Shown in pieces: positions 1 through 64,000 of a stretch of 64,000 bases of DNA. Under the pieces are notes generated by a model. The model saw only the letters and a program-made list of their open reading frames with translations, was not told the DNA's origin and searched no databases. The stretch is taken from NCBI GenBank assembly GCA_037043455.1, contig JAWPHD010011480.1, positions 19,514 to 83,513 of the forward strand. Direction: 5' to 3'. The translations under genes and the position numbers were made by a program. Position 1 is the first letter of the stretch. Every line of letters begins with the position of its first letter. The DNA is from Cyrtodaria siliqua. Lineage: Eukaryota; Mollusca; Bivalvia; Adapedonta; Hiatellidae.

Positions 1-132
1 GTACTCCCTTTAAATGCTGTGTGAGGGCTTTTAAGGGATCTACAGGGCCCAGCGCCCTTATGTATAGATGGCACACATGACTGAGAGAATGATGGGCATC
101 ATACACTATTTGATTGGGCATCAATATCTGTT

Positions 133-345
133 AACAACGAGAATTGAATTGAGGTTTTAAGGCGCACCAACACATGAAAGGTTATATGGTGCCTAACAGG
201 AAGGAACATGCCAGGCTCATCCTCAATGTACATCGAGATAAAATATGGAGAACAGGCCTAGACCCTTTTCAACCTGAACTGCAGAGTTGCTGCAAATTCT
301 ATTGTAGACGCTCCATTTACGCTGGAGCTAATAACGAGAAAACAA
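133..345 (-). repeat. Dispersed repeat, copy 1
   Basis: The reverse complement of this stretch resembles 37050-37255. Shared parts include a segment on tooth-like phrases such as GCAGCAACTCTGCAGTT, a block around 'gatgtacat', and an end reading 'ggtgcgccttaaaacctcaattcaattc'. The AATTC-rich end looks like the 3' tail of a retroposed element. No open frame of note is present. Class not assigned. Confidence 0.5.
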
Positions 346-2422
346 GGTCAATTTTTTATTGATTAAAAGTTGATGTCGGAACAGGACAACACTGAAAGCA
401 AATGCCGAAACATATAATGGGATACTGCTGTAGCAATGGTTCATAATGCAATGTGAATGATTACGTGCAATAAAAAGGTGCATATGATTTTCGAAAAAAA
501 TTCTATGATCTTGTCACGAGAAAGACTTCAACTTTAAAGACATTGTGTTATGCACCAGCCAGGCCCATCTATAAAATAAGAAAGATCAAAAGCGTATTTG
601 TAATATAAACCTTATTATGCTTCTACGTTTTATAGAAAAGGTCTCAAAACTTTCCAATCAGCTCTCATACAAATTTGATATGAAATGAAAACAAATGAGG
701 TGATGGTACACAAGTCGACATACTTATAGCTCCAGCTTCTTCTGTATTTAACAAAAATTTAATCAGTAATGGCGGATTTGCAAATCCTTACTGTACAGAT
801 GCTTTCAAAAAAAGTATTTTGCCTTTTTAAGGCTCATTACAACCAAAAAATAATACAATAAGACTCCAGAAAAAAAGAGGCAATCAAAACACAAGAGTGC
901 CTTTGTCTGAAACTGAAAAGCGCTCGACTGCTCGACTGTTAGGATACAAGGTTCCTTTGACGTCATGAATAACATTCTCACAAAACAAAAACTTAATACG
1001 CATGAGTTGCTCTCATGGTAATCAGAAAATAGCTGAAGAATGCTGAACAAGCGCAACAGAACATAAAAACATAATTTAAAAAAATAAATTATTGCTGAAA
1101 ATGCATAAACGCGATTTATCTTACAAAAGATACTGCATAAAATGTACAAAAAACCACAAAGTACAAAACATACACACATACACTCTGTAGCACATTTTTA
1201 CAATCAAAATATGTAATTCTGATACAGATTACATGTATGTAATGTAAACAGCATAACAATGGTTTCCAGTATTGTCAGTCTTGTGGATGCATAAAAAACA
1301 GATGGTTTTTGGAAGTTACAACAAGAGCACTGCCTAGAGGGCATATACCCCGTCATTAGACATACTTATGTATTAGATATTATTGGTAACCAATATTTAA
1401 GAATGTAAAATCATGCAAGCACGATGCATTTCATTAATTTGGAAGTATTTCTACGAATTTAAGTTCCTTTTTCTAAGGGACATAACTCAACAATATACCA
1501 TTTAAAATTTGCTAAGCATCACTTTTATTCTTTCTTCCATATAATTTTATTAGAAATTGATTCACAATAACGATATTAATTTCATTGATACTTCAACAAT
1601 TCCACCATTTGAATCAAGTCATGAGATCACATGACCATACACTGCCCTAAATAATCTCATGTAAAATAGAAATAATGCTATTTATTTCAGCAAGAAATTT
1701 AGACAGTAAAAAAGTGATCTTTAGCAAATTTTGAGTAGTATAGTAAAGGGCCCTTTAGATATTTGTTTGTGAGAAAAGAAGGGTTACTTGTTTCTGTTTC
1801 AAAGCCTTGGCACTGATAACTAGGGGGGTGGGGAAAAAAGTTAAGGTAAAATATTTTTCACAGGGAAAAAATCAAAAAAATATCCAGAGTTATGGACCTT
1901 TTAGTTGTATTCACTGGATCATGCTGAAACAGTGTACAAAGTTTCATTGTTGTAGACCCAATACTTTCCAAGTGATCAGCCACAATCATTTGTCAACTAA
2001 AAGTTTACAGACCGACAGATCTTGCCCGTTACATATTGGCATGTGACTATTCCCATATGTATGTATATCAGGGCTTGGGGAATGTCAAAACGTCTATCGG
2101 TCCGAGACTCTGGATCTCTTAGATTTACTGCCATACCGTCAGCCCCGCCTCCTTCCCACAAACATGATAAAAACTCTCTCAAGTTTTGTAAACGATGAGA
2201 TTTTGCTCCATTTCGAACAGCTAATACTAATTTGGAATTTTTTATTGAAAGTATTTGTGTAACACAGGAACTGAACTTTGCTTGTGTTTTTGTTTTTATT
2301 TACTTAAATCATGCAATGGGCTGCAGCTAGTCGACGTTAGGAAAGGTTGCATGATGTATGGCGTGGTTCAATTCAATTCAATTGTTTTAGTGTCATAAAC
2401 TACATTGACAATTGGGTGCGTT
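346..2422. other. AT-rich stretch, nothing recognised
   Basis: This is AT-rich non-coding sequence. A 124-codon frame on the minus strand at 805-1179 is rich in Phe, Leu and Cys, has no recognisable motif, and reads like translated AT-rich DNA. I see no gene, tRNA or clear element here. Confidence 0.4.
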
Positions 2423-2603
2423 CAGGGTTCTCCCATCGGTTACCGAAAGCACTCTCGGTAACCATCGTTAGCCAATGGTTAACCGATAGGCAATCTTCCT
2501 GCGACTTTACACCTGAGGTAGTATTGGTGGCCTCGTTACCAAATGTTAAATGGCCATTGGTAACCCAAAGTTAACCCAAGTGGTTGCCAATGGGAGAACC
2601 CTG
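2423..2603. mobile_element. Short inverted-repeat element (MITE-like)
   Basis: The ends are perfect 14-bp inverted repeats: CAGGGTTCTCCCAT at 2423-2436 and its complement at 2590-2603. The CAGGG start resembles hAT transposon termini. No target-site duplication is visible, so the copy is old or the ends have changed. It is too short to encode anything. Confidence 0.55.
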
Positions 2604-3138
2604 AAGCCATAGTCTATATATCAAAAGTTTAATGAAATTTAAGAAATTAAGAAGTTTTAACCAATGTTACATTATTGTGATGTGTGAAGAAATTAAAAGC
2701 TATACTCTAAGTGAAGTTTTTGCCACATAAAATAAGACCTTTAACCTCAGAATTTGATCCAGACCTTTATTTAGTCGGCTCGATTTACGTTTTTCTTGAA
2801 AAAGGCGGGGTTTTTTGCAACGGTTGTCGTAAAAAATAAGCTCACATGTGTCAATAAATATGTAAATTAATGAATTGTTTCTGTATTTGATTGGTCAAAA
2901 GTCCACATGACCTAGATATATTTCAGCAAGTTGATGGTTGGAAGGTTGCTGACTTCATTACCCCCCACCCCCAATTTAGTCCTAATTGTTTGCATGGTAT
3001 ATCACACGATACGTTTAGACACCTTAAATATTTATCATTATTTGAAATCTTTATAAAATGCATGTTAGTAACTTTAAATTTGGTTAAAGGAGTCACATTA
3101 TTTGTCATGTAAACAACACAACATCATGATTTCTCTTA

Positions 3139-3970
3139 ACAAGAGGTCAATGATCTTGAAGCTCTACTGATATGTTTTTGATAGCTAGATCAGCATTCCT
3201 GTGAAGTTTCATGAAAATCCGTCAAGTAGTTTCAGAGGAGTAGTCGCTACAAGTTTTCATTATATAACTCTATGTAAACAAAGATGGCCGCTGGCAGCCA
3301 TGTTTAACGTCGAATCAAAATTTTCGACAAGGATCAACATCATGTCATACTGATCATTTTAGGAAAAGACGCATATAAATATCAATTATAGTTTTCAAGA
3401 AGTAGTCGCTACAAACTTGTTTTTTGAAAAATTATTTTTAGCAAGGCGGCCATCTTGAATTTCCGACCAACCTGAAATGTTGCTAGGGTCATTTAGACAT
3501 CAAGAGCAACATTCCTGTGAAGTTTCATGGAAATCCGTTGAGTTGTTTCAGAGGAATAGTCACTACAAGTTTTTACTAAATAACTCTATGTAAACAAAGA
3601 TGGCCACTGGCAGCCATGTTTAACGTCGAATCAAAACGATTTTCGACAAGGACCAACATCATGTTATGCTGATCATTTTAGAAAAGTCCCATATCAATAT
3701 CACCTAAAAGTTTTCAAGAAGTAGTCGCTACAAACTGGTTTTTTAAAAATCTATTTTTAGATTTGGTGGCCATCTTGGATTTCATATCAACATGAGATTT
3801 TGCTAGGATCAACTAGACCTTATGGGCAACATTTCTGTAAAATTTCATGAAAATCCATTCAGTAGTTTCAGAGGAGTAGTCGCTACAAAAAGTTTACGCA
3901 CGGACAGACCGACGACGGACACTGCGCCATGGCATAAGCTCTGCTGACCTCTGATCAGTAGAGCTAAAAA
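3139..3970 (-). repeat. Dispersed repeat of the 'TTTTTAGCTC ... CCTCTTG' family
   Basis: Read on the minus strand it starts TTTTTAGCTCTACTGATCAG and ends CCTCTTG. Inside are roughly 320-bp subunits, each with 'tgtagcgactactcctctgaaac', 'gacggattttcatgaaa' and 'catggctgccag...catctttgtttacatag'. Other copies are at 14371-15078, 15760-16595 and 34629-36704. Neither a transposase nor clear terminal inverted repeats are present, so the class is unknown. Confidence 0.7.
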
Positions 3971-5945
3971 TTGCCACCGTGTACAAAGTTAACTGACAGC
4001 ATTAAAGTGAAACTATCACTTTGTAAGTGTGTTATGTGATAAAAAGAATCTTACGTTTGTGACTGTGTATTACTGATAAACTTGTTTAGATAAAAGATAG
4101 AATACTCGACAGAGCCTCGTTTCCTCATTTGATCCAACTTGTTTATTAAAAACAATAATACATGGTCAACTCATGTGAGATCCTCTATATGAAGATAATG
4201 ACCTTAAACGTTTACATGTGCTTTATAACAAGAACATTCTGCTCCACTACACACTCCGAATAAACTCATGCGCTTCAATTCTTCATTCTGTGTTAACTTT
4301 TTGATAGTGAAAATGTTATCCGGTTGTGTTTAAACTGAACTGAATGTTGTTTAATGGCTCATAACGCATTATATGTTATTTAGAGCTTGGTAAGGAAACA
4401 TAGCAATCCAGATTTCTATGGTTCTTTAACATGCTCAGAGGATAGGATTCTGACACAAGGGACCGCCGGGTTAACGCCCTGATGGGCGAGGCCAAGGGAA
4501 GTGTCCTGCTGTGTTTCCAATGAAGATCAATCAGTTTTTAAGAAACATCTGACATGCGCATTAAAGATGTGAGCGTACACATTGTCATTACAGAATTGAT
4601 TTGCTGTACTTTTTTTCTTTCTATAAGAACAAGCAATAACTGTGAAGGCGGAATAAAGAATTTTTTTTTTAGATTTTTAAAGATATGTGTTTATTTTTTT
4701 TATTAAATAATCTGGACAAACTATACTGTACATTTAAAGAGCATATTATTCATTATTAATACTCAAAGCATCTCTTACAATTGTTTAACAATCTGTTCCA
4801 GTAATAATGGGCATGTTATTCATTCTTAATACTCAAAACACCTCTGACAAACGTTTTAGTATAATTTTAAAAGCAAAAGCTTTATTAATTCTTTGGAAAC
4901 CTCATTCATGAAAATGCTGTAAAGGATTGTTTAAATTCAACAGGTTTCAAGCATACAAAACAATATCTGTTAAAATCAAAGGAGAAAAAAAGCTACACTA
5001 CAGCTTAGAAATATCAACAGTGGCAGTTGTGAAAAGCTTTTGAAATAATGTAAACTTCATCCAATATTTCAGTTATCATTTGAAATTCAAAGAAAACTAG
5101 AGATATCCACGGAAACAGATGCACCCCATCTTTGAATGAGACAGAATCAGCCTGTAAAATGTAAATAAGAGGGCTAATGGCCCTAAATTGGTCACCTGAT
5201 GACCTTGCCCATTGTAGACCACTTACAACATTTACAGAAGTGGGTGTGATTATAAGAATCTTTCATGGGTATCAGGGGAAGATTGGGAATCCCAACAAGA
5301 GGTATAACTGTTTTTATCGGAACCGAGGCTCTGTCGAGGTTCCGCTTTAAATTAGTTCTACCGAGGGTTGGAATTTCCCTATCTGAACCGGATAGATCGT
5401 TTTGATTCTATCATTCACTGACACAAAGGGACGGACAAGGTCAACGCTATATGCCCCCTTCTCGAACTTCGTTTATAGCAGGGGAATAATACTACAGCAA
5501 CATCGCCATTACGCAGGATGCAACATTTTATCAGACACAGAAACCGCATAGAACAATGCAAACTGCAACAGCATGGTCAATGTGGCAAGTTTCATGCAAC
5601 ATTAGCTTAAAGGTAATGTTGTCATATATTCAAAGAACCTTTATAACTACTTGCAAAATAATTATCAAAATTGGATGATGAACAAAGCAGATGACCATTT
5701 GAAGATTTTTTATAACTGATATGGAAGCCGCCATCTTGAGAAATATGCCAACATCTACATTGTCATATATGGACAGTGCTCTAGATAATTTTATAGCATT
5801 CGAGTTCAGTACATGGATACGTGATCTATCTGGAGCACCTACATGACTTTGGCATATTAATAAATGTTATTTAAAGCAAACAAAATCACTGCTAATGAAT
5901 GCAAAATCATTAACTGACCATATGATGCATTATTATCACACTTCA
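3971..5945. other. Non-coding stretch, little recognised
   Basis: AT-rich sequence with no supported gene. A segment at about 5255-5500 (phrases 'tttcatgggtatcagggg' and 'ggttggaatttccctatc') resembles 58035-58155, so it belongs to another dispersed family of unknown type. Confidence 0.35.
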
Positions 5946-6245
5946 CAGGGTTCTCCCCAGGCTATTAAGGCATGTCGCATTTAACATGCCTTCACAGCCA
6001 AAATGCTTTTGCAACGTGCCTTTATTTTGAAAAGACATGTAACACATTTTAATTATTTCATGTTTGTTTAGCTTAAATAAGTTTAAAACACAATATATAG
6101 AATCACTAGCCTATGTATTATATAGATCAAGTGTCTTTCTGACAACCTACCCATACATAAAGCGGTCATGTATAAGGATACACTCTGAAGCATATTTTCT
6201 CTGATAAAAACGACATGCCTCGAGAAATTCCTGGGGAGAACACTG
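5946..6245. mobile_element. hAT-like MITE with 5-bp target duplication
   Basis: The element starts CAGGGTTCTCCCCAGG and ends CCTGGGGAGAACACTG, imperfect terminal inverted repeats of about 16 bp. The 5-bp sequence CTTCA flanks it directly at 5941-5945 and 6246-6250. CAGGG-type ends are typical of hAT transposons, some groups of which make 5-bp target duplications. At 300 bp it carries no coding capacity. Confidence 0.75.
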
Positions 6246-6693
6246 CTTCAGTATATTTGTTTTTCATACAGTTGGCAAACTTGCTGTTTTTGTTCATATA
6301 TACTAAAGTATCGTTTTAATAAACATTTCAAACAATGGTACAACTATGATATCAGCTACCTTATCCATTTCAAAAGAACCTTCAAATGTTCAGATCTGCT
6401 TATTTATCATCTGATTTTGATCATTCTTCCAACCTTTTCCGAGGTTTGCAGAACTCAAAAACATAAAGCATGTTCGAATATATGCATTCCCTTTGACCGT
6501 TTTATGACAGAACAGAGCTGCTAAGCTCAGCTTGACTTTCAATGGCTTTCAATCGTATATTAAATAGTATTTGACCCGATTAAACGAGAATTGTCATCTG
6601 AAATAGACGACTGATGTACCTCCCCTGGGACCATTTTTGTGTTATCTCTGACGTGTCACGAGTGCAGCTAGTAATCTAAAGAGCAATAGAGTT

Positions 6694-7210
6694 GACAAGA
6701 GGTTTCATGATCGGGTAATGGTGACCTTGACCTTTAACTTATTGACCCAAAATGTATATGGTTGGAGAGTCTACCTGTGAAGGTGACCTTGACCTGAACA
6801 TATTAACCACAAAATGTATATTGTCACCATGGACAAGCTGCCTGTAAAGTTTCATGAGAGTGGCTGTTAGTCTTGAGCTTATAGAGGGCAAGGGTTTTCA
6901 TCAAGTCATGGTGAACTTATTGATCCTAAAATGTTGAGGTCATTCACTGATCATGGACAATCTATCCGCACGTGGCTATAAGGTTTGAAGAGAGACAGAG
7001 CAGACAAGGTTGTGTCTACAGACTGAATCCATTAACTTCATGCCCCACACGCCATTAAACTACTGAACTTCACTTTGCCAGGGTATAATTACATTTACTG
7101 AAAAGCGGAAATTGTTTCCCAAAGTAATGTAAGTAAGATACACCTAACTCGAGATGACAACCTATGCACCATCACATTAGCTTCAATCTTTTGTCCAGCA
7201 GAGCTAAAAA
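6694..7210 (-). repeat. Dispersed repeat, 'TTTTTAGCTC ... CCTCTTG' type, divergent copy
   Basis: On the minus strand this begins TTTTTAGCTCTGCTGGAC and ends CCTCTTGTC, the same kind of ends as the repeat at 3139-3970. The interior differs and carries repeated phrases 'ggtgaccttgacct' and 'aaaatgtata'. It looks like another member of the same broad family. Confidence 0.5.
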
Positions 7211-7220
7211 TGCATAAGTA

Positions 7221-7580
7221 CAGGGCTAGAAATTAACATTCGGTGGCCTAGTTGTTGGGTAAAATCACTAGACCTGCTCAAAATTTACTAGCCCAATATA
7301 ATATTCAACAGAAAATACTAGTTTAATTCAAGTTTCGGTTTCTTTATATGAGTTTTACCTATAGGCATGCATTTATTGAAACTTTGGAAATATCAGGTTT
7401 TTAAAAGACCTGTTAGGTTAGACAGTGCCGTCACTACACAATCTATCGATTTAGGATTGATTTCTTATTTGAACAATTTTTGTTACTAGCCCATCGGACT
7501 ACCCAGACACAAACATTTGCCAGCCCGGCAGCATTTTTGCTAGCCTCGGGCTACAGGACTAGTGGTAATTTCGAGCCCTG
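7221..7580. mobile_element. hAT-like MITE with 5-bp target duplication
   Basis: The ends are CAGGGCTAGAAATTA and TAATTTCGAGCCCTG, near-perfect inverted repeats. The pentamer AAGTA flanks it on both sides (7216-7220 and 7581-7585). It sits about 190 bp past the MED26 stop codon, so it may lie within the MED26 3' untranslated region. No coding potential. Confidence 0.75.
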
Positions 7581-7773
7581 AAGTACAGTATTCACTTACA
7601 CTCCTCACAAGACAATAATGTAGAGAAATACGAACATTTTAATTATACATAATCAAAATGAAACAACCTGTACGTTTACCTTTGTGGTAGAAATATAAGC
7701 TTACAAACATACTTGCATGTTAAACATGAATCATTTAGATCTATCAAACCATTTATGCAAAATAGAAATTTAC

Positions 7774-9603
7774 TCAATCGTCAACAATAACATAAGGTAA
7801 AATATTCAAGAATCCAGAGTTGTACGATTCGAGAGACAACGTTTGAGTCCAGTCTTTCCAAGTACCCGACATATCATATGATCCGTTCACCCCCGTCCAT
7901 TGTTCACTATGTAATGTATTAACATCAAAATCAGTGACTTCATGTGCTTCTGGCATTTCATATGTATCATCATCTAATTCAAAGTTATCTAGATCTAGAG
8001 GTGGATATTTGCTGTATATTTCCTCCAGTGAAAGAGGAACCACCGGTTTATCCGGATCTTTAGAAGATCCAGGTTCCGGTTCACTTTTATGACCAGTTTT
8101 CTTTCGTGAAATCACAGTGTTAGAATCAATTTGATCATTAATTGCTGAATGATTTATGTCATTGAGATTACTTTTAGCAACTGAGTCCTGGTTGCCTTCT
8201 ATACTATCATCAAAACTAGTTGAAGCATTACCTGGGGATTCGGTACGAGGCATTTCGTATTTTAACGGACTCAAGTCATCCGGTGTGCTTTGATCTACTG
8301 AAGATGCTAAAAACTTTTGAACCATTTCAGTTTTGGTTTTTAAAGACACAGGGGTGCTTGGTGGCACAAGATCATTTTTAGCACCTCTTTTCCGATGATG
8401 TCTTGGTTTTGCCCCCTCAGGAACATTAGAACAAAAGTCTTCATCCACTTCCTTTTGGATTAAGTTAGACTGAATTTGTCGTGCAGTGTCTCTACCAACA
8501 GAAAAACTATTGTTTGCCTGTAATGACTGCATCAGTTCAGCTGTGCTTTTTACTTTAGGCGTGAGGCTCACAAACTTGTCACTCCTAGAAGTAGACGGTG
8601 TATTAGACGGTGTATTTTCCAAGTCTGTCCTCAATCCGAGGTTTATATTCCGACGTTCTGAGAAACTTTTTGAAGATGAAGCAGATCCATTTGGTGGAGA
8701 AATCTGTGGTTGGTCATTGGGACTAAGGGGTTTTATTTTTGGAGGCCGGCCACGGCCCCTCTTTTTTGGTGTTTCGATAACTCCATTTACTGGGACAGGA
8801 GGAAACGGAGGGGATGTTTTATTAAATCTTATTGTGGTTTTTAGACCTTTAGTTTCTATGGAATGAGTAGAAGTGTCCCCACCATTAAAATGTGTTCTAG
8901 CCATGCCATTCTGAACAGTATTTGTTTCTACCTTGAGTGAAGGGGACAGATTATCTGCCGACTGAACCACCCTTATGTCCGACACTTTTGACTTGGTGCC
9001 TAAACTTCCACTTGAATTAGTTCTCTTTATCTGTTTTGAATCACTAGCACTGGATGTAATTGGCATATGCTTAGACAATGGTGTATGAGGTCTATCACTG
9101 TACACAGCCGACTTCCTGCTACCTTGACTACTCACACTATCCGCCGGGGAACCTGGCCGGGAAGCAGTACTTGGAGATATGCACATACGTTTAGCACTAG
9201 ATGGGTTAAGTTGCGGGGATGAAATAGAATGCTTTACTGACTGTTGCAAAGCAAATTTATTGTTTGCGCTGTGTAATGATGGCGTGTTCGGTTTGCTTAG
9301 CGGTTGACCGGGTGAAAGACTAGATTTAACACTATTTGGAGTAACAAGTCTATGTACAGTTGAAGCCGATAATGATCTGCTCAGGGTTCCAGCAGCAGGA
9401 CTGATGGGAGGTCTGTTGGCACCCTGGGACCTGCCCATGGGTGGCGCACTGTTCAACCCATCTCCATTAAGCGAGGTATTGCTTTCTGAATTACCACTGA
9501 CAACTTTCTGCCAGTTACGCACCAGCTCCTTCGCCCGTTTGGCAAGCTGTTTATCATTTGTTTTTCTGCGAACATCGTTGACAAGCCGTCCAATGCGAGT
9601 TTC
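7774..9603 (-). CDS. MED26: MED26, exon 3 (last coding exon): Mediator subunit 26
   Basis: Mediator bridges transcription factors and RNA polymerase II in the nucleus. MED26 recruits elongation factors through its N-terminal domain and joins Mediator through its C-terminus. This exon holds 609 of the 655 residues. It opens after a 'tttgtag' acceptor with ETRIGRLVNDVRRKT and LAKRAKELVRNWQKVV, the end of the TFIIS N-terminal (LW) domain. A long Ser/Pro-rich, probably disordered middle follows, with an AT-hook-like KRGRGRPPK near residues 327-335. The final 45 residues match the family signature: QWTGVNGS, WKDWTQTLSL and the near-terminal LNILPYV. The stop is at 7774-7776. The phase is 0, and the join to exon 2 reads ILE/ETRIG, as in vertebrate MED26 (EALEETRLG). 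Human MED26 is 600 residues, so the length fits. Identity is close to certain. Confidence 0.96.
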   Translation of the reverse strand, partial: ETRIGRLVNDVRRKTNDKQLAKRAKELVRNWQKVVSGNSESNTSLNGDGLNSAPPMGRSQGANRPPISPAAGTLSRSLSASTVHRLVTPNSVKSSLSPGQPLSKPNTPSLHSANNKFALQQSVKHSISSPQLNPSSAKRMCISPSTASRPGSPADSVSSQGSRKSAVYSDRPHTPLSKHMPITSSASDSKQIKRTNSSGSLGTKSKVSDIRVVQSADNLSPSLKVETNTVQNGMARTHFNGGDTSTHSIETKGLKTTIRFNKTSPPFPPVPVNGVIETPKKRGRGRPPKIKPLSPNDQPQISPPNGSASSSKSFSERRNINLGLRTDLENTPSNTPSTSRSDKFVSLTPKVKSTAELMQSLQANNSFSVGRDTARQIQSNLIQKEVDEDFCSNVPEGAKPRHHRKRGAKNDLVPPSTPVSLKTKTEMVQKFLASSVDQSTPDDLSPLKYEMPRTESPGNASTSFDDSIEGNQDSVAKSNLNDINHSAINDQIDSNTVISRKKTGHKSEPEPGSSKDPDKPVVPLSLEEIYSKYPPLDLDNFELDDDTYEMPEAHEVTDFDVNTLHSEQWTGVNGSYDMSGTWKDWTQTLSLESYNSGFLNILPYVIVDD

Positions 9604-9991
9604 CTACAAAACAAATATGGTTAAATCAGTACAAGCCCACAAATGTAAATTGTATTTCTTTTAGTTTTTAGCTGAGCAGTTTTCAGTACATTATTAAGGC
9701 CAAAAAAAATAAAATAGGTGTGTTTCCTATTGCATGCTCTATCGGTAGTCATTTTTTAAATTTTTTTTTATAGGGTTAGAAAGACCAAAGACATTTTTAA
9801 AATGATTGGCTTGTGTTGATGCATGGAATTATGAACAAGAGGCCCAGGGATGCTCTGGTTATTCAAAGTTATTCAGAACAAACGCAATATTTTAATAGGC
9901 AAATATAAAACTAACTCATGCGGCTAATCTCTCTTAACTGAGAGGAAACCAAGTTTCATAAAGAAAGTCTATGACCTTGGCCGTTAACCAA

Positions 9992-10931
9992 CAGGGGTGT
10001 AAAATATTTTCAAGGGCTACTTGACCTGTAGGTCTACCAGTTGAAAAAAGTCACTTGACCTTACCAACTTTCAAGTTGACCTTATACTTTTCATAATATT
10101 AAAGGATTTTATATATAAAAAGTATTAATATAGAGACTATTAGTATAGTTTACTTTTTAAACTATATTTCAGTTAACAGTTTACAGAACAAGTGTATACT
10201 TTTGTTCACTTGTAGACTAACTGTATAAAACCATTTTATTCATTAAATAATCTTTTTTAATTGAAATATGTTTTTATTAGTGGACCATGCGGTCCATATA
10301 AAAGACTGCATGGTTTTATGGTTCTAAATTGCAGAGTTGAATTATTGAATTGTTTATTTCCTGTAAAGGCTGTATTTTTTACGTAGCACCTATGTTTTAC
10401 TATTGAAGGAATGAAAAAGTATAACGTTCTATCAATGGTGCATACGGCAGACTTGCCTTTTTTTCTATCATATACAGCTTGTTGCTGCTTACGTTTTTCT
10501 ACCATTTGTTTTGAATGAGTCATCGTTGCCCGATGTTTTTTCCTCAAAATAGCGATCTAATATCTCGTTGTTTTGGTTGAGAGTCTAACGAGTCGCCTTG
10601 TTTTTCGACATTTTTATGGGAAAATCAACGGTGTATACATAAATATTTCACATGCCGAATCATTTACGTAAACATAAATATCTGAGTAATCCAAATTTCA
10701 CGCGCATCTGCCAGATTGGTTTACGTGAAGTGTATTCAGTAAACTTTCAATGTTAACATTACGATAATACAGTCTGTTAACCTAGTTACCAACACGCGCT
10801 TGTTTTGAAACTGAAAAGATCGATCTTTTTTTCTTCACCACAATAAAACTGATCGACCGATCGGTCTAGTATTTAGGACTGTGACGTTCTGGTCGCCATG
10901 GCGAGCGGTCGAGTGGTATTTTACACCCCTG
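9992..10931. mobile_element. hAT-like element with 5-bp target duplication
   Basis: The inverted ends are CAGGGGTGTAAAATA and TATTTTACACCCCTG, 15 bp and perfect. ACCAA is duplicated at 9987-9991 and 10932-10936. A short minus-strand frame at 10257-10547 begins with a Lys/Arg-rich stretch, but I cannot assign it to a transposase. It is a non-autonomous hAT-type element inside MED26 intron 2. Confidence 0.78.
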
Positions 10932-11500
10932 ACCAACTTAGACCCCAAAATCGAAAGGGGTTCTCTCTTCAAGGACAATCAAGTGATTAAGTTTAATGAT
11001 TTTTAACATTATAGCTTTCACAATGACATTGAGAGGTCATGCAAATTTGTAACGTTGAACTGAAGAAGAAGGCTCGCTTGAATATTATATGTTTAAACAG
11101 TGATTTCGTTCAAATTCTTGTTTTTTTGAATTGATGTATAATCTTTTTCTATTTTTAGTTCATTAATAATAGCAAGTCTGTTATCAGAACATTTTACAAC
11201 AAACAATTATTCACAATAGCCAGCTGCTAAGTACCTGTTTTTGGATGGTTTATTTTGCAAGAATCGGTAAGTTTTTTTACTGTGATTAGGGGCACGATCC
11301 TAAAAATGTTAAAAAAAGCCTATATGCTTAAAAAAGGTTTGGTCGCTGCATTTTCGGTCGTAGCACAACAAAACTTTGTCCGGTCAGACAACGAATTTCA
11401 GTCTGTCTGTCCGAATGCCCTGTGGACTTGGATTTTTTTTCCGCGTAGACTGCCAGTGCCAATGCTGACTATGGTTATATCTGTTCAAGCCCAATAAGTG

Positions 11501-11586
11501 TATATCGAGGGGTCAGTGCAAAACTATTGTAACTACATATGAATAAAGAGGGAGATACAATAGTTTTGCACTGAACCCTCGATATA
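11501..11586. repeat. Near-perfect 31-bp inverted repeat (fold-back sequence)
   Basis: The arms are 11501-11531 (starting TATATCGAGGGG) and 11556-11586 (ending CCCTCGATATA). They are complementary with one mismatch and enclose a 24-nt spacer. A transcript of either strand would form a long hairpin. It could be a minimal MITE or a source of small RNAs. No flanking duplication is evident. Confidence 0.7.
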
Positions 11587-13509
11587 TGGTTATAGCCTTA
11601 TGGGTGGGGATCTCAACTGTTTCCAAGTTATGACCCATGAGCTATTTCCCCCAGGGGTGTTGACGGACCAGTGGCCGATGCTAACTGGATGGTTGTATCA
11701 GTCTTTCATGCCCAGATTAAATGTATACCGTATTGTTTCTAATTAGCGCCCCCGGGGGTGTGACATTTTTTGAAAGGGGGCGCTTATTAGAACGCTTTTC
11801 GTAAGCCAGTACATTTTAATTTCCTTATATAATGCTAAAAATAAGCGAGACAAAGTCTTGTTCTTGTTGTGTTACTGAAATATGGAATTAAATTCATAAG
11901 TGTGTGTATACTGTTTCTTGGATTTTAATCACTTTTTTTGGATATTAATCACTTTTACACCTCAAGGTAAGAGTTTTTGGTGGGGGCAAGAAAATGTGTT
12001 TCTGAGTTACTCATAACTGATAAATTGTTAAAGAATTTATATGAATTTCTGCTCGTAGGAACATCGATTTTTTCCTTTATAAATGGAACCACAGAACGGT
12101 CACATTTCCAATGACAAAGGTATGTTTTTTTCCCAATTGGAATGAAAAAAGTCCCTATTTCAGAGGGAAACTTTAAACAGAAAACTGGGGAAAATATATA
12201 CTTTAAGGGGAGGTTATTGAAATACTACAAGATAATGTATACATGGTAATGTGTTTGCAAAATATTTGAACAAACAATATTGCTTTTGTTTGATAGTGAA
12301 AAATTCCCAATTTAAGGCAAAACGTTAATTTTTCCAATTGAATGGGTACCAAGAGTCACTGAGGAATCAAATTCTGTCTTTTAATAGCTATGTTTTAAGA
12401 CAGAATGAAGTTTTGAGTTACGATGTGTTTTCCTACAACAAGAATTTAGAGCTCAGAAGAATGCACCGGGGCTAGTAAACTGTCATTCGGGCTAGTGATT
12501 TTTCCCCATTTATTTAGTCGGCCTAAAGGAAAATGTACAGATTTTCATTGAGTACAGTGCTTTGGGGGGTATAGAATCACTTGGGTTAAACGTCTAATTT
12601 TTAAAATGAAAGGAAAATGTTTATTTAATTTCTGATTTAGATTTACCCTTTTAGTTGTACAATAGCAAAATTTCTAAAATTATTGTCCTGAAACTGTGAT
12701 TTTTTAATAGGCGTTTTTGCACCAATATTTACATAAATTTCATTTTATCCTTAAAAGTGCCGAACTTCAACAAGTTACCTTAATTGTTGATTGCATTTTG
12801 ACTTTTGTCCCTAAAATTTGTGAAAACAGCAAATATTTATTTCTGAGTTTATTGTGACAGTATGAATTTTTCGTTTCAAAAACACACTTCATTCAGGTAG
12901 TATAGAATCATTTTTTCTGAGAGATGTTGCACGTAGTGATATATTTTGCATGAAAAAATGTCCCAAATAATTTCACCGTTGAATAAGTGTATGCTTATAT
13001 GATATATCTTCATGCCTGGAAAATTTTAAACTAATCTAAAATATATGAGCTGAGAAAATTGAATTTCAACAGAAAATGATTCTTTACTACCAATGATTCT
13101 ATACACCCCAAAGCACTGAATTTGGGCTAGTGACATGAAGATTTTAATTCAAAGACTAAATGACAGAGACTGCAGGAATACCTACAGCCCCTACGTTAAA
13201 ACCAGTAGGAAACTAATCAGGGTTCAAACGTGTGTGTGTGTGTAATTCTAAGGTTTATAGTCCGTCCGCCAACGAACACGTCAAGGTATACCTGACGCGA
13301 TGGGCACAATAGAGTCTGGACTTTATCAGGGTTCAAACTGAAAGGCGACATAAGAGACAAAGTCGCTTTTTCTTCCATAACTTCGCTTTTTGTTTAGCCG
13401 ACGACGAAGTTGAAGTCGACGTTAGATTGACCATTTCGCCTTTTTTCCACACTCGAGCGAAGTGAGACCAACAATTTAATTGACCGTTAAAGATACATGC
13501 AATATATTT

Positions 13510-14251
13510 CAGGGTTTTCCCTAGGAATTTTTAGTTGGGGGTCCAGAGACTCGTGGAAAAAATATTTAAGGGTCCTAACCCTAATTTCGAGGGTCCCACG
13601 TTTAAATAACAAATTGTGGAGTATAACTCTTACCAACACTTCATCATCATTATAATGCAAGATATCACTCAGAGCTCTGTAGTTTCAAATAAGATTTTTT
13701 TAATATTTCCCAATTTAACATTGCAGGACATATCACTTTTCCCTTGTCATGGTTAACCCATTGAATTCCTGCTTTCAGCAATCTTAGCATGTTCTGTCTT
13801 GTCTACTTTTATCATAGACGCGTTGGGCTCGAACAATTTCGACTATGTATTTTGTTATTTTGGTGGCAGGGACATTTTCGAATAATTTCCACATTTTGAA
13901 ACATGCGAAAACGCGTTATACCATGTCAATCTCTCGAACGCTTGGCGCTCCAATATGCCGTTTCTTACATTTCCATTGAACGCTTGAAAAATATATAAGC
14001 ATAGCACAATCGGCAGCTGAACGATATTGATCGAGTAGGTACGCATCATTACAGATGCTTTTATTTGCAATTAATTTATTTAGAACAAGCGCCTAAATGA
14101 CATTTTAACTGAAGTAGCGAAAATGTAGAAAAGTACCTGAATGGATATTTTACGGGAGCACATCCCGAGAATGCAGTAGGTTTAAAAATACGAGTTCTCT
14201 GGCAAAAGTGTGCGTCATATACTCAGAAAACCTGCGTCAAGGAAAACCCAG
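13510..14251. mobile_element. hAT-like element with 6-bp target duplication
   Basis: The left end CAGGGTTTTCC pairs with the right end GGAAAACCCAG, which has one mismatch. ATATTT is directly repeated at 13504-13509 and 14252-14257. At 742 bp it has no frame I can recognise as a transposase. The 6-bp duplication fits some hAT groups. Confidence 0.6.
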
Positions 14252-14370
14252 ATATTTATATTAATTTTTCTATCAATCCTTCTTTCATCTATAGTATATA
14301 AAATGATGTGTAAAAGAGTGCCTGTGGATAAACAATAAAACAACAAATATTTTTACTGGGCCTAAATTAA

Positions 14371-15078
14371 ACAAGAGGTCAATGACCTTGAAGCTCTACC
14401 GATAGATTTTGATAGCTAGATCAGCATTCCTGTGAAGTTTCATAAAAATCTGTCAAGTAGTTTCAAAGGAGTAGTCGCTACAAGTTGAAGTTTTTACTAT
14501 ATAACTCTTGGTAAACAAAGATGGCCACTGGCAGCCATGTTTAATGTCGATTCAAAATAATTTTTGACAAGATTCAACATCTTGTCATGCTGATCATTTC
14601 AGAAAAAGTCCCATATCAATATCACTTACAGTTTTCAAGAAGTAGTCACTACAAACTTGTTTTTAAAAGTCTGTTTAGCCGTCCGTGGTGGCCATCTTGA
14701 ATTTTCGGCCGACCTAAAAATTGTGCTAGGATCAACTAGACATCAAGAGCAACATTCCTGTGAAGTTTCATGAAAATCCGTCAAGTAGTTTCAGAGGAGT
14801 GGTCGCTACAAATTTTTACTATACAAACTCTATGTAAACAAAGATGGCCACTGGCGCCCATGTTTAATGTCGATTCAAAATATTTTCGACAAGGATCAAC
14901 ATCATGTCATGCTGATCATTTTAGAAAAAGTCCCATATCAATATCACTTACAGTTTTCAAGAATTAGTCGCTACAAACTTTTTTTAAAAAATCTGTTTTT
15001 AGCCATGGCGGGCATCTTAAATTTCCGGCCGACTTAAAAAAATCTGGGATCAATTAGACATCAAGAGCAACATTCCTG
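14371..15078 (-). repeat. Dispersed repeat, TTTTTAGCTC family, truncated
   Basis: It opens with 'aacaagaggtcaatgaccttgaagctctac', followed by about two and a bit ~320-bp subunits like those at 3139-3970. It stops abruptly near 'gcaacattcctgggg', so the TTTTTAGCTC end is missing. Located in MED26 intron 2. Confidence 0.65.
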
Positions 15079-15759
15079 GGGCAATAAGGAGTATCCAGGA
15101 GGAGTAAATTCAGTTTTTGACATCAGAGTAACTAATTTTCACTAACGGCAATTATATCATACGCATTGCTAGCCATTAAGTCAGAAAGATCAGTAAACTT
15201 TGAGTAAAGTCCCAGTGCATTGAAATACTTTATTTTTATTTGATTTTTAAATCTCTCTGTGGATCCACTGCGGGACCGAGCAGAGCAACTTCTGTCGGTA
15301 ACTTCTTTACCAACCTGAACCCCCTCCCTAACTTCCAGTTTGGGTCAACTTGTCTCTTTAGTTTTAGTTCAGACATTGCCTTAAGTTCCTTTTGTCGTTG
15401 TAATATCGTGAAGTCGGACGAAATATAAATATTGTGTGGTTTGAAAAAAATGACATCTTTCTCCTAAACTTTATTTTAGGCCCAGCCTTTACCACATCCC
15501 ATTTTGTTTCTTCCGAGCTTAAAGATATTCTCAATGGTCTACAGTACAGCTCCACGAACCCCACACTTTACTCTTTCACGCCGAGTGATGAATTTACAAA
15601 TTGCGTAATTACGCGGAGTTTTGATGATAAAACTATCATCTATCAGCTACGCCAAAAGCTCTCGGCGTACTTATGCCACGATACTTCGCGTAGACAAACT
15701 CGAAGTTCGCCGAGTCAAAACTGCACAGGTAAAGGGTGCAAATTTTTCTAACTTTAGAA

Positions 15760-16595
15760 ACAAGAGGTCAATGACCTTGAAGCTCTACTGATAGGTTTTT
15801 GATAGCTAGATCAGCATTCCTGTGAAGTTCCATGAAAAATCCGTCAAGTAGTTTCAGAGAAGTAGTCGCTACAAGTTTTCATTATATAACTCTATGTAAA
15901 CAAAGATGGCCGCTTGCGGCCATGTTTAACGTCAAATCAAAATAATTTTTGACAAGGATCAACATCATGTCATACTGATCATTTTAGAAAAAGCCCCATA
16001 TCAATATCACTTATAGTTTTCAAGAAGTAGTCGCTACAAACTTGTATTTTTTGAAAATCTATTTTTAGCCATGGCGGCCATCTTGAATTTCCAGCCAACC
16101 TGAAATTTTGCTAGGATCAATTAGACATCAAGAGCAACATTCCTGTGAAGTTTCATGAAAATCCGTCCAGTAATTTCAGAGGAGTAGTCGCTACAAGTTT
16201 TCATTATATAACTATGTAAACAAAGATGGCAGCTGAATGGCTGACAGCCATGTTTAAAGTTGAATCAAAACGATTTTCGACAAGGACCAACATCCTGTCA
16301 TGCTGATCATTTTAGAAAAAGTCCCATATCAATATCACTTAAGAGTTTTCAAGAAGTAGTCGCTACAAACTTGTTTTTTAAAAATCTATTTTTAGATTTG
16401 GTGGCCATCTTGGATTTCACATCAACATGAATTTTTGCTAGAATCAACTAGACTTCATGGGCAACATTTCTGTAAAGTTTCATAAAAATCCATTTAGTAG
16501 TTACAGAGGAGTAGTTGCTACAAAAAAAGTTTATGGACGGACAGGCCCACGACGGACACCGCACCACGGCATAAGCTCTGCTGATCTCTGATAAA
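15760..16595 (-). repeat. Dispersed repeat, TTTTTAGCTC family, nearly complete
   Basis: It runs from 'caagaggtcaatgaccttgaagctc' to 'ggcataagctctgctgatctctgat', closely matching 3139-3970 and, inverted, 34629-36704. It carries the same subunits with 'gtagtcgctacaa' and 'caaagatggc'. It lies 680 bp from the truncated copy at 14371-15078. Confidence 0.65.
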
Positions 16596-17533
16596 GAAGC
16601 AGGAGACGATTCATAATTTTGATAGAGCATCATCCAAAAAACTGACCAATCAAGTGACCAGAAATTAGACCTACCTATACATTCTGGTAGGTGATAAACT
16701 CAGTCTCTATCCTTGATGTTCAACCAAGTTAAGTTTACTGTTAAAATTAAGGTATCTACAGTGTGATTCTATTAAAACCCTGCGTATTTCATGCACATTC
16801 ATGCAAACTGATTCAAAATATTTATCTTTCAAAATCAAAATCTTGAAAATGATCGTCTTTTTACTCTGCCAAAGATTTTTATTTTACTATAGAACCTAAG
16901 GATAAAAACTGAGTAACACAAATTTTATCACCTACTGTAAATAAGATAAAATCACAACATCTCTGAAATAGAAAATTATGAATTAAGACTTTATCGAATG
17001 TGGGAAAATTTAAATGCCCGGATTATGACTGGGTCGCGATAGTTATATGGCGGTTTCTATTACCGACGACGGAACATAAAATTCAATTCGTAATTATTAT
17101 ATTGGAAATTATAATTATATTTTGAATTAATCTTTATTTGTAACACGTTTTTACCAGTCTGCTGTTTATTATTAATACATCGATGGGTTCATTGGTCAGA
17201 AACAATCAGAAAAATATTTAAAGAATTCCATTTCGGTCAGGTAACTCCAAACAAACCCTTTTTTCATTTAGGCCCTGTGAAACAGCATACTTTAAGTGCA
17301 TTTAGCTATAATTTAAATAATCCAATAGTTATAACCAATAGTGTATCAGTTAATAATTAACAATAATTGATTGCGTGCTTACTTTTTCCCCCTCACTTCT
17401 CCCTATTTTCTCTGGAGGGAGAAGTCACTTCTCTCTAAAATCCAGGCCTAGTTTTAACCCTGATAAAAACCTAAATACTGAATGTATACATGAGATTCTA
17501 ACAATGCATATAGGAATTATGTTAATGTGTTAC

Positions 17534-17608
17534 CTCCAATATCTCCTTGGTAATGGGATATTTTTCCAATATGCAGATGACTTCCAACACTCTCCGCATG
17601 TCAACAAC
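17534..17608 (-). CDS. MED26: MED26, exon 2 (TFIIS N-terminal domain)
   Basis: A 75-bp exon of 25 codons, phase 0 on both sides. It sits between 'gtttcag' (acceptor, 17611-17609 side) and 'gtaaca' (donor). It encodes VVDMRRVLEVICILEKYPIT followed by KEILE. This is the core of the TFIIS N-terminal helical bundle, with the LEKYPITKE.LE motif characteristic of MED26. It is too short for simple ORF detection and was found by homology. Joining it to exon 1 gives SEYN/VVDMRRVLEV, which parallels human SNIRNMVAVLEV. Confidence 0.95.
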
Positions 17609-18409
17609 CTGAAACAAACAACAATATCTTAGTATATAATGCCATCAATCAATCTCACAATATCGGCAGTAAGGAAAACAACGAAAGTGAAAGTAGAGAA
17701 TACTACAGTTTGAACTAATGGTAACCACCTACTACAGCCGTGACAGTGCTTCTTAATTGTAGGCATTCATTTTAAATTAAAAGTAATCTCGGAACAGATG
17801 GTGCATCTACGAATTAAAAAAATAGAAGCAATAGAATTTAATGAAAGTAGTCTTGGTTTTAATGATATTAACAAGATCACGAAAATTGTTTGGGTTGGTG
17901 ACAAAAAATCTGTGTTTTACAAAGTACTTATTTACAGACAGGTGTCTAGTGGGGTTTCATGAATTCAACTTTAAAGGCATTGTATAGTGTGTATAAAAGG
18001 CTCAGACTTCGTATGGTGGCTGTAAATGACCCCAGGGCTACATGTAATAATGAGAGATGTGTGCCTTGTGTTTTTAGAGATGAGATTTTTTAAGTTTTTC
18101 CCCATACAAGCCTATGTAAAACATGTGACCCCTGGGACAGGGCCAATGTGACCCCAGGGTAATCATTTGAATAAACTTGGTAAAGGACCATAAGCTCATA
18201 GTAAATGCAAAATATTAAACCTCCAGCTCTTGTAGATTCAAAAAAAGATTTTTTTACTATGTAAATCAATGTAAAACTGACGCCTGGACGGGGCCAAATT
18301 TGAACCCAGGGTCACCATTTGAATAAACTTGGTAGAGGACCATAAGCTTATAGCAAATGCAAATATTTAAACCAAACCTCTGGATCTTGCAGCTTCAGAG
18401 AAGAATGAA

Positions 18410-18926
18410 TGAATGGTGTTTTACGGCACATCAACACATAAACAGGTCATATTGGCGCAAAAAACTATGAAAGATGAAGAAATGAAGTAGTAATTAAAAA
18501 TTAATGTAAATATATGAAGATAAAACTATTTACAAATAAGGGATGATATGGTACTAACATGAACTATATATGTAAATCAACAAATGCTCGTCAACGGGTA
18601 TACAAACAAGTAGATATATATATAAGAACATATTATAATGATTTGATTTTAAATAGTCCGATATATTTCAGGAAATCTAAAACAAGACTAAAATCTATAG
18701 TATCAAATAACTCTTTCATAGTATTAACATTGTAGTACCTTTGAAGCATAGGATCAAGGTCTACAAATTCTAACAAGATGCGTTTGACCTTTAATGGTGC
18801 AAAGCAGGGTATACATTCTGGTAATTGCTCACCTTGTAATAAATATGAATGAGTATAACGTGTATGCCCTATCCCTAAAGTGTCCATTTCAGCAAAATTG
18901 TTCTCAAATAAAACAAGCTGACGCAA
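18410..18926 (-). pseudogene. 3' fragment of a non-LTR retrotransposon
   Basis: On the minus strand, 18926-18633 encodes GIGHTRYTHSYLLQGEQLPE, then a C..C-containing stretch and KVKRILLEF. This resembles the region after RNase H in I/Jockey-like non-LTR elements, where the usual form is RIGHTRLTHSYLL, C.xC.xPLTV.HILLEC. The final Cys (here Phe in ILLEF) is altered. Downstream, 18430-18410 reads CACCATTCATTCATTC, a tail common in mollusc LINEs. Only the 3' end remains and the reverse transcriptase is absent, so it is a dead 5'-truncated copy in MED26 intron 1. Confidence 0.72.
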
Positions 18927-19966
18927 TCAACCACCTGTGGTTGGTGTAGTTAGCGTTAATGACGTACCTAATAGTAGGTCATGTATAACAAGGTGATAAT
19001 TTGTGAAACGTGATTGTTTACCCGGCCAAAGACTATTTCAATAAATTGTGTGTGCCGCGAGACGCTAGATGCAATTTCATTGGTTGGTTACATGATCGTC
19101 ACCCTGCCATGATCGATTTGACAGGCAACAGCTGTGAACTCATTGGTAGACTCACGCTAAACACATGCTGTGTATTACAAATTACAGGCAATCAACCATA
19201 CTCGGCAAATAATTCATTTCCGGGAGATTTTCAGCGGCTTCCGTGTGACGGGTAGATCAAAGGCAAATCCGGTAGCCTAGCGGAGAATGCGGAAGATTTG
19301 GAATGTATGTGAATCTAGACTGATTTGGTACTCTGTGGTTATGTGTAGTTAAGTAATATCACGCAGATACTTGTCATCGAGTCTTCAAAAAACAATAAAG
19401 CAAGCGCCTCAAGCGTATTGACCGAACCGTATAGGGAATGTAACTCTCCCCCAACATCCGGGTGTCGCTGTCAAAATGCCATAAAAAAACACAAAATAAC
19501 GGACTTGCACTGCCACCCTTTAATTTCTAGACTTGGAGAACCCTGGGGTCATTGTCCTCGATTTTTAGTTGCGGCTTGAAAATTGTTTGCGCGAGTTCAA
19601 CATATTAGTACCATAATAGCAATATTAAAAGAACACCACTGACAAAAAAGTTCTAATCATCACTATATTTTGTAAACATATTTTCAAAAAATATATTTAT
19701 TTTTTGTTACTTTTGAAGTTGTTAATAATTAATTTCTTTATTTAAAAGCTATTTTTTGGCATAAGATTAATGCAGATAATTTCAAATTATTTTCATAATC
19801 AATAATAAATTACATCTGGGACGAAACCAATACAATAAACCGATGAAATGGATCGACTTTGTCAGAGCTTGAAAATACGACATGCACTTGCCATGTCGGC
19901 CAGTCCAGGCCTAACATGGGACAATACAAACTTTCCGATTTTATCCGTTTGTAAAGGAATTCTTAC

Positions 19967-20029
19967 ATTATATTCGCTATCTATGCTTTCTACCAACTGT
20001 TCCTTTAACTGGAGAGGAGTGTACTGCAT
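19967..20029 (-). CDS. MED26: MED26, exon 1 (start codon and first helix)
   Basis: Twenty-one codons from ATG at 20029-20027 to the donor 'AAT/gtaaga' at 19967/19966, encoding MQYTPLQLKEQLVESIDSEY plus N. It matches the first helix of MED26 (human QIRDRLLQAIDPQSN). An in-frame TAG lies seven codons upstream with no ATG between, so this Met is the first possible start. The exon ends in phase 0, as exon 2 requires. Confidence 0.92.
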
Positions 20030-20593
20030 CAGGACGTCCAGGAACACCTAAATTGAGGCATATATGCCGCTTTGGTGTCCAATCCTCTCCCACCAGAATG
20101 GCGGACATCCATACATTGAACAAATTTGAGCTGCGCAGTGGCATCTGGGAAACCTCTCCAATAGCGTGACGTAGACTGACGAAGATAGGCCGAATGATCG
20201 CCGCGCGCAGGGTCTCGCTTTGCAAAGGGCCGTAACTTATGGGTTTAGGTATATACACACATTTTAAAGCAGTGTTTTAAAAAAGAGAGGCTTATATCAA
20301 TGTGCAAAGAATATTTTTATTATCTAAGTATGTTTATACTGTAACACTTATATGTAAAACTTTCGAAGATGTGCATTTGTCTGAATTAAAATTCTGACAA
20401 TTTCAGACACCAGGACAGATGGCGCTAGCGTTAAAAGACAAACGTATTTGATTGGTTTTTAAGGCAGTAGTGTCCATGTCACTGATTGGATAGGTCTTTG
20501 CACGTGACAAGCACATGTTTAAAATGGAGGTCGACATCAATTGTAAAGAGCAAATTAGTTTTTGAATGACGTATAACGCTAATAATCTTTAAA
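20030..20593. promoter_or_regulatory. Presumed shared promoter between MED26 and LTV1
   Basis: The region lies directly upstream of the MED26 start, and LTV1 is transcribed the other way. It has two ATTGG (inverted CCAAT) boxes near 20452 and 20484, a CACGTG E-box near 20500, and AAAATGGAGG near 20522, which resembles a YY1 site. The 20060-20230 part is less AT-rich than its surroundings. These sites are short and their function is inferred. Whether LTV1 really starts here depends on its unproven first exon. Confidence 0.45.
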
Positions 20594-20596
20594 ATG
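20594..20596 (+). CDS. LTV1: LTV1, candidate first coding exon (ATG only)
   Basis: Exon 2 is phase 0 and starts PSKNKKFIKK, while LTV1 proteins usually begin M-P-x-K-K-x-FI. The missing part is therefore probably just the Met codon at the end of exon 1. Here AAA-ATG is followed at once by a donor-like 'gtaaat', 565 bp from the MED26 start and in the right orientation. Two upstream ATGs (20524 and 20565) would open short uORFs, a point against it unless transcription starts later. Another ATG/gtaatg at about 25214 cannot be excluded. Confidence 0.3.
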
Positions 20597-21877
20597 GTAA
20601 ATCTCCCTTTTTCTAATTTTGTTTAATTCACTTAATACTTTCAGAAACACGATTGTCACAGTTTACAAGCTCGTTTGAAATAGAGATATTGTGAAAAAAT
20701 GGCTCAACTTGTGCAAAACATCAATCCAAAGGGAGACAACTGTCTATTTATTCTTTCAAGTAAATTGCTGGGATCTTCATAGATCGTAATTAGCTCTGCT
20801 TGACTAGGCATGATGATGGCGCACAGTTAGTCCAAAAACTATGTGCAGTTAAAATTGGTAAAATTATTTACACTGCTATCTTAGTCGATATGAAAGAGCT
20901 GGTGTGACACCAAGAAGAGTGATCTGAATTCTTCCAGTTTGCGCCGTCTCAAAAGGGAGCCAGAACATTTGTTTGAAAACATTCCTTTCCAATAATTTTA
21001 TACATGGAAATAACGAGTGTATGTTTGCTATGGGATAACTTAAGTGATTATGACAACCCCCCAACAATTTTGACCTGTGACGAAGGTAGAAATTAACTGT
21101 TACGCAGACAAGCACTAAATCACATATTTACGTACGTCTTTCCATCAACTGTTAAAATTTTACATATATAATGAAGTACCCCACAAACTGGACTGCAACT
21201 TTACCTTTATTTGTGTACGTCTTATTGCGCAATTAGCGACTAACATATTAAAATATTCCTTGATTGGCATTCCCATTTCCGTTTTATGGAATCTAAAAAA
21301 GTTAGAGACTACCGATCTTGTCATGCCTGTGTACGGATATATCTCCGTTTTTGTCTCGCCTTTTGAAAAAAACGTGAGACATAGGCGCCGCTAATGTTGG
21401 CAGGCTCGACTGTGTCAACATATTGCATTATAACTTTCTTGTCCTTGGGAGTAGAATGTTCAAATTTCATAAATAACCTCCTGGTCATTGTCTGTCTTAA
21501 TGCCAATAATGCCGAGTCAAGGTCACTTAAATACATGTACCGTCACCAAATTTTAACGCAAATATTGACTGTACATTATTTAAGCCTCAAACTGACCCAG
21601 TGTCAAGGTCAGTTGTCTCTTAAATACATGTACTGTCTCCAAATTTCACAATATGTAATACCATCTCCAAATTTTATTACATTTAACTGAAGTACAGTGT
21701 TACAGATTTCATATCTAATCTCATAATTCTTATTTTAATAACTCTCAGCCACTGAACTCACCCATAGTAGCACAGAACATTGCATTAATTATAATATGCA
21801 CTGACATTTTCTGGTATGCTTAGATTAAAAAATAATGAAAGCTGACACGCTGGTAATTGAAGCAATTATACAGAACC

Positions 21878-22018
21878 ATACACACTTTTCACTTGACAGC
21901 CACTGATAAGCTGTGCAGATTAAAATGTAAACACATGGAGGCAGACCACCCACTTTTTCTGGGTAGAACCAGTACTGTATACCTCCTGCCATCTGTAATA
22001 ATCGACGCTTCCTCATTT
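21878..22018 (-). mobile_element. tRNA-derived SINE, 3' part
   Basis: The minus strand reads 'gaggaagcgtcgattattacagatgg', then 'gtactggttctacccagaaaaagtgggtggtctgcctcca'. This matches 49780-49860 of the intact SINE at 49708-49930 with few differences. The tRNA-like head is missing. It ends about 110 bp before a hAT-like element. Confidence 0.7.
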
Positions 22019-22129
22019 AACTGTAGAAAGAAAAAAGATTTTAATGACAATAATGATTCAGTGACAATGACGATAAAAGACAATTTTATATTTAAAGGTT
22101 TAGCACTTAAAATGTTTAATGTTGACAAA

Positions 22130-23526
22130 CAGGGCTTCTAAAATCGCCGGTTTGTCGGTCCGCAGACCGAATTCTGTTTCTCCGGACCGATTTTCTTTTC
22201 AAAATCTCTGTTAAAATCGGTCCCAGATATTTTATCTATCGGTCGTTAAAAAATCTACAATTACCTTACACACTCCTTGAAATATGCCTTGCGGCAATAT
22301 TCTTTGACCCATAACACGATTGTTTGTCACTCGCTGTGCGAAAGTAGGTCAATTTGGTCAATTTGGACTAAACCATTACCAATAGTAGGGAGTTTTCCGG
22401 AAGAGTCTATAGCCATGTAGCACGCCTTTGATGTGTGATCAGTGAAAGTATATCACGCGTTCTGTCGGTTCACTGAAGCGAGTGTTACCGTCTGTGATTT
22501 CTTTGATATACCGTCAGTCGTTTGGTGTTAGCCTGTTTGCTTGTGTCGTTTTTTTTTTTTAAGTGGCCAAAGCTGGGACTGAACTTTTTTTGCGTCATTA
22601 AAATACCGAGATGTGTTAATTGTTTGTTTGATTTTTTTTTTACAATAACTTTAAGTATAATATTAAGGAAAGTGATCAACCCTGTCACCGTTTTTTTTTT
22701 AAGTCGGACCGAAATTGTTTGCGTTAGTCGTAACATTTGGTATTAATTAAGCTAATTGATGAAAAACGATATTACTCAAATTTATGTAAAATCGTATATA
22801 ATCCGCTAGTCCGCGCGTGTTAGTCCGTGTTTTATACCTACCCGGTTTATTAGACATTTCCGGTTCAATTCCTCAAATGATCAACAATTTTAATATTGAG
22901 TGAAAATTATTCATTCAGTAAAGCGAAGACATGATGTCAGTCATTAAAATGTACAAATTGTGATAAAGTAAGTCAGAAATAATACAAATATAATACAAAC
23001 ATACATTTTAAATAGTTCTCTTTATCAATGACTGAACGGAAAAAATTCATGGTGCAGCTGAAATGGTGGGTGCAGTGTATTAGGCAGAAATTCAAGAACT
23101 GGGTGTGCAAATATGCAAACAGGGTGTGCAAAATAAGTTGCTAACACGCGTTACGCGTCAATTCGCGACAAGTGGGTGTCTCTGGGGTAATTTATTTTTG
23201 CAGATAAAGGGGGAAAAAATACATTTTAGGTCATATTTCTTCTATGAATGTATACAAAACATAACAATATTGAGAAAGTAATAGTTTGGAAGTGTTGTTG
23301 AGGGGAAAAAATATTTTTTTTTTTTTTTTTTTTACCCCACCCACTCATTCAAATATTGGCCGCGATTTTTCATAAACGGCCGTGCAAAAGACGGCTGCAC
23401 GGTTGGCTGGCTAATACACTGGGTGGGTGGGGTACGGCGATTTCAGTGATTTTTTCAAAATAAGCGCGATTCTTACGGCAGTTAAAAACCTGGACCGATT
23501 TGCATTTTAAAATTTTAGAAGCCCTG
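22130..23526. mobile_element. hAT-type element with 8-bp target duplication
   Basis: The inverted ends CAGGGCTTCTAAAAT (22130-22144) and ATTTTAGAAGCCCTG (23512-23526) match perfectly over 15 bp. TTGACAAA is duplicated at 22122-22129 and 23527-23534. CAGGG ends plus an 8-bp duplication are the hAT hallmark. The 1.4-kb interior has T-tracts and repeated 'cggaccgat' phrases near both ends but no recognisable transposase, so it is non-autonomous. Located in the presumed LTV1 intron 1. Confidence 0.88.
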
Positions 23527-24087
23527 TTGACAAACATTACACAACAACCAAGTTTGCTAAAATAATTCTTCTATTTAAAGGGACACTGTTACTTTGAGCT
23601 TATAAAACAAACACAAAATAATTATGTTCTTATACATGCGGTCCCATGTATTGGAGTCTATCCTCCAAGAACATTAAAGAATCTATTTGATAGTAAGAGT
23701 AGGGCAGGTTCCTGGATTCCCTCTCTCTGGGGTGGCTGTAAATAACCTATAATGTGTTGATGAGCCGTTAAAGAACATCTAATTTAATTCAGTTCAAAAA
23801 TGTTTTGTATAGAAAATAAATACATGATACAATTGTAATGTTTAATGTATTGACATGCCAAAATTTGAGCTTACACATGCTTTAAAAATGCTAAATATGA
23901 TTTAGAAATTTGTGATTAAACCTCTTTGATAGAATAATCATTTAAAAAAAAGGCCATGTCATATTGTCAGTTTGTGAGAGCAAAAAACAACAGCCTCTGT
24001 GTAACATAATACTTCTCCATTATAATAGTGGATATTTTTAAACATGTTCAGTATGAAATTAACTTTTTAAAGGGACACTGTCTATAA

Positions 24088-25132
24088 CAGGGCTTCCACT
24101 AAGGTTCAAATTTAGGAAGTTCGAACTTCCTGTGTATCAAATTTGGAAGTTCATGGGGAAAATTTAGGAAGTTCCAGTGTTTGGGCATGGCATTCATAGT
24201 CTTTGAGTCGGTGATTCCACGTGGTAGTGAGGGAAACAACACATCTTAATTGTTAAAAAGAAAAAAAGGATAATTATAATCATCTATATGTTTATAAAAG
24301 AAAATATTTGATGACCTCATTATATAAACGGTTTCAAACTAAAAATACTTAATTTCCCTTTGCGTGCCATACCCCACCCACAAGTTTTATACAGTAAATT
24401 ACATTTTGCAAACAGTTTTCAATTTATCAGTCCAGGAAAGCTTTTAAATTGGCATACATTAATGAAAGGTATGTAACACTGTCAAGTGTAGGAATAAATG
24501 TAACAGATTCTTTAATTTATTATCAAAGCAATCGATTGTTTTTGCCAGTGATAATTTCACTTCCGTGTTTAGTCTCCATTTGCGAAGAGTTCTCTCCCCT
24601 AGGTTAGAGATTATTAAATATTGTTTGTCGTCCTTCGTTTCTATTTGTAACTTTGGTAAATACATAGAAAAATGACACAAAGATATAAAAGAAATAGCCT
24701 TAAAAGTATAATCTGTTTGTGTAAGGAGTTTCAACTTTGTGGTTAATAAATATAAATTAAGCAATTTGGCGTTCATTTTGTGAAATGCGCGACTAGTACC
24801 AATTATCTAATTAACACGCTCTCCTCTCACCAGTCATGCGTGTGACCCTTGATAAAAACTGGACAAAACCGGATTTACCTGTCAATTACAGAGCGCTCCA
24901 CTGAGTTTTAATTGCTTTACAACTTGTTACGTCGGCAGTCTCAAATGAAATTAGATTAGATGGGCGGGGCTATAATCGGTAATTTACAGATTATGGGACG
25001 TCCGTAGTAAACGATCGCGGCGTACTTTGAAGTTTTTGGAAGTACACTGTACGCCTTTGATGTTAATTTTCGCCGTACAACTACGATTTTTGGACGTAAT
25101 TTACGGCCGTACGCCCATTAACGGAAGCCCTG
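24088..25132. mobile_element. hAT-type element, about 1.0 kb
   Basis: It begins CAGGGCTTCC and ends GGAAGCCCTG. TCTATAA is directly repeated at 24081-24087 and 25133-25139, so seven bases of a probable 8-bp duplication agree. Near the left end is a cluster of 'aggaagttc' and 'gaacttcct' words, and near the right end 'gtacgcc' and 'acggccgtacg'. A 105-codon minus-strand frame inside shows no known motif. Confidence 0.75.
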
Positions 25133-26329
25133 TCTATAAGTAAAGCCTATATTTAGCATAATGAAGTAACAAGCTGATATGGACACGTCTATTTGACTGA
25201 ATCTGGTCTATGGAATGGTAATGTCCGTCCATTCATCAATATTTGCATTTAGCTCCTTTTATGGAAAACTATGAATGCTAACCTTTTGAATGCAGACAAA
25301 GGAACTTGATGTTGCATAAACACTCGATTTTATCAGGATGAAGGTCATTTGTAACATGTTTGGTGGACACGTCACTTTAGGCGAGACACCATGTTGCGTG
25401 CAACTCTTGTTTGTTTACATTTTCATATTCAAGTTTGACTCGATCATTTTGTCGGGAGTAGGGTCCTTGCCGGAAATGACTCAATCCAACAGAAAGAGCG
25501 AAAAGTACATACTGTAGCGACAATCGATTCCGTCAATTCACTATCAATTGTCTCCGACTGCACTTAAAACGATGATTATTCGATTCTACCCGATCATCGT
25601 TTCATCACTAGTTTGTTCTACTCCTAAAATCTCTCCCAAGTTGTCAGTTGATAGTGTGAGTTATTTGATGAGAAATATGAATGCCTTCAATGCAAGCGAG
25701 AATATCATGGGAATAAAATTAATATGCAAAATGACAGTATGGCTGATAGAGTTATCAAAACTGTAGACTGCTTCACTGCGCATGTATCGTTTCACTCAAA
25801 CAAGCAACAGTCAAAGACCGATTTCTTTGCCGTAAATTACGGCTAAATAAAGCGCATTCCCACCATGATCGTGGCGAAGCGTCTGATCGACGTTCTATAA
25901 AAAACATATACATGTATTGGGTTTTCACTCAATATTGTTTACATAATGCAGGCGTGTCATTTACATAAAGGTAGTAAGGTGGCGGGATATCTATAAACTG
26001 TGAAAATGGCTACGCCTATAAAACAAACAGGTAAACATAATGGCGGACTTCTACAGTCGTATATATTTAAACGCTGTGTAGCAGTCTATCAAAACTGTAC
26101 TTCAAATGTTTTTTGGGGTCACTGAAATCGATAAAGGTGCAGTTTTATCATTGTTACGTGGTATATTAAACATATAATTGAGCGACTTGTTAGGCTAAAT
26201 TATAGTAAAAACGTCGACACCGTTGAAAGTGCACGACTGTGTTTTTTTTCCAGTAATCCCCTCATTTTTATAGGGATTCCTCTGACCATAAAGTGTCACA
26301 CAAAATAATTTAAAAAAGGCTTTTAGGGC

Positions 26330-26738
26330 CAGAGAAGGCTCGGATTATGGTGGCAGTACTACCGATATACTGGTTTATTGTGATACATACTCAAAATAAT
26401 ACATATATCTTGAGATATTCTGTCATGGCAATAATAGCTCAGCCAAGTTTGATAACTAGCCAGATTGCACCTATAATGCCAGAGTTATGACCCTTGGATT
26501 TTTTTAATTTCCTGATTTTTGAGACAATAACTTATATGCTGAGCAAAAAGAAACTCACCTCCATGTTTAAGTTCAATTACTAAAGATGTCCACCGTTTTC
26601 AGTATAAAACCTCGTTTATTTGTTGTCAAAATTCAAAATTATGCTGCAATTTAAAGTTTTGGTGTGGCACTCTACAGGCGGTCAAAACCTAAAAGTCCCT
26701 AAATAACCATACCAAATTAGAACTAGGGCCTCTTGTTT
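26330..26738 (+). repeat. Dispersed repeat ending in GGGCCTCTTGTTT
   Basis: It has the phrases 'gccagattgcacctataatgccagagttatgacccttgg', like the internal units at 28600-28800 and 29500-29760, and ends 'agggcctcttgttt'. A second end fragment, 'ataagagccattttagccagtag...cttgggcctcttgtttt', follows at 26858-26915. The 5' ends are missing. Confidence 0.6.
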
Positions 26739-27008
26739 AAATTGTTAGCATGGGTCAAGGGTTTAAGTTTCTGTTGTGGGTGTTGTTGTTTTGTGGGTTT
26801 TTTTTTGCAATGTTTTAAAAGAAGTACTGATGGGAATTTTATGATGACAACCCTTGGTATAAGAGCCATTTTAGCCAGTAGTGCATCCACAGGCCGTCTT
26901 GGGCCTCTTGTTTTAGAGATGTATTTTGTTTGAAGCAAGAAAACAGTGATTATGGATAGTATGACAGAATTGAACAGATTCATCTTTAAAAATTCATATC
27001 TGTTTCAG

Positions 27009-27137
27009 CCTTCCAAAAATAAAAAGTTCATCAAGAAAAATGAAGGTGTAACATTCCACCTAGTCCACAGAAGTCAGAAGGATCCGCTGCAGGCCAGTGA
27101 AGATGCTGCAAAACATGTGCTTGTGGAAGGAGGAAGT
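27009..27137 (+). CDS. LTV1: LTV1, exon 2: 40S ribosome assembly factor, N-terminus
   Basis: LTV1 is a late assembly factor of the small ribosomal subunit. It binds pre-40S particles near ribosomal proteins uS3 and uS10, and its release, triggered by casein kinase 1 phosphorylation in yeast, allows cytoplasmic maturation. This 43-codon exon starts after 'tgtttcag' and ends at 'AGT/gtaaga', phase 0 at both ends. It encodes PSKNKKFIKK followed by the diagnostic VTFHLVHRSQKDPL, which is VSFHLVHRSQRDPL in human. An in-frame ATG at 26952 could extend it upstream by 19 codons, but that stretch looks intronic and is unlike the family. Confidence 0.94.
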
Positions 27138-28439
27138 GTAAGATTTTTAAATATTCACAACTGTTGATTTCTGAATGATCTATCAGTGCTGTTCTGTGAT
27201 AATAAATTATTTGATACTGTGAAGTCATTAATATTCGTGGGGGATTTAATTTCGTTGATTTCGAGGTTGACCCGAACCACTAAATCAAATCCCGGCGAAT
27301 GTTTAATGCCCAGAAGTTTGAATAAAGTGTATGAAAACGGCCGTGATTCGGAATCCATAATGTACAGTATCGCATCGCAGTTTTGGACTCATCATTTAGC
27401 CAATAACTATTGAATCAGGTTATATGTTGTCAGAAAAATAAGTTTATGTATTTATTAAAGATTTATTTTGAACTAAAAATCAAAAACTTGAGTGTTTGTT
27501 TTAAACTTTTCAAAGCCAGTATACCGATGTTTACATTCGCAGTTGTGTACTAGTAAATCTTTCATGAATGGTATTAACGTTTGTTATCGTTGTCATCAAT
27601 TACCGAGTACAACTGGGTGGGTTCTCAATGAATTGAACACGGAAATTATTTGAATGTTACATCTTTTCAATGACTCGAGCGGTATTGGCCAAGATAAAGT
27701 GTGAGTAGCAAATCAATAATCCATCAAACGTGTGTCATACGCATGACAGATTACTAGAATAAACATGGAATAATTAGTAAAGTTAAGCAATGGTGTCAGA
27801 CATAATCTCCGTTAATTGGATGTGTTTAATATTTAAAGACCCATGGTTATTGGGCAATTTGACATGTGACAGGAAATGAGTGACGTAATCGCCAGACAGG
27901 TCTGCTGGATGTTTTTCCACTAGGCTAATGTGGACAAATTTACAAATGTGTTTTTTTTGTTTTGTTTTTCAAAAATCGGAAATACGCAAATTTACGTCCC
28001 ATCGAAGTTGTCTTTTTAGAAATGCCCACGAAATTAAATGATTCCACAGTAGTCATTTTTAGTTTGTTAACACGAAAACTTGTGTAAACGGCTCAGGTTT
28101 TCCGTATAAAATTATGTGTGTGATTTCGGTTTCTCAACCAACCCTCTTTTTAAGGGCCGACCATAGACCCTCAAAAAGGTTTTTTTAAGCCCCGCCACAA
28201 AAGTTGTGCATACCCTTGTCCGTCGGGTCCATACGTCCCGTTTTCCGTAAGTCCCGTTTTTAGATTCAAGTTTTTTTATCAACTCCGCTTCTCAGATACC
28301 AAAAGCCGTACAGTTTTCAAACTTCATATACACTTACATCTATATGGCAGCAATATGTTCCTACCCGAATCAGGTCAATATAAATGACCTTAACCTACTT
28401 TTTACACTGTTAATTTACATTCAAGTTTGATACATTCAG

Positions 28440-29890
28440 TTTTTAGCTCACCTGAGCACGAAAAGGGTGAGCTATTGTGACCACTCTTCGTCCGGCGTCA
28501 AGTTTTAGCTTGTTTACATGTTAGAGGCCACATTTCTTGAGCAATCTTAACCAAACTTGCACAGATTGTATATGCCTTAAGATCTCGGACGAGTTTGATA
28601 ATCGGCCAGATCGGACCAGTAACACCAGAGTTATGGTCCCTGAATTAGCAAAATATTCAGTTTTTCATCTTCTTTACACGATAGAGGCCACATTTTTTGA
28701 GCAATCTTAACCAAACTTGCAAAGATTGTATATGACCATAAGATCTCGGACGATTTCGATAATTGGCAAGATCGGACCAGTAACTCCAGAGTTATGGTCC
28801 CTGTATTAGCAGAAAATGCAGTGTTTATCTTGTTTACACGACTTGCACATATTGTATATGACCATAAGAACTCGGACTAGTTCGATCATCGGCAAGATCG
28901 GACCAGTAACACCAAAGTTGTGGCCCCTGAATTAGCAAAAATGCAGTTTTACATGTTAACATGATACAAGCCACATTTCTGAGCAATCTTAATTAAACTT
29001 GCATATTTTTTATTTATTTTTTTATTTTTATTTTTATTTATTTAATTTGTTTTCCCTTTTTTTTTGTCTTTTTTTTTTGTCTCGCCTTTTCGAAGAAAAA
29101 AAGAGACATAGGTGTTGCTTTTCCGGCGGCGGCGGCGTCAACATTCAAGTTTTGCGTTTAGGTCAGTTACGGCCCCTTGGCAATTTTTTTTTACTTTAAA
29201 TTTCTTGTCGGCTCTACTCCTAAACACCTTGTTGAATTTCGACGAAACTTGGCAGGAATCATCAGTAAGATGTCTAGTTGTGCAGATTGCTGTATATCAA
29301 TGAAATCTTGGACAAGTTAAAAAACCAGCTAGATCTTTTAGTAACGACAGAGTTATGGCCCTTGATTTATTGAAAAATGCTATATTGTATTTTCCTTTGT
29401 TAAATTTGTAGCTACATCATTAGCTCTACTGGCCGAAGGCTTATGGGATGCCGAGTTGTCCGTCGTCCGTCCGTCCGTCGGGGCTTCATTGTTCATCCGA
29501 TCTTTACCAAACTTGATCAGATTGTTAATATCAATGAAAGCTTGGACAAGTTCGAAAACCAGCCATATCGGACCAGTAACATCGGAGTTATGGCCCTTGA
29601 TTTACTTCAAAATGATATATTTTGCCTCGTTAAGACGATAGCGCCTTCATTTTTCATCCGATCTTTACCAAACTTCATGAAATTGTTAATGTCTGTGAAA
29701 GCTTGGTCAAGTTTGAAAACCAACCAGATCGGACCAGTAACAGCGGAGTTATAGCCCTTGATTTTGTTTAAATATGCCTTGTCATACGATAGGGCCTTCA
29801 TTTTGCATCTGATATTTGCCAAACTTTACAAGATTTTACAACTGTCTTTTTTATATTATTATTAATTCTATTTTAATTATTATTATTATT

Positions 29891-29922
<32 letters not shown>

Positions 29923-30308
29923 TTTTTTTTTATTTTTATTTTTTTTTATTTATTTATTTATTTATTTATTTTTTAAATTATTCCTTTTTTTCATAATTTT
30001 TTTTTTTTTTTTTTTTTAGCTCTTTGTTTGTTTGACCAGTCGGACCAGTAACAGAGGAGTTATGGCTCTTGATTTAGTTAAAAATAAATGCTATATTTTG
30101 CCTAGTTAATACGGTATGGCCGTCATTTTTCATCTGATCTTTACCAAACTTTACCAGATTCTTTAGTTGTGGCCCTTGATTTAGTCAAAAAGCTGTTTTT
30201 AGCCCGAAACTTTCAAAAAAACGTAAATGGCAGTCACTCGCTTCATTGATGTTATAAGAGCCATGTTAGCCAGTAGAGCGTCCACAGGCCCTCTTGGGCC
30301 TCTTGTTT
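28440..30308 (+). repeat. Composite of TTTTAGCTC-type dispersed repeats
   Basis: It starts TTTTAGCTCACCTGAGCACG and contains three roughly 170-bp units with 'accagtaacaccagagttatggtccctg'. A T-rich run follows (28998-29080). A second head is at about 29070 (TTTGTCTCGCCTTTTCGAAG with a GGC triplet run) and a third at 29418 (TTAGCTCTACTGGCCGAAGG). It ends 'cttgggcctcttgttt'. Poly-T and TTTA tracts occupy 29845-30018. Several nested insertions, none with a recognisable protein, lie in LTV1 intron 2. Confidence 0.6.
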
Positions 30309-30408
30309 ATCTAATCTTTACCAAATTTTTTTAGAATGTTAATATCAATAAAATGCTATATTGTATTTGATAACTACATGACCACATGATAGGGCAAAAT
30401 ATAGTTAT

Positions 30409-31287
30409 ACCTGTGTTTACTGTAAAATTGCCGAAAAAAATAGGGTAGGTAGGTAGGCATTTTTTTTTTTTTGGCGAAGTTACATTTAAGTTGGCGATGA
30501 GCTTTGATGAATGGGAAAATGTGGTATTTTAAAAACTACAATATATAACAATATGAAATTGTGTATGTTTTATTGTTTCCAAAAGGCCTGGTAACAACTG
30601 GCTCTTTTCCCAAACGCTTGCAATTATTACAAAGGGGTAAACAGTTTTAAATGTTTTCCGCAAGTCCGAAAGAGGGTCAGCTCCAACAGCAAGAAGTACA
30701 TGAGTCGGCTGGGATCAGTCCAGCTCCATACAGTGTGATCTCCAGCGGAGCCTGACATGTTATGAGTGACTTAACTTCCATGCTCTTCCTGAAAAATATA
30801 TGACCGTCAGGAAGGATGGGGGACCCACAGGTGTATTCAAATTCTGTGATTGACATAACCAAGAGCAGTTCTTGCCTCCCAGACAGCTGAACAAATATTC
30901 AAAGTTATAATGTCAAATGTTAATTGACCCATTTGAATAGTTTTGTAAAAGTGTTGACTTACATGTATATTACTTCTCTAACATCAGAAAGTAATAAATA
31001 TTTATAAATTTCTCATGTTAGTTATTATGAGGTTGAGTTCAGGAAATTATTATGGAATAGCATACTTCTTTAGGAAGTTATAATGCAGTAGTAGTCGTTA
31101 CCAATACTTAAACTGTACAGCCTAAACCAGCTGTCAAAATTGCACCGTGATCGCGTGAACATTATTATTTTTTCAATTTTTTTTTTTAAATTATTATTAT
31201 TATTATTTTATTTTATTTTTCAATAAAATAAAAAGGAGTCGGGGGTGTTTTCAGAGGGTCGGTCGGGTTACAGTAAACTCAGGTATA
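30409..31287. mobile_element. Inverted-repeat element, class unclear
   Basis: The left end TATACCTGTGTTTACTGTAA and the right end TTACAGTAAACTCAGGTATA are inverted repeats with one mismatch over 20 bp. 'atagggtaggtaggtaggc' follows the left end, a motif also seen in the insertion at 46899-47433. A TA duplication is possible but cannot be told from the repeat itself. No transposase seen. Confidence 0.55.
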
Positions 31288-31430
31288 ATTTTATTTAGCC
31301 TAGCAATATGTTCCAATGAAAAGTGGGTCAATATGAATTACCTTGACCTACCTTTGGCACATTGTTAATTTACATTGAAGTTTTTCATTCAAGTTTTTTT
31401 TTTAACTCAGTTTTTCAGATACCAAAAGCC

Positions 31431-32213
31431 ATACTCGTCGGGGGCCACTTTCCGTCACTTATGTAAACATAAACTAATTTTTCAGACAAATCTATGTATC
31501 CTGACAATTTTTACTCTATTTTTTATTAGGTTACCTCTTCTTGGAAATTTGATACCAAAGAATTTTGTTTTATATAAATTATCGAAGTGGCACATGACCT
31601 TTTAATAAATAGACTAAAACCGAGAAATCATTTTGTTTACAAGCCCAGTTTCCGTCATGTATTTTATCGAGTGATAGATTCAACTTTCATGAATTAGAAA
31701 CTTGTTTGCAAGTCTATTCAACAATTTCATTGTAAAAATTGTATGTTTGCATTGTTCCATCAGTCACCTCGATCGTTATAACAATGCGCCTGGTAACGTC
31801 AATGTAAAATGTTCGTTGACGACAATTTACACTGTAAAGATGGGTAACTCTGTGTAAATCAAACAGATACAGGTTGTACAAGTTGCTTCTCTTTGGTTAA
31901 ACTATATAATCACGGTAGAGTGATAAAAATATGACGTCATTACAGTGTTATTTTTTTAATAGTTTATTATGCGGCATTATGCGCGCGCATCCCCAATGCC
32001 ATATAAGGAAGTAAACACATTTTTCGGAGAAATCCCTTTGTTTTTGTACTGCATATTTACTTTTTGGTTGTTTTTCCTGTTTCCAATCTTCAGTTATAAA
32101 CGTCTGACAATAAGTGACATCGCGTAAGTAATTTTCAGTGTAAAAACGTTTTTTAAATGAGAATGACGCAAACTGGCTTGGACGGAAACTGGCCTCTAAC
32201 GAGTACAGTTTCG
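31431..32213. mobile_element. Imperfect inverted-repeat element
   Basis: The left arm reads 'ccatactcgtcgggggccactttccgtcac' and the right arm, inverted, 'ctgtactcgttagaggccagtttccgtcca', about 22 of 30 positions alike. The preceding 31300-31430 resembles 28355-28440, so a larger repeat may be involved. Just after it, 32232-32285 holds two copies of a 29-bp tandem duplication. Confidence 0.45.
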
Positions 32214-33867
32214 AGTACAGTTTCACACGTCAAAATAAATATTAGACAATTTCTAGCGTCAAAATAAATATTAGACAATTTCTAGCCTTTCATAACATAC
32301 TCTTCTTCTAATAGAAGACATGTAGCATACGGGCTCAGTAATGATTGTATTTATTTATATGGGAATTTTTAGTGTGCATATTTTAATACAGGCAGAACAC
32401 ACGAACATGTGTCAGTTTTGCAGTTTCAAAATATCATCTTGATCATGTACTTTTTTAGTTTTGTTACTGCATATATATAAATATTCAATTATAGGACCAA
32501 TGAGTTTGAATGAATGAGTGAATGAATGAATGCGTTTTCTAAAAAATCTAAATTATGTGTCTGTATGTATGCAACCATTTGTAGGTAGGGACCGGGACGG
32601 TCGCTTATGGTTGCCTACTTGCAGGCATTTGAGTAAAACGAGTGCCATAATAAAATATATGTATTTAAAATGTAATTAAATCTTAAGTTCGAAGGCAGAT
32701 TTCACTTTAAAGAAACCAAACGTGATTGTGTAATCCTTATTGTTATTTGATGTTGATATGTTATTATTTATTGTACGGTGTGACTGGGGGATGGTTCCCC
32801 GACCCTCACACACCTGTAATGGGGAAATAAACTGGTTTCCTCACAGAAACTCTAAAAAGAAAAAAAAAGAAACTGCTTGATTCCATTCTTATGACAAGCC
32901 ATGAAAAACGATTGATTCCAGTTTTGTTGCACGTGGTGAGAAAAAACTTGATTTAAATTACAAAATTAACGAGAAAACATGATTCCAGTTATATGACAGT
33001 GAAGGAACGTTTGATACCCGTTACATTGAACACAGTGAAAAAATAAATTACAGTAATTAAGCTTTTAAAGCACATATAACATGCATATGCATCTACATAA
33101 GCAGAATATAACTTGCCTTTTAATATTACAGTTAACATTTTGTTACTCCATTTTGTAAGCAACAGACGGGGCATTCGTGTCCCATGGACACATTTTCTAG
33201 TTTACCTTTGACCTCCAAGAGGGATTTTGACATCTGAGGTACGGATCTGATTTTTGCATGCGACACACCTTCTCATTCTGGTCAACATTTTTGCTCAGTT
33301 TCGTGCAATTCCGTTCAGTACTATGCAGTGATTTTGTTACCTGCGATTCCTGCTTCTAGGACATAATATTTGCTAGGGACTAGCAATTAAAAAATATGTG
33401 CATCCACAGGAGGCCTTTAAGCCTAAGGTCTTCTTTGGTCATTAAATTATAGAAATATCAATATTAAAGGCCACCCAAGTTAAGGAAAGATTTAGGTACC
33501 GTACTGTCAAAAAAACTGCGAATCACAACGGGACTCAAACTCTTCCGAAGGACTCATAAATCCTGAAGGCAATGAGTCCCAGGACTCATAACAACACAAC
33601 TAAAAAACCACTGACTATGGCAGGATCATCTTTGTTTCATGGCCACCATTCTAGATTTTAGGACTGTTGCTTTAAATTTTATTGAACTAAACATTTATGA
33701 CTGAAATACTATTATAATTTTTTTTCCCCTGTAAACAAAAAACAAAAATATTTTCATAGTGATTTATTTTGATTATTGACATTTCTAAAATAACATCAAG
33801 ATTGTTGTGTGTTCCTTTAAAAAAAAATCTTGACAAGATGAATAAGAACCATCGTTAATGTTTGTAG

Positions 33868-34029
33868 GATTTGCAAGAGAAGCGTCAAGAAGAGCAACAG
33901 AAGTTTGGAATATTTTACGATGACGAATATAACTACCTGCAGCATCTGAAGGAAACAAAGGAAGTGTTTGAACTTGAAGCAGATGACCAAGAGCCTATGC
34001 ATGCAGATGAGCCAGACACACAGATCAAG
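33868..34029 (+). CDS. LTV1: LTV1, exon 3
   Basis: Fifty-four codons between 'tttgtag' and 'AAG/gtgaga', phase 0 on both sides. It encodes DLQEKRQEEQQKFGIFYDDE followed by YNYLQHLKE, equivalent to human EERRAEQRKYGVFFDDDYDYLQHLKE, one of the strongest LTV1 signatures. The remainder is acidic (ELEADDQEPMHADEPDTQIK), as is usual for this part. The join to exon 2 reads VEGGS/DLQEKR. Confidence 0.95.
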
Positions 34030-34628
34030 GTGAGAAATATTTCATTTCTATTAAGTTGGCATTTCTTTGCTTTTAGCCTCGGTCACCCGGCCCGCTTCTG
34101 ATTTCTTCGTGACACTATGCTACACGGATCCAGAATCAAGGCCTGGGAAAAATAGGACGCTTAAAATCGCCCTCTCATTTTGGTGAGATTTTTTAGAGAT
34201 TCAACGAGACATTTTAAAAAAAACATGTTTTTAAGTTAATAATATTTTCTTGTTTTTAACTTATGAGAAGCAGCAAGTGACGTTGAACAGTTTAACTGCT
34301 GCATCAACAATTGGACTTTGTACTTGTTTTTACAACAGGACGTCACGCAAACGTCGACTTTATGAGCGTGAAAAAAACGTGAATAAATTGTGTTAATCGC
34401 TAGTGGGCGCTTTAATTGGCCTAATATGCCCAGACCGATACCTGCAAGACATGCATGATACGATTTAGCTGGCTGAGACTACTTTGCTTTGTACATTCAT
34501 GATTGAACATATTGCATTGTCTGCATCATATTGAACGATTATTATGCTTTTCACCAACTTTAAAAGAAAAAATATTGTAATTTATATGTGAAAAGATTTA
34601 TCAGTCAAATGTCAACAATTTGAGCTGT

Positions 34629-36704
34629 TTTTAGCTCTACTGATCAGAGATCAGCAGAGCTTATGCCGTGGTGCGGCGTCCGTCTGTCCGTAAACTTTTT
34701 TTTGTAGTGACTACTCCTCTGAAACTACTGAATGGATTTTCATGAAACTTTACAGAAATGTTGCCTGTAATTCAGATTGATGTGAAATCCTAGATGGCCG
34801 CCAGATCTAAAAATAGGTTTTTAAAAAACAAGTTTGTAGCGACTACTTCTTGAAAACTATAAGTGATATTGATATGGGACTTTTTCTAAAATGATCAGCA
34901 TGACATGATGTTGGTCCTTGTCAAAAATTGTTTTGATTCAACGTTAAACATGGCTGCCAGCGGCCATCTTTGTTTACATAGAGTTATGCCCCTGTCACAC
35001 TATAGCGCGTTTCCACTGCGTTGGCACGGCGTTGTTTAATTTTCCAGAACGCCGTGAGATCGCAAGAAAAATCTGATATTTTTCGTGGAGATGTCACGGC
35101 GTCCTCGCAGCGACCAATGCGTTGCTACGGAGCTCCCATGGCGTTCTATCGCGTTCCTACGGAGTTCTTGTTGGCGATTGTCTGCGCTCTCACGGCGCTT
35201 CCACTGCGTGCACTGCGCTTTCACGGCGCTCACACTGCGCTGACGGCGTGTTGAAGACGTTCGTTTGCACTACCTATAATTCATTTATACTATTTTGTTC
35301 GGTTTTGTCATGCAAACGCCGATGAACGCGGTAGAAGCGCCTTGGGAGCGCAATGATCGCCGTGACAGCTCCGTACAGTCGTAAGAGCGCAGTAAAATAA
35401 AAAACCCTCCGTATAAGCGCCGTAGACGCGCCGTATAAGCGCGGTAGAGACGCAGTGACATCTCAGAGAACGCCGTACAATCTCCGTGCAAGCGCCACCG
35501 ACAACCACAGCGTTCGCACTGCAACCTCTGTGCGCGCCCGCGGAGCTCCTGTGGCGTTGTAGGAGACCTTACTGCGCTGCTATGGCGACCTTACGGCGAC
35601 CCCACTGCGCTCTTATCAGAACGCCGAGCGACAGCGTTTGTTTTGTGCATGCTCAAAGTGCGCGCCGTCGCTTGGCGTTCTATGCGATCCCAATGCGTCT
35701 ACTGGCGATGCCACTGCGTTGCTGCGGCGATGCTTGCGATCGTACTGCGCGCACCTCGGCGTTCTGCATTTTTCTTGGACGCCGTGGGATCGCCGTGAAA
35801 ACGCGGCCCTAGTGTGACAGGGGTTTAATATAGTAAAAACTTGTAGCGACTACTCCTATGAAACTACTTGACGGATTTTCATGAAACTTTACAGGAATGT
35901 TGCTCTTGATGTCTAATTGATCCTTGCAAAATTTCAGGTCGGCCAGAAATTCAAGATGGCCACCACAGCTAAAAATAGATTTTTAAAAAAGAAGTTTGTA
36001 GCGACTACGTCTTGAAAACTATTAGTGATATTGATATGGGACTTTTTGTAAAATGATCAGCATGACATGATGGTTATCAGAGTCAAACAATTTTTTGATT
36101 CGACGTTAATTAAACATGGCTGCCAGTGGCCATCTTTGTTTACATAGAGTTATATGATGAAAACTTGTAGCGACTACTCCTCTGAAACTACTTGACGGAT
36201 TTTCGTGAAACTTCACAGGAATGTTGCTCTTGATGTCTAATTGTTCCTGGCAAAATTTCAGTTCGGCCGGAAATTCAAGATGGCTGCCATGGCTAAAAAT
36301 AGATTTTCAAAATACAAGTTTGTAGCGACTACTTCTTGAAAACTATAAGTGATATTGATATGGGACTTTTTCTAAAATGATCAGCATGACATGGTATTAG
36401 TCCTTGTCAAAAATCGTTTTGATTCGATGTTAAACATGGCTGTCAGCGGCCAACTTTGTTTACATAGAGTTATATAATGAAAACTTGTAGCGACTATTCC
36501 TCTGAAACTACTTGACGGATTTTCATGAAAATTCACAGGAATGTTGCTCTTGATGTCTAATTGATCCTAGCAAAATTTCAGGTCGGTCTGAAATTCAAGA
36601 TGGCCGCCACGGCTAAAAATAATTTTTCAAAAAACAAGTCTGTAGCGACTACTTCCTGAAATCAAAATCAATCAGTAGAGCTTCAAGGTCATTGACCTCT
36701 TGTT
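34629..36704 (+). repeat. Dispersed repeat, TTTTTAGCTC family, with nested insertion
   Basis: The most complete copy in the window, from TTTTTAGCTCTACTGATCAG to 'aaggtcattgacctcttgttt'. Subunits recur about every 320 bp (the 'gtagcgactactcc' phrases at about 35844, 36166 and 36487). The GC-rich element at 34989-35823 is inserted in its first third. It lies in LTV1 intron 3 and ends 92 bp before exon 4. Confidence 0.75.
34989..35823. mobile_element. GC-rich inverted-repeat element of unknown class
   Basis: The terminal inverted repeats CCCCTGTCACACTA (34989-35002) and TAGTGTGACAGGGG (35810-35823) are perfect. The surrounding repeat gives the empty site (about 'gagttatatagtaaaaac'), and a 3-bp TTA duplication is possible but not exact. 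The 835-bp interior is built from short degenerate phrases such as 'acggcgtt', 'ccactgcg' and 'tacggcga'. They run in one sense in the first third, as reverse complement ('cgcagtg', 'cgccgta') around 35330-35480, and forward again after 35500. It is much richer in G+C than its surroundings. The short frames in it are by-products of the repetition. Confidence 0.7.
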
Positions 36705-36795
36705 TGTTCAAAGATATTTTAAAAGTTATGAGTACACATTGAGTATAATGTAGCACTGTGAACCACAAACAGGATAATTTGGTATTGTGTTCCAG

Positions 36796-36883
36796 GGTCC
36801 ATCCATACAGCTTCCTTCCAGTGTGTTTGCTTCAGAGCTTGAGAAACCTGTTGGCTTACTGAATGAGGCTGTCCAAATAAGAG
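36796..36883 (+). CDS. LTV1: LTV1, exon 4
   Basis: An 88-bp exon between 'tgttccag' and 'AGAG/gtaaac', entering in phase 0 and leaving in phase 1. It encodes GPSIQLPSSVFASELEKPVG then LLNEAVQIR. The LPSSVFASE.E..VGLLN motif is shared with human LTV1. The donor opens a 16.3-kb intron full of satellites. Confidence 0.95.
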
Positions 36884-37049
36884 GTAAACATTTTTGGTCA
36901 CGGGCTAAGAATAGGGCCACTGCAGATCCCTTTGGAGGGATAGGCAGAGGGGTAGAATCCCCCCAAAATTCATGTTCATTTTATCATTTTTTGTTCATGT
37001 TCATTAAAGGTATTCATCATGATCCCTGCATTGTTTCAGGTGCTATTTC

Positions 37050-37255
37050 GCTCGCATCAAAAGAGCAGTGGCAGAAAAACAATAAACGTGGAGTTTCTAC
37101 GATAGAATTTGCAGCAACTCTGCAGTTGAGGGTGAGAAGGTTCTAGGCCCATTTTCCATATTTTATCACGATGTACATGGAAATGAGCCTGGCATGTTCA
37201 TGCCTCTTAGGTGCCATATAACCTTTTCGTGTGTTGGTGCACCTTAAAACCCAAT
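37050..37255 (+). repeat. Dispersed repeat, copy 2
   Basis: Matches the reverse complement of 133-345 and ends 'gtgttggtgcaccttaaaacccaattcaatt'. It has no coding content. It lies early in LTV1 intron 4, next to the hAT element that follows. Confidence 0.5.
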
Positions 37256-37289
37256 TCAATTAACTTATTAATGACAAAAATGTTACATA

Positions 37290-38199
37290 CAGTGATTTTT
37301 TTACAATTTCACTTGTACGAGTCCTAGGACTCGCTGGGCCAAAAATCTATGAGTCCCAAAACTAAAGGAGTGAGTCCCAGGTTTTAGTAGTAATTTATTT
37401 CAAATTCAAGCACTATTTTATAACATGGTGTTGATAACTTTAATCAGGCATACATACGGTGAGAGCATAACAATCGCAGTCACATAAAGAAGCATGTCGA
37501 CCGAGAGTTGACTGTTGAAAGTTTGTGCAGTGTGCACTTTTAGTCATCCCATTACATTTGTTTGCGTTTTTACACAAAATACAATACATGCTTTTTGTGG
37601 TATCGTCATACCCGAGCCAACTGAACAATTTCTCCCAACAACTGTTGTATTTGCGGATTTTGGTAGGTGGTTCAATTGCCGTAGATATACTGGCTGTTTG
37701 AGCGTCATTATTGGAGGATGTACTGGCCTTTTGAATGAAACTCGAGAGTGTTTGTTGCTTTGAGTCATTGTTTAGTTTTCTCTTTGGGCCCCATTTTGCA
37801 GACGAGACATCGCCAACTCGTGGAATGTTTACTTCCGCACCGTTTCGTGTTTTACCTCACGGCCGATTCCATTGGCTAATCGTATGACCATTATCCAATA
37901 ATAATCGACGTTACAAAATTACGCGGAACGGTGCGAGTGTAAACTTAACCCTCATCGAATAGTCAAATATGGCGGTAGACGCGGAGAAAAAAGCGACGGA
38001 TTGAATTCTTACAGGGGAAATATGGCGGTAGACGCGGAGAAAAAAGCGACGGATTGAATTCTTACAGGGAAAATATGAATTACGGAACTCTTTACTTGCA
38101 ATTTATGTGCGTCCCAAGAACGCACATGTTCTGGTAATTTGCGTCCACGGAAATATTTGTGCGTCCTGGACGCAGGACGCAGAGGTAAAAAAATCACTG
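37290..38199 (-). mobile_element. Truncated hAT element with TTF-type zinc-finger remnant
   Basis: The inverted ends CAGTGATTTTTTTAC (37290-37304) and GTAAAAAAATCACTG (38185-38199) are perfect. ACATA flanks both sides (37285-37289, 38200-38204). A minus-strand zinc-finger fragment (separate entry) makes this a hAT relative. A 55-bp tandem duplication containing ATATGGCGGTAGACGCGG lies at about 37966-38075, within what would be the transposase 5' region. At 910 bp it lacks the catalytic domain and is non-autonomous. Confidence 0.8.
37440..37628 (-). pseudogene. hAT transposase fragment (TTF-type zinc finger)
   Basis: The minus strand encodes FSWLGYDDTTKSMYCILCKN, then NGMTKSAHCTNFQQSTLGRH, ending in LCDCD. 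This is the W.yD...k.MyC..C........G....t.nFq.StL..H pattern of the TTF/BED-like zinc finger at the start of hAT transposases and the vertebrate proteins derived from them. The frame stops soon after, with no catalytic domain. It lies wholly inside the element at 37290-38199, and an upstream portion may continue in another frame. Confidence 0.8.
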
Positions 38200-38365
38200 A
38201 CATATAATCTCAACATCTGGGTAGTTGGTTTAATTTCTTTACTCAAGACGGACATTAACAAAATAAAGTGAAAAACTGAATAACATCTATACATTTGTAG
38301 GACAAATTAAATAAGGTTTTTGTATTTCGGTGAAGTGTGATCTAGCTGATAAATACATCTTGTTT

Positions 38366-38443
38366 GGCAACAAATGATGAGAGATCAGATCTTAACACAA
38401 TTATGTTGATACTGTAAAAATGTCTGAACCACTGAGTGTTGCC
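38366..38443 (+). ncRNA. Box C/D snoRNA-like unit A1
   Basis: The terminal stem GGCAACA/TGTTGCC (7 bp) encloses C box ATGATGA at 38374-38380 and D box CTGA at 38432-38435, each one base from the stem. The D-box guide is ATGTCTGAACCA, and GTTGATA could be a weak C' box. At 78 nt it has a usual C/D snoRNA length, and it lies on the LTV1 sense strand inside an intron. A snoRNA is inferred from structure; expression is unknown. Confidence 0.6.
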
Positions 38444-38894
38444 GCATATTTGTTTAATTCTTTCTGAAACAATAATGGTCTCCACCCAATGAATACTACA
38501 ATGTCCAGGAATGCTCATTAGTGGTCTCAACCCAATGCATCATCCAGGAATACTAACATGTCTAAACTCATTAATGGCCTCAACCCAATGTGTCATCCAG
38601 GAATGCTACAATGATGGAACTTATAAATGGTCTCAACCCAGTGTGTCGTCCAGGAATACTACAATGATAAAACTCATTAATGGCCTCAACCCAATGTGTT
38701 GTCCAAGAATGTTACAATGATAAAATTTATAAATAATCTCAACATCTGGGTAGTTGGTTTAATTTCTTTACTCAAGACAGACATTACCAAAATAAAGTGA
38801 AAGACTGAATAATATATATACATTTGTAGGACAAATTAAATAAGATTTCTATATTTCAGTGAAATGTGATCTAGCTGATAAATACATCTTATTT

Positions 38895-38972
38895 GGCAAC
38901 AAATGATGAGAGATCAGATCTTAACACAATTATGTTGATACAGTAAAAATGTCTGAACCACTGAGTGTTGCC
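38895..38972 (+). ncRNA. Box C/D snoRNA-like unit A2
   Basis: Same design as A1: stem GGCAACA/TGTTGCC, C box 38903-38909, D box 38961-38964, guide ATGTCTGAACCA. It differs from A1 at single positions in the middle. Confidence 0.6.
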
Positions 38973-39290
38973 GCAAATTTGTTTACTTGTTTCTGAAACA
39001 ATAATGGTCTGCACCCAAGGAATACTACAATATCCAGAAATTCTCATTAATGGTCTCAACCCAATGTGTCATCCTGGAATGCTACAATGATTATTAAACT
39101 TATAAATGATCTCAACCCAGTGTGATGTCCAGGAATGCTACAATGATAAAACTTATAAATAATCTCAACATCTGGGTAGTTGGTTTAGTTTCTTTACTCA
39201 AGACAGACATTAACAAAATAAAGTGAAAAACTGCATATATAGGACAGATTAAATAAGGTTTCTATATTTTATCTTAAATACATCTTGTTT

Positions 39291-39368
39291 GGCAACACAT
39301 GATGAGAGATCAGATCTTAACACAATCATGTTGATACTGTAAAAATGTCTGAACCACTGAGTGTTGCC
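39291..39368 (+). ncRNA. Box C/D snoRNA-like unit A3
   Basis: Stem GGCAACA/TGTTGCC, C box 39299-39305, D box 39357-39360, guide unchanged. The base between stem and C box is C instead of A. Confidence 0.6.
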
Positions 39369-39898
39369 TCAAATATATTTACTAGTTTCTTAAACATTAA
39401 TGGTCTCAGCACAGTGAATGCTACAATGTCCAGGAATGCTCATTAATGGCATATACCAAATGTGTCGTCCAGGTATGCTCATTAATGGCCTCAACCCAAT
39501 GTGTTGTCCAGGAATGCTGCAATAATTTAAACTCATTAATGGCCTCGACCCAATGTGTCGTCCAGGAATGCTGCAATAATTTAAACTCATTAATGGCCTC
39601 GACCCAATGTGTCATCCAGGAATGCTCATTAATGGTCTCAACCCAATGTGTCATCCAGGAATGCTACAGTGATTACCTCATTAATGATCTCAACCCAGTG
39701 TGTCGTCCAGGAATGCTACAATGATAAAACTTATAAATAATCTAAACGTCTGGGTAGTTGGTTTAGTTTCTTTACTCAAGACAGACATTAACAAAATAAA
39801 GTGAAAGACTGAATAATATATATACATTTGTAGGACAAATTAAATAAGATTTCTATATTTCAGTGAAATGTGATCTAGCTGATAAATACATCTTATTT

Positions 39899-39976
39899 GG
39901 CAACAAATGATGAGAGATCAGATCTTAACACAATTATGTTGATACAGTAAAAATGTCTGAACCACTGAGTGTTGCC
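39899..39976 (+). ncRNA. Box C/D snoRNA-like unit A4
   Basis: Stem intact, C box 39907-39913, D box 39965-39968, guide ATGTCTGAACCA. The unit sits just upstream of the MITE insertion at 40020. Confidence 0.6.
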
Positions 39977-40019
39977 GCAAATTTGTTTACTTGTTTCTGA
40001 AACAATAATGGTCTGCACC

Positions 40020-40528
40020 CACAGACATATTAACAAACAGATAGGAAACTTCCTATCTTAATCAATGAAGTAACCAAACTATCAAGTGGCACCTTAACCT
40101 TTCCTTCTATCTTGTCTCTCAATTATTCACCGATTTTGATGAGAATACATCCAAAAGATTCATAGTGAATAGAAAAATGGTATTATAATAATTTATGTTT
40201 ACTTTCAAAATAAGAAATTGTATAAAAAAATGTTTAAAGTTTAAAATGTCATCATTTTTCGCTTTTCTCTTAAAAAACAATGTTTTGACATAGTCAAAGT
40301 TTCCATCAAACTCCTTTTTTGCTCTCAATGTAAGAGAAAACAAAATACTATCATTGGAAAGAAAATTAAATTTGTGATGGTATTTGGCTTGAATGAAACT
40401 TGTATCTAGAAAACTCTTCATGATATGTGTGTTTAAAGTTGAGAAATATTTTGTGAAATTGTCGAACTGTGCCACTTGAAATTTACACAATTTCCATAGT
40501 GTCCAATCTATTTGTTATTAGGTCTGTG
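40020..40528. mobile_element. Inverted-repeat element inserted in the satellite
   Basis: Ends CACAGACATATTAACAAACAG and, inverted, CACAGACCTAATAACAAATAG. GCACC is duplicated at 40015-40019 and 40529-40533. The sister array unit at about 39002-39025 shows the empty site 'tctgcacccaagg', which proves insertion. The 509-bp interior has no recognisable protein; a 123-codon minus frame is AT-rich and without motifs. The insertion is younger than the array duplication. Confidence 0.82.
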
Positions 40529-40805
40529 GCACCCAAGGAATACTACAATATCCAGAAATTCTCATTAATGGTCTCAACCCAATGTGTCATCCTGGAATGC
40601 TACAATGATTAAACTTATAAATGATCTCAACCCAGTGTGATGTCCAGGAATGCTACAATAATAAAACTTATAAATAATTACAACATCTGGGTAGTTGGTT
40701 TAGTTTCTTTACTCAAGACAGACATTAACAAAATAAAGTGAAAAACTGCATATATAGGACAGATTAAATAAGGTTTCTATATTTTATCTTAAATACATCT
40801 TGTTT

Positions 40806-40883
40806 GGCAACACATGATGAGAGATCAGATCTTAACACAATCATGTTGATACTGTAAAAATGTCTGAACCACTGAGTGTTGCC
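40806..40883 (+). ncRNA. Box C/D snoRNA-like unit A5
   Basis: C box 40814-40820, D box 40872-40875, stem and guide as in A3. Part of a 596-bp unit. Confidence 0.6.
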
Positions 40884-41401
40884 TCAAATATATTTACTAG
40901 TTTCTTAAACATTAATGGTCTCAACACAGTGAATGCTACAATGTCCAGGAATGCTCATTAATGGCATATACCAAATGTGTCGTCCAGGTATGCTCATTAA
41001 TGGCCTCAACCCAATGTGTTGTCCAGGAATGCTGCAATAATTTAAACTCATTAATGGCCTCGACCCAATGTGTCGTCCAGGAATGCTGCAATAATTTAAA
41101 CTCATTAATGGCCTCGACCCAATGTGTCATCCAGGAATGCTACAATGTCCAGGAATGCTCATTAATGGTCTCAACCCAATGTGTCATCCAGGAATGCTAC
41201 AGTGATTAACTCATTAATGATCTCAACCCAGTGTGTCGTCCAGGAATGCTACAATGATAAAACTTATAAATAATCTCAACATCTGGGTAGTTGGTTTAGT
41301 TTCTTTACTCAAGACAGACATTAACAAAATAAAGTGAAAAAATGCATATATAGGACAGATTAAATAAGGTTTCTATATTTTATCTTAAATACATCTTGTT
41401 T

Positions 41402-41479
41402 GGCAACACATGATGAGAGATCAGATCTTAACACAATCATGTTGATACTGTAAAAATGTCTGAACCACTGAGTGTTGCC
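41402..41479 (+). ncRNA. Box C/D snoRNA-like unit A6
   Basis: C box 41410-41416, D box 41468-41471. Identical to A5 across the unit and exactly 596 bp downstream of it. Confidence 0.6.
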
Positions 41480-41997
41480 TCAAATATATTTACTAGTTTC
41501 TTAAACATTAATGGTCTCAACACAGTGAATGCTACAATGTCCAGGAATGCTCATTAATGGCATATACCAAATGTGTCGTCCAGGTATGCTCATTAATGGC
41601 CTCAACCCATTGTGTTGTCCAGGAATGCTGCAATAATTTAAACTCATTAATGGCCTCGACCCAATGTGTCGTCCAGGAATGCTGCAATAATTTAAACTCA
41701 TTAATGGCCTCGACCCAATGTGTCATCCAGGAATGCTACAATGTCCAGGAATGCTCATTAATGGTCTCAACCCAATGTGTCATCCAGGAATGCTACAGTG
41801 ATTAACTCATTAATGATCTCAACCCAGTGTGTCGTCCAGGAATGCTACAATGATAAAACTTATAAATAATCTCAACATCTGGGTAGTTGGTTTAGTTTCT
41901 TTACTCAAGACAGACATTAACAAAATAAAGTGAAAAAATGCATATATAGGACAGATTAAATAAGGTTTCTATATTTTATCTTAAATACATCTTGTTT

Positions 41998-42073
41998 GGC
42001 AACACATGATGAGAGATCAGATCTTAACACAATCATGTTGATACTGTAAATGTCTGAACCACTGAGTGTTGCC
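41998..42073 (+). ncRNA. Box C/D snoRNA-like unit A7
   Basis: C box 42006-42012, D box 42062-42065. Two A residues are lost before the guide ('gtaaatgtctg'), giving 76 nt. Boxes, stem and guide are intact. Confidence 0.58.
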
Positions 42074-42189
42074 CCAAATATATGTACTAGTTTTATAAAC
42101 AATAATGATCGCAATCCATTGAATGCTACAATGTCTGGGAATGCTCATTAATGACCTCAGTCCAATGTGTCATCCAAGAATGCTACAAT

Positions 42190-44010
42190 GATTAACTCAT
42201 TAATGATCTCAACCCGTGTGTCATCCAGGAATGCTGCAATGATAAACTCATTAATAATCTCAACCCAGTGTGTCATCCAGGAATGCTGCAATGATAAACT
42301 CATTAATAATCTCAACCCAGTGTGTCATCCTGGAATGCTACAATGATAAACTCATTAATAATCTCAACCCAGTGTGTCATCCAGGAATGCTGCAATGATA
42401 AACGCATTAATAATCTCAACCCAGTGTGTCATCCTGGAATGCTACAATGATAAACTCATTAATAATCTCAACCCAGTGTGTCATCCAGGAATGCTGCAAT
42501 GATAAACTCATTAATAATCTCAACCCAGTGTGTCATCCTGGAATGCTGCAATGATAAACTCATTAATAATCTCAACCCAGTGTGTCATCCAGGAATGCTG
42601 CAATGATAAACTCATTAATAATCTCAACCCAGTGTGTCATCCAGGCATGCTGCAATGATAAACTCATTAATAATCTCAACCCAGTGTGTCATCCTGGAAT
42701 GCTGCAATGATAAACTCATTAATAATCTCAACCTCGTGTCATCCTGGAATGCTGCAATGATAAACTCATTAATAATCTCAACCCAGTGTGTCATCCTGGA
42801 ATGCTGCAATGATAAACTCATTAATAATCTCAACCCAGTGTGTCATCCAGGAATGCTGCAATGATAAACTCATTAATGATCTCAACCCAGTGTGTCATCC
42901 AGGAATGCTGCAATGATAAACTCATTAATAATCTCAACCCAGTGTGTCATCCTGGAATGCTGCAATGATAAACTCATTAATAATCTCAACCCAGTGTGTC
43001 ATCCTGGAATGCTGCAATGATAAACTCATTAATAATCTCAACCCAGTGTGTCATCCAGGAATGCTGCAATGATAAACTCATTAATAATCTCAACCCAGTG
43101 TGTCATCCTGGAATGCTGCAATGATAAACTCATTAATAATCTCAACCCAGTGTGTCATCCTGGAATGCTGCAATGATAAACTCATTAATAATCTCAACCC
43201 AGTGTGTCATCCTGGAATGCTGCAATGATAAACTCATTAATAATCTCAACCCAGTGTGTCATCCTGGAATGCTGCAATGATAAACTCATTAATAATCTCA
43301 ACCCAGTGTGTCATCCTGGAATGCTGCAATGATAAACTCATTAATAATCTCAACCCAGTGTGTAATCCAGGAATGCTGCAATGATAAACTCATTAATAAT
43401 CTCAACCCAGTGTGTCATCCAGGAATGCTGCAATGATAAACTCATTAATAATCTCTACCCAGTGTGTCATCCAGGAATGCTGCAATGATAAACTCATTAA
43501 TGATCTCAACCCAGTGTGTCATCCAGGAATGCTGCAATGATAAACTCATTAATAATCTCAACCCAGTGTGTCATCCAGGAATGCTGCAATGATAAACTCA
43601 TTAATGATCTCAACCCAATGTGTCATCCAGGAATGCTGCAATGATAAACTCATTAATAATCTCAACCCAGTGTGTCATCCAGGAATGCTGCAATGATAAA
43701 CTCATTAATAATCTCAACCCAGTGTGTCATCCAGGAATGCTGCAATGATAAACTCATTAATAATCTCAACCCAGTGTGTCATCCAGGAATGCTGCAATGA
43801 TAAACTCATTAATAATCTCAACCCAGTGTGTCATCCTGGAATGCTGCAATGATAAACTCATTAATAATCTCAACCCAGTGTGTCATCCAGGAATGCTGCA
43901 CTGATAAACTCATTAATAATCTCAACCCAGTGTGTCATCCTGGAATGCTGCAATGATAAACTCATTAATAATCTCAACCCAGTGTGTCATCCTGGAATGC
44001 TACTGTGATA
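42190..44010 (+). repeat. Homogeneous 52-bp tandem array
   Basis: About 35 head-to-tail copies of a 52-bp unit (core 'ctcattaataatctcaacccagtgtgtcatcc' then 'aggaatgctgcaatgataaa'), differing mainly at 'ccagg' versus 'cctgg'. It is a local expansion of the monomer found scattered through the larger array. The high similarity points to recent amplification. Spacers do not vary, so it is a satellite and not a CRISPR-like array. Confidence 0.95.
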
Positions 44011-44151
44011 ACATTTAATAATCACAACATCTGGGTAGTTGGTTTAAATTCTCTACTCAAGTCCAACATTAAAAAAATAAAGTGAAAAACTGCATATAAA
44101 GGACAAATTAAATAACGTTTCTATATTTTATCTTATAAATACATCTTGTTT

Positions 44152-44229
44152 GGCAACAAATGATGAGAGATCAGATCTTAACACAATCATGTTGATACTG
44201 TAAAAATGTCTGAACCACTGAGTGTTGCC
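44152..44229 (+). ncRNA. Box C/D snoRNA-like unit A8
   Basis: Follows the 52-bp expansion. C box 44160-44166, D box 44218-44221, stem GGCAACA/TGTTGCC, guide unchanged. Confidence 0.6.
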
Positions 44230-45856
44230 GCAAATACATACTCGCCATTAAAAAAAGATACCTCCTTTTTTGCTGGTATTCCCATGGTCTCAATTGAATG
44301 TGTCGTCCAGGAATGCTACAATGATTAAACTCATTAATGGCCTCAACCCAATGTGTCCTCCAGAAATGCTAAATGTCCAGGAATGTTAAATTGATTAACT
44401 CATTAATGGTCTCATCCCAATGTGTCATCCAGGAATGTTGCAATGATTAACTCGTTAATGATCTCAACCCAATGTGTCATCCAGGAATGCTACAATGATT
44501 TACTCATTAATGGTCTCAACCCAATGTGTCTTCCAGGAATGCTACAATGATTAACTCATTAATGGTCTCAACCCATTGTGTCATCCAGGAATGCTACAAT
44601 GATTAACTCATTAATGACCACAACCCAATGTGTCGTCCAAAAATGTTACAATGATAACATTTATAAATAATCTCAACATCTGGGCAGGTGGTTTAATTTC
44701 TTTACTCAAGTCCGACATTAGAGTGATCTATCCAGCAAATTTCTGCTTTAAAATTGATAGGTCACCAGCTTGCTTTCTGATGTATCTTTAAATAAATATG
44801 ACCCATATTCTGTTTTTGGCAAATTTCTTATAATTTTAGTCACAAACCCATTGAATGCTGCAATGTCCGAGAATGCTCATTAATGGCCTCAACCCATTGT
44901 GTCATCCAGAAATGCTCATTAATGATTTCAACCCAATGTGTCATCCAGGAATGCTATAATGATAAAACTCAGTAATGGCTTCAACCCAATGTGTCGTCCA
45001 TAAATGCTCATTAATGGTTTCAATCAAATGTGTCGTCCAGGAATGCTATAATGATTAAACTCATTAATAGCCTCAACTCAATGTGTCATCCTGGAATGCT
45101 TCAATGATTAAACTCATTAATGGCCTCAACCCAATGTGTCGTCCAGGAATGCTACAATGATTAAACTCATTAATGGCATCATCCCAATGTGTCTTCCTGG
45201 AATGCTACAGTGATTAAACTCATTAATGGCCTCAACCCAATGTGTTGTCCAGGAATGTTACAATGATTAACTCATTGATGGTCTCAACCCAATGTGTTGT
45301 CCAGGAATGTTACAATGATTAAACTCATTAATGGTCTCAACCCAATGTGTTGTCCAGGAATGCTGCAGTGATAAACTCATTAATGGCCACAACTCAATGT
45401 GTCGTCCATAAATGCTCATTAATGGTTTCAATCAAATGTGTCGTCCAGGAATGCTATAATGATTAAACTCATCAATGACCTCAACACAATGTGTCGTCCA
45501 GGAATGTTACAATGATAAACTCATTAATGGTTTCAACCCAATATGTCGTCCAGGAATGCTACAATGATTAAACTCATTAATTGCGTCAACCCAATGTGTT
45601 GTCCTGGAATGCTACAGTGATAAAACCCATTAATGACTTCTACCCAGTGTATCATCATGGAATGCTGCAATTATTAACTCATTAATGGCCTCAACCTAAT
45701 GTGTCATCCAGGAATACTACAATGATAACATTTATAACAATCTCAACATCTGGGCAGTTGGTTTATTTATTCAAGTCAAGTAAAAAAGTAAAGTGAAAAA
45801 CGGCATATATAGGACAGATTAAATAAGGTTTATTTCAGTGAAGTGTGATCTAGCTG

Positions 45857-45937
45857 GGCAACAAATGATGAGAGATCAGATCAGATCAGATCTTTCATGC
45901 TGATACTGTAAAAATGTCTGAACCATTGAGTGTTGCC
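45857..45937 (+). ncRNA. Box C/D snoRNA-like unit A9, probably defective
   Basis: The stem and C box (45865-45871) are kept. The D box reads TTGA (45926-45929), and the middle has a 'cagat' expansion and loses the 'cttaacacaatcatg' segment. Likely a dead copy. Confidence 0.4.
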
Positions 45938-46608
45938 TCAAATATATTAACTAGTTTCTTAAACATTAATGGTCTCAACACAGTGAATGCTACAATGTCC
46001 AGGAATGCTCATTAATGGCCTCAACCCAATGTGTCTACCAGGAATGCTCATTAATGGCCTCAACCCAATGTGTCATCCAGGAATGGTACAATGATAAAAC
46101 TCATTAATGGTCTCAGCCCAATGTGTCGTCCAGGAAAGCTACAGTGATTAAACTCATTAATGGCTTCAGCCCAATGTGTTGTCCAGAAAAGCTCATTAAA
46201 TGCCTCAACCCAATGTGTCGTCCAGGAATGCTACAATGTTTAAACTCATTAATAATCTCAACCCAATGTGTCGTCCAGGATTGCTACAATGATTAAATCA
46301 TTAATGTCCTCAACCCAATGTGTCATCCTGCAATGCTGGAATGATTAAACTTATAAATGGTCTCAACCCAATGTGTTGTCCAGGAATGCTACAGTGATAA
46401 AACTCCTTAATGGTCTCAACCCAATGTGTACTCCAGGAATGCTACAATGATAACATTTATAATAATCTCAACATCTGGTTGGGTGGTTTAATTTCTTTAC
46501 TCAAGTCAGACATTAAAGTGAAAAACTGCATATATACATGTAGGACAGATTAAATAAGGTTTCTATATTTCAATGAAGTGTGATTTAGCTGATAAATACA
46601 TCTTGTTT

Positions 46609-46686
46609 TGCAACTCATGATGAGAGATCAAATCTTAACACAATCATGTCGATACTGTAAAAATGTCTGAACCACTGAGTGTTGCC
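46609..46686 (+). ncRNA. Box C/D snoRNA-like unit A10
   Basis: C box 46617-46623 and D box 46675-46678 are intact. The first stem base changes from G to T (TGCAAC against GTTGCC), leaving five pairs. C' region reads GTCGATA. Confidence 0.5.
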
Positions 46687-46898
46687 GCAAATATATTTAC
46701 TTTTTCTGAAACATTAATAGTCACAAACCCATTGAATGCTGCAATGTCCGAGAATGCTCATTAATGGCCTCAACCCGTTGTGTCATCCAGAAATGCTCAT
46801 TAATGATTCAACCCAATTTGTCGTCCAGGAATGCTTTAATGATTAAACTCATTAATGACCTCAACCCAATGTGTCATCCAGGAGATCTACAGTGATTA

Positions 46899-47433
46899 GG
46901 CCAGAAAAAAAAATACCCGTGTTTCTGGTTACTCTGCTGAAAAAATTAGGGTAGGTAGGTCGGTAAATTTTTTCTTTTCTTTTTTTTTTTCTTTTTTTTT
47001 TTTGCCCATGTGTTTTGGACGATGTTAAAGGTATCTTTAACTTTGTCAAGTAGTTAATTTATAGTGATTTTGCAAGGAGAGAAGGAAAATAACCTCATGA
47101 TATCTTCTTAACTTGTTTGTTTTGAATAAAATAAATTGAAAACACATATGTTTTGCCATTACGAGTTTACATACGATTGAATTTTATAATTTTCCAGAGG
47201 CTGAGTGGTCATGGAAGAACAAATCTGCTGGCAGCATGTCATGATTAATGTTTTTCATAACTTCTACTCTGTCCCATGGCTGCATTTTCCAATACGAATA
47301 GCCAAAACGGGTTTTAGCGCATGTTCCGTACTCAATCTTTTCGTACATTACCGTTTCGTACCCAGGTTTTTCATACTTTTTTTTTTTTTTTGATAAAAAA
47401 CTGTAGGGTCGGCGCCAAAAAATAGGGACTAAA
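46899..47433. mobile_element. Insertion interrupting the satellite
   Basis: Array sequence is broken at 'agtgatta' and resumes at 'tgattaaactcattaatgg', so TGATTA is duplicated (46893-46898, 47434-47439). The insert contains 'attagggtaggtaggtcggtaaa', related to the start of the element at 30409, and long T-tracts at 46970-47003 and 47379-47391. No protein recognised. Confidence 0.6.
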
Positions 47434-48032
47434 TGATTAAACTCATTAATGGCCTCAACTCAATGTGTCATCCTGGAATGCTGCAATGATTAAACTCATT
47501 AATGGCCTCAACCCAATGTGTCATCCAGGAATGCTACAATGATTAAACTCATTAATGACATCAACCCAATATGTCGTCCTGGAATGCTACAGTGATTAAA
47601 CTCATTAATGGTCCCAACCCAATGTGTTGTCCAGGAATGTTACAATGATTAACTCATTGATGGTCTCAACCCAATGTGTTGTCCAGGAATGTTACAATGA
47701 TTAAACTCATTAATGGTCACAACTCAATGTGTCGTCCAGAAATGCTCATTAATGGTTTCAACCCAATGTGTCGTCCAGGAATGCTACAGTGATAAAACCC
47801 ATTAATGACTTCTACCCAGTGTATCATCATGGAATGCTGCAATAATTAACTCATTAATGGCCTCAACCTAATGTGTCATCCAGGAATACTACAATGATAA
47901 CATTTATAACAATCTCAACATCTGGGCAGTTGGTTTATTTATTCAAGTCGAGTAAAAAAGTAAAGTGAAAAACTGCGTATATAGGACAGATTAAATAAGG
48001 TTTCTATATTTCAGTGAAGTGAGATCTAGCTA

Positions 48033-48110
48033 GGCAACAAATGATGAGAGATCGGATCTTAACACAATCATGTTGATACTGTTAAAATGTCTGAACCACT
48101 GAGTGTTGCC
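48033..48110 (+). ncRNA. Box C/D snoRNA-like unit A11
   Basis: C box 48041-48047, D box 48099-48102, stem GGCAACA/TGTTGCC, guide intact. The upstream flank is shortened compared with A1. Confidence 0.58.
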
Positions 48111-48420
48111 TCAAATATATTGACTAGTTTCTTAAACATTAATGGTCTCTACACAGTGAATGCTACAATGTCCAGGAATGCTCATTAATGGCTCTACCAA
48201 ATGTGTCGTCCAGAGTTGTAACAATGATAAAACTCATTAATGACCTCTACCCAGTGTGTCAACCTGGAATGCTACAATGATAACATTTATAATAATCTGA
48301 AGATCTGAGCAGTTGGTTTAATTTCTTTATTCAAGTCAAGTAAAAAAGTAAAGTGAAAAACTGCGTGTTTAGGACAGATTAAATAAGGTTTCTATATTTC
48401 AGTGAAGTGTGATCTAGCTG

Positions 48421-48498
48421 GGCAACAAATGATGAGAGATCAGATCTTAACACAATCATGTTGATACTGTAAAAATGTCTGAACCACTGAGTGTTGCC
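48421..48498 (+). ncRNA. Box C/D snoRNA-like unit A12
   Basis: C box 48429-48435, D box 48487-48490, stem and guide intact. It is 388 bp downstream of A11. Confidence 0.58.
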
Positions 48499-48859
48499 TC
48501 AAATATATTTACTAGTTTCTTAAACATTAATGATTTCAACACGGTGAATGCTACAATGTCTGGGAATGCTCAATAATGGCTCTACCAAATGTATCGTCCA
48601 GAATTGTTACAATGATAAAACCCATTAATGACCTCTACCCAGTGTGTCATCCTGGAATGCTGCAATAATTAACTCATTAATGGCCTTAACCCAATGTGTC
48701 CTCCAGGAATGCTACAATGATAACATTTATAATAATCTCAACATCTGGGCAGTTTGTTTAATTTCATTGTTCAAGTAAGTAAAAAAGTAAAGTGAAAAAC
48801 GGCATATATAGGACAGATTATATAAGGTTTCTATATTTCAGTGAAGTGTGATCTAGCTG

Positions 48860-48938
48860 GGCAACAAATGATGAAAAAATCAGATCTTAACACAATCATG
48901 TTGATACTATAAAAATGTCTGAACCACTGAGTGTTGCC
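48860..48938 (+). ncRNA. Box C/D snoRNA-like unit A13
   Basis: C box 48868-48874, D box 48927-48930, stem intact, guide intact. 'gagatc' after the C box has become 'aaaaatc', adding one base. Confidence 0.56.
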
Positions 48939-49707
48939 TCAAATATATTCTGAAACATTAATTGTCACAAACCCATTGAATGCTACAATATTCGCGAATG
49001 CTCGTTAATGGCCTTAACCCATTGTGTCATCCAGAAATGCTCATTAATGGTTTCAACCCAATGTGTCGTCCAGGAATGCTATAATGATTAACTCAGTAAT
49101 GGCCTCAACACAATGTGTCATCCAGAAATGCTCATTAATGGTTTCAACCCATGTGTCATACAGGAATGCTACAATGATAAAACCCATTAATGATCTCAAC
49201 CCTATGTGTCGTCCAGGAATGCTACAATGAAAAAACTGATTAATGGTCATAACCGAGTATGTTGTCCAGTAATACTACAGTGATTAAACTCATTAATGAC
49301 CTCAACCCAGTGTGTCATCCAGGAATGTTACAATGATAACCTCATTAATGGTCTCAACCCAATGTGTCGTCCAGGAATGTTACAATGATAAACTCATTAA
49401 TGGCCTCAACTCGGTGTGTCGTCAAGGAATGCTCATTAATGGTTTCAACCCATGTGTCATACAGGAATGCTACAATGATAAAACCCATTAATGATCTCAA
49501 CCCTATGTGTCGTCCAGGAATGCTACAATGAAAAAACTGATTAATGGTCATAACCGAGTATGTTGTCCAGTAATACTACAATGATAAAACTAATGGTCTC
49601 AACCCAGTGTCATCCAGGAATGTTACATTGATAAAAAAATCATTAATGGTCTCAACCCAATGTGTCGTCCAGGAATGCTACAATGATAAAACTCATTAAT
49701 GGACTTA

Positions 49708-49930
49708 GCGTCTCCATGGCCGATTGGTTAACGATGTTGCGTTCGTACGAATCCCACTGGGAGCTCGACTTGTAAGTGAGGAAGTGTCTATTCTTACGCA
49801 TGGCGTGAGGCGTACAGTACTGGTTCTACCCAGGAAAAGTGGGTGGTCTGCCTCCACCACAAAAAATCAGCCATCATATATAACCTTACATGTGTTGAAA
49901 AGTACGTAAAACACCATACGAACAAACAAA
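49708..49930 (+). mobile_element. tRNA-derived SINE
   Basis: The head resembles a tRNA gene: 'tggccgattggtta' as A box and 'gttcgtacgaatcccac' around the B box, which is the part that recruits RNA polymerase III. The body has 'gtactggttctacccaggaaaagtgggtggtctgcctcc', shared with 21878-22018, and the tail ends 'cgtaaaacaccatacgaacaaacaaa'. It interrupts the satellite near its right edge. No target duplication found. Confidence 0.75.
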
Positions 49931-50194
49931 TGAACCCAATCTGTTACCCAGGAATGGTACAATGATTTATTTATGTTTTTAAATACTTTTTTTAAGATTT
50001 TTTATATGCTTGTTAGAAAGTATGATTTTCCTGCAGGGTGGATATTTTGTGTGGAGCAGATTCATGCGAGAAAGACCTAGTGATCATGAACTCCTGTTTA
50101 TTCCAGCAGATTAGTCAGTGGTATTTATGGCAGTCACTGGAGCTATAACATAAGTTTTCCAGTTTCTGTACTGACAAATACGATTCTGAAATAA

Positions 50195-52205
50195 ATGGTA
50201 GTGAGAAATTGTGTTTATGGATCGTGGATGATAATGCTCCCAGTGATAATGCTGAGTGGAAGGTTGTGAGAACTTGTGTTTATGGATCCTGGGTGGTAAT
50301 GCTCCCAGTGATAATGTGGAGTGGAGGGTAGTGAGAACTTGTGTTTATGGATACTGGATGATAATGCTCCCAGTGACAATGTGGAGTGGAGGGTAGTGAG
50401 AACTTGTGTTTATGGATACTGGATGATAATGCTCCCAGTGACAATATGCAGTGAAAGGTAGTGAGAACTTGTGTTTATGGATCCTGGATGATAATGCTCC
50501 CGGTGATAATGTGGAGTGGAAGGCTGTGAGAACTTGTGTTTATGGATGCTAGAACTTGTGTTTATGGATGCTGGATGGTAATGCTCCCAGTGACAATATG
50601 GAGTGAAAGGTAGTGAGAACTTGTGTTTATGGATCCTGGATGATAATGCTCCCAGTGACAATATGGAGTGAAAGGTAGTGAGAACTTGTGTTTATGGATC
50701 CTGGATGATAATGCTCCCAGTGGAGTTGTGGGTAGTGAGAACTTATGTTTATGGATCCTGCATGATAATGCTCCCAGTGATAATGTGGAGTAGTAGGTAG
50801 TGGGAACTTTTGTTTATGGATCCTGCATGATAATGCTCCCAGTGACAATGTGTAGTGGAGGGTAGTGAGAACATGTGTTTATGGATCCTGGATGATAATG
50901 CTCCCAGTTTCAATGTGGAGTGGAGGGTAGTGAGAACATGTGTTTATGGATCCTCGATGATAATGCTCCCAGTGACAATGTGTGGTGGAGGGTAGTGAGA
51001 ACTGTGTTTATGGATCCTGGATGATAATGCTCCCAGTGACAATATGCAGTGAAAGTTAGTGAGAACTTGTGTTTATGGATCCTGGATGATAATGCTCCCG
51101 GTGATAATGTGGAGTGGAAGGCTGTGAGAACTTGTGTTTATGGATACTGGATGGTAATGCTCCCAGTGACAATATGGAGTGAAAGGTAGTGAGAACTTGT
51201 GTGTATAGATCCTGGATGATAATGCTCCCAGTGACAATATGGAGTGAAAGGTAGTGAGAACTTGTGTTTATGGATCCTGGATGATAATGCTCCCGGTGAT
51301 AATGTGGAGTGAAAGGCTGTGAGAACTTGTGTTTATGGATACTGGATGGTAATGCTCCCAGTGACAATATGGAGTGAAAGGTAGTGAGAACTTGTGTTTA
51401 TGGATCCTGGATGATAATGCTCCCAGTGGAGTTGTGGGTAGTGAGAACTTATGTTTATGGATCCTGCATGATAATGCTCCCAGTATTAATGTGGAGTAGT
51501 GGGTAGTGGGAACTTTTGTTTATGGATCCTGCATGATAATGCTCTCAGTGACACTGTGTGGTGGAGGGTAGTGAGAACTTGTGTTTATGGATCCTGGATG
51601 ATAATGCTCCCAGTGACAATTTGTAGTGGAGGGTAGTGAGAACTTGTGTTTATGGATCCTGGATGATAATGCTCCCGGTGATAATGTGGAGTGGAAGGCT
51701 GTGAGAACTTGTGTTTATGGATGCTAGAACTTGTGTTTATGGATGCTGGATGGTAATGCTCCCAGTGACAATATGGAGTGAAAGGTAGTGAGAACTTGTG
51801 TTTATGGATCCTGGATGATAATGCTCCCAGTGACAATATGGAGTGAAAGGTAGTGAGAACTTGTGTTTATGGATCCTGTATGATAATGCTCCCAGTGGAG
51901 TTGTGGGTAGTGAGAACTTATGTTTATGGATCCTGCATGATAATGCTCCCAGTGATAATGTGGAGTAGTGGGTAGTGGGAACTTTTGTTTATGGATCCTG
52001 CATGATAATGCTCCCAGTGACAATGTGTAGTGGAGGGTAGTGAGAACTTATGTTTATGGATCCTGGATGATAATGCTCCCAGTGACAATTTGTAGTGGAG
52101 GGTAGTGAGAACTTGTGTTTATGGATCCTGGATGATAATGCTCCCAGTTTCAATGTGGAGTGGTGGGTAGTGAGAACTTATGTTTATGGACCCTGGATGA
52201 TAATG
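50195..52205 (+). repeat. 65-bp satellite array
   Basis: About 30 copies of a 65-bp unit with the core 'gagaacttgtgtttatggatcctggatgataatgctcccagtgacaatatgg'. A higher-order duplication of 1,175 bp is visible: 50410-50848 recurs at 51585-52023 with few changes. It differs in sequence from the array before it and lies in the same intron (LTV1 intron 4). Long frames on the minus strand here come from the repetition. Confidence 0.93.
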
Positions 52206-52274
52206 CTCCCAATGTCAGAGAATGTGGAGTGGATTCTTCTATATCTGCAGTTATTTCTAAGATTAAATACATTT

Positions 52275-52357
52275 GGCAATGAATGATGATAGAACAGACT
52301 GCTAAAGACACCTAGTCTAGTGCTGATGCTTATATGTCTGAACCACTGAGTATTGCC
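52275..52357 (+). ncRNA. Box C/D snoRNA-like unit B1 (divergent copy)
   Basis: Stem GGCAAT (52275-52280) with ATTGCC (52352-52357), C box ATGATGA 52283-52289, D box CTGA 52346-52349, guide ATGTCTGAACCA. Compared with unit A the stem changes C-G to T-A on both sides, a compensatory change. The middle is quite different and contains GCTGATG as a C'-like box. It lies between the 65-bp and 51-bp satellites. As an independently diverged copy it is stronger evidence than the array units. Confidence 0.68.
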
Positions 52358-52587
52358 TAGTAATAGTATATAGAGTAAACAATTTAAAGTTACATTTATA
52401 TATATAGTCCTGAATCTGCTCATTCTGCATACAATTGTAAACACAGATTTATTGCAACAGAGTTCATCTTGGTAGTATACATTTATTTGGGATTGGATAT
52501 AGTATGACAACTACAAATGTAATGTTTTAAGTTTGGTGAGAGGCCTTCCTCCTACCTGATCATACAACTCTGTAGTGCTATGCTTGT

Positions 52588-53204
52588 GAATGTTGTGATT
52601 GTTTCTTGACCACAGCCTGACCCGGGAACCAGATATTTTAAATGTTGTACTTGTTTCTGGACCACAGCCTGACTGGGACCCAGATATTGTAAGTGTTGTA
52701 CTTGTTTCAGGACCACAGCCTGACCCGGGACCCAGATATTGTAAATGTTGTACTTGTTTCAGGACCACAGCCTGATACATGTTGTACTTGTTTCATGACC
52801 ACAGCCTGACTGGGACCCAGCTATTGTAACTGTTGTACTTGTTTCATGACCACAGCCTGACTGGGACCCAGATATTGTAAATGTTGTACTTGTTTCATGA
52901 CCACAGCCTGACTGGGACCCAGATATTGTAAATGTTGTACTTGTTTCAGGACCACAGCCTGACTGGGACCCAGATATTGTAAATGTTGTACTTGTTTCAG
53001 GACCACAGCCTGAGTGGGACTCCGATATTGCAAATGTTGTACTTGTTTCAGGACCAAAACCTGACTGGGACCCAGCTATTGTAACTGTTGTACTTGTTTC
53101 AGGACCACAGCCTGACTGGGACCCAGCTATTGTAAATGTTGTACTTGTTTCTGGACCACAGCCTGATTGAGACCCAGATATTGTAAATGTTGTACTTGTT
53201 TCAG
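52588..53204 (+). repeat. 51-bp array of duplicated LTV1 exon 5 splice acceptors
   Basis: About twelve tandem copies of a 51-bp unit. Each unit has 20 nt of intron end (GTTGTACTTGTTTCAG-like) and 31 nt matching the start of exon 5 (GACCACAGCCTGACTGGGAC then CCAGATATTGT). The copies continue AAATG where the true exon has TGAGG. Six keep an intact TTTCAG/GA acceptor; others read TTCATGA or TTCTGGA. One copy (about 52761-52794) has lost 17 nt. The last copy before exon 5 carries an in-frame TGA at 53168-53170 and a broken acceptor. Confidence 0.93.
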
Positions 53205-53340
53205 GACCACAGCCTGACTGGGACCCAGATATTGTTGAGGCTCTAGATGATGATTTTGATTTTGATAACCCAGAAAATCAGTTAGATGATGATTTCATCA
53301 TTATGGCTAACGAAGATGGTGGGAAAGGAGGGACACATGA
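53205..53340 (+). CDS. LTV1: LTV1, exon 5
   Basis: A 136-bp exon entering in phase 1 and leaving in phase 2 at 'CATGA/gtgaga'. It encodes GPQPDWDPDIVEALDDDFDF then DNPENQLDDDFIIMANEDGG, matching human GPRLDFDPDIVAALDDDFDF. The highly acidic stretch is typical of LTV1. I chose the acceptor at 53203-53204 because only this copy continues into VEALDDD; the upstream copies repeat the exon start but lead to a stop. Confidence 0.94.
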
Positions 53341-53509
53341 GTGAGACAACTTTTATCATTTGCAGTGTAGCTTAGTCCTTGACAGGGCATAGAGTATTGC
53401 CCTTGTCCGTCAGTCATATCTGGGTTTCAAGTCATTAATTACCCCCCCACCCCTCTCTCACCCTCCCTCGCTCCCTCTGCATTCTCTTTATCAGCCAACT
53501 CTCCAACAA

Positions 53510-53717
53510 CTGCGACCTTGGTAGCTCAGCGGCTAAGGCCTTGACTTTAGAGCTACAGACCTGTAGTACACTGTGTAGGTTCTCTTCTGGCATCTAGGCA
53601 TGTCTGATGGGAAACTTCATCCATCTCTTCATCTATCTTGTCTCCCTCTGAAGGTGATGTCCCAATATAACCCCATATGATGTGTTAATGGCATATTAAA
53701 CCCATTTCATTCATTCG
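53510..53717 (+). mobile_element. tRNA-derived SINE with perfect 9-bp target duplication
   Basis: The head is tRNA-like: 'ttggtagctcagcggctaaggcc' (A box) and 'gtgtaggttctcttc' (B box). The tail is 'gcatattaaacccatttcattcattcg'. CTCCAACAA is repeated at 53501-53509 and 53718-53726. It belongs to a different family from the SINE at 49708. It lies in LTV1 intron 5. Confidence 0.85.
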
Positions 53718-53812
53718 CTCCAACAATTCCTTGTGCCTACATTTTCACAGATTTTGTCTTTGTTTAAGAGTAGACGTAGCATACCTTTTTCCATGGCAGT
53801 CATTACTTCTAC

Positions 53813-54085
53813 ACCATCGATGCCCTCACTAGCTCCCACACCTCCCCATCACCTCTACACCATCCATGCCCTCGCTAGCTCCCACACCTCCCCATCATCA
53901 CCACACCATCCATGCCCTCGCTAGCTCCCACACCTCCCCATCATCACCACACCATCCATGCCCTCGCTAGCTCCCACACCTCCCCATCATCACCACACCA
54001 TCCATGCCCTCGCTAGCTCCCACACCTCCCCATCATCACCACACCATCCATGCCCTCGCTAGCTCCCACACCTCCTCATCACCTT
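53813..54085 (+). repeat. 46-bp minisatellite
   Basis: About six copies of a C-rich 46-bp unit ('accatccatgccctcgctag' then 'ctcccacacctccccatcatcaccac'), nearly identical in the centre. It is strand-asymmetric, with C and A on the LTV1 sense strand. LTV1 intron 5. Confidence 0.95.
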
Positions 54086-54368
54086 CTCACTCTTTATTTC
54101 TTTTCTTAAATGTCCTCATTTTCATTTGTTCACATTGTTCATGGAGATATATACATGTTTATCTTCTATTTCTTTAAAGATTGTTTATATAAAAAGAGAT
54201 GTTATTTTTCTGATTGTATAATTTGTTGTACACTGAAAAAGTGAAATAGTCCAACTGCGCTGTTCTCCAAAGGTCTTGTTTGATATTTATATGCTTTGAA
54301 CTTGATCAAAAACTCAGGCCACTATGTAAAATCGAGACCCTATTTAAAATTTGTTAGCATTAACTGAA

Positions 54369-54509
54369 TATGGGATAGGAAAATAAATAGTTCAAATGAA
54401 ACAATGGAATAGGAAAATAAATAGTTCAAATGAAACAATGAAATAGGAAAATAAATAGTTCAAATGAAACAATGGAATAGGAAAATAAATAAATAGTTCA
54501 AATGAAACA
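54369..54509 (+). repeat. 34-bp minisatellite
   Basis: Four copies of a 34-bp unit with 'ggaataggaaaataaatag' and 'ttcaaatgaaacaat'; the last has an extra AAAT. It ends about 50 bp before LTV1 exon 6. Confidence 0.9.
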
Positions 54510-54558
54510 TTTTGTAATTATTAGACTATAATGTTAACCTCCAAAATGTGTTTTGTAG

Positions 54559-54772
54559 CAAAGACGATGGCAGTGATCTTGAGAATGTCAGTGACCTTGA
54601 TTCCAATGACGCCAATTTGTCAGACAGTGATGGCTTTGACGCAGATTTCGAGTATGGTGATAATATGTTCATGAATGAGGAGACCAAATCTCGCTTCACA
54701 GACTATTCTGTATCCTCCAGTGTCATCCGCAGAAACGACGGTCTAACTCTTCTAGATGACAGATTTGAAAAG
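54559..54772 (+). CDS. LTV1: LTV1, exon 6
   Basis: A 214-bp exon between 'ttttgtag' and 'AAG/gtaagc', entering in phase 2 and leaving in phase 0. After an Asp/Ser-rich opening (DLENVSDLDSND, LSDSDGFDADFEYGD) it carries NEETKSRFTDYSVSSSVIRR then NDGLTLLDDRFEK, very close to human SEETKSRFTEYSMTSSVMRR. The Ser-rich acidic part would suit casein kinase phosphorylation, as known for LTV1. Confidence 0.96.
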
Positions 54773-55598
54773 GTAAGCACAATGTTTGTGTCGTCTGCAT
54801 AGCATGGCAGACACTTAGGGATCACTTTGTCGCCTTTGTCCGTCACACTTTAACCTGCAACCTAACCTTGGCCATTACTTGAAAAGTAGTTGACCTACGT
54901 TCATGAAACTTCACACATTCACACATCTTCATTGTTGTTACACATGTCAAATAACTCTTGACTTTCATTTTAGCAGAGTTATGCCCCTTTTCATAAAACT
55001 TTAACCTGCAACCTAAACTAGCTCATAACTTTGCAAAATATTGATCTATGGTCATGAAACTTTATACAGTTCTTCCTTATTAATTACCCAATGCAGATGT
55101 TTGCCCCTTTTCATAAACTTTAACACTTAAAATAAACCCGCTCCATTATTAGTGAAGGACTACACACACTCTGTTTTTAAATTTTATAGTTAGATTGTAC
55201 TTGCTGAAATAAGCACACGGCGGGCGACACACGTGTTCCATGGAACACCCTTCCAGTTATATTTTAAACAGATGATGAAAGACCTCAAACGTGATATTAA
55301 AAATATTTGGACCATTTCTATGTTGAAGGTTACCACATGGCACTCTTGTTGTATGAACCCACAATCAGAAGTGAGTGGCCAGAAAAAGGGTGGGTCAGCT
55401 ACCAATGGCTAACAATCTTTTATTTATGCCTAATGGAGGAGGATTTGTCCTGTCCTGTATACCTTTGTGTCTATCAGGCACTTTAAAGAACCACAAGAAT
55501 CTTATTAAGATTCAGTCCTCTTATTCTGTCTATGGAAGTGGCCATCAATAACTTAATATGCATTGTTGAGCTGTTAAATCGATTGCCTTGTGTTGCAG

Positions 55599-55726
55599 CT
55601 GTATGAGGGTTATGATGACTCTGAGATCGGTGCTCTAGATCAGGAGGAGATTGATGGCTGTATTCAACAAGGCAGTCAGATGCTCAACAGTCTTGTGGAG
55701 GAGTTTGAAAAACAGCAATGCCTGAA
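55599..55726 (+). CDS. LTV1: LTV1, exon 7
   Basis: A 128-bp exon from 'gttgcag' to 'CTGAA/gtaaga', phase 0 in and phase 2 out. It encodes LYEGYDDSEIGALDQEEIDG and continues to VEEFEKQQCLK, matching human FYEQYDDDEIGALDNAELEG. The intron after it contains snoRNA-like unit B2. Confidence 0.95.
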
Positions 55727-55879
55727 GTAAGAATAAAAATAACGTTTTCAAAGGGTAAAGAAATGAGGTCTGTTTGTCACTCCTGGTTTCTGGAGCAGAA
55801 CTCAAATACAATTTTAGGTCAATTTTTGTTTCTGTGACAAACAATTCAATATTATGTAATCTAAGGTGACAAACTACCT

Positions 55880-55962
55880 GGCAACCATGATGATTAAGCA
55901 AATGGTAGAAGACAAGTTTGTCTGATGCTGATGAATTTATGTCTGAACCACTGAGTGTTGCC
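55880..55962 (+). ncRNA. Box C/D snoRNA-like unit B2 in LTV1 intron 7
   Basis: The fullest structure of the set. Stem GGCAAC (55880-55885) with GTTGCC (55957-55962), C box ATGATGA 55887-55893, D' box CTGA 55922-55925, C' box TGATGA 55929-55934, D box CTGA 55951-55954. The D guide is ATGTCTGAACCA, as in A and B1. The D' guide ends GACAAGTTTGT. It is a single copy in a 384-nt intron, sense to the host, the standard setting for an animal C/D snoRNA. The rRNA target is not assigned. Confidence 0.78.
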
Positions 55963-56110
55963 ATGGTGACAGTGGAAAAATGTGGTAGAAACTAAGATAT
56001 AAAATGATGTAAATACCACCTAAATTAACCTTAGTAACATGGCTTCATTATCATTTGTGGATTGTTTGTAATAAATATTGGTATGTCATCAATGGTCTCT
56101 CTACTGATAG

Positions 56111-56291
56111 GAAGTTGTCAGAGGTGGTAGATGAGAATGAGGGCAACGATGTGGACATTGTCAGTGATTCATCCGACTCGGATACGGAGTTGCAGGTTGA
56201 GGCAAGGCCCGAGCGGTGGGACTGCGAGTCCATACTGAGTACCTACTCCAACCTGTACAATCATCCCACACTCATCACAGAACCTAGAAAG
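56111..56291 (+). CDS. LTV1: LTV1, exon 8
   Basis: A 181-bp exon from 'tgatag' to 'AAG/gtgggt', phase 2 in and phase 0 out. It starts acidic (SEVVDENEGNDVDIVSDSSD) and then has RWDCESILSTYSNLYNHPTL, the most conserved C-terminal LTV1 motif (human KWDCESICSTYSNLYNHPQL). Confidence 0.96.
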
Positions 56292-56535
56292 GTGGGTGTG
56301 AACTCAACAATCAGTGACTAAAACAGTTGCTTGTATTAATCATTCTTGACTGCCCCCACCTTCGGTTTTTCCCTCGGGGAAAATAGTTGAATGGAATTAC
56401 ATGTAAAGTTAGCAAACTGTCACGCTGTAGATTTGATTGACTGAGGTAAAAATATGTTATACTAAGATTTGATTGAAAGATCTTTTTAAAAAAAACATCT
56501 TGCACAAAACTAAATGAATCATAACATTGCAGTTT

Positions 56536-57091
56536 TCCCACCACCTTATGATAAGGGGTCATATAGCATTAGCTTTTTCCGTTACGAAAAGTTCCTAGAT
56601 GTTTATATCAATTCAGCCTAAACATCGAACATATATTACCAAAGTTGTCACCCTTTTTTTAAAAAAATTTGCATTAAATTATCTTGTGTGTCCAACTCGT
56701 CCACAGCTTTTCATGGATTTTTCAAAATTACACAGATGCTTCACTGATATTGATTCGTCATAAAAATTGAACCTTTATTGCTGGAGTAATGACCCTTTTT
56801 ATGCATCCACCACTGAATGGTAAGGGGGCATATAGCGTTAGCCATGTCCATCCCAGCTGTGAGAGTGTTCGTCCCGAAAAGTTTTGTGTCTATCTCCTCC
56901 CACAGTTTTCAACCGATTGTTTCGAAACTTTACAGTATGCTTACGTATGATGTCAAGATGTGCATATCGATTTGGATTTGGCGTCAAAATCCACCTTGTA
57001 TTACTGGAGTTATGGCCCTTTATCGGCAAATTTTATGCTTTTTGCTGATTGTTTTCAGTGGGGCATCAGTGTCCCATGGACACATTTCTAG
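56536..57091 (+). repeat. Dispersed repeat ending GTGTCCCATGGACACA
   Basis: Two related starts ('aaggggtcatatagcattag' at about 56553 and 'aagggggcatatagcgttag' at 56821) and an end 'ggggcatcagtgtcccatggacacatttctag'. The same end occurs alone at 33171-33205 ('ggggcattcgtgtcccatggacacattttctag'). GTGTCCCATGGACAC is nearly palindromic. Class unknown. LTV1 intron 8. Confidence 0.6.
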
Positions 57092-57489
57092 TTTCTTTAA
57101 ATTGTCTTCCTTTTTTTCTTCTCATCCAGTTTCCATCCAATTGACATAAACTTAGCATAGTGCGCAGAAAAAAATAGACAGCACACTTTTTTGGGCTTTC
57201 CGGTCTGAAGATGTTTCCATGAGTTATACCCCTTTTCGCACTTAGTTTATATTCATATACATATATAGTGAATTTGTACATAATAAATATAGTGAATGTA
57301 ATGATCTGCAGCTAACTCCTACTGTTTCTGTCCAGTTGAACTGAATCTTGCTATACTGCCCTGATGAAATGGACATATGCATACTATCACAGCTTTATGG
57401 TCAGATTATAGGAGTATGATCATGAGGTTTTGCAATGACTACAATATTTTAGTTTTTGGTGGATTTTACTTAATTACTTCTGAATTTAG

Positions 57490-57684
57490 GGCAAAGGACT
57501 AAAATTGCTAGATGATCATGGTGTGGGAGAGGAGACGATATCAACACGTGGCCTATCACAGAAGCAGGTGAATGAGGAGATGTCACAACGAGAGCGCAGT
57601 GACAAGGCCAGCACCTACAGACCGAAGGGTGAGACTGCTGAGGAGCGGGCACAGAGGAAACAATCTGTTAAACAAGAGAGAAAG
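57490..57684 (+). CDS. LTV1: LTV1, exon 9 (last one inside the window)
   Basis: Sixty-five codons from 'aatttag' to 'AAG/gtatac', phase 0 at both ends. It encodes a basic segment: GKGLKLLDDHGVGEETISTR, GLSQKQVNEEM and ERAQRKQSVKQERK, aligning with human KRARKQAIKEERK. Human LTV1 goes on for some 45 more residues of basic coiled sequence. I see no matching exon up to 64000, so the gene runs off the window. The exons here give about 412 residues, counting the presumed Met. Confidence 0.92.
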
Positions 57685-58408
57685 GTATACAGTCAGTCAA
57701 TCTTGTTGATAATGGTTGATACAATGTACTGGTATATAGTCTGCAGTTTTCGCCCTTTTAGCTCCACTGGCTTTAGGCCAGCAGGGCTTTTGCAATAGCG
57801 CAGTGTCCGTCGGTGTGGGCGTTGAAGCACTTTGCTGAAACCCCTGGAACAATTTTACTGAAATTTATATGGATGCTTCTGTAATGGGGGTCATTCCTGG
57901 AATTGCCCTAATTTCATGTCAGAATGAATGTGCAATTATAAAAGCCCAATACTTCGTGAAGGAAAGATTCAACATTTAATATTCAATAGGTGTTGTTTAT
58001 CAGATGGAACACATGGTGTATACACATACACTATAAGAACCTTTCATGGGTATCCATTGGAAATCAAGAATTCCAACACAGGTACAATTGTTTTTTATTC
58101 AAACAGTTGTACCAAGGATTGGAATTTTCCTATCTTACCTGGATACCCTTGAAAGTTTCTTTTTCTTGCATATCATTGACATTTTGTTCATCGACATCAC
58201 CAACTACTAATGTTTTGCATGTTTATTTACACAATGATGTCATGAAACTGTTGACGTTATCGACTTCATTGTCAGTTTAAATAGTCCAAACATTAAAACA
58301 TCATCTCAAGAACCACTATTAAGTAAATATGTACATACTATAGCCATTGTGGAGGATTTCACTTCTTGGCATAAACCGACCGTGGCATTTTGGTTATAAA
58401 GTACTATC

Positions 58409-58720
58409 GCTGCGTGGCTTGGTAGCAGAGTGTCCGCCTCGTATGCATGAGGATTGGGGTTCAGTCTCCAGCTGAGTCATACCAGACTTAATAAAAATGG
58501 TACTCGTAGCTCCCTTGCTTGACGTTCAGCATATAAAGGATAGTTTTAGGGCTGTTCCGCCCTGTGTCAATAAATTGTGACTAGGTGGGGTGTCATGTCA
58601 TGTGTCTGGTGTGGTATTCCACTAAAAAGTTGAACATTGAGTTCACTGCTACAAGTTCCCACCGTCGTGATATGACTGAAATATTGTTAAAAATCGACGT
58701 TAAACCACATACATACATAT
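58409..58720 (+). mobile_element. tRNA-derived SINE, composite unit 1
   Basis: tRNA-like head with 'tggcttggtagcagagtgtccgcctc' (A box) and 'ggggttcagtctcc' (B box). The body ends 'cgtcgtgatatgactgaaatattgtt' and 'cgacgttaaaccacatacatac'. That last motif recurs in many mollusc SINEs as a conserved domain; I recall it as the Meta-domain type, which should be checked. Confidence 0.8.
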
Positions 58721-58751
58721 TTGGTGAGAAAGTTTTTAGTCTCAGCTTTAT

Positions 58752-59335
58752 CAGTCAGAGCTCTAACCTTAAACAGTTACGTTTTTCATAACCCGTGACT
58801 GTTATTTAAAAAACATCAAAAAAACTGGGAAAGTAACCAGAATCAGTTACTACCACAAAATCATTCAAGTTTAGATGCATTCTATCTTCTGTACAGGAAT
58901 TTTCCCTATATATATATAATTTTCTCCAGTAGAGTGATTATTCAACTTTAAAACCATGCAATCAAATTCTATGAGCATGGATGAAAATCCATTGCGCAAG
59001 GCCTCTCAAGTTACCTACTGTCATGCAACAAAATTCATTTAAAAATCATTTTGTGGGCTCCAACATGATAATTAGTGAACAACTGCTAATTGGATCTTGA
59101 TGAAGATGTATTTATCCTTAATAATAAGTATTCAGACATAAATAAATAAATACTGCACATTTGGCAACTATTTCAATTTATTAGCAAATGATCTTTGGTA
59201 ACTGATTTAGGTTACATATGATTATTAGGGAAAAGTATCTGCTGCTCTTAACCAAAGGAAGATAATAATTTGGCATTTTTAATAACTTCCAGCAGTTATA
59301 AAACTTGTAACTGTTTAAGGTTAGAGCTCTGACTG
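58752..59335. mobile_element. MITE with 29-bp inverted repeats and 5-bp target duplication
   Basis: Perfect 29-bp ends: 58752-58780 starts CAGTCAGAGCTCTAACC and 59307-59335 is its complement. TTTAT is duplicated at 58747-58751 and 59336-59340. The other composite units show the empty site 'ctttataagc'. Similarity continues imperfectly for another 15 bp inward. The interior is non-coding. Confidence 0.88.
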
Positions 59336-59413
59336 TTTATAAGCTCGTTCAACATTATTGCCTTCTCCAAGATCATCGGGTGAGCGATTCAAGTTAATTG
59401 TTGAATACTTGTA

Positions 59414-59492
59414 GCAACACCTGATGTAAAAACAGACAGCTAATGACTTTATGTCACATGTTGATTCTTGTCTAAGGAACCACTGATGTTGC
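59414..59492 (+). ncRNA. Box C/D snoRNA-like unit C1
   Basis: Stem GCAACA/TGTTGC, C-like box CTGATGT 59421-59427 (weaker than in other copies), D box CTGA 59483-59486, sequence before D TGTCTAAGGAACCA. The right half ('catgttgattcttgtct...aaccactga') is homologous to unit A. Confidence 0.48.
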
Positions 59493-59798
59493 GCAATGTA
59501 TCTACATGTTTTGTTTGTACAAGCAGAACTTGTATGAAGTATATAATTAGTGATATTGTTAGTTCACTTGAGTCAAAGGCTCAGAGGTGAGGTGTTGGGA
59601 TTCGTCCGTCCAGCGTTAACTTGCTTTAAACTACTATTCCTCAGTATCAAAGATAGTTGCTGTCAGTTTAAATAGTCCAAACATTACTACAACATCTCAA
59701 GAATCACTATTAAGTAAATATGTGAATACTATAACCATTTTGGAGGATTTAATTTCTTGGCATGAACTGACTGTGGCATTTTGGTTATAAAGTACTAC

Positions 59799-60109
59799 CG
59801 CAGTGTGGCCTGGTGGCAGAGTGTCCGCCTCGCATGCAGGAGGATTTGGGTTCAGTCTCCAGTTGGGTCATACCAGACTTCATAATGGTACTAGTAGCAC
59901 CCTTGCTTGACGTTCAGCATATAAAGGATAGTTCTAGGACTGGTTGGCCCTGTGTCAATAAATTGTGACTAGGTGGGGTACCATGTCATGTATCTATGGT
60001 GTGATATTCCACTGTAAAGTTGAACATTGAGCTCACTGCTACAAGTAGCCACTGTCGTGATATGACAAAGATTGTTAAAAATCGACATTAAACCCCACAC
60101 ATACATATT
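59799..60109 (+). mobile_element. tRNA-derived SINE, composite unit 2
   Basis: The same SINE as at 58409, with 'tggcctggtggcagagtgtccgcctcgcatgc' in the head and 'cgacattaaaccccacacatac' at the end. Small deletions in the motif ('atgacaaagattgtt') suggest decay. Confidence 0.78.
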
Positions 60110-60212
60110 TGGTGAGAAAGTTATTAGTCTCAGTTTTATAAGCTATCTCGGCTTTTTTGCCTTCTCCAAGATCATCGGGTGAGCGATTCAAGGTAATTGG
60201 TGAATACTTGCA

Positions 60213-60291
60213 GCAACACATGATGTAAAAACAGACAGCTAATGACTTCATGTCACATGTTGATTCTTGTCTAAGGAACCACTGATGTTGC
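60213..60291 (+). ncRNA. Box C/D snoRNA-like unit C2
   Basis: Stem GCAACA/TGTTGC, C box ATGATGT 60220-60226 (one base from consensus), D box 60282-60285. GTTGATT is a possible C' box. 79 nt. Confidence 0.55.
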
Positions 60292-60584
60292 GCAATGTAT
60301 CTACATGTTTTGTTTGTACAAGCAGAACTTGTATGAAGTATATAATTAGTGATATATTGTTAGTTCACTTGAGTCAAAGGCTCAGGTGAGGATTTGTCTG
60401 TCCAGCATTAAATTTTGTTTTAAACTTCTCAGAAACTGCATGGTCAAATTTTGAGCAAGCTTCACATGATATCAAATATAGCCGTTGTTAGTTTAAATAG
60501 TCCAAACATTACAACTTCTTCTCAAGAATCACTATTACCATGATTACCTGAACTGACTGTGGGATTTTGGTTATAAAGTACTAC

Positions 60585-60889
60585 CGCAGTGTGGCCTGGT
60601 GGCAGTGTCCGCCTCGCATGCAGGAGGATTTGGGTTCAGTCTCCAGTTGGGTCATACCAGACTTCATAATGGTACTAGTAGCTCCCTTGCTTGACGTTCA
60701 GCATATAAAGGATAGTTTTAGGACTGGTTGGCCCTGTGTCAGTAAATTGTGACTAGGTGGGGTACCATGTCATGTATCTATGTCGTGGTATTCCACTATA
60801 AAGTTGGGCTCACGGCTACAAGTTCCCACCGTTGTGATATGACTGAAAGATTGTTAAAAATCGACATTAAACCCCACACATACATATTT
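60585..60889 (+). mobile_element. tRNA-derived SINE, composite unit 3
   Basis: Same family; 'ggcagtgtccgcctc' lacks 'ag' in the A-box region compared with unit 2, and a stretch before 'ctcacggctacaag' is deleted. Confidence 0.78.
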
Positions 60890-60991
60890 GGTGAGAAAGT
60901 TATTAGTCTCAGTTTTATAAGCTTGCTCGGCTTTTTTGCCTTCTCCAAGATCATCGGGTGAGCAATTCAAGGTAATTGGTGAATAGGTGTA

Positions 60992-61070
60992 GCAACACAT
61001 GATGTAAAAACAGACAGCTAATGACTTCATGTCACATGTTGATTCTTATCTAAGGAACCACTGATGTTGC
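60992..61070 (+). ncRNA. Box C/D snoRNA-like unit C3
   Basis: C box ATGATGT 60999-61005, D box 61061-61064, stem intact. One change in the D-side sequence (TATCTAAGG instead of TGTCTAAGG). Confidence 0.52.
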
Positions 61071-61365
61071 GCAATGTATCTACATGTTTTGTTTGTACAA
61101 GCAGAACTTGTATGAAGTATATAATTAGTGATATATTGTTAGTTCACTTGAGTCAAAGGCTCAGAGGTGAGGATTTGTCTGTCCAGCATTAAATTTTGTT
61201 TTAAACTTCTCAGAAACTGCATGGTCAAATTTTGAGCAAGCTTCACATGATATCAAATATAGCCGTTGTAAGTTTAAATAGTCCAAACATTACAACTTCT
61301 TCTCAAGAATCACTATTACCATGATTACCTGAACTGACTGTGGGATTTTGGTTATAAAGTACTAC

Positions 61366-61670
61366 TGCAGTGTGGCCTGGTGGCAGTGTCCGCCTCGCAT
61401 GCAGGAGGATTTAGGTTCAGTCTCCAGTTGGGTCATACCAGACTTCATAATGGTACTAGTAGCTCCCTTGCTTGACGTTCAGCATATAAAGGATAGTTCT
61501 AGGACTGGTTGGCCCTGTGTCAGTAAATTGTGACTAGGTGGGGTACCATGTCATGTATCTATGTCGTGGTATTCCACTATAAAGTTGGGCTCACAGCTAC
61601 AAGTTCCCACCGTTGTGATATGACTGAAAGATTGTTAAAAATCGACATTAAACCCCACACATACATATTT
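61366..61670 (+). mobile_element. tRNA-derived SINE, composite unit 4
   Basis: Nearly identical to unit 3, including the same small deletions, so it copied with the whole tandem unit and not by separate retroposition. Confidence 0.78.
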
Positions 61671-61772
61671 GGTGAGAAAATTATTAGTCTCAGTTTTATA
61701 AGCTTGCTCGGCTTTTTTGCCTTCTCCAAGATCATCGGGTGAGCGATTCAAGGTAATTGGTGAATACTTGCA

Positions 61773-61851
61773 GCAACACATGATGTAAAAACAGACAGCT
61801 GATGACTTCATGTCACATGTTGATTCTTGTCTAAGGAACCACTGATGTTGC
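61773..61851 (+). ncRNA. Box C/D snoRNA-like unit C4
   Basis: C box ATGATGT 61780-61786, D box 61842-61845, stem GCAACA/TGTTGC. 'gctgatgac' replaces 'gctaatgac' in the middle. Confidence 0.55.
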
Positions 61852-62166
61852 ACAATGTATCTACATGTTTTGTTTGTACAAGCAGAACTTGTATGAAGTA
61901 TATAATTAGTGATATTGTTAGTTCACTTGAGTCAAAGGCTCAGAGGTGAGGTGTTGGGATTCGTCTGTCCAGCATTAAATTTTGTTTTGAACTTCTCAGA
62001 AACTTCACGTGATATCAAAGATAGCCGCTGTTAGATTAAATAGTCCAAACATTACAACTTCTTCTCAAGAACCACTATTAAGTTAATATGTGCATACTAT
62101 AACCATTGTGGAGGATTTCACTTCTTGGCATGAACTGACTGTGGGATTTTGGTTATAAAGTACTAC

Positions 62167-62432
62167 CGCAGTGTGGCCTGTTGGCAGAGTGTCTGCCTCG
62201 CATGCAGAAGGATTTGGGTACAGTCTCCAGCTGGGTCATACCAGACTTCATAAGTAGCTCCCTTGCTTGACGTTCAGCAATAAATTATAACTGGGTTGGT
62301 TATCATATCATGTATCTGTGGCGTGGTATTCCACTATAAAGTTGAGCATTGAGCTCACTGCTACAAGTTCCCACCGTCGTGATAAGAATGAAATATTGTT
62401 AAAAATCGACGTTAAACCCCATACATACATAT
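62167..62432 (+). mobile_element. tRNA-derived SINE, composite unit 5
   Basis: Same family with a deletion after 'gacgttcagcaataaatt'. The conserved motif reads 'gataagaatgaaatattgtt' and the end 'cgacgttaaaccccatac'. Confidence 0.75.
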
Positions 62433-62543
62433 TTGGTGAGAAAGTTATTAGTCACAGCTTTATAAGCATAAAGCTTGCTCAGCTTTTTTGCCTTCTCGAA
62501 GATCATCGGGTGAGCGATTCAAGGTACTTGGTGAATACTTGCA

Positions 62544-62622
62544 GCAACACATGATGTAAAAACAGACAGCTAATGACTTCATGTCACATGTTGATTCTTG
62601 TCTAAGGAACCACTGATGTTGC
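62544..62622 (+). ncRNA. Box C/D snoRNA-like unit C5
   Basis: C box ATGATGT 62551-62557, D box 62613-62616, stem intact, guide TGTCTAAGGAACCA. Confidence 0.55.
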
Positions 62623-62724
62623 GCAATATATCTACACGCATTTATTGTAAAAATTATGATACAATCGTGATTACTAATATTCATTTTGCCAGACATATCA
62701 AACATAACAGAATTGGCATTTGTT

Positions 62725-63405
62725 AACCAGGTTTTCATTGACCTGGTTATTAGATTGGGTATGTCGTTTGGTTGGCGGGCGGATGGCGTCAAACTCTAAG
62801 TTTCCACTCAGTAACTTCAGCTGGAAATGAAGCTTGGGGTTGCATTTGGGGTCACTGAGGTCAAGGTCATTGTTACTAAAAATAGAAAACTGTTTCCGCT
62901 CAATAACTTAAGTAAGGAATGAGATATTAGAATGAAACTTACTGTTTAGGTGGCTTATATCAAAAGGAAGCTTGGGATTGCATTTGGGGGGTCACTAGGG
63001 TAAAGGTCATTGTAACTAAAAATAGAAAAACGGTTTCCGCTCAATAACTTAAGTTGGAAATGAAGTAGTGGAATGAAACTTGCTTTGTAGGTACCTTATA
63101 TGGAAAGGAAGCTTGGGATTGCATTTGGGGTCACTAAGGTCAAGGTCACTGTTACTAAAAATAGAAAACTGTTTCCGCTCAATAACTTAAGTAAGGAATG
63201 AGATATTAAAATGGAACTTACTGTTGAGGTGGCTTATATGAAAAGGAAGTTTGGGAGTGCATTTGGGGGTCATTGTTACTAAAAATAGAAAAACAGTTTC
63301 CGCTCAATAACTTTAGTTGGCAATGAGATAGTGAAACGAAACTTGCCTTTTGTTAGTTCATTTTCATCTTACCGTTACTGTAATAGCATTTCAAATGGAA
63401 AACCT
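62725..63405 (+). repeat. Dispersed repeat with about 135-bp internal units
   Basis: It starts near 'gttaaccaggttttcattgacctggttattagattggg' and ends near 'ggaaaacctggttttcgtgg'. Between them, units recur with 'gtcattgttactaaaaatagaaaactgtttccgctcaataactt' at about 62868, 63008, 63145 and 63270. Class unknown. It separates snoRNA-like units C5 and C6. Confidence 0.6.
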
Positions 63406-63535
63406 GGTTTTCGTGGAATTTCAACGTTTCTTTTTGTAAACTTGTTGCACTCTTTAATTGTAATATTTTCAATGTGCCAGACATAATTTGAACTTTTATG
63501 AACTATAGAATTGGTTGTATTTTTGAATACTTGAA

Positions 63536-63614
63536 GCAACATATGATGTAAAAACAGACAGCTAATGACTTGTTGTCACATGTTGATTCTTGTCTAAGGA
63601 ACCACTGATGTTGC
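63536..63614 (+). ncRNA. Box C/D snoRNA-like unit C6
   Basis: A lone copy outside the tandem repeat. Stem GCAACA/TGTTGC, C box ATGATGT 63543-63549, D box 63605-63608, TGTCTAAGGAACCA before D. The flanks shared with the other C units are short, so its conservation is partly independent. Confidence 0.58.
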
Positions 63615-64000
63615 TCAATGTATCTATGTACATTTATTGTAAAAAAATAATCATGTTGAATGAAATCCAATTTGCCAGACATATTGAAGTATTCATAGAC
63701 CCTTAAAGATCCGTAATTTCCGCCCAGCGTTGTCCAAGCTCTAATTGGCCACACACATTGACCATGTGTTCTGCGCCATATTTGGTTTGTTTGTAGGACA
63801 GCATTTGCTTTATCTACAGGTGTACATACCTGATGCGATTTTAATTGGTCAAATGATGTGGTCGATATTTGATTGACTGCATTGATGTATGAATTATCAT
63901 TACCTCTACCAAACTGAAATAATTGCCAACTTTTTTTGGTAGGTAACGACACAAATATAAGACCCATGCTCATGAAACTTTGTTGTGATAGAAGGAACCC

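Follow-up and report, generated by a model that had tools for sequence, protein, structure and literature searches.

Putative intronic box C/D snoRNA genes of LTV1 in the bivalve Cyrtodaria siliqua with predicted guides for 28S and 18S rRNA

The window, a stretch of 64,000 nucleotides of Cyrtodaria siliqua DNA, contains 21 box C/D units at 38366-63614, all on the plus strand (13 A units, B1, B2 and 6 C units). Based on their sequence, we consider it very probable that they represent box C/D snoRNA genes residing in introns of LTV1 and guiding 2'-O-methylation of rRNA. In this model, LTV1 would be spliced and each unit would then be trimmed to its stem. With the core C/D proteins assembled on its C/D motif, the trimmed unit would guide 2'-O-methylation to the rRNA base that pairs with it five positions upstream of the D box. 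We infer that the units are transcribed and processed and that they support methylation. What is new here is what the LTV1 units appear to guide, i.e. 28S by A and B and 18S by C.

The units stand out by the combination of boxes and stem. Scanning the whole 64 kb window for RTGATGW, followed by CTGA beginning 40-95 nt on and by a terminal stem with a score of at least 8, gave 19 places on the plus strand and none on the minus strand, while 60 first-order Markov randomisations, scanned on both strands, yielded 0.1 places on average and never more than 1. By contrast, the C motif by itself is not enriched in the window (68 observed vs 65 expected) and it is, therefore, the full pattern that counts. 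Thus, 19 of the 21 units strictly have both boxes and a terminal stem, with A or U as the last C-box letter, and the other two have one box altered and fall outside the strict scan (the A unit at 45857 with TTGA as D box and the C unit at 59414 with CTGATGT as C box). In this way, the 21 plus-strand C/D snoRNA-like units of the original prediction were recovered, 19 by a neutral scan and two with a changed box. By eye, B2 has clear internal D' (CTGA) and C' (TGATGA) boxes; those of A, B1 and C are degenerate. An Rfam search of the window found no family at gathering score, B2 had no snoRNA family match better than E=0.34, and single-strand folding of four units was no better than that of shuffles (z -0.2 to -1.6).

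The host gene was identified as LTV1 by its joined plus-strand exons, which match PF04180 with E=1.2e-61. Intron 4 (36884..53204, plus strand), delimited by exon ends and GT/AG signals, with the last in a row of duplicated acceptors taken as its acceptor, carries the 13 A units and B1 (52275..52357). The A units are at 38366..38443, 38895..38972, 39291..39368, 39899..39976, 40806..40883, 41402..41479, 41998..42073, 44152..44229, 45857..45937, 46610..46685, 48033..48110, 48421..48498 and 48860..48938. They lie among 52-53 bp satellites. The first has ATGATGA, the 28S guide described below, CTGA and a stem of 7-8 bp; the one at 41998 has a 2-nt deletion upstream of the guide, and the one at 46610 has a shorter stem. 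B2 (55880..55962) is the sole unit found in the LTV1 intron at 55727-56110, with 148 nt separating it from the 3' splice site. The six C units (59414..59492, 60213..60291, 60992..61070, 61773..61851, 62544..62622 and 63536..63614) are downstream of a donor at 57685. The contig extends no further than window base 64000, which leaves the 3' end of their intron out of view; the donor site together with the missing C-terminus suggests that this intron belongs to LTV1. A search with PF04180 for the last LTV1 exon gave matches in four stretches, none of them outside the LTV1 contig. Overall, this agrees with the placement claimed earlier, with 13 A units and B1 in intron 4, B2 in an intron of its own and six C units after the 57685 donor.

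The strongest evidence comes from the guides. In 12 A units, a 13-nt stretch that stops one base short of the D box is exactly antisense to the species' own 28S (LSU piece L075; RF02543, 480.8 bits), and in B1 and B2, an 11-nt stretch at the same position upstream of D is exactly antisense to it. The antisense element of at least 10 nt expected before D or D' in a box C/D snoRNA is thus present in these 12 A units, B1 and B2. The matched region adjoins the 28S sarcin-ricin loop. Among 514 CTGA sites compared on both strands of the window, the 479 outside the units had a longest antisense match of 10 (one site), with 8 in seven sites; when the A guide was shuffled 20000 times, 11 or 12 was reached by 7 shuffles and 13 by none. 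The methylated rRNA base pairs five positions before the D box. On L075, this D+5 register leads to the equivalent of human 28S-Um4620, with the numbering fitted to a published table. Thus, 14 of the 21 units (12 A units, B1 and B2) are predicted to aim at 28S GGU[Um]CAGACAU. The neighbouring Gm4618 and Gm4623 were dropped as A/B targets because the D+5 register falls on U. When A1, B1, B2 and C2 were compared with human rRNA (whole 18S and four 28S pieces, 2694 nt), the D guide was the sole complementarity over threshold, and their D' guides had no match over threshold to this 18S or these 28S pieces. Nowhere else in the assembly did a C/D unit turn up with the exact A/B guide and a D box.

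The C units have a different guide. A C unit agrees with the SNORD42 model RF00150 in 15 consecutive letters, AAGGAACCACUGAUG, which comprise the guide, the D box and the start of the 3' stem. Because the C units score at most 27.6 bits on this model, under its gathering cut-off of 39, we refer to them as SNORD42-like without claiming membership by score; on snoR44_J54, which we take to be a plant family, they score up to 31.9 bits (cut-off 48), i.e. above their SNORD42 score. Against human 18S, the guide pairs over 9 nt with U116 at D+5, the species' own 18S being available as degenerate copies. 18S-Um116 is a known human Nm site guided by SNORD42, and because the C units bear the SNORD42 guide, they are predicted to be SNORD42 homologues with 18S UGGU[Um]CCUU as their target, which corresponds to human Um116. 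An exact-pattern search of the assembly for the intact 18S target gave no match. Of 18 18S-like places, six were examined; three degenerate copies contain the target region, none with the perfect 12 nt, and a fourth (L068) differs at this region such that the C guide does not fit. We predict that the true 18S of the species reads TGGTTCCTTAGA, giving 12 bp with the C guide. A 28S stretch had no match in the viral collection; the one viral-collection contig that matched an 18S stretch had no rRNA match in Rfam, and one match in the genome collection was a eukaryotic rDNA contaminant.

In the A and C groups, unit bodies are less diverged than their flanks. C pairs differ at 36/1200 positions in the body vs 494/3456 in the flank (15/15 pairs in the same direction) and A pairs at 349/6275 vs 1418/13157 (69/78 pairs), the pairs and sites being non-independent; in four of the nine A pairs with the less diverged flank, one partner is the unit at 45857. 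Similarly, variable sites amount to 21/80 in the body vs 111/196 in the flank for A and to 7/80 vs 182/253 for C, counts in which satellite flanks are possibly misaligned. From the guide to the 3' stem, at positions 43-69 counted from the C box, the only change among the 13 A units is the D box of 45857, and guide and boxes are intact in 12 of them. The unit at 45857, in which the middle is also changed and the guide letters are retained, is less identical to four other A units in its body than in its flank; judged by sequence, it is decaying. Eight C-type copies are present on two other contigs, C1919 and C148, seven of which share their C box with the window units, in mutually matching stretches of 0.5-3.5 kb. 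Compared with these, the window C units differ at 173/3792 body vs 1475/6691 flank positions (48/48 pairs). C148 also carries an 88-bp satellite that has multiplied the 3' half of a C unit without the rest. Among the ten longest open frames at six of the C1919 and C148 loci, several look repeat-like by eye. The original prediction of a snoRNA gene spread within one host is therefore supported for A and B only, as the C-type copies on other contigs may or may not belong to LTV1; also, the guides fall into two kinds, one for 28S and one for 18S.

B1 has a C-like middle part, and none of 4000 shuffles scored as high as the B1-C likeness (5/4000 without the C' part). The B1 guide is separated from that of C by a 3-nt indel and one changed base. 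Thus, B1 and C look paralogous, one family has apparently switched its target between rRNA subunits, and all three groups may share a common origin. We tentatively suggest, as a possible though not a favored history, that a SNORD42 copy in LTV1 was retargeted from 18S-Um116 to 28S-Um4620 by the loss of three bases and one substitution (TTGTCTAAGGAACC to ATGTCTGAACC), and that the retargeted copies assumed the role that SNORD72 has in vertebrates and expanded to 15; a single 40S-assembly gene would then supply guides for both subunits. The A at D-1 of A and B, which pairs with 18S and not with 28S, would then be a relic of the SNORD42 origin.

Which units work is a separate matter. The best candidates for working genes are B2, which has a short intron to itself, and some of the C units, and the A array probably raises dosage or gives rise to longer RNAs with snoRNA ends. 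With a little less than an even chance, however, only one or a few units (B2, some C) work, and the A array and most C units are passengers of satellite and segmental duplication without a dosage function. The satellite surroundings of the A units and the decay of 45857 speak for this, as does the C148 satellite, which by spreading half a unit demonstrates that amplification need not preserve function; the near invariance of the A guide-to-3'-stem stretch and the retention of guide and boxes in 12 of 13 A units speak against it. One transcript may yield many guides, as originally predicted, but the 14 units sharing intron 4 would be a poor fit to exonucleolytic maturation. According to PMC11028025, two snoRNAs in one intron can yield sno-lncRNAs. 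It is nevertheless unlikely that the chief role of the arrays, with several C/D units per intron, is to supply long RNAs with snoRNA ends or to regulate LTV1 splicing, as exact guide conservation is needless for an end-capping role.

The eight copies on C1919 and C148 with their largely shared C box could also come from a mobile snoRNA-bearing repeat, such as a snoRNA retroposon, that seeded several loci including LTV1. We regard this as quite improbable, because the mutually matching stretches look like segmental duplication and no C/D unit outside LTV1 was found with the A/B guide. Finally, chance resemblance within repeats would accommodate a C motif at chance level, but is at odds with the randomised scan, the variable-site and cross-contig constraint and, above all, the guide match, and is extremely improbable. 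Thus, box C/D snoRNA genes on the sense strand of LTV1 introns, multiplied by local duplication as originally proposed, remain the best explanation in view of boxes, stems, constraint and, above all, guides that fit known methylation sites.

Several known systems resemble the LTV1 units in part. A C unit matches the SNORD42 (U42) model from its guide through the D box into the 3' stem; chicken U42 has the same D-side guide (12 nt, 3') and resides in RPL23A (PMC2653536). By contrast, the C units are hosted by LTV1, occur as six copies in one intron and on other contigs, and score below the Rfam cut-off. A and B share their predicted methylated base with SNORD72 (HBII-240), the guide of human 28S-Um4620 (PMC5597630). 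However, in chicken HBII-240 the antisense element is 5' (D') and the host is RPL37, while A and B have it at D and in LTV1; because of the different element and host, they are probably not the same gene by descent. As here, the Drosophila gene mfl, also ribosome-related, carries several isoforms of one 28S-guiding C/D snoRNA in its introns (DmSnR60 a-d; PMC1821038), but with four copies at a conserved position before the splice site, compared to 21 copies in LTV1, 13 of them in a satellite array, and two targets. Large local tandem C/D arrays are also formed by SNORD113/114, SNORD115/116 and rat Bsr, which lie in mammalian imprinted domains or a long non-coding RNA (PMC11028025), while the LTV1 units are putative rRNA guides in a protein-coding gene. 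Among the matches listed in the open-access literature, judged on titles and abstract starts, none stood out as dealing with LTV1 snoRNAs or with snoRNA guides of bivalves.

Thus, the LTV1 units would represent a guide RNA family in one gene with two rRNA specificities, whose guides are a 3-nt indel and one base apart. This suggests a concrete and testable route by which snoRNAs may gain new targets and replace one another. With 15 copies against one site, the units would also provide a natural dosage series in which to ask if rRNA methylation tracks the copy number of its guide. They would likewise be a difficult case for models of how many snoRNAs a single intron can release.

The original prediction of 21 box C/D snoRNA-like units in the introns of LTV1 (13 A units, B1, B2 and six C units) was borne out when positions 36000 to 64000 of the window were read directly and the entire window was scanned by the C/D-unit rule. 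The scan returned 19 units on the plus strand and none on the minus strand, against a mean of 0.1 and a maximum of 1 in 60 runs on randomised sequence. The two units outside these 19, at 45857 (A unit 9) and 59414 (C unit 1), each have one changed box, i.e. a TTGA D box and a CTGATGT C box, respectively. The C motif alone occurs at chance level (68 observed vs 65 expected) and, therefore, the signal rests on the combination of box, box and stem.

Eight exon translations of LTV1, derived from open frames and joined by hand before the Pfam comparison, matched PF04180 (LTV) at E=1.2e-61; a search of the whole genome with PF04180 at E<=0.001 yielded four matches of exon size, each of them on the window's contig. 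All A units and B1 lie in the intron at 36884-53204, the acceptor of which is only inferred because it is duplicated about 13 times. Each of about 13 tandem 51-bp copies at 52584-53235 carries the 3' splice site together with the opening coding bases of the LTV1 exon that follows, reading TTGTTTCAG before and GACCACAGCCTGACTGGGACCCAGATATTGT after the splice site; they form a row of many competing acceptors, with the final copy continuing into the exon. Between the A array and B1, at 50197-52233, the same intron has tandem repeats of 65/130 bp in about 30 copies. B2 is in the intron at 55727-56110 with its 3' end 148 nt before the splice site; the optimal distance given in PMC1821038 is about 70 nt. 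The C units are located downstream of a donor at 57685, and their intron is seen without its 3' end because contig and window end together. At about 58400-62420, a stretch that by eye is tRNA-like and SINE-like recurs together with the C units, at intervals of about 780-800 bp. At 7774-9603, on the minus strand, is an open frame of 609 codons whose product, judged by eye, resembles a Mediator subunit 26-like protein.

In all 13 A units, B1 and B2, ATGTCTGAACC-A directly precedes the D box. We took ATGTCTGAACC to be antisense to the 28S rRNA stretch beside the sarcin-ricin loop, and comparison with the genome's own LSU rRNA confirmed that it is antisense to 28S rRNA. The exact stretch GAGGAACCGCAGGTTCAGACATTTGG is present at three places in the genome: at the 3' end of LSU rRNA (L075; RF02543, 480.8 bits, E=2.9e-128), in a stretch matching RF02543 at 182.5 bits (L074) and in one with no family match at gathering score (L073). 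Among the 514 CTGA sites on both window strands, where matches end one base before the box, exact 28S antisense reaches 13 nt at twelve A sites and 11 nt at B1 and B2; at the 479 sites outside the units, the best are 10 nt (one site) and 8 nt (seven sites). Shuffling the A guide (n=20000) gave 11 or 12 nt in seven cases and 13 nt in none. According to PMC1821038, the methylated base is the fifth pair from the box. Applied to the A/B guide, this D+5 rule points to the second U of GGUUCAG. The human numbering of this stretch fits the sites in PMC5597630 (human 28S Gm4618, Um4620 and Gm4623, with SNORD72 assigned to 4620), letters and spacing being right in GGUUCAG, and we place the predicted A/B target at the equivalent of human 28S Um4620. 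For chicken 28S-U4075, PMC2653536 gives HBII-240 in RPL37 with a 5' antisense element of 13 nt; the chicken guide is at D', whereas the A/B guide is at D. A bacterial MAG contig filed as Mucilaginibacter (JAMFSA010000192.1) contains eukaryotic 28S rDNA, with about 4.2 kb between two LSU pieces, as if an rDNA insertion.

The six C units all have TCTAAGGAACC-A before the D box. One C unit and the Rfam SNORD42 model agree in AAGGAACCACUGAUG; the total SNORD42 score is 27.6 bits, under the cut-off of 39, and snoR44_J54 scores slightly higher. Against human 18S rRNA, the C guide pairs over 9 nt and D+5 is base 116. 18S Um116 is the SNORD42 site (PMC5597630), and chicken U42, in RPL23A, has a 3' element of 12 nt (PMC2653536). 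The expected target, CAGTTATGGTTCCTTAGAYC, has no exact copy in the assembly. With the start of 18S rRNA as query, 18 places were found, six of which were read (L067-L072). L067 (RF01960, 385 bits, rearranged) forms 12 pairs with the C guide, including one wobble; L069 and L072, without family match at gathering score, form 10 pairs followed by a mismatch; L068 is also 18S-like, but its sequence is different at the target place and the guide does not fit; and L070 and L071 contain just the first 60-65 bases of 18S. Twelve of the 18 matches stop at query base 43-66 with 91-98% identity, and the two read among them, L070 and L071, pass into unrelated sequence. The predicted assignment of the C guide to 18S rRNA is, thus, strong by homology and inconclusive by the genome's own sequence.

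The unit bodies are less divergent than their flanks. Pairwise differences amount to 36/1200 in body vs 494/3456 in flank for C units (body lower in 15/15 pairs) and to 349/6275 vs 1418/13157 for A units (69/78 pairs, with 45857 taking part in four of the nine exceptions), in comparisons in which pairs share history and satellite flank alignment is uncertain. By parsimony, variable sites are 7/80 in body vs 182/253 in flank for C units, and 21/80 vs 111/196 for A units (14/81 vs 110/198 without 45857), counts whose nominal P values are weakened by the same shared history and alignment uncertainty. Across A positions 43 to 69, which span guide, D box and 3' stem, the D box of 45857 is the single change in 13 copies. 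Besides selection, gene conversion limited to the bodies could produce this low divergence. Searching the assembly with the A unit at E<=0.001 gave 13 matches, none of them outside the window. The A/B guide pattern ATGTCTGAACCNCTGA has 16 exact matches, 14 in the window and two elsewhere; these two share their flanks and, judged by eye, are not preceded by a C box. Guides outside the window were sought as exact patterns, and diverged or differently spaced ones may exist there. For the C pattern there are 31 matches, of which six are in the window, 17 on two other contigs (C1919 and C148) and eight, unrelated, on further contigs. Of the 17, eight are complete C-type units, and seven of these share their C box with the window's C units; the other nine consist of the 3' half alone, mostly within an 88-bp satellite. 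The whole copies sit in mutually matching stretches of 0.5-3.5 kb and diverge from the window C units by 4.6% in body and 22.0% in alignable flank (48/48 pairs). At about 603.2-608.0 kb of C148, the 88-bp satellite includes the C snoRNA by its 3' half alone, from the guide through the D box to the 3' stem, its upstream half being unrelated, and both arrays there are headed by complete or almost complete units.

Once its intron had been spliced out and debranched, B2 would readily be trimmed to its stem as a single snoRNA. For the 14 units in one intron, internal cuts would be needed, or snoRNA-ended long RNAs would remain, a possibility mentioned in PMC11028025. The same paper describes large tandem snoRNA arrays at imprinted mammalian loci, and DmSnR60 in mfl is a multi-copy intronic guide with four isoforms (PMC1821038). 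Among the papers listed, judged on titles and abstract openings, no array of rRNA guides with two target specificities in a protein-coding ribosome-assembly gene was conspicuous.

How the groups are related was assessed by shuffles (4000 each) of one representative per group in six pairs. From C box to guide, B1 and C2 are identical at 29/43 aligned positions; their score was equalled in 0/4000 shuffles, and in 5/4000 when the stretch beginning at the C' box was left out. With this stretch, the scores were equalled in 0/4000 (B1-B2), 36/4000 (A1-B1) and 74/4000 (A1-B2), with no clear signal for A1-C2 (399/4000) and B2-C2 (586/4000); without it, in 56/4000 (A1-B1) and 48/4000 (B1-B2), and in 1731 to 1944 of 4000 for A1-B2, A1-C2 and B2-C2. 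Judged by these likenesses, B1 is the link, its middle resembling C and its guide resembling A and B2. The guides align as ATGTCT, a three-position gap and GAACCACTGA in A/B vs TTGTCTAAGGAACCACTGA in C. Because GGUUC is common to both targets, convergence could explain part of this likeness. For descent, the direction is drawn solely from vertebrates: the guide of SNORD42, a known vertebrate family, is identical to the C-unit guide, and the chicken 28S guide is at D', not D. On this basis, we infer an older C form, from which A/B would have derived via the loss of 3 nt and one substitution.
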